Source of the DNA: Deuterostichococcus epilithicus
Lineage: Eukaryota > Chlorophyta > Trebouxiophyceae > Prasiolales > Stichococcaceae
Assembly: GCA_033439295.1 (NCBI GenBank)
Contig: JAVTLE010000017.1
Location: 868,001-932,000 of the forward strand
Direction of reading: 5' to 3'
Length of the DNA: 64,000 nucleotides
Every line of letters begins with the position of its first letter. Positions within the stretch are counted from its first letter, which is position 1. The notes under the pieces were generated by a model. That model was not told where the DNA came from. It made no database searches and saw only the letters and a list, made by a program, of their open reading frames with translations. This document shows positions 1 to 64,000 of this stretch, one piece after another. The translations under genes were made by a program, and so were the position numbers.

Positions 1-3000
1 TGGCTGTCTGCCCCTTGCCGCTCTGTGAAAGCCGGGGAATGGCAAGGTAGGGAAGATGAGCGTGCGAGCTCTGCTGAGCGCTGGAAAGCTCTGAAAGGGC
101 AGCGCATTTGGCCTTACCCATTGTCGGCAAGCTTTGACACACCTGAACTCGATGCAAGGCACGGTCTGCAAATCCGTGCAGTGCTGCAGTCGTATGAACA
201 GTGACAAATTCTGGTGCAGGCGCCCTTTGTGCTGCCCGGCGAGCAGGACCGAAAGGCGGTGATGAAGCAGCGCGCCGCGGCGCGCAATCAGCGCCTGGTC
301 GGTCTGAAGCTGCTGACGGCGGGTGAATATCCAACGAAACAGCCCCCATCTCTCTCCAATATGCATGCCTCGGTGATGCGGCATGTGCCGCGCAATCAGC
401 GCCTGATTTGCCTGAAGCTGCTGACGGCGGGTGGATGCGAGGTCCCGCACCTTCACTGCGTGTGTCTGAGTACGCTTGCCGCCAACAGCATTGCTGATGG
501 CACACAGCAGTGTGGCAGGAGGCATGGCAGCAGTAGCGCGCTCTATCAATGCTCAGAGCTCATGCTGGATGTCATGGCATGGCTGCAGGCGTGCGGTACG
601 GTCAGGCGCCGGCGCTGCTCACCGCGCCGGAGGGCAACGCCCTGTTGGCCGCGGTCGTCTCCAGCCTGCAGTTCAGGGGGGGCCACCGGCTGGCCGCGGG
701 CGCTGGAGAGTGCCTCGGCTACCTGCTGGAGTCCCTCAGCCGCCTGGCAAAGGCGCCGCCGCCAGGTACATGATTTAATAGCAGTACATATGTAATCAGT
801 CTTGAGATGATGTCACACAATGGCGACCGGCGAGTGCCTCGAGGGCTACCTGCTGGAGTCCCTCAGCCGCCCGGCCGCCAGGTAGTTTAACAATGGCACC
901 ACATACAATCCAAATATTGGTTTTGACATGGTGTGAAACAATGGCGACGGGCGCCGGTGAGTGCCTCGATGGCTACCTGCTTGGAGTTGCTGAGCCGCCT
1001 GGCAAAGGCGCCGGCGCCAGTTGATTTGATGAGGGCTGACACCACAAGGACACTTGCTCTGACCAGCATTACGAAGGGTTGGCAGCTGGCAGAGTCCCAA
1101 GAATGCCTCGGCTGCTTGCTGATGGCGCTCGGCCGTGGGGCACAGCCGCTAGCACCGGGTGAACCGGGTGAGGGCGCCTTGTGTGTGAGGGTTCATAAAG
1201 GGTTTGATGGACACGCACTGCCGTACTTTTGCAGTAGGCAGCGTGTGGCTGCGTGGGGTGCCTGTGACCGGGCCTGTCGCTGTTGTCGCACGCAGCGCAC
1301 TTCTCGTGTATCAACTCTCCGGGATCAGTCTTGCTCCTGTGCATAAACGGGGTGCGTTCTTGTGTGCAGGGCCGGTGCCGGACGCGTCAGAACTGCTGCA
1401 AAAGCTGTTGGACGCAGCGCGGCGGAGCCTTACCGACGCCGTGCTGGTGCAGAATGACGCCAGCAGGTGACGCGTGTACCTTCAGTCTGGTTGTGACTCC
1501 CCAATCTCATAAACAGAGTCTTGCAGCATCTCCGAACTGCAATCGTCGATCATGCATCCGCAGCTTGCCCCTGTTCTGGCAATCTGAATTCGGCAAGGGT
1601 ACATCTCACAGTGGATGCCTGTTGCTGCAGAGCGGGTGTCTACAACGTGTGAGTGTGTCGTTGCTCAGATTTTGCATTCAACAAAATTCAATAGAGATGA
1701 AGCCGGCCCTTGGCGGCAGGTTCCTGCACGCTCTGGAGCGTATCTCGGCGACGTATGCGCCAGTCGTGGACGCCGTCAGCGCTCCGCTGCTCAACATCCT
1801 GCCGCGCGTGCCGGGGCAGCTCGCCAGCATGGCGCTCCAGGTGAGAGGCTGCACCAAGTTCTTGGGGGTATGCCTGCACGCCTGTGAAGAGTGCTGTCGA
1901 ATGCAGCGGCAGCAGCACATGCTGGGTCCTGGCCTCCTGCGCTCTGACAAGCGTGCCCCTCCGGCTGTGTCACGAGCGCTGACTGCTGTTTGACGTCGTG
2001 CCCTGCTCTTTGCATGGCACAACGCTTGAAAACCCAGCATTACAGCACGTAGCTCGAAGGCGCGAGGGTTGATCGGCGTCCACTTAAGGCCGCGCCGCAC
2101 TCTCAAGCCGCTTCAGATTCTGCTTTGGGCGCCAGCAGGTCTCCATCGATCTGGAGGAGGCATGCATGTATGCCGCAAGCGTGGCTTCTCACCCTGTGGC
2201 TTCAGTGCCCCTGCAGACAGCGGCGCGGCGGGCACATGATAGCCTGGCTTCGAAGAGCAACACGTGTTCGTGTTGCACGCACTCCTTGCGACCCGACTGC
2301 TTCTGCTATTCCTGCAGACGCTGACGTTGCAGGGGAGGGATGTCCCAGATCCGCCGCTGGCGCTGCGCAGCGCGCTGCAGTGCCAGCCCCACCGAAGTTC
2401 TGTGCACATGCAGACACAGGAGCGGCGGGCACATGACGTCCCAGAGCTGCTGCCGGCACATGTCTGCGTTGAGAACCAATGTTGCTGACACCGCCGTCAG
2501 CGCTGCCCTGCAGACGCTGGCGCGGCGTGGCCGGGCCGTGCCGGAGCTGCTGCCGGCGCTGCGCGGCGCTCTGCCGACGCTGCTGGCGCAGCCCAATGCG
2601 GCGGTGCACGCTGGGCTGCTGCACCTGCTGCTTGCGGTGCTGTTGCCAGAGCCGGATGAAGTCGCTGGTGCGTGAGATCCTGTTCCGTGAGCTTCCGCAA
2701 GCATTGCGGGACTGCAGCAGCTGCTGTTTGCGGTGGCGCCATCAGAGCCCGACGATGTCTTCAGCGCACGATGCGCCAGTGCGTCTACCGACACGGATTC
2801 GACATGCATGTGCTTGCAGCACTATTACAGCATCATTATACTGGATCTGGCGTTGCGTGACAGTGCTGCGGTGAGGACCGGCACCCCTTTATGCCGCTGA
2901 ACGACCAGCTCATATAACAGCATCACGAGGGTGAAGGTGTCTCACTGCACTGCTGCTGCCAGGTGCTCCAAAGCCGAGTATAGAGTCGACTCAATGGCCC

Positions 3001-6000
3001 AGCAGACCACCACAATCAGCCTGAAATGAGAGCACATCTGTGGCGTCAGCCAAGCATATCAATGTTTTGAGGCAGGGCCAATAATGCCCCCGCCACACAT
3101 CTGGCGCCGCATTGACGCCGTACATCAGAAACATCAGGGCCCATCTTCAAGCGCATGGCATCTGACACTGCATCTTCTCATCGCAGGACCCCTGCTGCAG
3201 CAAGTCCTTGACGCGGGCCTCGCTGACAGCGGCTCGACGGCGGTCCGACGTGCCCTGGCGGAGCTGCTGCGCGAGGCGTGGGGCGGTCGCGAGGGCCTGC
3301 GGGACTCCTCGCTCCGGGCGCCGCTGCTGGCGCTGCTCGGCGACCCGGACGGCAAGTCCCGCCAAGCTATGACTGAGTGCTGCTTCGCAATGCAAGCTGC
3401 TTGACGCAACCAGATGTGTCAGCTGCAAGGGTTCTGCGAAGGACTGGGTGCTGGAGCTGTCTGCGGCAACGGCAGCCCTGCCGGGCAAGTTCAGCAATGC
3501 TGCCCAGCAACCGATTCTGGCCGAGCTTCAGGTCGTGCAAGCTTTCAATGTGGTGCTGGATCCAGAGTTTCACCATTGGCTGCCAAAAAGAAGTACAAGG
3601 CGTCAAATACACATCACAGGGACCGTCTGGGGAGAGGATTTAGGGTTTAGGGGTTTAGGGCACAGCACCGAGCCGCTCGCCGTGCTTCATCTCTTCACAA
3701 CTGCAATGATCTTGAGGCGATGGCCTCGTATCGCAGGAACCATCCGAGCGGAGGCGCAGCGCTGGTGGCACGCTGAGCTGCCGTCAGAGCTGCCGGCGCG
3801 GCTGCAGGCATTGCTGACGCATGCGGCGCCTGGCAGCGCGGCCCTGGTGAGGCAGCTCGATGTTTCTCAAAAGGCGTTTGCAGAGCCTCCCCTGTTGACA
3901 GAAACGCCTACGTTTCTAAGGACGTGACCTAAGGCGGTACGGCACCACTCGTCTGGCTGGCGGTGGTGCTGCATCGTCTGAGGTCGGCAGCATCAAGGCG
4001 TCTGCCCCAACACCTTTGCTCGTTGCCCAAGACTGCTAGCAAGACCTCGGCTTCGTACTGCAGCGCGTGTCCTGGTATTCGAAGAATATGTGCTGACATT
4101 TGTCACATGCGGACAGCACAGCGGAAGCTGCAGGAGGGGCAGTGCCCGCGGCGGCGGCGGCGGCACTGCTGCGGCGCCACGGGGTGACTGCGAGATTTCG
4201 CATTTACTGCTGCTTGAAACTCGCATCCATACCTGAACTGCTGCAGCGTAAGCGGCTGGAGGGGCAGTGGCCCAGCGCGGCTGCGGCGCTGCTGCTGCGG
4301 CTGCCGCGGGGCGACCGTGACGCGGAAGTACCCGTCTTCAGCGCCGGCCTCGCGGATTGCACTTTCCAGGAGTATCCCATCGACACCTGGCAGCAGGTAG
4401 GGAAGGATGGTCGCCTTCGAAACTGTAGCACTTAGGGAATCGCACTCAGGGAATCGCTGCCGTGAGCTGACCTGGGCAATATATATATATATAATCACTG
4501 CCAAGGCATCTCACAATGAGTACCCCATCGACACCTGGGTTCAGGTAAAAGCCTACATCTAACTGCTTCAAAGGTGATGCATGGACCTACTGGGGGTCGA
4601 CTGCCCCAAATTATTGGCCACAAGCTGATCAAATGCACAGTCGAAGAGTCCAAGGCGCGCTCAAAGCATCCGCGATGTCTTCGAATCAGATCGAAAAAAT
4701 CACAACTCCTTGACCGGACATGCAGAGTTGACGAGAGATGTGACGAGCTTATGTTGCCATTGTCCCTGGATCGTCCCTGGCGTCCCATTGTTATACTCCC
4801 TGCTCATACACCCTCTTGACACCTTTTTGACATTGTGCTTGCGTGGGTTCAACTGCAGATTTCAGCGCCGATGTTCCCCGCATCCTGGGCGGCAGAGCAG
4901 AAGAAGAGAAGAGGAAGAATGCATTCTGGTACATCTGAAATTTCTCGCTCTGAATCGGTTCAGACACCTAGGTGTGTTCTGTTCGCATTGCAGAGTACGC
5001 TGCAGATGGCGCCAATGTTTTCGGCCTCCTGGGCCGCGTCGCAGAGCGCATCACAGGACGCCTCGCAGTCGCAGTTTGTCGCGGGCGCTGGCGGCACCGC
5101 CGTTGGTAGGTCGCAGGTGCGACCCCGCAGCGTGCAGCGGCACCACATACGCCTGTGCATAAGGCGCTTTTGATATGTGGTTGAGAGGCTGCGTTCGCCC
5201 TGCACTCGTTGCAGTGCACATCAGATGCTATGGGCCCGTGCACAGGGAGGATTCGAGAGCTCAGCCCGACAACTTGCTGCTCTCGAAAGACCCCGCTGGC
5301 GTGCCCATCATCAGACACAAAAACCCTGTCATCTTCACTTCTGGGTGACGCTTTTATCGCAGGTGGCGCGCGGCATGATTCGGGCTACCCAGGCCGCCAC
5401 CATGTCACAGGTCGGGCGTCCTACTTTCCATCTTGCGGACAGCTGGTCCAAACTGTCTGCAGGCACCTGTCGTCTTGCCAGACGCCCTGCTGAATGCCCT
5501 GCCAGGGTTGGTTGTATGCCCCATGCATGCGACAACGCCAGGAGTGCGACAGCAGGCTGGAGAACATTCCAACAACGACAAGGTATACACGGAGCCTCCT
5601 GTGCGTGGCGCAGACCTACACCTTCAGCCTGGCGCCGCCGATGGACAGCCAGTATGCGCCAGGCGGCACACAGGTGCAACTCGCACTCGCATCGCCACCC
5701 CACGCCGTCTGACATGCTTCTCACATCATAGCAGCATATCATGTCAATCACTTCCATTTTCAAGCAAGCCCAGCGCCACTACGAGTGCTGCCAGAGCTCG
5801 GCCAAATAAACCGATTCGGTGGGTAGTCACAGCCTGCGCTTGCGCCCAGGGATCGCGTCGCAGCAGCCTGGACGGCTTCCGGCCTGCGGGCGCCACACAG
5901 TCCGGCAGCCAGGCGGGCAGCCAGGGGGGCAGCGTCCTGCAAGTGCGGCGGCGCCTGAGCAAGTGAGTCCGTGTGCAGGCAGTATGGCACGGCAAATGAC

Positions 6001-9000
6001 AGATCGCCAGGGGGCACTGCTGCGGGATGTGGCACCTTGGTGCTGTGATATATGATTTGAGCAGGGCAAGACATTGGTTGCTACAGCACCAACAGCCTGA
6101 TAGTGATCCAGTCAAGACTCGAGCGCTCTGAACGTGCCAATGACGTGTCGTCTCTTTGCTGCAGGGCTGACTCGCAGCGTGTGGGCATCCTGGCGAACCT
6201 GAGGCGCCGGCAGGCCGCGGACGGCGCCAGCACCGCCGCCCGCCACCGCAAGGTGCTGTCAGGCTCCATCCAGGCCCACCGATCCCTCATTGCGCACTCG
6301 CACTGGGACAATGGATGCTCGCAAAGGAAATTGATATCACAAGCCTACGTATACTCAGGAGGGACTACGCCGGTCATGTCTGTCGGAGCCTGGAAAGAAT
6401 GTGTGGCTCCCCTGGTGTCGGACTGCGAACGTGCAACATGTGACGCCGCGTCGCACATGCCATGTGGGCGCGATGTAGCTTCCCGAAATTGCGCCTCATG
6501 CATGTAGGTGACGCTGCTGCGGAGCTACCGCACGGGCGAGCTGCCAGATATCGAGAAGCTCAGCCTCGCTTCCTTCCTCGACCCACTCAGTGCGCCGCTG
6601 CCTCCCGAACTTGCCTGGCTGTTGTTCCTGGCACGTGGGTTGCTTTTTCTTTGCCATGGACCGGGCTCCCAGTCGAGATAAGCAGCGTGGTTTACCTGCT
6701 ACTCTCGATGCGGAGTTCCTGGTCCATTGCGGAGGATGTGCGGTCAGCTGCTTGAGCCAGCTGGCAGTCAGCCTCCGAGTTCGGTCAGGCTGAGGCATGC
6801 GCTTCTGGTTGCGAGTGCCAGCTGCGATAGACGGCAATGGCGCCTGGCATGGTCAGGCAATGCTGGAGAGCATCCCACTTGACTTAAACCTGCACAGCAG
6901 CCTGCCGCATGGGCGATGCGGCGGATGCAATGTGCATCCCGTTGAGCAAGTTCCTCCGAGCGAAGCTGTCACATCACGCCTCATGCATTCGCAACAGACC
7001 AGAGAAGCTGCTGACCGCATGCATTTTACGATGTGCGCTTTAGCCGTCTATGCGCCCGCCAGGCAGCTGCCGCCTCCTCCTGAATGTGCGAGTACAGCCA
7101 CTGATGCGCGCCGCAGGCGCGATGGCTGGGCGGGACAGCAGCGTCGCGCGCCTGGCGCTGCAGGGCCTCTGGTCGGCCGCCGTCGAGGAGCTGGCGGCGC
7201 AGGCGGGCGGCGGCAAGCGCGGCGCCAGGGACGCGGCGGCGGACCTGGCGGCGCTGCGTTCGGCGCTGGCGGGGCGCTTTGCGGCTTCGCCGAAGGAACC
7301 GCTGTTCGTGCAGACGCTGCAGGTGGGGTGCCTTTCATGCACACGAATTCAAACTTCAGTTTCACGCAGTCGCGCGGACTTGGCAAGGCTGGATGAATGG
7401 CAGAGCAGACGGGGTGGGGCCTCAGGTAAAATTGCTGATGCGGGCAGGGTGCCCGCAGGCCCAAATGCCAACGATTCAAACACGGGCGTCGGCTCCGCTG
7501 ATCTGCAGGGCTTTGCGCTGGCGGATCCGAAGACGCGTGTGTCGCCCCGGCTCGCGGCGGTCGCGGCGCAGGCGGCCGGGAGCCTGCAGGCGGGCGCCCT
7601 GCAGGTAAGCTTGCACACTTCAGCACTGGCTCCATGTGGGCATGTTGTGCAGCTGCGCCTGTGGACCGCACCATTGTGCTGCGCTTCCTCTTCTTTATAC
7701 AAGGTATGCTTTCCCCTTGCCTCATGCCTCAACCGATCATCGGCCTGGTTCTATCTCGACTCGTATGGCCGCTTCTGCCCTGCTGGGTTACGACGCTGGC
7801 ATTTGCATCTACTGACTGATGGCAGACGCTCATCTGGATTTTCAGCATTGCCCTGTGCAGATCGAGCAGCAGATCATCTCGAGCGCAGATGGCGACGATG
7901 AGGCGCCGCCCGCCAAGTCCCGCAGGTGTGCCGGCATGCATCGGTGGTCTGTTCGGCTGGCTTCCTCTCAACGACACCGGGCACGCACGTTTCTGTGTAT
8001 TTGCAACACATCACATCCAGCGTGCGGTTGCCTGGATCGACAGATGCAGATCCCGTTGCATTTTGGTCCGTGCATCCATTGCAGTCACCCTTCTCAATCT
8101 GCACCACCTTGCGCTACAGGACGTCTGCCGCCGGTGGAGCGAATCCGAAGCTTCGCGGCACGCCCGCGGCGTGGGCGGCAGCCGCTGATCTGTACAGCGA
8201 ACTCGGCGAGGACAACCTCATGCAGGTCGCCTTCGCCTTGCACGTCGCCAGGTCCCCCCCCCCCCCACACACACACACACACCCTTCCCGCGGGAGATTT
8301 CCCCCGAGTGGCCCCCGGCGCTCCTTAGGTTCTCCCCGAGTCCGCACCTGTCCTGAACTGGTTTAGCTTCCAGCCTCAGAGTAGTACCAGAGACTGCGGG
8401 GGCACTGTTGCCGCATTCGGGCAGCGGTGGGGGCCACTCGCCAGCAGCCAGCAAACCAATGCCACAATTTGTTGACGTGGGTTCTTCACGTGAATGGCGA
8501 CCGCTTTGTGATCAGGGAGACACTCATTCCCGTGAGCTGCAGATGCCCTGGGACTCCCATTGCATTGCGGCTGCTGCGTGGCGGCCACCCCAATGCGGCC
8601 TTCACGACATACGAGCGGCTGCTGCGCGCGGCCGGCGTCCTGGAGACCGAGGAAGAAGACGACATGGTGCGGCGCCAGCCAGGCTGTGGCTGTGTGGGTA
8701 TGGGTTTCTCTGGGTTGGCGTGGCGAGAAGCGTTATACTCAGCCGGCTGGCACGAAACACATACAATCATCGAATATGCCCCTGTCCTTGTATCGGAGAC
8801 CGCGTGCGCCACCATGAGCACAGCTATCGCCTCCTAGGAGACCATCGCACAGGAACTTGCCATGAGCGAGCTTCGCCATCGGTGGACCCTGCCTTCTCAA
8901 GGACTGTCGCTCTGAGACTTCCGAAACATCTCCCTGACTGCCAGGACGAGGGTGGCGGCGCGCCCACGGACCCTGCAGCGCTGCTTGGCGGCGCTTCGCC

Positions 9001-12000
9001 TTCGGCAGAGGAGCAGCAGCTGTGGCAGGCCGAGCGCCTCAGGTTTGGCTGCCGCTGCGCATCCTTGCCACGTCCAACGTCCGTTTGTACGGCACAGATC
9101 TGGTGTCTGACACCCCCGCTCTGAGCAGCTGCACGTGTGCCGGCGCTGCGGCAGAAGGCGGTTGCTGGGCTTTGAGACGTTCAGCGACAAAGGAACCGCC
9201 TTGCTGGGTCCTGATGACAAATTTTCGGGAGGCCCGCGGCGTCTGAACATGCTTGCATCCCGCACCCACTGATAGCAACCGAAAAGTCTCAAGCGCTGTC
9301 CAGCAATGAATGTCCTCCCCGACTTGAAGAGCCTCGAGTCGCTTGCGGGCCGGCGGGTTGTCGCGGCCTGCCGACAAGGGTTCAGCAGACCAGCAGCGCC
9401 CGAGCACGCTGACTGATGCCCCGCCCCTCTCAGCTAGCGAAACCAATCCGTGTATACTTGCAGGAGCCTGGAGTCGCTGGGCGACTGGCAGTTGGTCGTG
9501 TCCGCCATCGACGACGAGCTGCTTCCCGCCGCCGAGGACGCCGAGACGGAGGCCGATCTGGAACCGCAGGACGGCCGCCTGTTCACCGACCTCAGACCGA
9601 TGCTGCGGTGAGTCATCCAGTAGCTGCCAGGCACGACTTGACAGCACTGGGCTGTCCATGACGCCGCTGTCGAGGCGTGCCCTTGACGCGCGGTCGCCCG
9701 CCGCTGAGGCAGAGCAGCCAATGTGGAGAGGATGTGAGGGTGGAGTGGATCATCAGCCAATGTGCAGCAGCGCAAACGCAGCCTACCCTGCACCACATGT
9801 GAGGTGGCTTGACCCGCATCTGCTGGCACGCATGCCACGCAGGCCATTCGTGCGTGCGTGCCTGTTCGCCGGGCCAGGCGACAATCAGGCGGATACACGG
9901 CGGCGGCTCGCGACTCTGCTGGGCTCGGCAGAGAAAGACGCAGCGCGGCGCGATGTGCTGCAGGCGGCGGTGCCGGTGGAGGCCGCTGCACAGCGAGCCC
10001 TGCTGCAAGACTGGGTCGGGTGGGTGCCTTCGTCTCCAAGCTGTACTGCAACAGGAGATTTGGACCAGATGTCCACCAAGCTGAGTGTGTGCGGCCGCAG
10101 CGCTGCTGCGGATTGGTCCGGTTGCGCGGCGCGGCGTCTCTCGTGCAGCCTTCATGCCCTGCCATCACGGTGTCCTTTCGTGATGCCCGCTGGAGACCTC
10201 AGTGCAGGTCAAGGGCGAATGTAAGAGGGAAGTCTTCCAACACGTCCGCAGAGTGTGCGCTTTGACATTGGTCATGCCTCATTGTCCAGCAGCAACGGTG
10301 TATCAATTCGCCACCGGAAGTCAGCGTCCCACAGCTGCCGTCACGCAACAACGCCATGCTCAGGATAGACTGAATGCTGCTGCAGGGCGGCTGCCGGCGC
10401 GAGCGCGGGGTGGGGCGTCTTCCAGGAGCGCTGGGCGGCGCTCCACCCGCTGTCGCAGGCGCGACGTCGCGATGCGCTGTCTCTGCTGCAGCCGCTGGCC
10501 GAAATTCAGGTGAGGCATGGATCAGTGTGCGGCGTGGCTTTGGGCCGCGGCTGCAATGGGTTTTGGGTGTGCCTCAAGGCAGACTGCTCCCATGCACTGC
10601 AACCCTCGGATCCATCTCCGTCAATGACTGGCGCGAGCGCAGACTTGCAAGGCGAAGTTCGCATTTTGCCATCATGCTGCATGACTGTGATGTGCTTGCT
10701 GCGCTCGATCTGTCGTCAAGGCAATGACATTGCCGCAGCAAAGCCTGCCAACATCCTTCACTCACGTCAACCCATGCTCGAGCTCAGTTACAGGGATCAA
10801 CAGGAGATCCGGCTGCAGGAGAGAACCTTCTGCACCACGGGGTCTTTGTCGATCTTTTGTGGGATAAAGCAGGGGGTGTTGCGCAATGAGGCGAATTTCC
10901 AGCTGTGCGTAACGCACGCTGCATATCACGAAGTAAATTCGTCTTCACGCTCGTTGCATGAGGCAACAGCGCTGCCTGCAAGCGCAGCAGGGCGCCCGGT
11001 CTCGTCACCACTTGGGCGCTGTGGCGACCTGTGAAGCTCGGCTCCACGCTCGCCGCAGGAGGTGGCGGCGCTGCTGCCGGCGGAGCAGGGCGCCCCGGTG
11101 CCGGAGCCCGCTCTCCGACAGCTGGCGGCGGTCTGGCGGCGACGGTGGCCGACAGCGGCGGCGGCATCGCCTGACGCCGCACTGACGGTGCATCACGTGC
11201 GAGGCCTGCTACTCGAGGTGCTGCGGCCGCGCCTTGGGCCTAAGGTACGCTCCAAGAGCAGCAACCTGCCGCATTACAGGGTAGTCGTTCAGTCACTACA
11301 GGCTCACAGGAGCAGCATCGTGAGCTTAGTGCCCAGCGGACATCATGCCAATGCGGCTTTCACTTTGTGAACCTCAACTTGAGAGGCGCCTCGCAAGAGA
11401 TCACCCAGTCCACGCGGTTCGCTGGGGCATCAAAACCTGCCACCGGCGTCTCCCGCCGGTGTCAGACCTCACTTCGGTGACCTCCTGGACAGAGCACGTG
11501 TATGCACCACCCACCTCGAGGACCTCTGCAAGCCTGCCCGTGTGGAAGTCATTGTCTGACGCAACCTTGTGGACAAGACGCACATGTGCCCCAGCCCACC
11601 TCGACATGTCGTACCTTTTTCATTTAGCTTGAACTTCTTTTCGTTTTTTTCCTCATGCCAAGGAGGTCGATCCGAAGCTTCTCTGTTTCCTGGATCCATT
11701 TTGCAGGTGGTCAGGGAGCTGTACTCGGGCCTGGCGCTGGCGGCCACGGGCTGCAACATACGCTTCACATGCCTCCCTGTAACCTCCCTTCCTTGTGTCT
11801 TGAAGGTGGTCAGGGAGCTGTCCTCGGGCCTCGCACTGGCGGCGGCCGGCAACCTGCGCGTTGTTCGGCAGCTTGATACCAAAGCAAGCCTAAATGACTG
11901 TCAGATATGTTGCCCCTCACTCTTGCTGCAGGTGGCGAAAGCGCTGTGCCCGGGGCTGACGCTTGGTGCGGGGCTACGAAGTGAGGTTGATCTTTTTGTC

Positions 12001-15000
12001 GCTACCTAAGCTGGTGAAAGCGCTGTTCTCGGGCCTGGCACTGGTAGCCGCTGGCTACCTGCGATGTGCGGGGGGAATTGACGCTGTATAGAAAAGCCTC
12101 ATTGTCTCATCTGCCGTCCCTTGCCCCTGCTGCAGGTGGCTCACGAGATTTCATCAAAAATGACGCTGGCGGCTGCGGGCCACCTGCGATCCTCCGGACA
12201 TCTGGATCTGGCATCCGACCTGCTGACGCGGCATGCGGAGGCAGGCGGCGGCGCCGATGACGAGCTGCTGACGGCCCGTGCATCCCTGCGCATCGCCCAG
12301 GTGGCTCTGCAAATTCAATGGCCCTTGCTCTTGCTCTTGCATATCTCATGCTGCGCCCATCTTGCGGCACGCGGAGGCGGGTAGTGGCTCCGGCGACGAG
12401 CTGCTCGCGGCCCACGCCAGGCTGCAGGTGTTTATGGAAGAGGTTTTGCTTGGTTTGTGAAAGCTTTACTGCTGGCATGTGCGCCCTTGCATGTCCCTCG
12501 ATGCTGGCATGTCCCTCCGTCCGACAAGGACCCAAGGACCCAGCTAGTGATGTGGCAAGCGAATTGTCACGGCTGCAAGTTTCCAACGACATGCGCCTTG
12601 CAGTCAACAGAGCATGGTTCCACATGGAGGTGCAGTGTGTGGGCAATCTTGTATGGTGCAGTGCTGACCTGCGGTGCCCCGCAGATGCATCGGCAAACTT
12701 CCTGATGCGCAGGTTGGCGCGGCGTGCAGCCCCAAGGAGGCGGACGCCGCGGCGTCGCGCCTGCGGGGGGAGGTGCGGCAGCTGGCAGCGATGGCAGGCN
12801 GNGNGCCAGACGCGGCCGCGGCGCGGTCCGCCCTGCTGTTGCAGGGGCAGGCTCACCTGCTGCTGAGCAGGTGCGTCAGCTGCTTTGCAAGTGCATGTGT
12901 GGAAACTCGGGGGAAATGAACCCTGAACCCACCCTCTCTCAGCAGTGCTTGCAGACAGGCAGCGCTGACAACCTCTCGGGTCGGCGCGCCCGCCGAGGCG
13001 CATCATTGCATGGTCGCACAGGCTGCAGATAACCTGTACCTGATGCCGCGCTGTTTGCTGGAGCGGCCACCGCCGCCGCTGACACTAGGCCATGTGACTG
13101 CGCAGGCGCAAGCACAGAGCCGCAGAGGCCGAGCACCTGCCCGCGGCACTGTGCTGCCTGCGAGAGGCCGCGGCGGCGACGGCGGGCGTCGCTGAGGCGG
13201 TGGCCGACGCGGGCCGCGCGCAGCTGGCGCTTGCGCGGCTGTGCGACGACATGCTGCAGGCACATAACTTGTATCGTGAACACACTCTGCATTGCTCTGC
13301 GTTGAGTCCGCAGCATGAGCAGGCAGCCAAGGCAGGCGCGGCTGTGCGATGACATGCTGCAGGCAGAACGTTCGATTACTCTGATGATTTTCTATTCTGT
13401 TGTGTTTGTTGTAAAGTCTTTTTGATGTCACACCTGGAGTTGCTGCGCCTGGCCGTGGCACAGTGCACAAGCCTGTCGGGCTCCCTTCTGCAGGTTGCAG
13501 CAGGTTGCTGGAGTGCCTCAGCAGAAACACTGAAGCTATAATCACGCAGTGCATGTGACCAGCTTGATGTTGTATCGTTGAGCCCTTTTCTCACATCGCC
13601 TGTGACTTGGCCTCAGGAAGCGGAGGTCGGAGACGCGGATACGGCACAAGCTGACGCCGCCGCCACGGCGCGGCTGGGGCTGTCAGGCGGCGACACCGCG
13701 GCGGCGCTGCTGGTGCAGCACTTGCTGCGCGCAATGCACGCTGGCAGCGAAGCAGGTAAGGCGACCTTTCGAGTGCTTTCGAACATCCTGCACATGACTC
13801 ACTGAATAGCGCATTCATCAGCGACGTGTCAATGTGCCGCGAAGCAAGCAAGGCACCGACATGCCCAGCTGCGGCATTTATTGGACTGCAGATGGTATTT
13901 CAGCAGCATGTCCTGCGTATTCCAAGTAGTTGCACCTCACCAAGCTTGGCCGCTGCGTCTCTTGCTTGCACTAGTCGATGGATTGTACACATCATGCGGG
14001 AGACGCCTGGCTGATTGTGCCTGCTGAGTACCTAGTATCTGCCCTGCCTGCCGCAGGGCAGCAGGGGCAGCTTCACATGTAGTGGCTGCCGAAAGCAGCA
14101 GCAATTTTTCAGCTCCTATGTGTCAGCCTGACAGATGCCTGACAGAGTGCCATTCTCCACTATTGCTGCAGGCCAGCAGGCGCAGCTGTACGTGCCGCGC
14201 CTGCTGGACGCGCTCGCTGGCGGCCCCGCGGCGCAGGCTGCATTCCTGGCAGGCTGGGGCCAAGTGCCGCTGGCCGCCTTCCTGCCGTGGGCGCCCTCCA
14301 TGCTGTCGCTGCTGGACGCGCCGCAGGGGGAAGCGCTGCTGCCGGCGCTGCAGGTGCGCACGTGTCCTTCGAGTTGTCGGTAAGAACCGCCCGTCTGTAG
14401 GTCTGTTGCATTCGGTGCAGGCTCTTGGGCAGGCCTGACGGCATATTTCAAGCGGTTTGCGCCGGCGCTGTCGAGTCGCCGTGCGGGTGCAGGGCAGCAC
14501 GGGGTGGTGGTGGAAGAGGGTTGACCTGCTTCTCAGGGCATGTCCTCGCACCACAGCTTGCAAATCATCCCGGTGGACTCGGGGTCTGGGCATTTGTACT
14601 GATGTCCGCTGGTTCTCGCATGGACGGTCAAATCGCACAGCACCGAGCCGCGAGGAGCGGTCGCTGTGTGTTTTGCGTACATGTCAAGACTCAGCATTGT
14701 GCGATTCCAGGCTGCCGAGGCCATCATGGTATCTGGACCCTTCCCTGCACAGCCAGCCAGGACCACATGCTCGTGTGCACAAGCCGGGCGCCCCCGACAG
14801 GGACACAACGAATGGAACACATGTGGTGACCTCGTGCATGGTTTCGGAGCGCAGGCGCTCGCGGCGGCGCACCCGCAGCGGCTGTACTTCCCCTTCGGCC
14901 TGAGCCGCGGGCACTACGGGGTGGAGGGCCGGCGGCGCGCGGCGGCGCTGGCGCCGGGGCTGGCGAGCCCGCTGCTGGAGGCCTTTGCGTCGGCGCTCAA

Positions 15001-18000
15001 CGACACCACCTTCCCGGCGCAGCGCTGGGACGGCTGGGTGGCGGCGATGCTGCGGCTGATGCAGAACGGCGACGGGGTGCGATTTTCTGGGTGCAGATAG
15101 AGGTAGCTAGCATCAACCAGCACTAGGCACCGGTATGGCCAACCAGGGCAGCAATGTGGACCAGCTGGGCCTGTTGCCGATCAACAGATGATGATGATGA
15201 TGAGCTCAATTCCGCCGTCCAGTCCTCCATTCAGACAGCTGACGGCGAGACGTGCTGCCTCGTGGCAGCCTACATGCTGCGCCAGCGCCGTAACGACCGT
15301 CTGAGGACGGTCTGCTGGCTTCGTGCCCCGCAGGCAGGAGCGGCGAAGCTGTATGCGGAGGAGGCGTACCCCGATGTCATCGGCAACCACGAGCCGGACG
15401 CCAGAAGCCGCGGCGGCAGCACCCGGGCGCCGACGCTGAACGCCAGGATCGCGGCAAAGTGCGGCAAGGCGGTGCGGGAGGCCTTTGGCGCCGACGGCGC
15501 CAAGCTACTGCGCATCAGCACGCAGTGAGTCGCAACAGATCCGCTGGAGGACCCTTGCTGTGCCACATCTCGAGGTCGATCTGGCAGGCTGTCCCAAGCC
15601 TGCCACAGGCCCAAGCTACTGCGCTGCAGACGCAAGCACAGAGCCAGCTGTGGGGGCGGAGCAGCTCTGCTGCAGGCACACATTGAGCCGGCTCAGTGTA
15701 TGCTGAAGCGCCGCAGCTTGGGCCTTTGGCGCCTCCATGCTCACGATACTGGTCCGGCTTGTTGTGGCATCGCCTTGAAATTTCAAGGGCGACCCTGTAT
15801 ATGTTTGTTCCGCTCCACAGGCAGCACGTAAGCACAAAGCCAGCTGTGGGGGCGAATCAGCTGTGCTCCGTCCCAGGACCCCCCGCATGCTGAGCGCACG
15901 CTGCATCATCGACTGTGCTGCTTTGGCACGCGGGGCACAAGGGCGTCAGACAGGCCATCGCAGGCATTGGTCTGGTGTTGTTCAAGGCGGAGGTGTACGT
16001 CTGTGGAGGGCGCTTCAACACCTCGAGATATCCTCTTGAGATGCCGGGAGCGACATGGGGACTCTTAGCAGATCAGCCGTGTGCCTGAGTGCCAGCGAAC
16101 TCATCGTCTCGCTTTAGGTCTTGGTATCCCACTTCCCTCCTGGTGCTTGCCCATGCAGGGACTGCAGGCGGGCCGCCACTGACTTCGGCAAGGCGCCCAG
16201 GGCAGACCTGCATGGGAACGACGGGCGCCTTCACTATTTTCATGCTCTGACATTTCCTACGTTCCCACAGGGACTTCCGGCGGGCGGCCGCCAGCATCGG
16301 CGCGGCGCTCAAGACGGATGTGCACGGGTACAATGGCCGGCGCGACCTTGCGGAACTGTCGCCCTGGTTCGAGGCCTTCGCCAGCCCTGCAGGCAAGCCA
16401 GAACGCACCGATTAACAGCGCTGGAAGGGCTTTGCGGTCTGGATGCAGCTGCATCTAGCTACTGCACCTGAGCTCGTGTGTCTGGCGTCCGGTCTCGCAT
16501 GAAATTCCGACAAACTACTGTTGACAGGCTCTGCCTCCTGACTCCCAGAGGAGAATGCTCGCTGCATGCAAACACGCTCAATGCAGCTGGTTGTATCTAG
16601 CCTGACCGTCTGCGCAGTCGCAATGCCGGGCGCGGAGCAGCTGCTCATGCCTGCGATGCCGGGCATCGGCGGCAGCGCCGATGGCGCTGTTACGGTCGTC
16701 GGCTTCGGCAAGGCTGTGCACGTGTTCTCATCCAAGCAGCAGCCCAAGAAGCTGACCATCTACGGCAGCGACTTCCGCAGCCACGACTGGTGCGGCATTT
16801 TGTGATCCTTCGCCCTTCAAGTGTGGCAACACTCGGTGGTCCTCGCACAGTTTGCAATGCCGGGCAGCCATGGGCAGTGCTGCGGTGGCGGCAGCACGCT
16901 CACTTTCTGGACCTTGCACAGCCCACAAAGCCCGGCATCGCAACCTGGAGGTGACTGACGCGGCGCTGGCCTAGCCCAGGTGCGAGGCGTTTGTGTTTCC
17001 GACCTCGAACTCCAGCTGACAGGAGCCTGCGACTTGCATTGAACCTGACCAATGTCGATTCGTCTGCAGGTAGGCGAAGCAGCGGGGAGCTGCGCACGGA
17101 AGGCCCCCGGCAGCCGGGGTTTGCAGGAAACTTGACCAGTGTCATCGTCCTGCAGGGTGCTGAAGGGCGGCGAGGAGGTGCGCACCGATCAGCGCGTGGA
17201 GCAGGTGTTCGATGTCATGAACGGCCTGCTGCGCCAGGCGCCCGCTGCCGCCGCCGCCCGTCTGCAGGTGCGCACATCGAGCCGTGGTCGAAGCAGCCAA
17301 GCCTAGAGATTGCATCGGGTACCTGTTGCTCAGACGCGATGTGCCGGCACTGTCTAGCTGGCGTAGAGCTCCTGCCCGTTTGCGCCGGGGGTGGGAGGTC
17401 CATGCCAGAGCAACATGGCTGGGGCCTGAAGTTTCAAGCCGAGCTACGGTGCAGTAGTCGACGGTCGGCTGACGGCGGGCGAAAGAAACGGTGGGAGTTC
17501 ACCACCACCTGCCATGTGGTGCTGCTGACGCCAGCGCTGCCCTCAGATGCCGCTCCTGGCCCGCACTCGCAGGGAAGCTCCTCTGTATATCGTGAACGAG
17601 TGCGAAATCAAATTCTGCAGGTCACCACCTATGGCGTGGTGCCGCTGACGCCGGCGCTGGGCATGCTCGCCTTTGTCGGCGGCACCCAGCCGCTGCTGAG
17701 CGTCATCAGCCCGGGCCTGCTGGACGCCGATGGGCCCGCCAATGAGGCGTTCTGGACCAACATCCGGGTGAGATCGCGCAGGAATATCTGGCGGCTGCCT
17801 TCCATATGACACCCAGTGAGACCCTGACAAGGAGACCCGGCCTTGGGATCTTGGAGATGGACGGACACGCCAACGAGGGTCGACCAACATCCGTGTGTGT
17901 CAGTGGTGGGGAGCTTGTGAGTTGATCCAAATGAGTTTGTCATCCAGCCCAGGCCACGTCCCACAAAATTGTGTTGGCTCGAGTTCCTGACCAGCTTCGG

Positions 18001-18474
18001 CACGATCCTGACTCATTCCAAAATTTAGAGCCGCGCAACAGCGGTGAGTCGGGCCACATGCCCATGAATGGCTCCATGCAGGGCTTCTGCCTTGCAACAT
18101 CAGGTCTGTCGTGACCGATTTTGTCCTGCGATTGTGTGCTGACTTCCTGCGGAGGCTCACCAGCAAAGCGCAGCCCCGACTTCGTGTGGTCGGGAGTGGC
18201 CAGCTCCTGCAAGCTGCGGGCCTGCAAACGACGCAATTCAGCCTTGATGTGCAATGTGTCCCCATGTGTTTGCACTGCAGAAGCTGGGTCGGGCGAAGGG
18301 TGACAGCGACTCCTGGGGCGCAGTCTACGAGCGGGCCTTTTCGGCAAAACGGGAGGATGCGATCCGCTGCCTTGAGGCTTCGCAGTCTCAAGTCCGTTGC
18401 GACGGCCTGCGGTGCGCAGCAGCAGCATCTGAATGAGCAATGAACCTGCATGTCAGTCCTGCGCCGCCGCCGCC

Positions 18475-18505
<31 letters not shown>

Positions 18506-21500
18506 TTCCTGTGTGTCTGTTCTGCCTTACAACTGAACCCACCTTTGACCTGTCAAACTATGCAGAACTTATGTGGCTGACCAGCGAGTGCAGTATGACT
18601 GGGTCCGATGGTGTGCTTGCCTGGTCGGTCGATTTGCCGCCTGCGGCAGGCAGGCGCTGCTGCTGTGCGCGGCGGTACCGGAGGCGTTGCCGTCATGCTC
18701 ACACAGGTTTTGACCGCGGAAGTGGACTGATTCGGCTGACCACCCTGAGCGCCGCTGGAATCAGTGGCAGAATGCCAGACATGCTCCGTTTCAATTGCGG
18801 CAGGGAGGCGCTGGTGCGGCGCGCGGTGGGGCCGGAGGCCTTCCTGGCGATGCGCGCCAACTTCGCCGCCAGCCTAGCGGCGGTGTGCGCCACCGGCTAT
18901 GTTGCCGGGGTCGGCGACCGCCACCTGCAGAACTTCCTGCTGCACGGCGCGACCGGCACGCTCGTGCCCATCGACTTCGGGTCCGTACTTTCTCCACCTG
19001 CCATGCGAATGCAGTTTTGGGTGCGGATCCCCGACGTGCTCGTCTGCGCCATGCATTGCATGCTGCTGTGGAGCAGGTCGTGTTTAGGCTCCGAGACTGA
19101 CCTGCGGGTCTGAGCTTCGGGACGAGGCCCCGGTTGTACTGCACCGAATGTCCTTGGTAGCTGACGAGACAGCTGATATGCATATTGAGCGCCCGCACGG
19201 CTCTCTGCTTTCCGCTTACTGCCTGCTGTCCCCCTCACTGAATTCCCTATCACATCGGTGCTCGCAGCTATGCCTTTGGCACGGCGACGCAGGCGCTGCC
19301 TGTGCCGGAGCTGATCCCCTTCCGCCTGACGCGGCAGCTGACCGGCGCGCTGGCGCCTCACGACGCCAATGCGGTGCTTGCGGCGCCGATGGAAGCCGCC
19401 ATGAGCGCCCTGCGCGACGGCCGCGCCATCATTCAGGTAAATCAATTATAGAAGTGTTCTGAAGCAGGAAGCTGTGTTGTGTGATCTGCACTACATGTAA
19501 GGACCAGGCATGCAGCCGCTGTCACAGTATCCAGGGCACGCATTGGGGTGGTGGGCTGTGGGCGGTGCTGCTCTCATGAGCTTGTGCGGCGGCGGTGACG
19601 GGCCAGCGCCAGTGTGGAAGGCTGCGCAGCGTTGAGCCCGGCGGAGGGCGGTGCCCGGGAAGGGGCGCAAGCACTCAGCCGGTGGTGCCCTAGTCTCCAG
19701 GCATGTCCCCTGACGAGACACTCCCCACTTTCTCGACCACCAACAAGGCAACAGAGTTCGCAGCTGTAGTAACATTCGACATTCCTAACCTGCTATGCCC
19801 CCTGCAGGGCGTACTGGGCGTGTTCCTGCGGGAGCCGCTGTCCGACTGGCAGCGCGAGGCGCGGCTGCTGCTGGGCGGCGATGCAGATGTGGAGGAGGAA
19901 TACATCAGCCTGAAGGTGCGACACCTGGTCGTTATTGTCGTCACTTTGAAATGTCGTACTTATACTCTGCAATTTGCTGCTGCTAGGCGGCGACCCAGAC
20001 ATCGAGGAGCAGTACTGGGTCGCTGCCAAGGGCACAAAAAATCATAGAGTGCAGAGTAACATTGGACCTCGAGGTCAGCAAAACCCTGTTATGGGGATCT
20101 CGCATCGTGGCGCTTGTCATGACGTTGTCTCTGTACCGCTTTCAAGAGGCGCTCTGCATCTCCCCAGGTCCTGACTGGGAATATGAGCCAGGGGTGTGTG
20201 CGTCTGATATTCTGCCGTGGCTGAAGTCCGGCTGTGGTCTGTCAATCATCGTCCTCATGCCTCTCTGCTCCCCTCACCTGAACTGTGTGCGGCAGCAGCT
20301 GACGCCCCAAGCGAGGGTGGGGCGCAACAGGTCGTGTCAGTCGTTGTACAGTGCACTCCTGCTCTATCCTGCAGTTGCAGTTTGCGCGGCGGCAACAGAT
20401 TGTGTCAGTCATTGAAATAGTGTACTTCTGCTCTACCCTACAGGTAGGATTCGCTCGGCGGCGGCTGGCCGGCGACCACCCGGCGGAGCTCATGGTTGCT
20501 GAGCTGGCGGCGCGCCACAGCCGCAAGCCGCACTGGGCCGCCCTGCAGGTGCGAGTCGGAGCGCCATTATGCGACATGCGAGCTTGACATCCGGTATTTA
20601 ACATGCACGTATCGCATGTGGTGCGATTGGAGCGCTGGATGCTGCCGCATCGTGCTGTGATGCAAGTGGCGCGACTGCGGTGGCCGCAGCAGTCCAGGTG
20701 AGTTGATGAGTTCTGCTGCTGCTGCGGCCAGTGGAGGAGGAGGTAAAGGGAGCGGTGCTGAGCAGCAATATCGAGGCAGCGTCATAGTTCAAGTGTGCCC
20801 ATGCTGAGCGTTGCTGCTGCCGTGCAAGCGACAGCGGGCTAATAATGCGCATGCTGCCAAAGGTATGCAACACATGCGGTCTTGCTGCATTTGCAGGCGG
20901 TGGTGCGGGGGCGACCGGGGCTTGAGACGCGTGCCGACCACCCCGCCGCTACGCCGCTGGACGTTGACGCACAGGTGACAGCACATCGGGCTCGCAGCAG
21001 GACTCCGCAGAACGCTACGCAGGATCCTTCATGCGCCAAAAGCCCATCGTTCGCCGAGAGTCTTTCATTGCGATTGACACATACTGCTTTCCCGAGCACG
21101 CTCTGGTCTGTGCCTGTGATAGCGTTGCGCTCGCAGCGAGCGCTGCCGCAGTCGGCAGCATTGTGGTGCTGGCTGCGCCTATGGGCCGTGCTTCTGCGGC
21201 GTCCAAGCGCTGTGCCCCAAGCGCTGTGCCCCACAAGAGTGCGCCAGGCCATCCACATGCTTGCGTGTATTCCCTGCAGGTTGCGTGCCTGTTGGACCAA
21301 GCCACCGATCCCAACATCCTGGTGCGTTCCATCGTGTCAATTATACTGTTCTCTGATATCTGCGCCCCACCAGCCATGCTTGCATGCTGACAGTTCACTC
21401 ACGGGGCAGCAGGACGCGGGAGCGCGGTCACCGAGTGCTGCAAGCCTGCTCTGGTTTTGTGCGCCACTCGCGCACCACTGAAGTTATAACGACGCATTAC

Positions 21501-21554
21501 TGTCTCTGCAAACCGCAGGGCCGCACCTGGTTCGGCTGGAAACCGTGGCTCTAG
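1..21554 (+). CDS. PRKDC: DNA-dependent protein kinase catalytic subunit (DNA-PKcs) homolog, 5' partial
   Basis: This gene encodes a giant PI3K-related Ser/Thr kinase which, with Ku70/80, drives non-homologous end joining in the nucleus. Fourteen 3' exons were chained with every phase agreeing: 14855-15076, 15334-15524, 16271-16392, 16618-16789, 17156-17267, 17621-17767, 18281-18411, 18804-18980, 19268-19436, 19808-19915, 20444-20548, 20897-20974, 21280-21321 and 21519-21554 (604 codons with the TAG). The FATC reads DQATDPNIL then GRTWFGWKPWL. This matches DNA-PKcs and differs from the ATM, ATR and mTOR tails as I remember them. The catalytic loop GDRHLQN and the DFG motif are present. Upstream exons are helical repeats and I did not chain all of them. 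The 5' end lies outside the window or was not recognised. Introns are full of degenerate copies of neighbouring exon edges. Confidence 0.93.
265..432 (+). repeat. Exon-edge echo, two copies
   Basis: The exon piece coding NQRLVGLKLLTAG (about 277-316) recurs as NQRLICLKLLTAGG at about 391-432, followed in both by a GGTG donor-like site. The second copy is the likely intronic duplicate because the first belongs to the longer open exon beginning at 215. Confidence 0.6.
706..1150 (+). repeat. Exon-edge echo array, four copies
   Basis: The exon end coding GECLGYLLESLSRLAKAP (706-768) is followed by degenerate copies at about 829-880, 955-1013 and 1097-1140. The units also share intron sequence (a stretch near 'acaatggcgac' precedes each of copies 2 and 3), so the duplicated unit of roughly 125 bp spans the exon 3' end plus the start of the intron. 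Confidence 0.7.
2310..2770 (+). repeat. Exon echoes on both sides of one helical-repeat exon
   Basis: The exon at about 2513-2668 has an upstream copy of its 5' edge at 2312-2384 (ctgcagacgctg, then a diverged copy of the coding sequence) and a downstream copy of its 3' edge at about 2716-2770 (LLFAVAPSEPDDV against LLLAVLLPEPDEV). The flanking copies are diverged and the middle one is the long open one. Confidence 0.65.
3639..3660 (+). repeat. Interstitial TTTAGGG telomere-like tract
   Basis: Three TTTAGGG units, the second with one extra G, lie in a PRKDC intron. TTTAGGG is the usual telomere repeat of land plants and many green algae. The tract is far too short to be a chromosome end. Confidence 0.8.
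4110..4545 (+). repeat. Exon-edge echoes at 5' and 3' borders
   Basis: Sequence at 4115-4185 (GGAVPAAAAAALLRR) is a diverged copy of the exon 5' part at about 4240-4310 (EGQWPSAAAALLLRL). The exon 3' end at 4370-4397 (EYPIDTW, then a GTAGGG donor) recurs at 4519-4547 with a GTAAAA donor. Confidence 0.6.
4858..5070 (+). repeat. Exon-edge echo, two copies
   Basis: APMFPASWAAEQ after a cag-type acceptor (about 4856-4902) is repeated as APMFSASWAASQ at about 5004-5050. The second copy continues into a longer open exon (to about 5106), so the first is the likely echo. Confidence 0.6.
8254..8281. repeat. Poly-C / (CA)n microsatellite
   Basis: A run of 13 C is followed by alternating AC within a PRKDC intron. 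Confidence 0.9.
9464..15524 (+). other. PRKDC: FAT-domain exons of the DNA-PKcs homolog
   Basis: These exons form the FAT domain, the helical C-clamp that embraces PIKK kinase domains. Well-defined exons are 9464-9607 (begins SLESLGDWQLVV), 10386-10509 (contains WGVFQERWAALHPLSQARR), about 12135-12299 (contains LAAAGHLRSSGHLDLASDLL), 14855-15076 (contains PQRLYFPFGL and QRWDGWVAAMLRL) and 15334-15524 (contains EAFGADGAKLLR, like the FGKGGSKLLR of animal DNA-PKcs). Three ambiguous bases fall in coding sequence at 12800, 12802 and 12804. Not every exon between these was placed. Confidence 0.8.
11705..12190 (+). repeat. Five-copy exon-edge echo array before a FAT exon
   Basis: Acceptor-plus-exon-start copies begin at about 11707, 11805, 11932, 12011 and 12135. 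Their readings include VVRELYSGLALAATG, VVRELSSGLALAAAGNLR, VAKALCPGLTLGAG, LVKALFSGLALVAAGYLR and VAHEISSKMTLAAAGHLR. Only the last continues into a long clean exon (to about 12299). Spacing is irregular, about 79-127 bp. Confidence 0.78.
15490..15640 (+). repeat. Exon-edge echo after a FAT exon
   Basis: The exon end coding AKLLRIST (about 15500-15524) recurs at about 15605-15636 (caagctactgcgc shared), downstream of the donor. A further pair of intron repeats, ccagctgtgggggcg, lies at about 15648 and 15840. Confidence 0.55.
16153..16310 (+). repeat. Echo upstream of a kinase-region exon
   Basis: cagggactgcaggcgggcc at about 16157 mirrors the true acceptor and exon start at 16268 (cagggacttccggcgggcg). 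The upstream copy contains stop codons in the exon frame and is therefore not a usable exon. Confidence 0.65.
17497..17680 (+). repeat. Echo upstream of the kinase exon at 17621
   Basis: Sequence at about 17499-17550 (ttcaccaccacc... gtggtgctgctgacgcc) is a diverged copy of the exon start at 17621 (gtcaccacctatggc... gtggtgccgctgacgcc). The true exon keeps the family motif TYGVVPLTP. Confidence 0.7.
18461..18504. repeat. (GCC)n(GCA)n trinucleotide repeat
   Basis: A GCC run passes into about ten GCA units inside the PRKDC intron between the exons ending at 18411 and starting at 18804. Confidence 0.9.
19870..20480 (+). repeat. Echoes between two PRKDC exons
   Basis: The end of exon 19808-19915 (LLLGGDADVEEEYISLK) is echoed at about 19972-20035 (LLLGGDPDIEEQYWVAAK). 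The start of exon 20444 (FARRRLAGD) is echoed upstream at about 20374-20405 (FARRQQ). Together they show duplication at both ends of one intron. Confidence 0.7.
20444..21554 (+). other. PRKDC: PIKK regulatory segment and FATC exons of the DNA-PKcs homolog
   Basis: The last exons are 20444-20548 (FARRRLAGDHPAELM; animal YAKRKLAGANPAVI), 20897-20974 (the loop before FATC), 21280-21321 (VACLLDQATDPNIL) and 21519-21554 (GRTWFGWKPWL, then TAG at 21552-21554). FATC packs against the kinase activation loop and is needed for PIKK activity. The protein ends Trp-Lys-Pro-Trp-Leu, close to the Trp-Glu-Pro-Trp-Met end of animal DNA-PKcs. Confidence 0.93.
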
Positions 21555-22296
21555 TCATCTCACATGCGCAAGAATCTGGCATGTACGTCTGCCTCACCGC
21601 CCGAGTCCGGATGGTGTTCACAATGACAGTTTCTGCCTGAACAGCTGAGCTGCGACTTGGATAGGATCTGGTAGGCTTTCAGTGCTGTTATCCGTTATCC
21701 GCAATAGCCACGTTTGCGTGCAGGATGCCGCTCAGAATTTCTCTCATGGGGCAATGCCGCACATTGCCACCAAATACGATTTGAAGCCTCCAGGTCCGGA
21801 TTGCTCCAGGTCACACAGATTAGGTATGGCAATGCATGTAACGCGTCATTTCGGCATTTTGACATTGGTCAGCAGTGTTACAAACGGCACCTGTAACCCA
21901 CTGAATTTATACACACGGCAGGTGCTGATGGTTACGCAATCTGTATAACTGATTACGGCATATGGCTGTCAAAGCGTCATCAATGTCATTCCAACCTGCA
22001 GTCGACAGAGCACTTGACATTGTGTGAAACACCAACATTCGACAGCAAGTCTCTCCCTCCACTGGGTTGCAGAAGCGGGACAGCGTGCCTTGCTTCAAAT
22101 CTCAAGTGCATTCCGATCAAACCTGCCGCAACTGAATCTCGCGAGCCTGAACTGGTTGTTCAGCGCAGCAAGTAGTGTCCGAAATGGTTGTAAGCTCTTC
22201 CCACACCCTGCAGGGGACCTTGGAAAGAGTTCGAGCAATGCCGGGGCATTGCAAAACCATCCAGGGCTGAAACCCCGTTAGCAGAGGCAGGACGGC
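21555..22296. other. Intergenic: PRKDC 3' flank and thioesterase promoter
   Basis: No coding segment with splice support is visible. It must hold the PRKDC 3' UTR and the promoter of the next gene on the same strand. Confidence 0.6.
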
Positions 22297-23477
22297 ATGC
22301 AGCGCCACGAGGCAGGCAGAATTTTCTTGGAGCACATCATCCAAGACGACCCGTGCTTTGATCACACGGCATTGCGGGGTTTGAAGGATATCAGGACATC
22401 GCATGGCCGCCTCACTTGCACGCTGCCGGTCGACAAGCGCGTACAGAACAGGTTGGAACGCCTTGTGAGATGCCTTATTTGCATCATCATGCATAGGAGG
22501 TGATGGATTTTGCAAAGCTGCACATATGTACCTTCTTGTGTCTACTGCCGCAAAGAGCCCCGCATGCGGGCACGTGCATGCCAAGAAATCTGAGGGTCAA
22601 AGCGCGTAACCTTGGGCTTATTCCAACAAGATTGATGGACCCCATTGATTCTTTTTCTCCAGGTACGGCACCCTTCATGGCGGCTGCACAGGTGTGCCAC
22701 ACTGCAGCCTGCATGGATGCCACCTAGTGACGCAAATGCATCAAGGATTGCTCCGTGCAGCAGGGCTTGCGATGCCTTTGTCATGCAGTTCGATGCGTTG
22801 CACATTACCAAATTGAGTCGAGCCGCGGTCAGATGTACAAGAATGTGTCAGAGTCTGCTGATTATGCGCCGTACAGCAACTCTGGTGGATACCGTCGGCT
22901 CTGCGGCGCTTGTCACCATGTCGCTCAAGTCAGGCGTGTCGCTCGCGATCAATGTGAACTACATCTCTGCAATGCCCGGCGGCGAAGATGCCGAGATCGA
23001 CGCCCGCGTCGTGAAGGTGAGCAACTCTGCTAGCAATCGCCACTGGCATTGCAACATTGGAACCATACTAATGACAAGTTGCGCGTGCAAACATCCCTGT
23101 ATTTGAATTGTGCTGCAATCACACAATGCTTGACGATGGACTCTCTATGTCCGTGCCGCAGGTGGGGCAATCCATCGCCACCATTGACGTGCTCATACGA
23201 CGGAAGAGCACCGGGCAGCTGGTCTCACAGGTGGGGTACTACGGACGACGAATGTGCAATATGCCAAGACGTTTGTGTCTTCATCCGGACTGGGTATGGT
23301 GTTGATGCATGCGACATTCAAGTCTCAGTCCCAAAGCAACTTGTGAACTGAGCGCAGGGTGTCCACGTGAAATTCCTCAACGTTGCCGAAGGTAAGCCGC
23401 CATCGGCGGAAAATGCAATCAAGGAGGTGGAAAAGCTTGGCATCGGATCACCAACTCGCCAGCAGTCGAAGCTGTAG
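22297..23477 (+). CDS. ACOT13-like acyl-CoA thioesterase (hotdog fold)
   Basis: Five exons give 170 residues with all phases consistent: 22297-22451, 22663-22691, 22877-23016, 23162-23230 and 23358-23477 (TAG). The PaaI/ACOT13 signature spans the first junctions: YGTLHGGCT followed by ATLVDTVGSAAL. Animal ACOT13 has GTLHGGLTATLVD. The hotdog strand NVNYISAMPGGEDAEIDARVV and the ending SQGVHVKFL also match. Family members hydrolyse medium/long-chain acyl-CoA, often in mitochondria. No clear targeting peptide is visible in the first 20 residues. The ATG at 22297 is the first in frame and gives a normal family length. The last exon reads through a possible GTAAGC donor at 23392 to a natural stop. 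Confidence 0.85.
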
Positions 23478-23616
23478 AGGCACCGCACGCTGACGCAGTC
23501 TGACCCTAGCATATTATTGCTGCTCCGGCCACGAAAAAGTACACGCATGGCTTCAGGATCACTCATAGCTCCAAGATGGGTATGTGATCCATTTTTTGTG
23601 ATCATTTACTGTTGAT

Positions 23617-24303
23617 CTTGGACTTGGACTTGGTAACATACTGTGCAATCAATGGCTGACTATAGCACAGGCCCAAACGCGGTCGGAATGCGCAACAGCA
23701 GCTGACAAGCTGAGGGAACAAACGGAAAGGGCGTCGAGCAGACCAAAACGACATCGGCAACCTTGTCCTGTCATAGAGTCATGTGCCACAGCACTCGCGG
23801 GTAAACTCAGTAAACCCCGCGCAGACATACAGGACCAGTTGCGGACAAGGCGCCGAGCACTCTGGCTTGCTGGGACCGGAAAAGCCGTGAGGCGCCCTGC
23901 AGGCTGGTGGAAGCAGGCCAAACACAAAAGCCAAGGACTGAAAAACACCTGCTAGGCCTAACCTCCCGCTGCCAAGGCTGCGGGATGTCTGACGGCGCAA
24001 CATTTCTAAAGTGCCCCCGGCATCTGGGCTAGCTGCTCCCGTCGCAGGATTCCGCGAGCGCTATGGCAGCCCGCTCCAAAAACCCAAACACAGAAATGAA
24101 ATCGCCAGCTACTTTCATGCCGACCCAAAAGTCCCGAAAGCAAGGCGCCCTTTGTCTCGAAAGCATGACGATGATAGGCCTGCCTCACTGAGAGCTCGAG
24201 CCCCAACCCTCTAGCTCTGCAAAGCGATCGGCGCAATGCCGCAGAACCCCAAGTTGCTGCATGAACGCCTCGACTGTGGCGTCGCCCCGGCTGAACAACT
24301 CCA
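23617..24303 (-). mobile_element. LINE 3' end, minus orientation, 5'-truncated
   Basis: Read on the minus strand this is the last part of LINE ORF2 followed by the 3' untranslated region, ending in the (AAGTCC)n-type tail seen here as ttggacttggacttgg from about 23617. It abuts a plus-strand copy of the same LINE at about 24303, so two truncated copies sit back to back with tails outward. Confidence 0.85.
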
Positions 24304-26015
24304 GGTGGTGGTTTACACCACCGCGCGCGGCGCGGAGGCGGCGCCACAGCTCACCTACATGTCCGCCCCCATCCAGGTGCTTGACACGTTCAGGTACCTA
24401 GGGTTTGACCTGCACAGCACGAAGCCATTTGCGTCGAGCGCAGCGGACCAGGCGGCGTCTGCCTGACGCGCCGCGCTCGCACTTGGGGATGGTGGAGCGT
24501 GAAAATTGAAAGAACCTTTGACCGGAAGGACTGCATAATCGCTGTCGTGATCTCAGGCTGCATGATCCTGCACTGCTCATGCATCTCTATGACGCACTTG
24601 TGCACCCGGTGATGCTGTACGGTGTGGAGACTTGGGGGCCTGGGGCGCTGTGTGGCAAGCCAGCGGCATGGAGGCTTGTGAGAAAGTGCAGAGGAGCTTT
24701 TTGCGGGCTCTTCTTGGCGTGCATGCAGGCACGCCCAAGGCGGCGCTACTCGGCGAGGCGGGCTGCTTTGAGGCGGCGCACACAGCAGTGACGCTGATCT
24801 GCCGCTTCTGGAACCGGCTGGTGGACATGCCTGACGCGCGGCTGACCAAGCAGGCGTTCCTCGAGAACGTCAGCATGGCAGGCCGCGGCGGCGGCATCCA
24901 CTCGGCCTGCTGGGCAGCCCAGGTGGCCTCGTTCCTGGACTTCATGTCCCCCATTGTTGACGGTGTGCCGCAGCACATCGACCCTGACGTAGCCACGGCG
25001 GTGCTGCAGCGCCGACACTTTGAGTCGGTGAATGGCAGCGACGTCCGCAAGGTATGCGAGTGGCTGCAGGTTCGGGGCCCTCTGGCTTTTGGTGCCTACG
25101 AACCAGCTATGTATCTGCAGGCGGTGGCCTCCAGGACCGGCCGCGTTCGGCTGGCGCAGGTTCGCACCGGCTCCCATTGGCTGCGGGTGGAGACAGGGCG
25201 GTGGGCCAGGCTGCCGCGCGAGCAGCGCAGCTGTCAGCGCTGCGACAGCGGCGAGGTTGATGACGCAGAGCACATGCTCTGGGGGTGTTCTGCTCTGCTA
25301 GACCAGCGCCTCCATTACGTGGAGCTGTTCAGCCGGGGCGACGCCACAGTCGAGGCGTTCATGCAGCAACTTGGGGTTGTTTCTGCGGCATTGCGCCGAT
25401 CGCTTTGCAGAGCTAGAGGGCTAGGGCTCGAGCTCTCAATGAGGCCTATCATGATCATGCTTTCGAGGCAGAGGGCACCTTGCTCTCGGGACTTTTGGGG
25501 TCGGCATGGGGGTAGATGGCGATTTCAGTTTCTGTGTTTGGGTTTCGGAGTGGTGTGCCATAGCGTTCGCGGAATCTTGCGATGGGAGCGGCTAGCTCAG
25601 GTGCCGGGGGCATTTTAGACATGTTGCGCAGTCAGACATCCCGTAGCCTTGGCAGCGGGAGGTTAGGCTTAGCGTGTGTTTTTCAGTCCTTGGCTTTTGT
25701 GTTTGGCCTGTTTTCCACCAGCATGCAGGGCGCCTCACGGTGTTTCCGGTCCCAGCGAGCCAGAGAGCTCGGCGCCTTGTGCGCAACTGGTCCTGTATGT
25801 CTGCGCGGGGTTTACTGGGTTTACCCGCGAGTGCTGTGGCACATGACTCTATGACTGGACAAGGTTGCCGATGTCGTTTTGGTCTGCTCGACGCCCTTTC
25901 CGTTTGTTCCCTCAGCTTGTCGCTTGCTGTTGCGCATTCTGACCGCCTTCGGGCCTATGCTATAGTCAGCCACTTGACTGCACAGTATGTTACCAAGTCC
26001 AAGTTTAAGCTCCAC
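24303..26015 (+). mobile_element. LINE copy, plus orientation, 5'-truncated, with SINE fragment inside
   Basis: This copy starts inside the reverse transcriptase C-terminal part (VVVYTTARGA, then FRYLGFDLHS) and runs to the 3' tail near 26012. A 48-bp fragment of the SINE-like element (about 24480-24527) interrupts it, flanked by ACT on both sides. After it the ORF2 C-terminal region reads open from 24632 to 25618, including the zinc-knuckle C-x2-C-x9-H-x4-C. The earlier RT motifs are absent, so it cannot move on its own. Confidence 0.88.
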
Positions 26016-26039
26016 GTGCAAGAGGCGCTGGTCTAGAAG

Positions 26040-26335
26040 ACTTGGGGGTGGTGGAGCGTGAAAAGTGAAAGAACCTTTGACCGGAAGATTGTTTGTGAAA
26101 GTGGAATTAAATCCACTTATATACACAACCAAGAGATGAGTGTCACCCGAAGGTGATCGATAGCGATGGGTGATTGCCGAAGCAATGCGAAAGCAAGGCA
26201 GTCATATGTATGACCATGACCCAATTCAATCTTTTTTTTTCCGCATGAGTCGTGAATCGAACTCGAGACCCCATGGGTATTGTTCCGTTTTCCAACCACT
26301 TGGGGGTGGTGGAGCGTGAAAACTGAAAGAACAGA
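26040..26335 (-). mobile_element. SINE-like element, minus, partial-plus-full dimer
   Basis: A full copy (about 26040-26306) is joined to a 3'-end fragment (about 26303-26335). Read on the minus strand it has a tRNA-type B box (GAGTTCGATTC), two short stem-loops and the 3' end ccaccacccccaag. Confidence 0.75.
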
Positions 26336-27012
26336 GCAGAGCATGTGATCTGCGTCATCAACCTCGCCGCTGTTGCAGCACTGACAGCTGCGCTGCTCGC
26401 GCGGCAGCCTGGCCCACCGCCCTGTCTCCACCCGCAGCCAGTGGGAGCCGGTGCAAAACTGCGCCAGCCGAACGCGGCCGGTCCTGAAGCCACCGTCTGC
26501 AAACACACAGCCGGTTCGTAGGCACCAAAAGCCACGGGGCCTCGAATGTGTAGCCACTCGCGTACAGAGGGCACCTTGCTCTCGGGACTTTTGGGGTCGG
26601 CATGGGGGTAGATGGCGATTTCAGTTTCTGTGTTTGGGTTTCGGAGTGGTGTGCCATAGCGCTCGCGGAATCCTGCGATGGGAGCGGCTAGCTCAGGTGC
26701 CGGGGGCACTTTAGACATGTTGCGTCGTCAGACACCTCGCGGCCATGGCAGCGGGAGGTTAGGCCTAGCGGGTGTTTTAAAGTTTCTGGCTTTTGTGTTT
26801 GGCCTGTTTTCCACCAGCATGCAGGGCGCCTCAGGTGTTTCCGGTCCCCAGCGAGCCGCGCATCGATCGGCGCAATGCCGTAGAAACACCCCCAAGCTGG
26901 CAAGGTCCTGCTTGGTCTTGTCTTGGATTTGGTTACATAATGTGCAGTCAAGTGGCTGACTATAGCACAGGCCCGAAGGCGGTCGGGATTCGCAACAGCA
27001 AGCGACAAGCCG
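26336..27012. mobile_element. Scrambled LINE fragments in both orientations
   Basis: In order these are: a minus ORF2 fragment (26336-26567), a plus 3'-UTR fragment (26568-26863), a minus ORF2-end fragment (26864-26913) and a minus tail (26914-27012). All match the same LINE. The junctions look like nested insertions or rearrangement. Confidence 0.75.
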
Positions 27013-27246
27013 AGCTTTGCCGCCGCCACCTGCCACCTGCCACCTGCTTCTTGATTGGCTTGCCACCCGTCACCCACCGCCCGTCACCCGCCGCCATCCG
27101 CCACCAGCTACCCGCCGCACAAACAGTGTTTCTGAACACTCGCCACCGCCCACACAGTGTTTTCGAACACTCATGACCACCCATCACTCACCACCCCTCG
27201 TTCCTGCCGCCGCTTGCCGCCGCCACCTGCCACCTGCCACTTACCC
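27013..27246. repeat. C/A-rich minisatellite (CCACC/GCCACCT type)
   Basis: Irregular repeats of ccacc, ccgcc and gccacct include the block agtgttttcgaacactcatg and the phrase ccacccatcactcacc. The same block recurs in reverse orientation at 37652-38540. Confidence 0.8.
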
Positions 27247-27714
27247 TCGGCCTGCTGGGCAGCCCAGGTGGCCTCGTTCCTGGACTTCTTGTCCCCCATT
27301 GTTGACGGTGTGCCGCAGCACATCGACCCTGACGCAGCCACGGCGGTGCTGCAGCGCCGACACATTGAGTCGGTGAATGGCAGCGACGCCCGCAAGGTAC
27401 GCGAGTGGCTGCAGATTCGGGGCCCTCTGGCTTGTGGTGCCTACGGACCAGCTATGTATCTGCAGGCGGTGGCCTCTAAGACCGGCCGCGTTCGGCTGGC
27501 GCAGTTTCGCACCGGCTCCCATTGGCTGCGGGTGGAGACAAGGCGGTGGACCGGTCTGCCGCGCGAGCAGCGCAGCTGTCAGCGCTGCGACAGCGGCGAG
27601 GTTGATGACGCAGAGCACATGCTCTGGGGGTGTTCTGCTCTGCTAGACCAGCGCCTCCATTACGTGGAGCTGTTCAGCCGGGGCGACGCCACAGTCGAGG
27701 CATTCATGCAGCAG
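27247..27714 (+). mobile_element. LINE ORF2 C-terminal fragment, plus
   Basis: This codes SACWAAQVASFLDF through the zinc-knuckle to FMQQ, nearly the same as other copies. It is framed on both sides by the C-rich minisatellite. Confidence 0.85.
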
Positions 27715-28431
27715 GACTCACCCGCCACCACATGCCGCACGCAGCCACCCGCCGACACTGCCACCACTTGCTCCTTGCCATCCTCCCACCGCCTTCCTAC
27801 CCGCCGCCTCATCACCGTCACCACCGTACCGCCGCATCACCTCGCTGGCACCTTCACCGTCACCGTCGTCGTCACCATCCACACCACACACGCAAGCACG
27901 AAGAAAAACATCCAATCGTCGCTGTCACTATCACCATCATCATCACCGAGACTTAGAGGGAGAGCACATGGAAGAAGACCGGATTCCACTAATAGCACGG
28001 ACTCATCTAGAGCCAGGCACCCGCGGAACCCGCTGGCATGGAGGCGTCGACCACAAATGACTGGGGTTCCCGGCGTTGCGCGTTAGCCGATAGCTGGCGG
28101 CGTCAGCCGCCCTGGATGTCAGCCATTGCGAGCGCCAGCCCTCTGTTACCTTCGGCTCGGTTGCTTTCACCAGCATGCAAGACGTCTCGCGGCTGAATGG
28201 CCCCAGCGAGCCAGAGAGCTCGGCGCCTTGTGCGCTACCAACCTGCATGTCTGCGCGGGATTTACTGGGTTTACCCGCGGGTGTTGTGGCACATGATGAC
28301 TCTATGACTGGACATGGTTGCCGATGTCGTTTTGGTCTGCTCGACGCCCTTTCCGTTTGTTCCCTCAGCCTGTTTTTTCTTTTGTTTGTTTGGTTTTTAC
28401 AGTGGGCGTCCAGACCAAAGTCAAGTCCTAG
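27715..28431 (+). mobile_element. Second LINE-like 3'-end family with C/A-rich VNTR head (family 2), plus
   Basis: A CCACC-rich and CATCAC-rich block (27715-27960) leads into a conserved segment (ggaagaagaccggattccac onward, about 27968) and then a 3' region related to the main LINE 3' UTR (accagcatgcaaga, tttactgggtttacccgcgg). The whole arrangement is repeated in reverse at 36854-38807. Confidence 0.7.
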
Positions 28432-28558
28432 AACAAGGCAATGCGGCACAATGCGGCATCCCACGTGTGAATGAGGGCGCGGCGGGGTGGATCTCCAAAG
28501 GAATCGTCGTTCGAAAAATGTCGGTGGAGGACGCTGAAATCACTAGGGAATGCAGGTC

Positions 28559-28935
28559 CTATGAGACTCGCAAAAGGCAATAGTTATGATGAGGCTAAAC
28601 TGTCTGATGGTTCTGCAAGTGCGGGGTCACGGCGGTAGCGGCAGCAAAGCCGTGCACACGCGGCTGGAACGATCCGCTGACAAACTAGCGCGCTAGATAA
28701 GACGTGGAGCCAAAGTCTCTCTGTGCCACGGCACCCGCGGGTAAACCCAGTAAACCCCGCGCAGACATGCAGGCCGGTAGCGCACAAGGCGCCGAGCTCT
28801 GTGGCTCGTTGGGGCCGTTCCGCCGCAAGGCGTCCTGCATGCTGGTGAAAGCGACCGACCCCAAGGTAACAAAGGGCTGGCGCTCGCAATGGCTGACATC
28901 TAGGCGGCTGACGCCGCTGGCTATCGGCTAATGCG
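28559..28935 (-). mobile_element. Family 2 3' end, minus
   Basis: Read on the minus strand this matches the 3' part of family 2 and ends at the same point as the copy at 36854 (tatgagact...gcaatag). It shares about 80 bp of 3'-UTR core with the main LINE. Confidence 0.75.
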
Positions 28936-29706
28936 CAACGCCGAGCACCCTGGTCAACAAGGCTGCCCACTTTCTCCAACCCTGTTCGGCATCTTCATTG
29001 ATGACTTCCAGGCTGAGCTCGAAGCCGGCTCCGCCGGCTTCGCCCTTCCCACACTGTCCGGCGTGTAGACGCCGGCGCTCTTCTACGCGGACGACCTGGC
29101 ACTGGTGTCCACCACCGTCGCCGGCCTGCAGGCGCAGCTGGACCTCTAGCTGGCCTACAGCAAGCGCTGGCGGCTCACCGTCAACGTCAAGAAGACGAAG
29201 GTGGTGGTGTACACCACCGCGCGCGGCGCGGTGGCGGCGCCACAGCTCACCTACATGTCCGCCCCCATCCAGGTGCTTGACACGTTCAGGTACCTGGGGG
29301 TTGACCTGCACAGCACGAAGCCATTTACTTCGAGCGCAGCGGACCGGGCGGCGTCCGCCCGACGCGCCGCGCTCGCACTGCATAATCGCTGTCGTGATCT
29401 CGGGCTGCATGATCCTACACTGCCCATGCATCTCTTTGACGCACTTGTGCGCCCGGTGATGCTGTACGGTGTGGAGACTTGGGGGCCTGGGGCGCTGTGT
29501 GGCAAGGCCAGCGGCATGGAGGCTTGTGAGAAAGTGCAGAGGAGCTTTTTGCGGGCTCTTCTTGGCGTGCGTGCAGGCACGCCCAAGGCGGCGCTACTCG
29601 GCGAGGCGGGCCGCTTTGAGGCGGCGCACACAGCAGTGACGCTGATATGCCGCTTCTGGAACCGGCTAGTGGACATGCCCGACACGCGGCTCACCAAGTA
29701 GGCGTT
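28936..29706 (+). mobile_element. LINE copy, plus, RT motif B onward, broken
   Basis: It starts at QGCPLSPTLFGIFIDDF (RT motif B), has ALFYADDLALVS (motif C) and runs to the middle of the ORF2 C-terminal region, where a SINE follows. Two stop codons interrupt the frame near motif C (TAG at about 29068 and 29147). It is therefore dead. Confidence 0.88.
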
Positions 29707-29972
29707 AGTGGTTGGAAAACGGAAAAATCCCCATGAGGTCGCGAGTTCGATTCACGACTCATGCGGACAAAAACAAGGAGTGAATTGGGTCATAGTCATA
29801 CATATGACTGCCCTGCTTTCGCATTGCTTCGGCAATCACCCATCGCTATTGATCACCTTCGGCTGAACACTCCACCATCTCTTGGTTGTGTATATAAGTG
29901 GATTTAATTCACTTTCACAACCAACCTTCCGGTCAAAGGTTCTTTCACTTTTCACGCTCCACCACCCCCAAG
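29707..29972 (+). mobile_element. tRNA-headed SINE-like element, full monomer, plus
   Basis: About 266 bp. It begins agtggttggaaaacgg (A-box-like), has the B-box GAGTTCGATTC about 35 bp later, an A-rich bridge and the stem attgcttcggcaat. A long stem of ggttgtg/cacaacc encloses gtgga/tccac. The 3' end is ccaccacccccaag. No ORF. It is the only clear monomer in the window. Confidence 0.75.
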
Positions 29973-30665
29973 CTCAGCGGCACGTTTCTACAACCAACCA
30001 ACAACCGGGATCCCTCAGCCGCAATTTTTCTGTGGCTTCTCGTTTCTCCTCAAACCTTGCACACACATTCTGTACATATTCATAAGCACACCCGCCGTGA
30101 TTGTGCACTGTTTGCTCTTGCATCGCCAGCGTCAGCGATTTTCGGAATGTTAACGGCTGTCAGCAGATTTTTCGAAAATTTCCGCACTCTTGTCAGCTTG
30201 CGCTTACGCACAACGTCATGATTGCTCCACGCTTGCTGCTGCACTTGCATCATGAGCACAGCCACGCGCTCACGCCGCCCTGACACACTTTTTGTGCAGC
30301 TTGTGGCTGACTGTCGGTTGGCCACGTCAGCAAGCACCAGTCGCAGAGATCTGCAGCGGTTAGTCAAGAAATACTAAAGTCCGGTGCAAAAGTTTTCGTC
30401 CCTTGTCTGACAGCTGGGCTGAAAATAACTTGAAGCGGCTGTTGCACAACTTGGCAGCCGGCTGCTGATTCAGTCGTGCTACTAGACCCTTTCACCGAGC
30501 TCTTGTGAAAAGGGCACGGCCAGGGGCGATTGGTCGAGCGAAAGGTGGGCCGCCAGGTGTCACCCTTTAAAGGCTGGTAACGACAGATGGTGACATGGCT
30601 CGGTCCGGCCGGTAGCGGAGCCGCGCACAGCGCGAGGCTGCGGCGGCACCGGCCAACAAAATAGG
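29973..30665. other. Unassigned spacer between SINE and longest LINE
   Basis: About 690 bp with lower GC than the flanks. There is no match to the other repeats here and no supported gene. It may be older intergenic DNA or the 5' part of the next LINE. Confidence 0.5.
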
Positions 30666-33221
30666 GACATGAGTGTAAGCAACACATGCAGGGTGGTGGG
30701 GGACGCTGCAACGCTGCCATCACTGCTGAAGTATCACTTTTGGGAGTCAACTGTGGGTGTGCTTAAGCTTGATGCCCTCTCTGTTGCTGCTGCTGAGCTC
30801 GCGCCGTGTCTTGCTGCCGTCTTCAATGCTTGCCAGAGGGTGGGGGCGCTGCCGCGCGCTTGGGCGCTTTGCGGCATCATCCCCATCCACAAGGGTGGCG
30901 ATGTTACTGACCCTGGCAACTACCGCGGCATCGCGGTGGACTCTCTGTTAGCAAAGCTGTACGCAGCGATGCTCAACGAGAGGCTCATGGAGTGGACCGA
31001 GCGCCACGGGCTGCGTGCCCGCGGACAGGCTAGCTTCCGGAGGGACCACCGCACCACTGACCAGGTGTTTGTGCTCCGCACGCTCATTGAGCGAGCCCGT
31101 GCAGACAAAAAGCCGCTGTATGTATGTTACGTTGACTTCAAAAAAGCATATGACACCATTCCACGTGACCTGCTGTGGCACAAACTGCAACGCATCGGGG
31201 TGCATGGGGACTTCTTGCGGGCGGTGCAGGCTTTGTATGCGGAGGTGCCCATGGGGGTGCAGTTTGCTGACGGCATGTCTGCCACGTTCGATTCCCTGCT
31301 AGGTGTGAAACAGGGCTGCCCACTTTCTCCAACCCTGTTTGGCATCTTCATTGATGACTTCTAGGCTGAGCTCGAAGCCGGCTCCGCCGGCTTCGCCCTT
31401 CCCACACTGTCCGGCGTGCAGACGCCGGCGCTCTTCTACGCGGACGACCTGGCACTGGTGTCCACCACCGTCGCCGGCCTGCAGGCGCAGCTGGACCTCT
31501 TGCAGGCCTACAGCAAGCGCTGGCGGCTCACCGTCAACGTCAAGAAGACGAAGGTGGTGGTGTACACCACCGCGCGCGGCGCGGTGGCGGCGCCACAGCT
31601 CACCTACATGTCCGCCCCCATCGAGGTGCTTGACACGTTCAGGTACCTGGGGGTTGACCTGCACAGCACGAAGCCATTTGCTTCGAGCGCAGCGGACCGG
31701 GCGGCGTCCGCCCGACGCGCCGCGCTCGCACTGCATAATCGCTGTCGTGATCTCGGGCTGCATGATCCTGCACTGCTCATGCATCTCTTTGACGCACTTG
31801 TGCGCCCGGTGATGCTGTACGGTGTGGAGACTTGGGGGCCTGGGGCGCTGTGTGGCAAGGCCAGCGGCATGGAGGCTTGTGAGAAAGTGCAGAGGAGCTT
31901 TTTGCGGGCTCTTCTTGGCGTGCGTGCAGGCACGCCCAAGGCGGCGCTACTCGGCGAGGCGGGCCGCTTTGAGGCGGCGCACACAGCAGTGACGCTGATC
32001 TGCCGCTTCTGGAACCGGCTGGTGGACATGCCTGACGCGCGGCTGACCAAGCAGGCCTTCCTCGAGAACGTCAGCATGGCCGGCCGCGGCGGCGGCATCC
32101 ACTCGGCCTGCTGGGCAGCCCAGGTGGCCTCGTTCCTGGACTTCATGTCCCCCATTGTTGACGGTGTGCCGCAGCACATCGACCCTGACGCAGCCACGGC
32201 GGTGCTGCAGCGCCGACACTTTGAGTCGGTGAATGGCAGCGACGCCCGCAAGGTACGCGAGTGGCTGCAGATTCGGGGCCCTCTGGCTTTTGGTGCCTAC
32301 GGACCAGCTATGTATCTGCAGGCGGTGGCCTCCAGGACCGGCCGTGTTCGGCTGGCGCAGTTTCGCACCGGCTCCCATTGGCTGCGGGTGGAGACAGGGC
32401 GGTGGGCCGGTCTGCCGCGCGAGCAGCGCAGCTGTCAGCGCTGCGACAGCGGCGAGGTTGATGACGCAGAGCACATGCTCTGGGGGTGTTCTGCTCTGCT
32501 AGACCAGCGCCTCCAGCACGTGGAGCTGTTCAGCCGGGGCGACGCCACAGTCGATGCGTTCATGCAACAGGACCCTGCCAGCTTGGGGGTGTTTCTGCGG
32601 CATTGCGCCGATCGCTGCGCGGAGCTAGTGGGCTGGGGCTCGAGCTCTCAATGAGGCCTACCATCATCATGCTTTCGAGGCAGAGGGCACCTTGCTGTCG
32701 GGACTTTTGGAGTCGGCATGGGGGTAGATGGCGATTTCATTTTCTGTGTTTGGGTTTCGGAGTGGTGTGCCATAGCGCTCGCGGAATCCTGCGATGGGAG
32801 CGGCTAGCTCAGGTGCCGGGGGCAGTTTAGGCATGTTGCGCAGTCAGACATCCCGCAGCCTTGGCAGCGGGAGGTCAGGCTTAGCGTGTGTTTTTCAGTC
32901 CTTGGCTTTTGTGTTTGGTCTGCTTCCACCAGCATGCAGGGCGCCTCACGGCGTTTCCGGTCCCAGCGAGCCAGAGAGCTCGGCGCCTTGTGCGCAACTG
33001 GTCCTGTATGTCTGCGCGGGGTTTACTGGGTTTACCCGCAGGTGCTATGGCACATGACTCTATGACTGGGCATGGTTGCCGATGTCGTTTTGGTCTGCTC
33101 GACGCCCTTTCCGTTTGTTCCCTCAGCTTGTCGCTTGCTGTTGCGCATTCCGACCGCCTTCGGGCCTGTGCTATAGTCAGCCACTTGACTGCACAGTATG
33201 TAACCAAGTCCAAGTCCAAGT
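30666..33221 (+). mobile_element. Longest LINE copy: reverse transcriptase to 3' tail
   Basis: One frame runs 30669-32654 with a single TAG (31362-31364) between FIDDF and AELEA; the copy at 28936 has CAG there. RT blocks in order are PIHKGGDVTDPGNYRG, VDFKKAYDTIPRDLL (motif A), VKQGCPLSPTLFG (B), FYADDLALVS (C), LTVNVKKTKVVVY (D) and FRYLGVDL (E). A zinc-knuckle C-x2-C-x9-H-x4-C lies near the C-terminus. The 3' UTR (about 560 bp) ends in aagtccaagtccaag. No endonuclease domain is present, so it is 5'-truncated. It is an L1-like non-LTR element; the clade is not certain. Confidence 0.9.
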
Positions 33222-33342
33222 CCTTTCCGTTTGTTCCCTCAGCTTGTCGCTTGCTGTTGCGCATTCCGACCGCCTTCGGGCCTGTGCTATAGTCAGCCAC
33301 TTGACTGCACAGTATGTAACCAAGTCCAAGTCCAAGTCCAAA
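33222..33342 (+). mobile_element. 120-bp LINE tail inserted in LINE tail
   Basis: Directly after the (AAGTCC) tail of the longest LINE, a second copy of only the last 120 bp of the 3' UTR (from tcctttccgtttgttccc) begins and ends with its own (AAGTCC)n tail. Confidence 0.85.
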
Positions 33343-33450
33343 GGGAACGTTTGCCTTTTCCTTCTGGCTGTCTCCAATCACCCAGTTTCGGCTGTCGCGG
33401 CTGCGGGAGGCGTTTGCTGCGGCGCAGCGCCCCACAATCAGGAGTCTGGA
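33343..33450. other. Short unique spacer between two facing LINE tails
   Basis: About 108 bp unrelated to the LINE, with a plus-strand tail on its left and a minus-strand tail on its right. It may be the original target DNA. Confidence 0.55.
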
Positions 33451-35425
33451 AGTCCTGGACTTGGACTTGGTTACATACTGTGCAGTCCAGTGGCTGACTA
33501 TAGCACAGGCCCGAAGGCGGTCAGAATGCGCAACAGCAAGCGACTTGGGGGGTGGTGGAGCGTGAAAAGTGAAAGAACCTTTGACCGGAAGGTTGGTTGT
33601 GAAAGTGGAATTAAATCCACTTATATACACAACCAAGAGATGGTGGAGTGTCACCCGTAGGTGATCGATAGCGAAGGGTGATAGCCAAAGCAATGCGAAA
33701 GCAGGGCAGTCATATGTATGACTATGACCCAATTCACTCCTTTTTTTGTCCGCATGAGGAATCGAACTCGAGACCCCATGGGTATTTTTCCGTTTTCCAA
33801 CCACTTGGGGGTGGTGAAGCGACAAGCTGAGGGAACAAACGGAAAGGGCGTCGAGCAGACCAAAACGACATCGGCAACCTTGTCCAGTCATAGAGTCATG
33901 TGCCACAGCACTCGCGGGTAAACCCAGTAAACCCCGCGCAGACATACAGGACCAGTTGCGGACAAGGCGCCGAGCACTCTGGCTTGCTGGGACCGGAAAA
34001 GCCGTGAGGCGCCCTGCAGGCTGGTGGAAGCAGGCCAAACACAAAAGCCAAGGACTGAAAAACACCTGCTAGGCCTAACCTCCCGCTGCCAAGGCTGCGG
34101 GATGTCTGACGGCGCAACATTTCTAAAGTGCCCCCGGCATCTGGGCTAGCTGCTCCCGTCGCAGGATTCCGCGAGCGCTGTGGCAGCCCGCTCCAAAAAC
34201 CCAAACACAGAAATGAAATCGCCAGCTACTTTCATGCCGACCCAAAAGTCCCGAAAGCAAGGCGCCCTTTGTCTCGAAAGCATGATCATGATAGGCCTGC
34301 CTCACTGAGAGCTCGAGCCCTAGCCCTCTAGCTCTGCAAAGCGATCGGCGCAATGCCGCAGAAACAACCCCAAGTTGCTGCATGAACGCCTCGACTGTGG
34401 CGTCGCCCCGGCTGAACAACTCCACGTGCTGGAGGCGCTGGTCTAGCAGAGCAGAACACCCCCAGAGCATGTGCTCTGCGTCATCAACCTCGCCGCTGTC
34501 GCAGCGCTGACAGCTGCGCTGCTCGCGCGGCAACCCGGCCCACCGCCCTGTCTCCACCCGCAGCCAATGGGAACCGGTGCGAAACTGCGCCAGCCAAACA
34601 CGGCCGGTCCTGGAGGCCACCGCCTGCAGATACATAGCTGGTCCGTAGGCACCAAAAGCCAGAGGGCCCCGAATCTGCAGCCACTCGCGTACCTTGCGGG
34701 CGTCGCTGCCATTCACCGACTCAAAGTGTCGGCGCTGCAGCACCGCCGTGGCTGCGTCAGGGTCGATGTGCTGCGGCACACCGTCAACAATGGGGGACAT
34801 GAAGTCCAGGAACGAGGCCACCTGGGCTGCCCAGCAGGCCGAGTGGATGCTGCCGCCGCGGCCGGCCATGCTGACGTTCTCGAGGAACGCCTGCTTGGTC
34901 AGCCGCGCGTCAGGCATGTCCACCAGCCGGTTCCAGAAGCGGCATATCAGCGTCACTGCAGTGTGCGCCGCCTCAAAGCGGCCCGCCTCGCCGAGAAGCG
35001 CCGCCTTGGGCGTGCCTCCTGCACGCACGCCAAGAAGAGCCCGCAAAAAGCTCCTCTGCACTTTCTCACAAGCCTCCATGCCACTGGCCTTGCCACACAG
35101 CGCCCCAGGCCCCCAAGTCTCCACACCGTACAGCATCACCGGGTGCACAAGTGCGTCAAAGAGATGCATGAGCAGTGTAGGATCATGCAGCCCGAGATCA
35201 AGACAGCGATTATGCAGTGCGAGCGCGGCGCGTCGGGCGGACGCCGCCCGGTCCGCTGCGCTCGAAGCAAATGGCTTCGTGCTGTGCAGGTCAACCCCCA
35301 GGTACCTGAACGTGTCAAGCACCTCGATGGGGGCGGACATATAGGTGAGCTGTGGCGCCGCCACCGCGCCGCGCGCGGTGGTGTACACCACCACCTTCGT
35401 CTTCTTGACGTTGACGGTGAGCCGC
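33451..35425 (-). mobile_element. LINE copy, minus, RT motif D to 3' tail, with nested SINE
   Basis: On the minus strand the ORF2 C-terminal half is open from about 35425 (LTVNVKKTKVVVYTTARG) to 34123, followed by the 3' UTR and the tail at 33451. A SINE is inserted at 33545-33816. The LINE breaks off at 35425, where plus-strand ORF1 sequence begins. Confidence 0.88.
33545..33816 (-). mobile_element. SINE-like element with 7-bp target-site duplication
   Basis: The element (272 bp) interrupts the LINE 3' UTR. AAGCGAC occurs at 33538-33544 and again at 33817-33823, and undisturbed LINE copies have it once. This gives both ends exactly. One hairpin loop is TACG where other copies have TTCG, still of UNCG type. 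Confidence 0.85.
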
Positions 35426-36486
35426 ATCGTCATCCCTGTCCTGCGCGCCTGCATCGCAGCCCCCCACAGAGCCACAGCAGCAGCCAGCCGATCAGCAGCG
35501 GCTGCAGCAGGCTTCGGAGCGGCATGCCTCCGCATTGCAGAACTTGTCCGAGTCTAGCACTTACGTGTCCTCCAGTTCGCAGTCACCCTTCCACGCAGAG
35601 CTGGCTAGCTTGCTCGTGCGTGCCAGGACGGCTGAGAATGAGGTGGCTCGCTTGTGCGCTCAGGTAGCGGCGAGTGACGCTGACAGGGTGCGCATTGTGG
35701 TGCAGGTGACGGAGGTCGTCAGCTTGACGGTGCAGGTCGTGGAGGCGCCTGCGGCGAGCTACGGCGTTGCGCAGGCGGCTGGCCCCGAGCCTACAGCGGC
35801 GCTGGACGNGCNGCNCGNCCAGNGCCATCAGCCGGGCAGCGCCGCCGACGCCGGCCTCAGGGCCGGCAGCCGCGGCCGCGGCTCCACCGCACAGCTCGCA
35901 GCTGCAACAGCCAACGCCAGCGCCACAGAGCCCTGACTGGGTCATCTCTGGACTCGACTTTGCCGCCGGCAGCAACCGCGATGCGGCGCACGCGGCAGTG
36001 GCAGACTTTGCCGCCGAGAGCCTCGGCATGGCTGACGCAGCACCGCTCATCACGGTGCTGCGCGTCAGCGGGCACCGCGATGGCCTGGCGGTCATCCGGC
36101 TCGCGGACCGGTTTGTCGAGCGTGCGATGCGCAGCGCCAAGGCGCTGCTGCCGCACGACTGCCCCGTCAGCATCTACCGCAGCCTGCCGCCGCAGCAGCG
36201 CGGCGCCGCCGCGCAGTTGCGACTAGCACGTCGCCAGGAGCAGCTGCTCACGCCGCAGGAGGTGGCAACCGCGCGCCGCGCGGCCAAGGCCGCGCTCGAC
36301 TTCGCCCGACAGCGCATCGCCGACCAGCGGCGCCCGCCGATTCACCGCGCTTTTCGCCCTCCTCCTGTTGCTGCAGTCCCCCTGGGAGTGCCATCATTCT
36401 TCAGTAGCCTGCATGACGAATCTGCACCCACTGCATCGCCGGACGCCCAGGCGCCGGCAGAGGGCTTTACCCCTCCGACGGGCTGC
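35426..36486 (+). mobile_element. LINE ORF1 fragment, plus
   Basis: The first part (35535-35770) codes a heptad-like stretch (AELASLLVRARTAENEVARL). After unresolved bases at 35809-35823 comes a globular part (WVISGLDFAAGSNRDAAHAA through VIRLADRFVERAMRSAK and SIYRSLPPQQRG) with the layout of LINE ORF1p RRM-like plus C-terminal domains, a nucleic-acid chaperone. The frame stays open to the SINE at about 36487. It is inverted relative to the ORF2 half at its left. Confidence 0.7.
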
Positions 36487-36854
36487 GGCCCCATCATCTC
36501 TTGGTTGTGTATACAAGTGGATTTAATTCCACTTTCACAACCAACCTTCCGGTCAAAGGTTCTTCCACTTTTCACGCTCCACCACCCCCAAGTGGTAGGA
36601 AAACGGAAAAATACCCACGAGGTCGCGAATTCGATTCACGACTCATGCGGACAAAAAAAAGGAGTGAATTGGGTCATAGTCATACATATGACTGCCCTGC
36701 TTTCGCATTGCTTCGGCAATCACCCATCGCTATCGATCACCTTCGGGTGACACTCCACCATCTCTTGGTTGTGTATTTAAGTGGATTTAATTCCACTTTC
36801 ACAACCAACCTTCCGGTCAAAGGTTCTTTCGCTTTTCACGCTCCACCACCCCCC
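36487..36854 (+). mobile_element. SINE-like element, partial-plus-full dimer, plus
   Basis: A 3' fragment of about 107 bp (from catctcttggttgtgtat) is joined at ccaccacccccaag to a complete unit (about 36592-36854). Stems attgcttcggcaat (36707-36720) and tcaccttcgggtga (36737-36750) are perfect. Confidence 0.8.
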
Positions 36855-37330
36855 TATGAGACTAGCGAAAGGCAATAGTCCCAATGAGGCTAAACTATCT
36901 GACGGTCCTGCAAGTGCGGGGTCACGGCGGCGGCGGCAGCAAAGCCATGCACACGCGGCTGGAACGATCCGCTGACAAACTAGCGCGCTAGATAAGACGT
37001 AGAGCCAAAGTCTCTATGTGCCACGGCACCCACGGGTAAACCCAGTAAACCCTGCGCAGACATGCAGGCCGGTAGCGCACAAGGCGCCGAGCTCTGTGGC
37101 TCGCTGGGGCCGTTCCGCCGCAAGGCGTCCTGCATGCTGGTGAAAGCAACCGAGCCCAAGGTAACAGAGGGCTGGCGCTCGCAATGGCTGACATCTAGGC
37201 GGCTGACGCCGCCAGCTATCGGCTAACGCGCAACGCCGGGCACCCCAGTCATTTGTGGTCGACGCCTCCATGGCAGCGGGTTCCGCGGGTGCCTGGCTCT
37301 AGATGAGTCCGTGCTATTAGTGAAATCCGG
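36854..37330 (-). mobile_element. Family 2 3' end, minus
   Basis: This is the reverse-orientation counterpart of 27961-28400, including ggattccac/tctagagccaggcacc and the LINE-like 3'-UTR core. It is the best copy for defining this family. Confidence 0.75.
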
Positions 37331-38807
37331 TCTTCTCCCATGTGATCTCCCTCTAAGTCTCGGTGATGATGATGGTGATGGTGACGGCGACGGTTGGATG
37401 TTTTTCTTCGTGTTTGCGTGTGTGGTGTGGATGGTGACGATGACGGTGACGGTGAAGGTGCCAGCGGGGTGATGCGGCGGTACGGTGGTGACGGTGACGA
37501 GGCGGCGGGTAGGAAGGCGGTGGGAGGATGGCAAGGAGCAAGCGGTGGCAGTGTCGGCGGGTGGCGGCGTGCGGCATGTGGTGGCGGATGGGGGGTGACA
37601 GGAGGTGGCGGCTGACTGTGGCGAGCGGCGGCAGGTGGCGGCTAGAAACGAGTGGTGGTGAGTGATGGGTGGTCGTGAGTGTTCGAAAACACTGTGTGGG
37701 CGGTGGCGAGTGTTTAGAAACACTGTTTGTGCAGNCAAGTGGCGGGTGGCGGGTGGCGGATGGCGGCGGGTGACGGGCGGTGGGTGTCGGGTGGCAAGCC
37801 AACAAAGTGGCAGGTGGCAGGTGGTAGGGCGGCAGGCAGGTGGCAGGTGGCGGCGGCAAGTGGCGGTGAGCAGTGGATGGTGAGGAGTGCCANGTGGTGG
37901 GCTGCAGCGGGTGGTGGTGGCGGGTGGCAAGTGGCGGATGACGGCGGGTGACGGGCGGTGGGTGTCGGGTGGCAAGCTAGTAAAGAGCATAGTGGCAGGT
38001 GGCGGGTGGGAGGTGACAGGAGGTGGCGGCTGACGGCGGCAAGCGGTGGCAGGGACGAGGGGTGGTGAGTGATGGGTGGTCGTGAGTGTTCGAAAACACT
38101 GTGTGGGCGGGTGGCGGGTGGCGGATGACGGCGGGTGACGGGCGGTGGGTGTCGGGTGGCAAGCTAGTAGAGAGCATAGTGGCAGGTGGTAGGCGGCAGG
38201 TGGCGGTGAGCGGTGGATGGTGGGGAGTGCCGGGTGGTGGGCTGTGGCGGGTGGTGGTAACGGGTGGCAAGTGGCGGATGGCGGCGGGTGACGGGCGGTG
38301 GGTGCCGGATGGCAAGCCAACAAAGAAGTAGGTGGCAGGTGGTAGGCGGCAGGTGNCAGGTGGCAGGTGGCGGCAGCAAGTGGCGGTGACCAGNGGANGG
38401 TGGGCTGCAGCGGGTGGTGGTGGCGGGTGGGTGGTGGCAGGAGGTGGCGGCTGAAGGTGGCAAGCGGCGGCAGGTGGCGGCTAGAGACGAGGGGTGGTGA
38501 GTGATGGGTGGTCGTGAGTGTTCGAAAACACTGNGTGGGCGGTGGCGTGTGTTCAGAGCACTGTTTGTGCGGCGGGTGGCGGGTGGCGAANGGCGGCAGG
38601 TGACGGGCGGTGGGTGTCGGGTGGCAAGCTAGTAAAGAGCATAGTGGCAGGNGGTAGGCTTAGCAGGTGGCAGGTGGCAGGTGGCAGGTGGCAAGTGGCG
38701 GTGAGCGGTGGATGGTGGGGAGTGGCGGGTGGTGGGCTGTGGCGGGTGGTGGTGGCACGTGGCGGGTGGCGGGTGGCGGATGACGGCGGGTGACGGGCGG
38801 TGGGTGT
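37331..38807. repeat. Large GGTGGC-type minisatellite with about 410-430 bp higher-order period
   Basis: Almost pure G/T/A-rich repeats (ggtggc, ggtgacggcggg). The landmark agtgatgggtggtcgtgagt occurs at 37661, 38068 and 38500. Isolated N bases occur at 37735, 37893, 38356, 38394, 38398, 38534, 38591 and 38652. On the minus strand it reads open for hundreds of codons (Pro/His/Thr-rich), a composition effect. Confidence 0.88.
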
Positions 38808-38913
38808 CGTTCGGCTGGCGCAGTTTCGCACCGGCTCCCATTGGCTGCGGGTGGAGACAGGGCGATGGGCCGGTCTGCCGCGCGAGCAGCGCAGCTGTCA
38901 GCGCTGCGACAGC
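38808..38913 (+). mobile_element. LINE ORF2 fragment, plus
   Basis: About 106 bp coding RLAQFRTGSHWLRVETGRW to CQRCDS, cut off at the first (ttggac) tail of the tandem array. Confidence 0.85.
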
Positions 38914-41900
38914 TTGGACTTGGACTTGGTTACATACTGTGCAGTCAAGTGGCTGACTATAGCACAGGCCCGAAGGCGGTCAGAATGCGCAACAGCAGCT
39001 GACAAGCTGAGGGAACAAACGGAAAGGGCGTCGAGCAGACCAAAGCGACATCGGCAACCATGTCCAGTCATAGAGTCATGTGCCACAGCACCCGCGGGTA
39101 AACCCAGTAAACCCCGCGCAGACATACAGGACCAGTTGCGCACAAGGCGCCGAGCTCTCTGGCTCGCTGGGACCGGAAACGCCGTGAGGCGCCCTGCATG
39201 CTGGTGGAAGCAGACCAAACACAAAAGCCAAGGACTGAAAAACACCTGCTAGGCCTGACCTCCCACTGCCAAGGCTGCGGGATGTCTGACTGCGCAACAT
39301 GCCTAAAGTGCCCCCGGTTTGGACTTGGACTTGGTTACATACTGTGCAGTCAGGTGGCTGACTATAGCACAGGCCCGAAGGCGGTCGGAATGCGCAACAG
39401 CAAGCGACAAGCTGAGGGAACAAACGGAAAGGGCGTCGAGCAGACCAAAACGACATCGGCAACCATGTCCAGTCATAGAGTCATGTGCCATAGCACCTGC
39501 GGGTAAACCCAGTAAACCCCGCGCAGACATACAGGACCAGTTGCGCACAAGGCGCCGAGCTCTCTGGCTCGCTGGGACCGGAAACGCCGTGAGGCGCCCT
39601 GCATGCTGGTGGAAGCAGACCAAACACAAAAGCCAAGGACTGAAAAACACACGCTAAGCCTGACCTCCCGCTGCCAAGGCTGCGGGATGTCTGACTGCGC
39701 AACATACCTAAACTGCCCCCGGCACCTGAGCTAGCCGCTCCCATCGCAGGATTCCGCGAGCGCTATGGCACACCACTCCGAAACCCAAACTTGGACTTGG
39801 ACTTGGTTACATACTGTGCAGTCAAGTGGCTGACTATAGCACAGGCCCGAAGGCGGTCGGAATGCGCAACAGCAAGCGACGAGCTGAGGGAACAAACGGA
39901 AAGGGCGTCGAGCAGACCAAAACGACATCGGCAACCATGTCCAGTCATAGAGTCATGTGCCACAGCACCCGCGGGTAAACCCAGTAAACCCCGCGCAGAC
40001 ATACAGGACCAGTTGCGCACAAGGCGCCGAGCTCTCTGGCTCGCTGGGACCGGAAACGCCGTGAGGCGCCCTGCATGCTGGTGGAAGCAGACCAAACACA
40101 AAAGCCAAGGACTGAAAAACACCTGCTAGGCCTGACCTCCCACTGCCAAGGCTGCGGGATGTCTGACTGCGCAACATGCCTAAAGTGCCCCGGCTTGGAC
40201 TTGGACTTGGTTACATACTGTGCAGTCAAGTGGCTGACTATAGCACAGGCCCGAAGGCGGTCGGAATGCGCAACAGCAAGCGACAAGCTGAGGGAACAAA
40301 CGGAAAGGGCGTCGAGCAGACCAAAACGACATCGGCAACCATGTCCAGTCATAGAGTCATGTGCCATAGCACCTGCGGGTAAACCCAGTAAACCCCGCGC
40401 AGACATACAGGACCAGTTGCGCACAAGGCGCCGAGCTCTCTGGCTCGCTGGGACCGGAAACGCCGTGAGGCGCCCTGCATGCTGGTGGAAGCAGACCAAA
40501 CACAAAAGCCAAGGACTGAAAAACACACGCTAAGCCTGACCTCCCGCTGCCAAGGCTGCGGGATGTCTGACTGCGCAACATACCTAAACTGCCCCCGGCA
40601 CCTGAGCTAGCCGCTCCCATCGCAGGATTCCGCGAGCGCTATGGCACACCACTCCGAAACCCAAACTTGGACTTGGACTTGGTTACATACTGTGCAGTCA
40701 AGTGGCTGACTATAGCACAGGCCCGAAGGCGGTCGGAATGCGCAACAGCAAGCGACGAGCTGAGGGAACAAACGGAAAGGGCGTCGAGCAGACCAAAACG
40801 ACATCGGCAACCATGTCCAGTCATAGAGTCATGTGCCACAGCACCCGCGGGTAAACCCAGTAAACCCCGCGCAGACATACAGGACCAGTTGCGCACAAGG
40901 CGCCGAGCTCTCTGGCTCGCTGGGACCGGAAACGCCGTGAGGCGCCCTGCATGCTGGTGGAAGCAGACCAAACACAAAAGCCAAGGACTGAAAAACACCT
41001 GCTAGGCCTGACCTCCCACTGCCAAGGCTGCGGGATGTCTGACTGCGCAACATGCCTAAAGTGCCCCGGCTTGGACTTGGACTTGGTTACATACTGTGCA
41101 GTCAAGTGGCTGACTATAGCACAGGCCCGAAGGCGGTCGGAATGCGCAACAGCAAGCGACAAGCTGAGGGAACAAACGGAAAGGGCGTCGAGCAGACCAA
41201 AACGACATCGGCAACCATGTCCAGTCATAGAGTCATGTGCCATAGCACCTGCGGGTAAACCCAGTAAACCCCGCGCAGACATACAGGACCAGTTGCGCAC
41301 AAGGCGCCGAGCTCTCTGGCTCGCTGGGACCGGAAACGCCGTGAGGCGCCCTGCATGCTGGTGGAAGCAGACCAAACACAAAAGCCAAGGACTGAAAAAC
41401 ACACGCTAAGCCTGACCTCCCGCTGCCAAGGCTGCGGGATGTCTGACTGCGCAACATACCTAAACTGCCCCCGGCACCTGAGCTAGCCGCTCCCATCGCA
41501 GGATTCCGCGAGCGCTATGGCACACCACTCCGAAACCCAAACTTGGACTTGGACTTGGTTACATACTGTGCAGTCAAGTGGCTGACTATAGCACAGGCCC
41601 GAAGGCGGTCGGAATGCGCAACAGCAAGCGACGAGCTGAGGGAACAAACGGAAAGGGCGTCGAGCAGACCAAAACGACATCGGCAACCATGTCCAGTCAT
41701 AGAGTCATGTGCCACAGCACCCGCGGGTAAACCCAGTAAACCCCGCGCAGACATACAGGACCAGTTGCGCACAAGGCGCCGAGCTCTCTGGCTCGCTGGG
41801 ACCGGAAACGCCGTGAGGCGCCCTGCATGCTGGTGGAAGCAGACCAAACACAAAAGCCAAGGACTGAAAAACACACGCTAAGCCTGACCTCCCGCTGCCA

Positions 41901-42829
41901 AGGCTGCGGGATGTCTGACTGCGCAACATGCCTAAACTGCCCCCGGCACCTGAGCTAGCCGCTCCCATCGCAGGATTCCGCGAGCGCTATGGCACACCAC
42001 TCCGAAACCCAAACTTGGACTTGGACTTGGTTACATACTGTGCAGTCAAGTGGCTGACTATAGCACAGGCCCGAAGGCGGTCGGAATGCGCAACAGCAAG
42101 CGACAAGCTGAGGGAACAAACGGAAAGGGCGTCGAGCAGACCAAAACGACATCGGCAACCATGTCCAGTCATAGAGTTATGTGCCACAGCACCCGCGGGT
42201 AAACCAGTAAACCCCGCGCAGACATACAGGACCAGTGGCGCACAAGGCGCCGAGCTCTCTGGCTCGCTGGGACCGGAAACGCCGTGAGGCGCCCTGCATG
42301 CTGGTGGAAGCAGACCAAACACAAAAGCCAAGGACTGAAAAACACACGCTAAGCCTAACCTCCCGCTGCCAAGGCTACGGGATGTCTGACTGCGCAACAT
42401 GCCTAAAGTGCCCCCGGCACCTGAGCTAGCCGCTCCCATCGCAGGATTCCGCGAGCGCTATGGCACATCACTCCGAAACCCAAACACAGAGAATGAAATC
42501 GCCATCTAACCCCATGCCGACCCCAAAAGTCCCGACAGCAAGGTGCCCTCTGCCTCGAAAGTATGATGATGATAGGCCTCATTGAGAGCTCGAGCCCAAG
42601 CCCTCTAGCTCCGCGCAGCGATCGGCGCAATGCCGCAGAAACACCCCCAAGCTGGCAGGGTCCTGCTGCATGAACGCCTCGACCGTGGCGTCGCCCCGGC
42701 TGAACAACTCCACGTGCTGGAGGCGCTGGTCTAGCAGAGCAGAACACCCCCAGAGCATGTGCTCTGCGTCATCAACCTCGCCGCTGACAGCTGCGCTGCT
42801 CGCGCGGCAGACCGGCCCACCGCCCTGTG
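38914..42829 (-). mobile_element. Tandem head-to-tail array of LINE 3' ends, minus
   Basis: Units start with ttggacttgg at 38914, 39319, 39791, 40195, 40667, 41071, 41543 and 42015. Lengths are 405, 472, 404, 472, 404, 472 and 472 bp. The last unit is the longest and extends into ORF2 (to about 42829). Each is a 5'-truncated LINE 3' UTR ending in its own tail. The 404/472 pairs make a near-identical 876-bp higher-order repeat. Confidence 0.9.
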
Positions 42830-44748
42830 CTCGGAGAGCTCGGCGCTTTGCGCGCAACTGGCCCTGTATGTCTGCACGGGGTTTACTGGGTTTACCCGCG
42901 GGTGCTGTGGCACATGACTCTATGACTGGACATGGTTGCCGATGTCGTTTTGGTCTGCTCGACGCCCTTTCCGTTTGTTCCCTCAGCTTGTCGCTTGCTG
43001 TTGCGCATTCCGACCGCCTTCGGGCCTGTGCTATAGTCAGCCACTTGACTGCACAGTATGTAACCAAGTCCAAGTCCAAGCCATAGCGCTCGCGGAATCC
43101 TGCGATGGGAGCGGCTAGCTCAGGTGCCGGGGGCAGTTTAGACATGTTGCGCAGTCAGACATCCCGCAGCCTTGGCAGCGGGAGGTCAGGCTCAGCAGGT
43201 GTTTTTCCGTCCTTGGCTTTTGTGTTTGGTCTGCTTCCACCAGCATGCAGGACGCCTCACGGCGTTTCCGGTCCCAGCGAGCCAGAGAGCTCGGCGCCTT
43301 GTGCGCAACTGGTCCTGTATGTCTGCGCGGGGTTTACTGGGTTTACCCGCGGGTGCTGTGGCACATGACTCTATGACTGGACATGGTTGCCGATGTCGTT
43401 TTGGTCTGCTCGACGCCCTTTCCGTTTGTTCCCTCAGCTTGTCGCTTGCTGTGTTGCGCATTCCGACCGCCTTCGGGCCTGTGCTATAGTCAGCCACTCG
43501 ACTGCACAGTATGTAACCAAGTCCAAGTCCAAGCCATAGCGCTCGCGGAATCTTGCGATGGGAGCGGCTAGCTCAGGTGCCGGGGGCACTTTAGACATGT
43601 TGCGCAGTCAGACATCCCGTAGCCTTGGCAGCGGGAGGTTTAGGCTCAGCAGGTGTTTTTCCGTCCTTGGCTTTTGTGTTTGGTTTGCTTCCACCAGCAT
43701 GCAGGACGCCTCACGGTGTTTCCGGTCCCAGCGAGCCAGAGAGCTCGGCGCCTTGTGCGCAACTGGTCCTGTATGTCTGCGCGGGGTTTACTGGGTTTAC
43801 CCGCGGGTGCTGTGGCACATGACTCTATGACTGGACATGGTTGCCGATGTCGTTTTGGTCTGCTCGACGCCCTTTCCGTTTGTTCCCTCAGCTTGTCGCT
43901 TGCTGTTGCGCATTCCGACCGCGCAAACCGCCATCGGGCCTGTGCTATAGTCAGCCACTTGACTGCACAGTATGTAACCAAGTCCAAGTCCAAGCCATAG
44001 CGCTCGCGGAATCCTGCGATGGGAGCGGCTAGCTCAGGTGCCGGGGGCAGTTTAGGCATGTTGCGCAGTCAGACATCCCGCAGCCTTGGCAGCGGGAGGT
44101 CAGGCCTAGCAGGTGTTTTTCAGTCCTTGGCTTTTGTGTTTGGCCTGTTTCCACCAGCATGCAGGGCGCCTCACGGCGTTTCCGGTCCCAGCGAGCCAGA
44201 GAGCTCGGCGCTTTGTGCGCAACTGGTCCTGTATGTCTGCGCGGGGTTTACTGGGTTTACCCGCGGGTGCTGTGGCACATGACTCTATGACTGGACATGG
44301 TTGCTGATGTCGTTTTGGTCTGCTTCTTTCAGTTTTCACGCTCCACCACCCCCAAGTGGTTGGAAAACGGAAAAATACCCATGAGGTCGCGAGTTCGATT
44401 CACGACTCATGCGGACAAAAAAAAGGAGTGAATTGGGTCATAGTCATACATATGACTGCCCTGCTTTCGCATTGCTTTGGCTATCACCCATCGCTATCGA
44501 TCACCTTCGGGTGACACTCCCCATCATCTCTTGGTTGTGTATATAAGTGGATTTAATTCCACTTTCACAACCAACCTTCCGGTCAAAGGTTCTTTCACTT
44601 TTCACGCTCCACCATTCCCAAGTGCTCGACGCCCTTTCCGTTTGTTCCCTCAGCTTGTCGCTTGCTGCTGCGCATTCTGACCGCCTTCGGGCCTGTGCTA
44701 TAGTCAGCCACTTGACTGCACAGTATGTAACCAAGTCCAAGTCCAAGC
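42830..44748 (+). mobile_element. Tandem array of LINE 3' ends, plus, with nested SINE
   Basis: After a partial unit ending at 43080, units start at ccatagcgctcgcgg at 43081, 43534 and 43995, each about 453-463 bp without insertions. The last unit is split by a SINE (about 44324-44624), with TGCT on both sides. The array faces the minus array, so the two tail clusters point away from each other. Confidence 0.88.
44324..44624 (+). mobile_element. SINE-like element, partial-plus-full dimer, plus
   Basis: A short 3' fragment (tctttcagttttcacgctcc to caccccca) precedes a full unit (from agtggttgg at 44355). The same fragment with the same cagttttcacg variant precedes the full unit of the copy at 26040-26335, so these two share a dimeric ancestor. 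Confidence 0.8.
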
Positions 44749-44936
44749 ACATCGACCCTGACGCAGCCACGGCGGTGCTGCAGCGCCGACTTGAGTCGGT
44801 GAATGGCAGCGACGCCCGGCAAGGTACGCAAGTGGCTGGAGATTCGGGGCCCTCTGGCTTTTGGTGCCTACGATCCAGCTATGTATCTGCAGGCGGTGGC
44901 CTCCAGGATCGGCCGCATTCGGCTCAACCGCTCACG
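44749..44936 (+). mobile_element. LINE ORF2 fragment, plus, diverged
   Basis: This codes HIDPDAATAVLQRR to AMYLQAVASRIGRIRL with a frame change near 44818. It begins exactly after a LINE (AAGTCC) tail. Confidence 0.8.
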
Positions 44937-45211
44937 TTGGAGCGCACTATATGACTCTGCATGCCCCGTAGCCGAAACAAGATCATCGGCTATGTTTGAG
45001 ATAACATTTTGCACGTACTACATGGCTGCGCAGGCGATGATGCGTGCTGCCGGCAGCGTGCAGATCGCAGCAGGTCATGAATTTCCCAGAATGGAATCTA
45101 GATTTGGGCAGGACCTCAGAGGAAACAGGATCTAACACCTTTTACTAAATCCCTTGGCATCATCGTTTGCGCTCAGCAGCGTGCGGGTGAACAGTGGACG
45201 TCAGACCCACA

Positions 45212-45475
45212 ATGTGTTGGGAAACGGCAAAATACCCATGAAGGGGTCGCGAGTTCGATTCCCCATGCGGACCAAAAAATGGGAGTGACTTGGGCTATAG
45301 TCAAACATGACTGCCCTGCTTTCGCATTATCCCGGCAATCATCCATCGCTTTCGATCACCTTCGGGTGACACTCCAACCATCATCTCTTGGTTGTGTATG
45401 TAAGTGGATTGAATTCCTCTTTCACATTCAACCTTCCGGCTAAAGGTTCTTCCACTTTTCACGCTCCCCACACCC
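45212..45475 (+). mobile_element. Old, diverged SINE-like element, plus
   Basis: It has the same parts as the other copies, with more changes and a better B box (GAGTTCGATTCC). The 3' end reads cacgctccccacacccac. It is probably the oldest copy here. Confidence 0.7.
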
Positions 45476-48400
45476 ACAAAGACATTATTGCGTGTTTGTG
45501 TCTCATTTACAGGCGGGGCGATGGATTTCGTTAACGTCGCCACAAGAGTCTGTTTGTCAAGCATGTGATATCGCGATGTTGTAACGCTGCTTTCATGTGT
45601 GGAGCCGATTGGGCGTCGTTGTTGCCAGTCAAGATTGTTCGAGTTCCTTAAGCTAGTTTGCTGCCATTCGTGCTGCGGTAGCGATGGCCAGCGAAAGCAT
45701 ATTGGGTCGGGGAGGGAAACTGCGCGAGACGTATGTAGCCACGACATTGACGGAAACTTGCGGCTGCAGAAGAATCTGACGGTGTTTTGCAGCTCAAAAC
45801 AGCAGTGCACACTCAGAAGCATTGCCCGAATTTTGCTCTGCTGGAACTTATAGATTATATTATTTACACTCGTGATCACGAATACCTAGGTTCCCCAGCA
45901 TGGGAAACTCTGACACCCTGAAATTCACACCACAGCACAGCAGAAGAAGACCTTCGGATGCAGGTAGGACTCAACCTCGAGGTGTGGATGTGGACAGCGC
46001 CGATGACATGCTGCCTCGCAGGCCGTCTTCCAGACGCCGGCTTGACACAGGCGCGGCCCCTGAAGGGGCAGCGCCGCCGCTCGCCCCACCGGCGGGCCTC
46101 CTCCAACCCGAACTTGTTGCAACATCCGCGGACTTACACGCCCCTTTGCAGGCTGCCCCTTCGACGGGCCTCACCTCACGCGAGGACCTCACGGCGTGCA
46201 CGCGGACGCAGACGCGCGGTCGCGGGGGCGGCACCGGACGGCGGGCTGGCGAGCTACCATCCGCATCGCGATGCAGGCGCCGTCATCAGCGCGACGACGC
46301 TTCCTGAGACCGGCTTAGGCCAGTCCTACGGCGAAGGCGATTGTCAGCTGCGCTTCCCTCTCCTGTGCGCCGCTCAGTAGGCTGGCGCAACATGCTGCTG
46401 GGCAACCTTCCCCAGATGCTCGGCTCCTGCGGATGCCGTTTGATACCGGTTAGCGACTTATCCCTGGTGCTCAGTCACTGCCCTTGCTGCGGGATATTGG
46501 CGCACCAGGCATGCAAGGCCGATCTCAATCGGTCATTCACGCCCCTTCCTCGTTTTGGGGTTTTCGACACCTTGTTGAAGCCTTGAGGCGACATGAGGAC
46601 GGCGTCCCCATTCATTCATTCGGATGAGTAACGCTGCCTTCGATGAAGCGCTTATGCGTAAACTTGGGTCTTGTACTGCTGGCGCCATGGCGGCTGCCTG
46701 TTTCGCCACCTTTGTCCGGCAGGCCCGGATGGAATCCCCCCAATACCGCGGCACTTTCGGAGCACGTTGTCGACTCGCTACGACTACTAGAGCAGGTGTT
46801 GTCGTTGTACACTCACTATGTATCCCGCATACTTTGCACGCAGGCCATGTACAAAAGTGTGGCCAAGCTTGGAAACTGTGGTGTATGCGGAGGCGTCAGT
46901 GCATGCAGGGCATGGCATTGTGAAGGGTTTCAACAAATTTTGAGCTTCGCTGCCGCCGACGGAGACTGTATGCCGTGCATCCTTGAGGTGAGTTTGGGTC
47001 TGCTACTCCTCTTTCGAGTTGAGTGGCCACGCAGCGCATCTGTCAGGGCATGCCGAGGCTGCTAGGAATTTGCGAGGGCCATTTAGCGCCATGCAGCTGT
47101 CTGTCGTGACTGCAAGAGGCTGATCAAACAGCCGGGATTTTGGCAGACGAGCTGGGCCACGCACCACCGGGCCACCGTTGTCATGCGAGTGGGGAGTGCA
47201 CAGTAGATAGGTGAGTGAAACCCTGCAGTACACTCCACTCTCGCATTGAGGAGCTGCAGTAGCCGGTTCTGTAGTCACTCGGTTGTTGGAGTTGCTAGGA
47301 GCATGCAAGCTTGATGCAGCAACGGGCCGGTCTGGGGGGACTTGAGGGTGGGCTATGCGTTCCGGCACCAGAAGGATGTGACCTACGCAGGGTGTAATCT
47401 GAGAATTGGGTCCTTTGCATCAGCTGAAGTACCAACCTATTCGGCGATCACGCACCACCGGCTTGAACTCTCGAACGTTGATCTGCATCCGTCAGCGGGA
47501 CAACAAGCTTGTGAGCGCCAAAAACTCAAGCCAAAGCAGTCACTTGACATCTTGCCTTAGCAGGACCTTCAAGATAGAACACTCACGATCTACTCAGGCT
47601 GGAACCCACGGAATATTCCATGTTTGATTGATGATTTCGGCAGTTTAAAATTCCAGTCGTGATGGTGCGGGCGGCGGGGCGGCCGCCTGGGTGTCCAATC
47701 GCAGCGCATTGGCGCCAAAGTCCAATGATTCCATTGCTGCCGCACCGCATCTGAAAGTAGGTGAAGGAGTGAAGCGGCTTGACGCAAGGTACCTTGGCAG
47801 TGCATGGCTAGTCATCGTCGTTTGTTATGGGTGCTGTGATCGATCATCCAAGTCGAACAAACCCACCTTAGGATGTCTGGTCTAACGAACTGCCGGTCAT
47901 AGCCTCGACCCAGAGAAGTGAGTCAGAACCGGCGGCCTCTGTCACATGCAGGTCTGTAATCCTGATCCTGAACGTTGGCAGCTTGTGTTCATGATACTCA
48001 TCAGCAATCAGAAAGATTCGGCATGCGCAACCAAGTTGGACTTGAGACAATACGCCCTCCGCGTGCGTGGGCTGATGATGGGTTTCTGACTTTCTGGTTC
48101 GTCATTTGTCGGTCAAGATCGAATGCAGAGCAATTCAACACGGAACCAAGAGCCAGAGTTGGCGTGGACAGGTGGCATCTCTGACGGAGAGTCCACCGTA
48201 ATATATTCCACTAGGCATGTGTTGAATTGGCCACCTCGTCCACCGCTGCACAGGCAGCCGGAATGCTGCAATGCAATTTCAGGTAGGTGGCAAACGTCGA
48301 CGATGTAGATGCGCAACAGTAATAACCGTCCCCCATGGCACTACTGACGACGCCTACTGGCGCTTGACTTCCAGGTTCTGAAGGAGCTGGGTATGTTAGC

Positions 48401-48852
48401 AGGGATATGAACGTTGCATGAGCACAGTCAGGTACGGTATATAATTCAACCGAACTTCGGTTGGATATAAATATCAAATCAAATACGCAAATCAACCACG
48501 TATTCAGCTGCAAGCATTCAGCCCGGCCGATCAGCAGGCGGCGCCGAGCAGCTGGCGTGGGTTCTTTTGCACAAGGTGTTGTGGTCTTGTTATCTTATTT
48601 GTTGGCATTGGTTCTTACAGACTAGTCATTTGTGCTCTTATTGCGCGTGCTCCCGCCTGAGATGCATGCACCTATGCGGTTTGCTGAGGTTACAGGGGCT
48701 TGACAATGCCGCTGCTGCATGCGCGCCCCATGGGACAAACGAGACTGATTGCTAATACTGAGCCGAACACCCCCCCCCGGTATTGGCATGCTTTGTAATG
48801 TACAGGTTTTTGCGGTTCAATTCGAGGTGCAGAACAACAGGCCGGCGCCAAT
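45476..48852. other. Mostly unassigned 3.4-kb region
   Basis: No conserved protein was recognised. Short open stretches exist near 45900-46307 and 46341-47065. A perfect inverted repeat caaccgaa-c-ttcggttg lies near 48446-48462 beside a TATA-like tataaatat, which could be a promoter element. Confidence 0.5.
45900..46307 (+). CDS. Unrecognised ORF, Arg/Pro/Ala-rich, 135 residues
   Basis: It is open from MGNSDTLKFTPQHSRRR to a TGA at 46305. A GTAGGA donor-like site at about 45963 could make it the first exon of a spliced gene. Met-Gly at the start would allow N-myristoylation, but that is speculative. The composition is low in complexity and the ORF could be chance in GC-rich DNA. Confidence 0.25.
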   Translation: MGNSDTLKFTPQHSRRRPSDAGRTQPRGVDVDSADDMLPRRPSSRRRLDTGAAPEGAAPPLAPPAGLLQPELVATSADLHAPLQAAPSTGLTSREDLTACTRTQTRGRGGGTGRRAGELPSASRCRRRHQRDDAS

Positions 48853-51522
<2,670 letters not shown>

Positions 51523-51880
51523 GGTGCGTGTCTGTCCAGCGACGTTGTCAAAGGTGCCTGACTCGAAAAGCCAACCTCAAAGGACACGCGGCGAATGCGC
51601 AATTCGCAAGATGGCGTTTTGAACTATGTCGACAGGTTCTGAGTAGGGTGTGAGCGTGCAAGCGGCCGCTGCAGGGGCTGCACCTCCTCCGTGTTCAAGT
51701 CACGTGAATTGCTGCCTACGTCCTGCTTCCCTGCGATATTCAATTTTGAGCAGGACTCAACATCAAATTGCCGGTTCGACCGTCGTCCCCTCTGTGTCGA
51801 GCACGTGATCGTTCGATCGACCTACAGCAACTCCTGCGAAGCGATCCGAATCGTCTTGTATCTGCTTCGCAGAGGCCAAG
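51523..51880. promoter_or_regulatory. Divergent ZMAT2 / DEK promoter interval
   Basis: The two start codons face away from each other across 358 bp, so both 5' UTRs and promoters must fit here. It contains gatcgttcgatcgac-type short palindromic sequence. No clear TATA box was seen. Confidence 0.6.
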
Positions 51881-53358
51881 ATGACGGATGAAGCTGCTGC
51901 GCCTGCTGCGGCCGAGCCCACGCAGGCTGAGGCGCCAGCAGCGCCAGCGGAGGAGCAGCCTGCGGCAGAGATGCCGATTGGAGCCCAGCCAGCTGCCAAG
52001 TCGGCGGCCAGCCCGGCAAAGCCAAGGGCGACGCCCCGGAAAACTGATGCAGCAAGCGCGGCAGGGTCGACGCCCCCAAGCGGGCCTCGCGAGCGGAGAA
52101 AGGTCGAGCACTTCAAGCCGGAGGAAGTGCAGGAGCTCAAGAAGCTGACGGTGCAGGAGGTGAGAAATTGACGAATGCATGCTTGACGGCACCGTGCATG
52201 ACGGCACACCCCGCATGTCGGCACAAGACACCCAGTGAGCCGACGTCAATGTCGCAGGGCGCGGGCGCAAAGCTGCGGGATATTCCCAACGGTGAGCCGC
52301 ACTGCAGACGTAGCATATGCATGCTCGTGGATCGATTGCACCCGATGTCCGCTTCGTCGTGTCATGTCTGTAAATCACAGCACCTGCATGCAGTTTCGGC
52401 ATGTTCCTTGCGCAGTCAATTTCAAGCTGTCCAAGGTCTCGGGCAAGGACGAACTCATGGAGCTGCTGCACGATGTGCTGTACAACCGGAAGGGCAAGGT
52501 GCGCCTCCGGCGCCATGGAACCGCACAGCCACCATGTCGTGTCCTGTCATGATGCGGCGTCATGGACACCTGGCCTATACCTCTGACATGCCATCCTGGC
52601 CATACCTACTGTTACTACGTCGGGTACCATCGTGCATGCCCAGCTAGTGCCTTCCCGCGGGAGCCACGGCCATTCTGTCAGTCATGTTTGTGTCGAGACA
52701 TGACATGGCGCCAAAAGCTGAGCATGTTGTGCAGATGTCAACGAGGAAGCGGGACATCCTGGACTTCTCCGGCTTCACCTTTGCGGCCAGCAGCAAGGTG
52801 CACCTGCTGACGTGCTATCGCGCAGTGGTGGACTGCTCCACACACTGCAGTGCCAGGAGGGTCTGCCCAACGGCGCTCAGTTTGGATCTGCATCCCAGCA
52901 TAGGGCTCGGAGGTGCTGCACGCTGGGATGTGCCGCTTTGTGACTGGCCTCGCTTGTGCAAGGCGACCCTACCTCTTGTGCGCAGGCCTTACAATTTAGA
53001 ATCAGAAGTGCGTGACGAATGCAGGAGGCGGATCTGGAGAAGGCAATGGCAAAGCTGGGGCGGCTGAAACTGGAGGCGCTGCACCGGCTGCTGGACATCT
53101 TCGAGCTGCCGCGCGGCACCGGGGAGGAGGGCCACAAGGTACTAACCCGCCTGGCAGGTTTATATGATCTCAGCGCCGCAGCTTTCCAATTGGCGCCAGT
53201 CATGCAGCGCGCCCGCGCTTGCGATGCGCAGCATTGTTAGAGTAGCAGCCCTTTCAGCAACCTCAGAGGCAGTCAGAGCACAAACCCTGTTGAACTGCCA
53301 GGCACCGCAGCGTGGACCGCCTGACGTGAGGCGCCCCTTCGAAAGCTGACAGCACAGG

Positions 53359-53389
<31 letters not shown>

Positions 53390-56300
53390 TACATCTGCTG
53401 GTGGACTCTCCAGCGAGGCCTGCACTCGGCGAACACAGAGAACATGATGTACTGGATCTCTGTTCTGACGCAGGACGCAAAGGTCAAGCGCATCCTGGAG
53501 TGGCTGCAGGAGCCGGCACCCACCAGCGCGAAGGACCTCGCAGCCCAGGTGTGGAATTCCGGCACACTGCCAAGGTCGCTGATGCTAGACTTGCAGCCAC
53601 CCAATATCGCATCTGGAGTACTGGCGGCTGGCACCGTGCATTGCGTGTCAAGACTGCCAACTGCAGCTGGCTGCGACTGCATCAGGTGCTGAGACCAGGC
53701 CCAGTTCCAAGGCAGGAAGGGCGGATGGATCACGGCGGGCGCCGTCGAAGAAGTCTTGGGATGCTTGGACAGCCGCGCCGTCTAAGCATTGCTCATTGAC
53801 CGCCCACAAACTTCAGGCCACGAAGAAGCGGGAAGCCAGCAAGCGGAAGCGGGAGAAGGCAGAAACTCAAAAGGAGAAGGCGGAGGCGCAAAAGGAGAAG
53901 GCGGCAGCCAAGAAGGCGAAGACAGCGGACGGAAAGGCGGCGGCGAAGAAGCCATCCGCCAAGGGCAAGGGCAAGGCCGCGGCCAGCACGCCGAAGGTGA
54001 GCGTTGATCCATGCTAGACTGGGGACTGGGGCCTCCACACGACTGTGCGCCAACAGCCACGGGCTCGGAGCTGTTGGACGGAATGGCAGGCTGCCGGGAG
54101 GTCGCTGACCAAGGCATGAGCCGGGGCAGGCAGCCAGCGAGCTGTGCGCTGCAGACTCTGGCAGGCAGCTGTCACACGGTGCACGTTGCGAGCTGGGCAT
54201 CCCTGTAAGATGTGCAGGACGAACCATGTGCTTCAGGGTGTAAAGTGTAGCTTTTCCCGCGCACGTGCAGCGCCCCCTGTGTAGACGCTGCAGCCCCACA
54301 GTGCGGGAGCTGCACATAGCCGTGGACACCCTGAATCGCCCTGCCATCACGGCTAATATGTCTGCGTGATAGCACACATCAGAGCACACTGAGCACCCAA
54401 CGTCTGCGCTGAGGCATGGCTGACAGAATACGCTTCTGCGTGCTGCGCAGAAGAGGAGATCGGCACAGAAGGCACAGGCCGAAGGTGAGCGCGGCATGGC
54501 AGCCTGGCATTGAGCCAGTGTGAACAGTGGCATATATGGGGCCACTGCGGAGCTTCGACCTTCCAGCACATATCTACATGGCTACCCTCGCTCTGCGGCC
54601 CGGCCCTGCAGCCTGGAGGCGGTTGTCAGGCGCCGCCCCGACTTGCTGGCAGACCCTGCTCCTGCCTTTCCGGGCGCAGCCCCCAGCATGCGCAACCCTG
54701 TCACCCGATCTTAACGCATTTCCGCACCTGCGGCACACCAGCTGTCTGCTGACTGCAGCGAGGTGTGGCCAGTGCGCCTGTCCCTGGCGAGAACTGCTGT
54801 CGGGAACTCACGGACATGCATGTTGGCGCGCCATGTGCAAAGGAGGAGGAGAAGGAAGCGGAGGAGAGCTGCCAGAGACTTGCGCATGCTTGTGCTCGAG
54901 TGCCAAGTCGTTGACCGTACTTTGCGCAGACGAGGAGACCTCGGACGTGGAGCACGCGGCAGCGGAGGAGAGCGAACCGGATGACGAGCTGCCGCTGGGC
55001 GTGGCAGCCAAGCTGCCGTCCGACGCCGCGCTGGTCAAGCAGGTGAGGTTGTGCAGTAAGGTCAGGGTGGAGCTGCTGGCTGGTGTTCAAACAGCATTGC
55101 AACAACAATGCCACTGCTGGGGTCGGCTCACAAGCTGCCCTACAACGCCGCCCTGGTCAAGCAGGTGCCACACGTTGAGCCAAGGTCCATGCAATTGGCA
55201 ATGCCGCTGCCGCCAAGCTGCCGTCCATTATTGCGCTGCTGAAGCAGGTGAGATCTGAATCAGGTGCGGGGTGCGGCATCCCGCCAAGGTCCGTCGACGT
55301 GGCGATGCTGCCTGCAAGGGCATGCTCACAAGCTTCAGTCTGACGCTGCATTTGCCACGCAATCTGCGGCCCCTCTGGTTGGCCAGCGGTTTCGAATATC
55401 CGCAACACCGCTGCCTGGGCTGGTTCACAAGCCGCCATCTGACGCTGCGTTCATAGAGCCGGCACAGGAGTATGCTGGGTCCTAAGGGGCGGCCATTGGC
55501 GGTTGTCTGGATTCACTGCAATTGGCGCCGCTGCTGGGGCTGGCTCGACGCGCCGCGCCGTGCCGCGCTATACAGCGCGCCTGCAGCCGGCGTCACGGCA
55601 GCCCACTCTACCCTCGTCAGCGTGAATCTGGCCGAACTCAACTGAGTGAGGCACACTGGCTGCCTGCAGCGAGGGGCCTGCCAAGCATGTCTCGTGGCAG
55701 CTCGTCACGTTTCTTTGTGTTTGGTGCACGCAGGTGTGGGCCTTCCAGTCAAAGATGGATCAGGCTGGGTGCTGGAAGCTTACGGGCATGCTGCTGCAGC
55801 TTAACAACGTGGTTTTTGCCATTTTCCTGCAGGTGCACTCCATCCTGTCGACGGTGAATGTGCTGGAGTTTAACCTGAAGGGGCTAATGGCACAGCTGGG
55901 TGCGCTAAACACTTCCATTTTGACTCTGAATCCTTGCTGCCTCGTGGCCGTGCTCGTCGCTTGGACATGCAAGCATCGACACCTTTGGTTTAGACGTTCT
56001 GCCGCCGTCTCCTCTTACGGCTCAGCGCTGCCGCTGGCAAGTTGGCTGGCACGCTTGCCCCTGTGCCGCCGCATCTGCAGCGTTCTTGATGAGCTGTCAT
56101 CCCTGACAAGCACTCATCGTGTGGCCTCGTCAAGGGCATCTCAGCTCCTGCCTGTCCCTGGTGGCTGCCACTCACTGATCCTGCCCGCCAAAAGCCCGCA
56201 TTGGAAACGACTGTCACTCACCGTCCCGTCTTTGCCGCACCCACAGCGGAGCACCAGCACGGACATGGCAGCCATCCAGCGACTCATCAAGACGGCTGCC

Positions 56301-57000
56301 ATCTGTGTGCCAGTCAATCTTCCACCTTACTTTTCCCTTCTCGCGCCTGCAGCGGAGCACTATGGCACGGACATGACGGCGAAGAAGCCGCTCATCAAGA
56401 CGACCGCCATCCAGTACTGCCTCGATAACCCGGTCGGCGGCGACGGTGGCAAGGACGAGGAGATGGAGGGAGATGAGGCGGCAGAGGAGGCGGAAGAAGA
56501 GGCGGAGGATGCAGCAGATGGGGAGGCGGCAGAGGAGGAGGTGGCAGAGGACACAGAGGTGAGGAGCAGCGGCAAAATTGCGATTCCAGACACCATGCCA
56601 CGCACGTGGGGTTATTGCTTCGGCCAGCCAGTGGGCCAGCAACGACAGCGGCAGTATGCGACCCTGTTTTTGATCCGCAACTTGCTGAATTGCGCATCGA
56701 AGCAGCAATGCTAGGAGCAGAGACGCAAGGTCTGTACGATCTGCAGGCTTATTCGAGCATTTGCACAGCCCCTGCATGCATGGCATCCTCACGATCACTC
56801 TGGGTGCGCAGCATCGACTGAATACGTGCACCTTCGAGGGGTGATCGGTTGGGTCGCCCTTCATGCAACAGGGGCCGGCAGCAGTGTTGGTGCCCGCCGC
56901 AGACATGGTGGCCGAGGAACAGCCGGTGGTCGAGGTGGCTGAGGCGGCGGAAGCAGCAGGGGAGGCGCTTCCATCTGCGAACGCCGAGCCCGCTGCATGA
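51881..57000 (+). CDS. DEK: DEK-domain chromatin-associated protein
   Basis: Twelve exons with matching phases give 458 residues: 51881-52159, 52258-52291, 52416-52498, 52735-52797, 53025-53138, 53474-53548, 53817-53996, 54451-54484, 54930-55042, 55833-55899, 56353-56558 and 56872-57000 (TGA). The N-terminal part is Ala/Pro-rich. Then come GAGAKLRDIPN, LSKVSGKDELMELLHDVLYNR and the SAP-like part (RDILDFSGFTF, LHRLLDIFELPRG, VKRILEWLQEP). A Lys/Ala/Glu-rich segment (exon 7) follows, then an acidic stretch, and a DEK C-terminal domain (LPSDAALVKQ, VHSILSTVNVLEF, YGTDMTAKKPLIKTTAI). The tail is acidic. DEK proteins bind DNA and histones and shape chromatin topology. Introns after exons 9 and 10 carry exon echoes. 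Confidence 0.92.
53359..53388 (+). repeat. (CTG)n microsatellite in a DEK intron
   Basis: About nine CTG units lie between DEK exons 5 and 6. Confidence 0.9.
55003..55545 (+). repeat. DEK exon-edge echo array, five to six copies
   Basis: The exon 9 end AKLPSDAALVKQ+donor (55003-55042) is followed by copies at about 55125-55166 (KLPYNAALVKQ+gt), 55212-55250 (KLPSIIALLKQ+gtgag), 55326-55356 (KLQSDAAFA) and 55424-55453 (KPPSDAAF). A sixth remnant of the shared intron part lies near 55515-55545. Spacing is about 84-125 bp. Divergence rises away from the exon. Confidence 0.85.
56245..56420 (+). repeat. DEK exon 11 echo upstream of the true exon
   Basis: A copy of the acceptor and exon start (cagcggagcaccagcacgg, then gacatggcagccatccagc) at about 56246-56312 precedes the real exon 11 (56353). 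The upstream copy has lost the family residues; the true exon keeps GTDMTAKKPLIKTT. Confidence 0.75.
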
Positions 57001-57522
57001 ATGGCGGTGGTGGCAGACAGGTGTTGACACGGGCACGATGGACGAACTCGAGCTTGTCAAATGGGTGTGGACCAGAACTGCGATGCCCTGCGTGACGGTA
57101 ATCGGCCCACATCAAGCCATCGATGGCAGTGCTGGGCTGGCGATTGGCTGTGCATACCGTCGTTAAGGCTGCACTGTTCTTGGACCGGCTCCTTGACTAC
57201 CCACTCTGCAGGATTGGCAACCGGCTTGACAGAGAGAGCTGTGTCGGAACAATTTTTGACCGTGCAGCCAGTCAAATCGGTGATGGATTGGCAGGGAGAC
57301 GATGCCAAGTGCACGCTGTCACCTGGCAGAATTTTGGTCGTAGATAGATAGCAAGATTTCGAACACCGCAATGCTTGCACTAATTAGAAACTGAATCCTG
57401 AATCCAGCAAAGAAACCACCTTTGAATGTTGGACAGATGCATCAATCCGAGGACAGCGTTCACCTTCGACTGCATGCTGCCGCGCCGCCAAATCACCGAA
57501 TTGCAAGTCGCATCTCACGCGC
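57001..57522. other. Convergent intergenic interval DEK / LLPH
   Basis: Both genes end here, so it should hold two 3' UTRs. No coding signal or conserved structure was recognised. Confidence 0.6.
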
Positions 57523-58633
57523 TCAAGCAGACCGCTTTTTCCGCTTATTGTGGAAGGCCATGGCAGAGCCCTGCTTCCACAGGTCGTTGCCCGCTTGCTG
57601 CTTCTTTTTCTGCAACTTCATGGCTTTCTTCTTCGTCAGGTGGATCTTGCCCGTGCTGCGAGGCAGCAAATGACGACTGTTCAGGTCAGATGTTGGTACA
57701 GTGCGGTCCAGCTCGGGCCCAGAATCGAGCACATTGATTCCGTCAGCAACATGCTAGCAACAGGATACTGTGTTTGCGTCCGCTGCGCATGCTGATACTT
57801 GCGATACTTGCACGTGGTGGCTGCATGAGGCAACACGACATCTCATGGCAGACATTGGGCTCAACTCACCTCGTGACCATCTTCGCCTGGCCGTCGCTTT
57901 TCTTCTCCTTCTTGGTTCCGGCTGCTGGCACTGCTGCCGCCGTCCCCTCCTGCGGCGCTTCCACCTCCATCCCTGCAGCCCCGTACTGCTCCTGCGCACC
58001 CCCAACACGACTCGGCATTCGAGGATATCGTGCATCAATAGTTTCTGGCTGCCACTACAAGGCATGTCAAACACGAAAGTCGGACACCGCTTGCGCTGCC
58101 CACAAGACGCCGCAACCGCCTCCGAGTCTCATACAGACCGAGCACTGATTTGGTTAGGTTCGGACCTGCGCCTCCGGCTTGGCAGTCGCCAGCACGCGTG
58201 CTATCACCTCCTGACGCTTCGCCTCTGCTGTTGCTTGCCACTCTGGGTTCTCGGCTAGCTTCTTCCTGCGGTGTCAGGGGCAAACGTGTGATGTCGTAGT
58301 GCGAGCGCTTGCACCGGCGGCACAAGTTGCATGCCGTTCAGCCCCGCTGGCAGTCAAACCGCTTAAACCGTCCATCCAAGCCATCTGATGTGTCACGATG
58401 TATGACAGATAAGCCTAGCAAGCAAGCGCTGCCGTGGAACCAAGCTGTGCACCGCCGGCTGGCCCCGCACTGTGTGACTGGCGGCCAAGCTGGCCTTGCA
58501 GTGTAGCGTGCAGAAGGAAAGTTTTTACCACGACACTTGTGGCGTACAAGGCACCAGTGCAATGCAGGCTGGGCGCGCACCGCCGCACTGTGCGCAGGGC
58601 CTTCTTGTTGTTGGAGCGCAGCCCCTTGGCCAT
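57523..58633 (-). CDS. LLP-homolog (DUF2423) nucleolar / ribosome-biogenesis protein
   Basis: Four exons on the minus strand, all in phase, give 142 residues: 58581-58633, 58166-58265, 57870-57991 and 57523-57676 (TGA at 57523-57525). The start MAKGLRSNNKKALRTVRR is the DUF2423 signature (MAKSLRSK...R in animals, plants and fungi). The middle is Ala/Glu-rich and the C-terminal third is very basic (HLTKKKAMKLQKKKQQ ... FHNKRKKRSA), as in the plant and animal LLP proteins. These proteins are small, nucleolar and linked to large-subunit ribosome assembly. The ATG is fixed by the motif. Confidence 0.85.
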
Positions 58634-59392
58634 GCTGTCGAATGCAAGAGTTCAGTACAGGCTCAAGTTCTGCTGTGGTGAATGGGCTCCTCAATGCTCC
58701 GCTCCGCGAGAGCCTCTGCCCACGAGCACAACGATGGCGATTCCAGTCAAGCTTGCGATTGTACCTGCAACTGGAAAGTTGAGGGCGGCGTGTGTTGTAT
58801 ATCGTACTTCACACTAACGATGAACTCTCCGCTGAAGAGTAAACAGTGTGAACAATGTCGGCTCTGCGCGCTGACATCGACTCCGTCACCCGCCGCTGTG
58901 CATTTGGCGGTGCTTGGAAAAGCCCAAGTTTCTCGCTCTGCAGACTCCACTGGATTCCAAAGCCTGTTCTGCAGACGAAGCTTCTTTTCAGAGTCGGAAT
59001 TGGGCTCACGGGAGTTTGCTTCACGTAGCCAGGTGTGCAGGACTCGCCGCAGGTTACTGCTGACTAGACGCCCGGTGCGCATACCCTAGCTCGAACAGCA
59101 TGGGTCCGTGAGTGCTGAGGCAGAGACGATAACAGCTCTGGGTCTTCAGTTGTGTGCGGTTATGATATTCCTTCACCCCATTTCGCTCGTCTGCGCCGCT
59201 GCCCACATGCCGAATCCAGGCACGGTATGATGTGCCATTTGAGACGGCATGGGCAACTCTGCAAGCATGGCTGCGCACTGACCACTTGAAGCTCGCTGCT
59301 CGATCGCCACAGCCTTGATCGTCGCTCCTTGGCGGCGTTGAAATGCCTGCAGGCCCCACCGCTCCGCCCTTGAGGGTCTCTGGCCTCGTCAG
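58634..59392. other. Intergenic interval LLPH / GPP
   Basis: No conserved coding segment was found. At its right end (about 59345-59380) it holds an echo of the last GPP exon. Confidence 0.55.
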
Positions 59393-59470
59393 TCATTCTT
59401 GGGCAACAGCAGCAAATGCCGGCAGGCCCCACCGCTCTGGCCGGAAGGCCTCCAGACTGGTCAGGACCTC
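59345..59470 (-). repeat. GPP last-exon echo in the 3' flank
   Basis: gagcggtggggcctgcaggcat (minus strand, about 59345-59366) is a diverged copy of gagcggtggggcctgccggcat in the last exon (PERWGLPAF). It lies just past the stop codon at 59393, so here the duplicate fell in the 3' UTR or flank and not in an intron. Confidence 0.7.
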
Positions 59471-61788
59471 GTCTGCTGCTGCTGTCGCGGCGCTGTCCAT
59501 CTTTGGATCCGGCACCATCACGACAGACCTGCAACAAGGTGCACATGTCACGGTCTTCAGCCGTGATGGAGGTCGAGCTGTTTCCTACCGCCACAATTTC
59601 AGGTTTCTTGTAGCACGCGCCGTTGCGACTCCTCAGAAACCCAGAACACTGCTGCCACCACATCCAAGAAGTGGTGCTGTAATCTGTTGCTGCCAGGCAG
59701 AGCCGCGCCCTGTGAACGTTTCAAAGCAGAGCATAATGAAATCTGTACGGCGGCTAGGGAGGCTGCAGGGGTGACGCCTTGCCACGGCCGCTCAGGCGCC
59801 AGACCGCGGTCTGGTTTCTCAAATAATGCAGCCCCGTGATTGACACACACAACATCGGAAGAGTGCTTCAGGGGAGTGTGAGCTGCAAACTCTCACATGC
59901 CGGCTGCCTTGCCGGCAGCCAAGCCCGTCGCCGCGTCCTCGAAGACGAGGCACTCGGCGGGCGGCGCGGGCGGTGAGAACTCCCGCGCTGCCCGCAGGAA
60001 TATCTCCGGCGCCGGCTTCCCATTCACCACCTGGTCACCTGCAGCGGCGAGACAGGTAGACACCAGACTGATCAGTTTCGTGGATAGCTATGTCCTGCCA
60101 CGGCGTGATCCGCTTAACAGAACCCGCAGATCAGGATGATCATCGTCTAAATACCCAGCGCCATCCGCCCGGAGCAGCCAGGTTGCCGCGTGCAAAGCAT
60201 GCAAAGCGTTGAGCAGGAGGCCGTGCCTGTGATGCGATGGCTGAACAGCTCAAAGAGCTCTCTATGCCGCGCAGTCTTCAGTTCGAAGTGCCGCCGGTGC
60301 GATGATGTCGCCAGGCAGAAGGGCACGCCATGCTGGTGCAGGTGCCGCAACAGGCGCTCTGCACCTGCATGGCACCCACAGACAGAGCCCCTCGTCAAAG
60401 GCGAGGTCTTCTCAGCACGAGGCATTGTCCGTCCACTGCGGTGGTGCAGCGACATCGGGGCGCAAGCACAGGTGCTGCAACCGCCTCGATTGGGCTGTGC
60501 CACAGGACACCGCGGCTGAGCGCTGTGATCCGTCGAGACAACCGCCGGCGCCATCTGGGCAAAGATGTTGCTTCCGCAGCTGCAGCAGACCTCGCAGCCA
60601 ATTGAGATGAGGCCCTTGCGGCGGCTCTGCTCCTCTACGATGGCGCGGCACAATAGCCAACATGCGACAGAGCTGCCTCGAGCCTGTCCGGTGCACGTGC
60701 GCCATGTGTAAAAAGGTGGCACAGGCGGCGATCGCCAAGGCTCAGCCTCCCCACCTCTATCCAAAACTCGGCTGACAGCAACCCGCAGATCCACTCCCAT
60801 AAGCAGGCGACTCCCCGAGCACACTCCGATTCACTGGGGACATGTCATAAGTTGGTAAGAGCGCCCACCCGGCATGAGCTCCGATTCTGGAAACATCGCG
60901 TCAAGCATTTCCTCCCGCTCCCGCACGAAGTCCTCCGGCGTGAGCTGCCCAGCCAGCCCCGTGTCCTGCACAAATACCTGCGCAGCAGGACGACCCATTC
61001 ACTGTGTTTCGAGGCAGAAGTCTGTGCAACCGGACACGTGCGTGTCATAAAGACGCGCTGTCCACTAGGAAGGTATGCATCTGCCAAAGCTGCGATGGCT
61101 TCCAGCGCCTGCGCGCAGCGTCAGTACGAGGCAGCATGGGGAGCCGTGGCATTGCTGCTGTGCGCGGCCGGGACAGGGAGTGAGAGCAAGCAGGAGACGC
61201 AAGCGCACATGCAGCGGCTGTGCTTCTGGAGGGACCCCACGCACCTCGGCAGCCTCCAGCGCCTTTTTCCCCATCATCTTTGCCTGTGCGAACAGCGTCC
61301 ATCTTTGCTCGAGAATGATGGATGCGTTTGCAGCGCACAGCAGGTGCATGAGCTTATATTGAGCGCCGCTGTTCGAAGTTTGTGTGCTCTCAGTTCCTTC
61401 GCTCGACACACCTTGAGCTCCCAGGTGAACTCCTTGTCATAGCGCCGCAATATAGCGGTCTGCACTTTCGTGTAGAAGCGCTCCGTGTCCAACAAAAGGC
61501 CATCCATGTCGAAGATACATGCGTGCGTTTTGACCTGCAGCCAAAGTCTGCAATTCTAGTCACGCAGGACGCCAGCACCGCCGCATCACGAAGGCTATTA
61601 CGGCGTCATGAAGCGACAGATAGTTGGGATTATGCTGATCGGCAGTAGGTCTGATGCATGCCGTATGCGCATGCGCATGCGCATAACTGTCGATGTTCCA
61701 GGGCCTTCGGAGCAGTCGTCAGTCACCAGGCCAGCTACACACGATAGACTGACGCCGCTGAGAAAACCCTCACCTTTGCTGAGGTCAT
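59393..61788 (-). CDS. HAD-family phosphatase, plant glycerol-3-phosphatase / pseudouridine-5'-phosphatase type
   Basis: Seven exons on the minus strand give 233 residues, all in phase: 61774-61788, 61412-61534, 61245-61283, 60869-60977, 60227-60364, 59897-60038 and 59393-59528. HAD motif I is [11 protein letters not shown] (nucleophile and acid/base Asp). [13 protein letters not shown] and a cap domain follow; motif II is CLATSS, motif III the Lys in NGKPAPEIF, and motif [20 protein letters not shown]. The end [10 protein letters not shown] ... [11 protein letters not shown] matches Arabidopsis GPP1/2. It should remove phosphate from a small phospho-substrate in the cytosol or plastid. The five-residue first exon (ATG ACC TCA GCA AAG, then gtgagg) is inferred from phase. 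The intron after 60227 uses a GC donor (ACAG|GCACGG). Confidence 0.9.
61664..61684. repeat. Alternating purine-pyrimidine (ATGCGC)n tract
   Basis: Three ATGCGC units just upstream of the GPP start (about 125 bp inside its first intron). Such alternation can adopt Z-DNA. Confidence 0.75.
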
Positions 61789-63926
61789 AGCTGATAGCTG
61801 ATGGCGATTGTTGACAAGTAATATCGATTGGGCGATGTGTTGACAACTAGTACAGAATGGGATCAGTTGAGGTGTGCCCACTTAGTGTGCACGATATTCC
61901 GTGGTGTTGCAGGTGGGCAGATGGGTTGCAAAATTTCTGCAACGTTGCAAAGTATTGCAGCTGGCCGGGGATGGCGGATCTGGCACTTGTACGGGCAGCT
62001 GCTTCCTGCAGCCAGTTTCAAGGGCACGACTACAACCAGGCTGCGGGTCGATCTGGGCTGGTGCAGAGAAAGCAGGCTGGCTGGGCGCTAAAACGCACCG
62101 TCGTGCCTGGTGGGCGGTGAGTGACGCAACGCTTTGAGAGCCGCTGCACCCGCAGAGCAGCTGTGTAGGCGCCGTGCCGACACCTTCAGACAGAGCCGCT
62201 CGCGTCCGTGCAAACGGTGGTCCTGGCACAAACGACAGTGTTGTCCGCCGCGATCTGGGCGTCCGGGCTGGCGCTGACCGTCCAGGCTGGTGCTTTGCTT
62301 ACCAGACGAGCGATCTGGGGTGGTGGGCGGGCATATAGGACGCCAGGGCCGCCAGCAGCTGCTGTTTTGGGCACCACCTCCTGCCTCGGGGCTTCAACCG
62401 GGGTGCAAACGTGCGGATGGCCAGCGCAAGGCCGCTGGCGGGCCTGCGGCCAAGGCGCCGGTCTACTTCTGATCCTTGCCTGTATTGATGGAGGCTGAGG
62501 TCGCCGTGCAGCATTCAGGCAGTCGCACCCGGTCGGGAGCGGCGCCCAAAGCGTCGAGGCTCGCGACGCTCAAGCGTGGCACTTAACGGCACTCCGACAT
62601 CAAACGCTTGCTCTTACGGCCTTTACCGACGTGCAGTCTGCCCCAGATGGCTTTGTGGGACGATCTACACTCAAAATACATGGCATGCGGTGGCGTACAA
62701 GCCCTGGCGGGCGCGGTGACCCTTTGTTGGGGAACATCACATCGTCACAGGAATGACCACAATGCCCGGCGCTGCAGCGGCTCTGCAGGCTGTGCCACAT
62801 CACACAGCAGCAATTTAACACCCCGAAGAACTCTTCTTGTCTTGTCTGCTTCGCCTCATGCTATGAGGGCACTGTCATCAGGGCTCTGGTATGGGCACCG
62901 GACTCAGGGACAGGGGGCGAGCCTCGACGTGCTCGCAGCAGCCCGAGCGCCGGGTTAGAGCGCTCGAAAGCACGAACGAAGCACCACATGCAGATCAGAT
63001 AGTGCGCAACCACGCTGGACAAAGTTCAAGCTCAGGCCTTGCAAACGCCAAGGGTGGTGCTGCTCTGCTGCTGCAGACCTAGTTCTGTCGCCTGGAGGTG
63101 TGCTGTTGCAGACAAGAGCAAGCACCTGCACAGAAATACGCTTGAACTCTACAGAGCCCCACTGCGGCCCGAGCCCCGCGCCAGGAGGGAGGTGCTCCAC
63201 CACAGGGAAGCGTGCCGAGTCACAGAGGCCGCGAGGGCAAGTAGCGCCTTCGGCAACAGGCGTCCTGCATGCGTCTGCTTGGTATGAGAAAGCGCTAGAG
63301 GAACCAAGGTCTGCCTGTTCGCACACACAACGCGCACGGAAGCGAGGTCGCCGGCCAACCAGATCACCCTTGACCAGATTGGCAAGGAATACTCGAGCCT
63401 GAAGTTTGAAAGGTGAGTACGGCAGCACGCAGAGGTGTGCACCAGATGTATCGTAGAATCTCTGGCGAGAGGCATATGCCAACTCAGGCAGTGGGCAGGT
63501 GTAGCCGGCGCATTGATGGTGTCGATGGGTGTAAAAAGCAAGGCAGCGTGGCGCTGACGGTCGCAAACCGGTGGCGCTCTCGCCTGCTGGACAGCCTTGC
63601 ACATGGGAGCCACACCACGAGTCAGCCGCGTCGGGCAGGTGGGGTAATGGGCAGCACCTTCCGCACGCGCCGGCGCCATCCTGCGTGAGAGTTTCAGCAG
63701 CAGCTCAAGGCGAGCCAATCACCATGTGCATCCTGGCAGGCGAGCGACCATCGACATTGTTGCTCGGCAGCATGCAAGCCATAGTGGAGAGTACAGCAGT
63801 GGCACGCAGGAACTGCAAGGAACAAGTGCGAGCAGCAGCAGGGGCGAGCGTTTGCAGTGAGTGTGGTGGTGTTGAGAAACACCAGGTTGGGAGGGACTAT
63901 TCCGCGCACAACGCAGCAGAGAGCGC
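61789..63926. other. Unassigned 2.1-kb region
   Basis: No homologous protein, RNA gene or known repeat was recognised on either strand. It should contain the GPP promoter and the 3' flank of the histone H1-like gene. Confidence 0.5.
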
Positions 63927-64000
63927 TTAGGCCTTCTTGGCGGTGGCCTTGGCGGCAGTCTTCTTCTTCGGGCTGGCCTTCTTCGGCGCAGCGGCCTTCT
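63927..64000 (-). CDS. Histone H1-like C-terminal tail, partial
   Basis: On the minus strand the last 24 codons read as Lys/Ala/Pro repeats (KKASPKKKTAAKATAKKA) and end at TAA (63927-63929). This is the composition and ending of linker histone tails. The globular domain lies outside the window, so another Lys/Ala-rich nuclear protein is possible. Confidence 0.6.
   Translation of the reverse strand, partial: KAAAPKKASPKKKTAAKATAKKA

Follow-up and report, generated by a model that had tools for sequence, protein, structure and literature searches.

Exon-edge echoes at four genes of the window

The window, that is, the whole stretch of 64,000 nucleotides analysed here, carries genes for DNA-PKcs/PRKDC, DEK, a ZMAT2-like protein and a GPP-like HAD protein. 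Their names are backed by Pfam matches of the predicted window proteins (DNAPKcs_CC5, PI3_PI4_kinase, DEK_C, zf-C2H2_jaz and HAD_2); a Pfam search with one raw frame of window 1-14997 gave no match. Between 24.4 and 45 kb the window holds transposon-like DNA with tandem arrays of its own. The original prediction held that in these four genes short pieces of an exon border recur in the neighbouring intron ("echoes"), and pairs of this kind were found in all four of them (Table 1), the GPP pair being weak. The DNA-PKcs/PRKDC gene (window 220 to about 24300) is the richest in pairs among the four. Its exon 4247-4396 lies within the Pfam DNAPKcs_CC5 stretch, as placed by cumulative exon length, and the DEK exon 56353-56558 is the one entering the Pfam DEK_C domain. 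The true donor of exon 13106-13240 may be a GC site outside the HMM model, and intron 15525-16270 may hide a missed exon. One to five copies at roughly 80-130 bp had been predicted; copy number is up to three to five at 691-1020 and 55004-55480, the weakest copies being recognised by eye, and the 44 exon-echo pairs described below have a median spacing of 116.5 bp and a 10-90% range of 84-218 bp.

Table 1. Exons, echoes and repeat arrays in the window
Feature	Position	Strand	Basis or remark
DNA-PKcs-like exon, donor end echoed	220..322	+	HMM exon; pair 281-328/389-436, 90%
Echo of exon 220-322 donor edge, GT at copied junction	370..436 (start approximate)	+	
DNA-PKcs-like exon, donor end echoed at least twice	589..765	+	HMM exon, repeat pairs
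Two echoes of exon 589-765 (about 829-885, 942-1020), intervening intron unit repeated too	829..1020	+	
Third, weaker copy in the 829..1020 series	near 1093-1170	+	by eye
Two acceptor-edge echoes (2311-2378, 2409-2457) of exon 2514-2667	2311..2457	+	
Acceptor-edge echo of exon 4247-4396	4119..4188	+	
Donor-edge echo of exon 4247-4396	4506..4547	+	intron 4397-4993; score 45 vs best of 60 shuffles 38
Acceptor-edge echo of exon 11059-11244	10939..10997	+	
Diverged-copy array within intron 11245-12135	11701..12063	+	
97% copy of 13233-13262, donor end of exon 13106-13240	13336..13365	+	
Pair 15626-15671/15821-15867 in intron 15525-16270	15626..15867	+	
Acceptor-edge echo of exon 18804-18980	18642..18688	+	
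Abutting tandem copies, unit 68 bp, extending into exon 20444-20548	20324..20462	+	
ZMAT2-like tandem array, unit about 109 bp, donor edge of exon 50787-50917 into intron	50557..50851	-	
DEK exon, donor end echoed	54930..55042	+	HMM exon
Two echoes (55131-55167, 55209-55252) of DEK exon 54930-55042 edge	55131..55252	+	
Two further, weaker copies of DEK exon 54930-55042 edge	to about 55480	+	by eye
Acceptor-edge echo of DEK exon 56353-56558	56236..56303	+	
Weak pair, 3' end of GPP-like HAD gene	59341..59464	-	41.9 bits

Abundance of echoes in the sampled DNA

The sample comprised 316 kb of nuclear DNA, namely the window and 43 other loci of the same genome. Genes were modelled with a self-trained HMM with splice penalties, without which tiny exons were over-predicted; the transposon-like zone of the window was included in HMM training and excluded from pair and intron counts. 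Close repeats of at least 38 bits were counted against block-wise dinucleotide shuffles, after dropping a plastid locus (L029, three pairs) and a duplicate locus (L048) from the pair counts, and the tests on 452, 530 and 542 introns retain up to 10 introns from overlapping loci. This search returned 62 direct pairs and 2 inverted ones, and none in shuffled DNA. In 44 of the 62 direct pairs exon sequence, mostly an edge, is matched by a noncoding copy, and 15 pairs are noncoding only. The 44 exon-echo pairs, 23 at donors and 21 at acceptors, come from 16 of the 44 loci and are partly non-independent (38 distinct exon borders, counted by hand).

When exon-only probes from the intron-facing edges were run against their own introns, echoes turned up for 35 of 452 donor edges and 39 of 452 acceptor edges, with 7.4 expected each. 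Control probes from unrelated exons stayed at chance level (8 and 10 matches in the 452 introns), as did far exon ends (5/276 and 4/285), and together with the shuffled DNA these controls rule out chance similarity. Comparison of introns with their flanking exons against a shuffled control, proposed originally as a check, places the echoes of the sampled loci far above the control, beyond the window too, and the edge bias and direct orientation support the prediction of repeated short duplications over exon-intron borders. Echoes are not universal: the strict test finds them in 51 of 452 introns. One lenient test gave more acceptor than donor echoes (49 vs 17), an excess that we do not claim because it is absent from both the edge probes and the BLAST pairs. 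Genome-wide DNA queries with window 691-1020 and with positions 4216-4295 of locus L023 matched only themselves and the local partner in L023, which rules out a dispersed element (introner or transposon) for the two queries tested.

Self-similarity, scored as exceeding 60 of 60 shuffles, was found in 82 of 542 introns, about 9 being expected, and these introns are grouped by locus rather than evenly spread. They make up 55 of 127 introns of at least 350 bp versus 14 of 276 under 250 bp, which supports the view that border duplications have lengthened introns.

Origin of the echoes

The echoes are probably the remains of small tandem duplications that spanned exon-intron borders. They are local, direct, specific to exon edges, often provided with splice sites and linked to intron length; the order of events and the selective neutrality that we infer would be as follows. 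A unit measuring roughly 70-270 bp, with a median of about 115, and comprising one exon edge and some adjoining intron, would be duplicated over the border. Splicing could keep to the copy still joined to the remainder of the exon, leaving the mRNA unchanged and the extra unit silent inside a longer intron. Selection at the protein level would then preserve the exon copy while the echo would decay as neutral DNA, and since the intron halves of both units would decay along two neutral branches, recognisable likeness would eventually be confined to the exon half and end at the splice site.

Counting against this account, similarity halts sharply at the splice site, after a median of 5 intron bases and within 8 in 34 of the 44 pairs, with 6 pairs extending over at least 34 intron bases. 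Past the alignment, the intron-side flank has a mean score of 6.3 versus a null of 1.7 (sd of mean 0.9), indicating residual homology, and the exon-inner flank shows no likeness (2.1 vs 1.6). Single pairs exceed the null 95th percentile in 6/44 cases on the intron side and 4/44 on the inner side (the 99th in 4 and 0), so the continuation of the copied unit into the intron is present as an average and weak in most single pairs. Complete head-to-tail tandem units are seen at 705-1003, at 50557-50845 and in an intron of locus L012 (7819-8194). When all border duplications were simulated with a single age (t=0.20), the outcome was 80.4% identity, difference rates of 0.127 at codon positions 1+2 and 0.240 at position 3, and a fraction of 0.80 of alignments stopping within 8 intron bases; the observed values are 80.8% (exon and echo differ by about 20%), 0.136, 0.251 and 0.77. 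To reproduce the sharp stop, the simulation needed old ages together with an indel/substitution ratio of about 0.4-0.8, picked post hoc, and a ratio of 0.2 fitted more poorly. Also counting against the model, noncoding and edge pairs stand at 15:44 as opposed to 27:197 in a well-fitting simulation. Only 1 of 54 strict echoes lies less than 28 nt from its own splice site as opposed to 21-27% of the units in the simulation having so short an intron part, measures that differ slightly, so that the model lacks a filter on where units are placed.

Three short pairs more than 92% identical (30-80 bp at 103-243 bp spacing: L014 5799/5913, L023 4216/4459 and window 13233/13336) are also unexpected if a complete tandem unit simply decayed. 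They would suit break repair that copied a 30-80 bp segment of an exon edge and inserted it about 30-140 bp off in the intron with no tandem remainder, as would the sharp break at the splice site and a median aligned length of merely 0.46 of the spacing. We consider such insertion unlikely, for it leaves unexplained both the residual homology confined to the intron side and the pairs that are full tandems; moreover, segments taken at random should show no preference for splice sites, whereas 27 of the 54 strict echoes begin or finish exactly at the junction.

The copied junction retains GT or AG in 15 of 23 donor and 14 of 25 acceptor echoes (29 of 48 testable), as predicted of echoes that include the splice site, and cryptic splicing at them is therefore possible. 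Such retention, the end of similarity at the splice site and the lack of any exon-echo pair at 92% identity or more (0/44), which long-term maintenance would also yield, could point to echoes working as alternative exons, splice sites or decoys under selection, and 20 of the 44 pairs have no frame-breaking gap in the aligned part, leaving room for single functional cases. As a general explanation, judged from the sequence pattern, this is very improbable. Retention is near the neutral expectation at t near 0.15 (about 0.72 for two sites) and frame-breaking gaps occur in 24/44 pairs. Exon and echo differ at 187 of 1372 sites in codon positions 1+2 and at 172 of 685 in position 3, more changes at positions 1+2 than two coding copies should show; the ratio of 1.84 (bootstrap 1.58-2.16) is close to the 2 or so predicted for one neutral and one coding copy. 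Gaps and ratio together exclude coding constraint on the echoes in general and fail the pattern of a mutually exclusive or duplicated coding exon, with both copies in frame and constrained; they match the earlier description of one clean exon copy with the others diverged or frame-broken.

In the Rogers model an intron is gained when exon sequence containing AGGT is duplicated in tandem. Such gain likewise involves short tandem duplications with splice sites in them, and we hold it to be extremely unlikely here. Comparison of exon tail plus intron head with intron tail plus next exon head revealed no junction likeness in any of 530 introns (expectation 0.2), ruling out gain of this type at visible ages, though very old gains are conceivable, and donor-edge echoes lie at least 134 nt from the acceptor in 25 of 25 strict cases, the last 25 intron bases being unprobed. 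The proposal that this genome gains or lengthens introns is accordingly upheld for lengthening and unsupported for gain. An assembly or gene-model artefact is barely conceivable, even with 16 Ns in the window and gene models made without a reference annotation, given the divergence of exon from echo, a self-similarity test that requires merely approximate gene models, and perfect or near-perfect arrays assembled elsewhere in the window (33106-33339; 38914-42485), so that array collapse is not general.

Age of the proposed duplications

If border-spanning tandem duplication is the source of the echoes, the divergence of the 44 pairs bears on its timing. This divergence is homogeneous (chi-square 36.4, 43 df), and a single age suffices in simulation, 0.16-0.20 fitting. 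Constant-rate duplication with neutral decay was rejected; it predicts 8.7 pairs at 92% identity or more, where none was found, and overlong intron parts. On these simulations duplication seems to be an old process that has mostly ceased, not an ongoing one as had been supposed, and we infer that it became rare some 0.05-0.1 or more neutral substitutions per site ago. Simulated events were still detectable in 419 of 1400 cases (about 30%) at age 0.16 and in 143 of 1400 (about 10%) at 0.20, and with 44 pairs in some 540-575 introns such low detectability would imply roughly one event per one to four introns. We tentatively raise the possibility, itself doubtful, that the introns of this lineage were reshaped by a former wave of tandem duplications spanning exon-intron borders, which is now over or almost over. 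A good part of today's intron length would then be copied exon borders, and a shift in break repair or effective population size could lie behind the ending of the wave.

Discussion

What determines intron length is an open question, to which a partial answer is legible in the sequence here. Inside introns such duplications would soon be invisible, but the exon edges they carry decay slowly and so serve as tags; these permit intron-lengthening events to be counted and dated, the exon copy being a built-in reference. Since young exon-echo pairs are missing, a steady process and a past wave can be told apart directly in relatives.

Rice 'patch-mediated' duplications are small tandem duplications from break repair. 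In tandem exon duplication, including mutually exclusive exons, exon sequence also recurs in the adjacent intron, but the echoes mostly hold one exon edge, their frames are often broken and one copy is neutral. Among the matches listed in our literature search, which covered subscription journals thinly, there was no account of exon-edge echoes or of intron-lengthening border duplications. Relatives of Chlamydomonas are likewise algae, with atypically long introns (medians 198-343 bp) of unsettled cause, and the accessible text of that study, which calls the driver of intron length likely ancient and the advantage of long introns unknown, does not mention border duplications (PMC8226300). In the potato RdRp case, as far as the available portion of the paper describes it, a tandem duplication with splice signals copied intron-exon structure as well, and an 83 bp tandem duplication within an intron is mentioned (PMC4974935); here, in contrast, an existing intron was lengthened and no new intron is seen. 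Also close are the small tandem duplications of break repair, one source of which, demonstrated elsewhere, is fill-in at DNA breaks by Pol alpha-primase followed by end joining (PMC8355091). They are likewise short, local, direct and head-to-tail, whereas the duplications visible here are old, lie around exon-intron borders and go together with intron length.

Sample and gene models

The genome assembly comprises 46.8 Mb in 21 contigs, and GC content in the window is ~61%. Twenty 10-kb stretches (contigs C1, C3, C4 and C5) and 28 short loci identified in two family searches were sampled. After removal of a plastid locus and four overlapping loci, the final pair counts covered 44 loci on 16 contigs (316,313 bases), transposon zone excluded. 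An intronless ABC ATPase gene (cysA-like) lies on one contig at 29% GC, which we take to be plastid, making the source a probable green alga.

For this unannotated genome, genes were modelled with a simple GT-AG HMM self-trained on the sequence, which converged on the donor CAG/GTGCG and the acceptor TGCAG/G, with a GC fraction of 0.83 at the third position and median exon and intron lengths of 127 and 250. Predicted window proteins, one of six being without a Pfam match, gave DNAPKcs_CC5, PI3_PI4_kinase, 4HBT, DEK_C, zf-C2H2_jaz and HAD_2 above cut-off, and the models are therefore adequate for exon borders on average. The model of the kinase gene overran its end and wrongly took in a thioesterase-like gene as well as transposon DNA, GC donors were disallowed, and some exons were probably missed (e.g. 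in 15525-16270); such errors add noise that is common to the far-end and unrelated-exon controls.

Features of the window and of other sampled loci (L numbers)
Feature	Position	Remarks
DNA-PKcs-like gene (PRKDC)	window 220-24300	many exons, in an alga; CC5 and kinase above cut-off, FATC below
Retrotransposon-like zone	window 24400-45000	reverse-transcriptase-like frames judged by eye; nested 404/472 bp and ~454 bp tandem arrays; perfect 116 bp duplication
TGC run	window 50102-50215	38 units, 98% matches; in exon of ZMAT2-like gene; would encode a long poly-glutamine tract
3-5 copies, PRKDC	window 691-1020	weakest copies read by eye
3-5 copies, DEK	window 55004-55480	weakest copies read by eye
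Complete tandem pair	window 705-1003	
Complete tandem pair	window 50557-50845	
Complete tandem pair	L012 7819-8194	within intron
Short pair >92% identical	L014 5799/5913	two echoes of a single exon
Short pair >92% identical	L023 4216-4295/4459-4538	80 bp, intronic, 94% identical
Short pair >92% identical	window 13233/13336	exon edge if the donor is a GC site

Exon echoes exceed chance and are unevenly distributed

With close direct repeats defined as lying no more than 450 bp apart and scoring at least 38 bits, 62 were found, against two inverted repeats and none in shuffled DNA. Fifteen are noncoding/noncoding and three exon/exon, and 44 pair an exon with a noncoding copy, the echo. These 44 involve 38 exon borders at 16 of the 44 loci (23 donor, 21 acceptor), and the alignment crosses the border in 37. 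When 60 bp of the flanking exons were compared with 452 introns, each with 60 shuffles, the upstream-exon tail exceeded all shuffles in 35 introns and the downstream-exon head in 39, with 7.4 expected for each, whereas unrelated exons gave 8 and 10 matches and the far ends of the same exons 5/276 and 4/285. At a margin of more than 8 points, 20 tails and 23 heads were retained, and none in the four controls. Echoes detected by this strict test were present in 51 of the 452 introns; a stricter earlier test gave 17 edge matches in 318 introns, and far ends (374) gave none in sense and one in antisense. Exon echoes, originally predicted to outnumber shuffled controls, are real and statistically well supported, and occur on 10 of the 16 sampled contigs. 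Tandem arrays in the retrotransposon-like zone show that the assembly is able to hold near-identical tandems.

Self-similar introns were concentrated at certain loci (p 0.0005 by permutation, and 0.001 when stratified by length), from 17/46 in PRKDC, 8/16 in L014 and 7/18 in L012 to 0/104 in L011, L015, L022, L025, L027 and L028 together. Contig C5 (L022-L028, L044 and L045) was echo-poor, with 5/127 introns self-similar versus 77/415 elsewhere (post hoc; locus permutation p 0.01), despite 30 of its 127 introns reaching at least 350 bp.

Echoes end at splice sites and are mostly decayed

Of 54 strict echoes, 27 ended exactly at the splice site and 49 within 8 nt of it. The distance to the echo's own splice site was 28-140 nt in 51, and 8, 193 and 216 nt in the others. 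Inclusion of the splice site in the copies, as predicted, held in part, GT being kept in 15/23 testable donor junctions and AG in 14/25 testable acceptor junctions and absent in the remainder. Two DNA queries found no copies elsewhere in the genome. One of the 54 echoes lay less than 28 nt from its splice site, versus 21-27% of simulated units with such a short intron part; duplications carrying too little intron may upset splicing and get lost.

Exon and echo differed at 187/1372 sites (0.136) in codon positions 1 and 2 and at 172/685 (0.251) in position 3, a ratio of 1.84 (bootstrap interval 1.58-2.16). A ratio of ~2 is expected for a neutral echo and a coding exon, because substitutions fall evenly over the three positions in the echo but concentrate at the third in the exon. 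Together with a frame-breaking gap within the aligned part of 24/44 pairs, this ratio shows that echoes are mostly dead copies, in agreement with the picture of one clean exon beside diverged or frame-broken copies. Some of them may have a function in splicing.

Tandem duplication probably lengthened introns

Self-similarity was found in 82/542 introns (chance expectation ~9, computed on a set of 552), comprising 55/127 of those of at least 350 bp and 14/276 of those under 250 bp. Median length was 407 for matched introns versus 230 for others, and 280 with one unit subtracted, still unlike other introns (p 0.006); the residual excess fits, as expected, several units in some introns. Lengthening by duplication was supported, but intron gain by duplication of AGGT-bearing sequence was not, its signature appearing in 0/530 introns.

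The alignments end sharply, at a median of 5 nt inside the intron and within 8 nt in 34/44, which at first suggested exon-only copying (copy-paste) instead of tandem duplication. However, intron-side flanks past the stop are still alike on average (mean score 6.3 versus 1.7 under the permuted null, for which the mean has an sd of 0.9), complete tandem pairs exist (Table), and simulated border duplications give a sharp stop if events are old and indels frequent, at an indel ratio picked after the data had been seen. Exon-inner flanks showed no likeness (2.1 versus 1.6, sd 0.96). Single pairs exceeded the 95th percentile in 6/44 on the intron side and 4/44 on the inner side, and the 99th in 4/44 and 0/44. 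The echoes are best read as old tandem duplications over exon-intron borders that lengthened introns. The three short pairs more than 92% identical (Table) misfit simple decay; that in L023 has an unrelated-looking spacer, unlike a decayed tandem unit, and no further copy in the genome.

Age of the duplications

Per-pair divergence at codon positions 1 and 2 was uniform (chi-square 36.4, 43 df, 44 pairs). None of the 44 exon-echo pairs was at least 92% identical, and lengthening looks more like a past than an ongoing process; three of all 62 pairs reach 92%, every one classed noncoding, and a GC donor at 13233/13336 would give 1/45 young. Ages at a constant rate were rejected, predicting 8.7 pairs of at least 92% and a chi-square of ~81 (P(<=36.4) 0.001), with zero young pairs in 0/1000 resamples. 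Ages from 0.05 up were acceptable on the two age measures, each at P 0.13, yet gave intron parts that were too long. A single age of 0.16-0.20 or a range of 0.10-0.30 was compatible, 0.20 being closest on other measures. Over about the last 0.05-0.1 neutral substitutions per site, duplications have therefore become rare or stopped. The age data may reflect a burst or a mere stop, fitting either because older events fade.

Comparison with known systems

Among the literature matches listed, none gave an account of exon-edge echoes recording intron lengthening. The AGGT model is presented with a potato case (PMC4974935), tandem duplications from break repair are described (PMC8355091), and long introns are reported without explanation in Chlamydomonas relatives (PMC8226300); another paper concerns Auxenochlorella (PMC12636532). 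The class of mechanism is already known, and what seems new is a fossil record centred on exon borders, tied to intron length and of one age.
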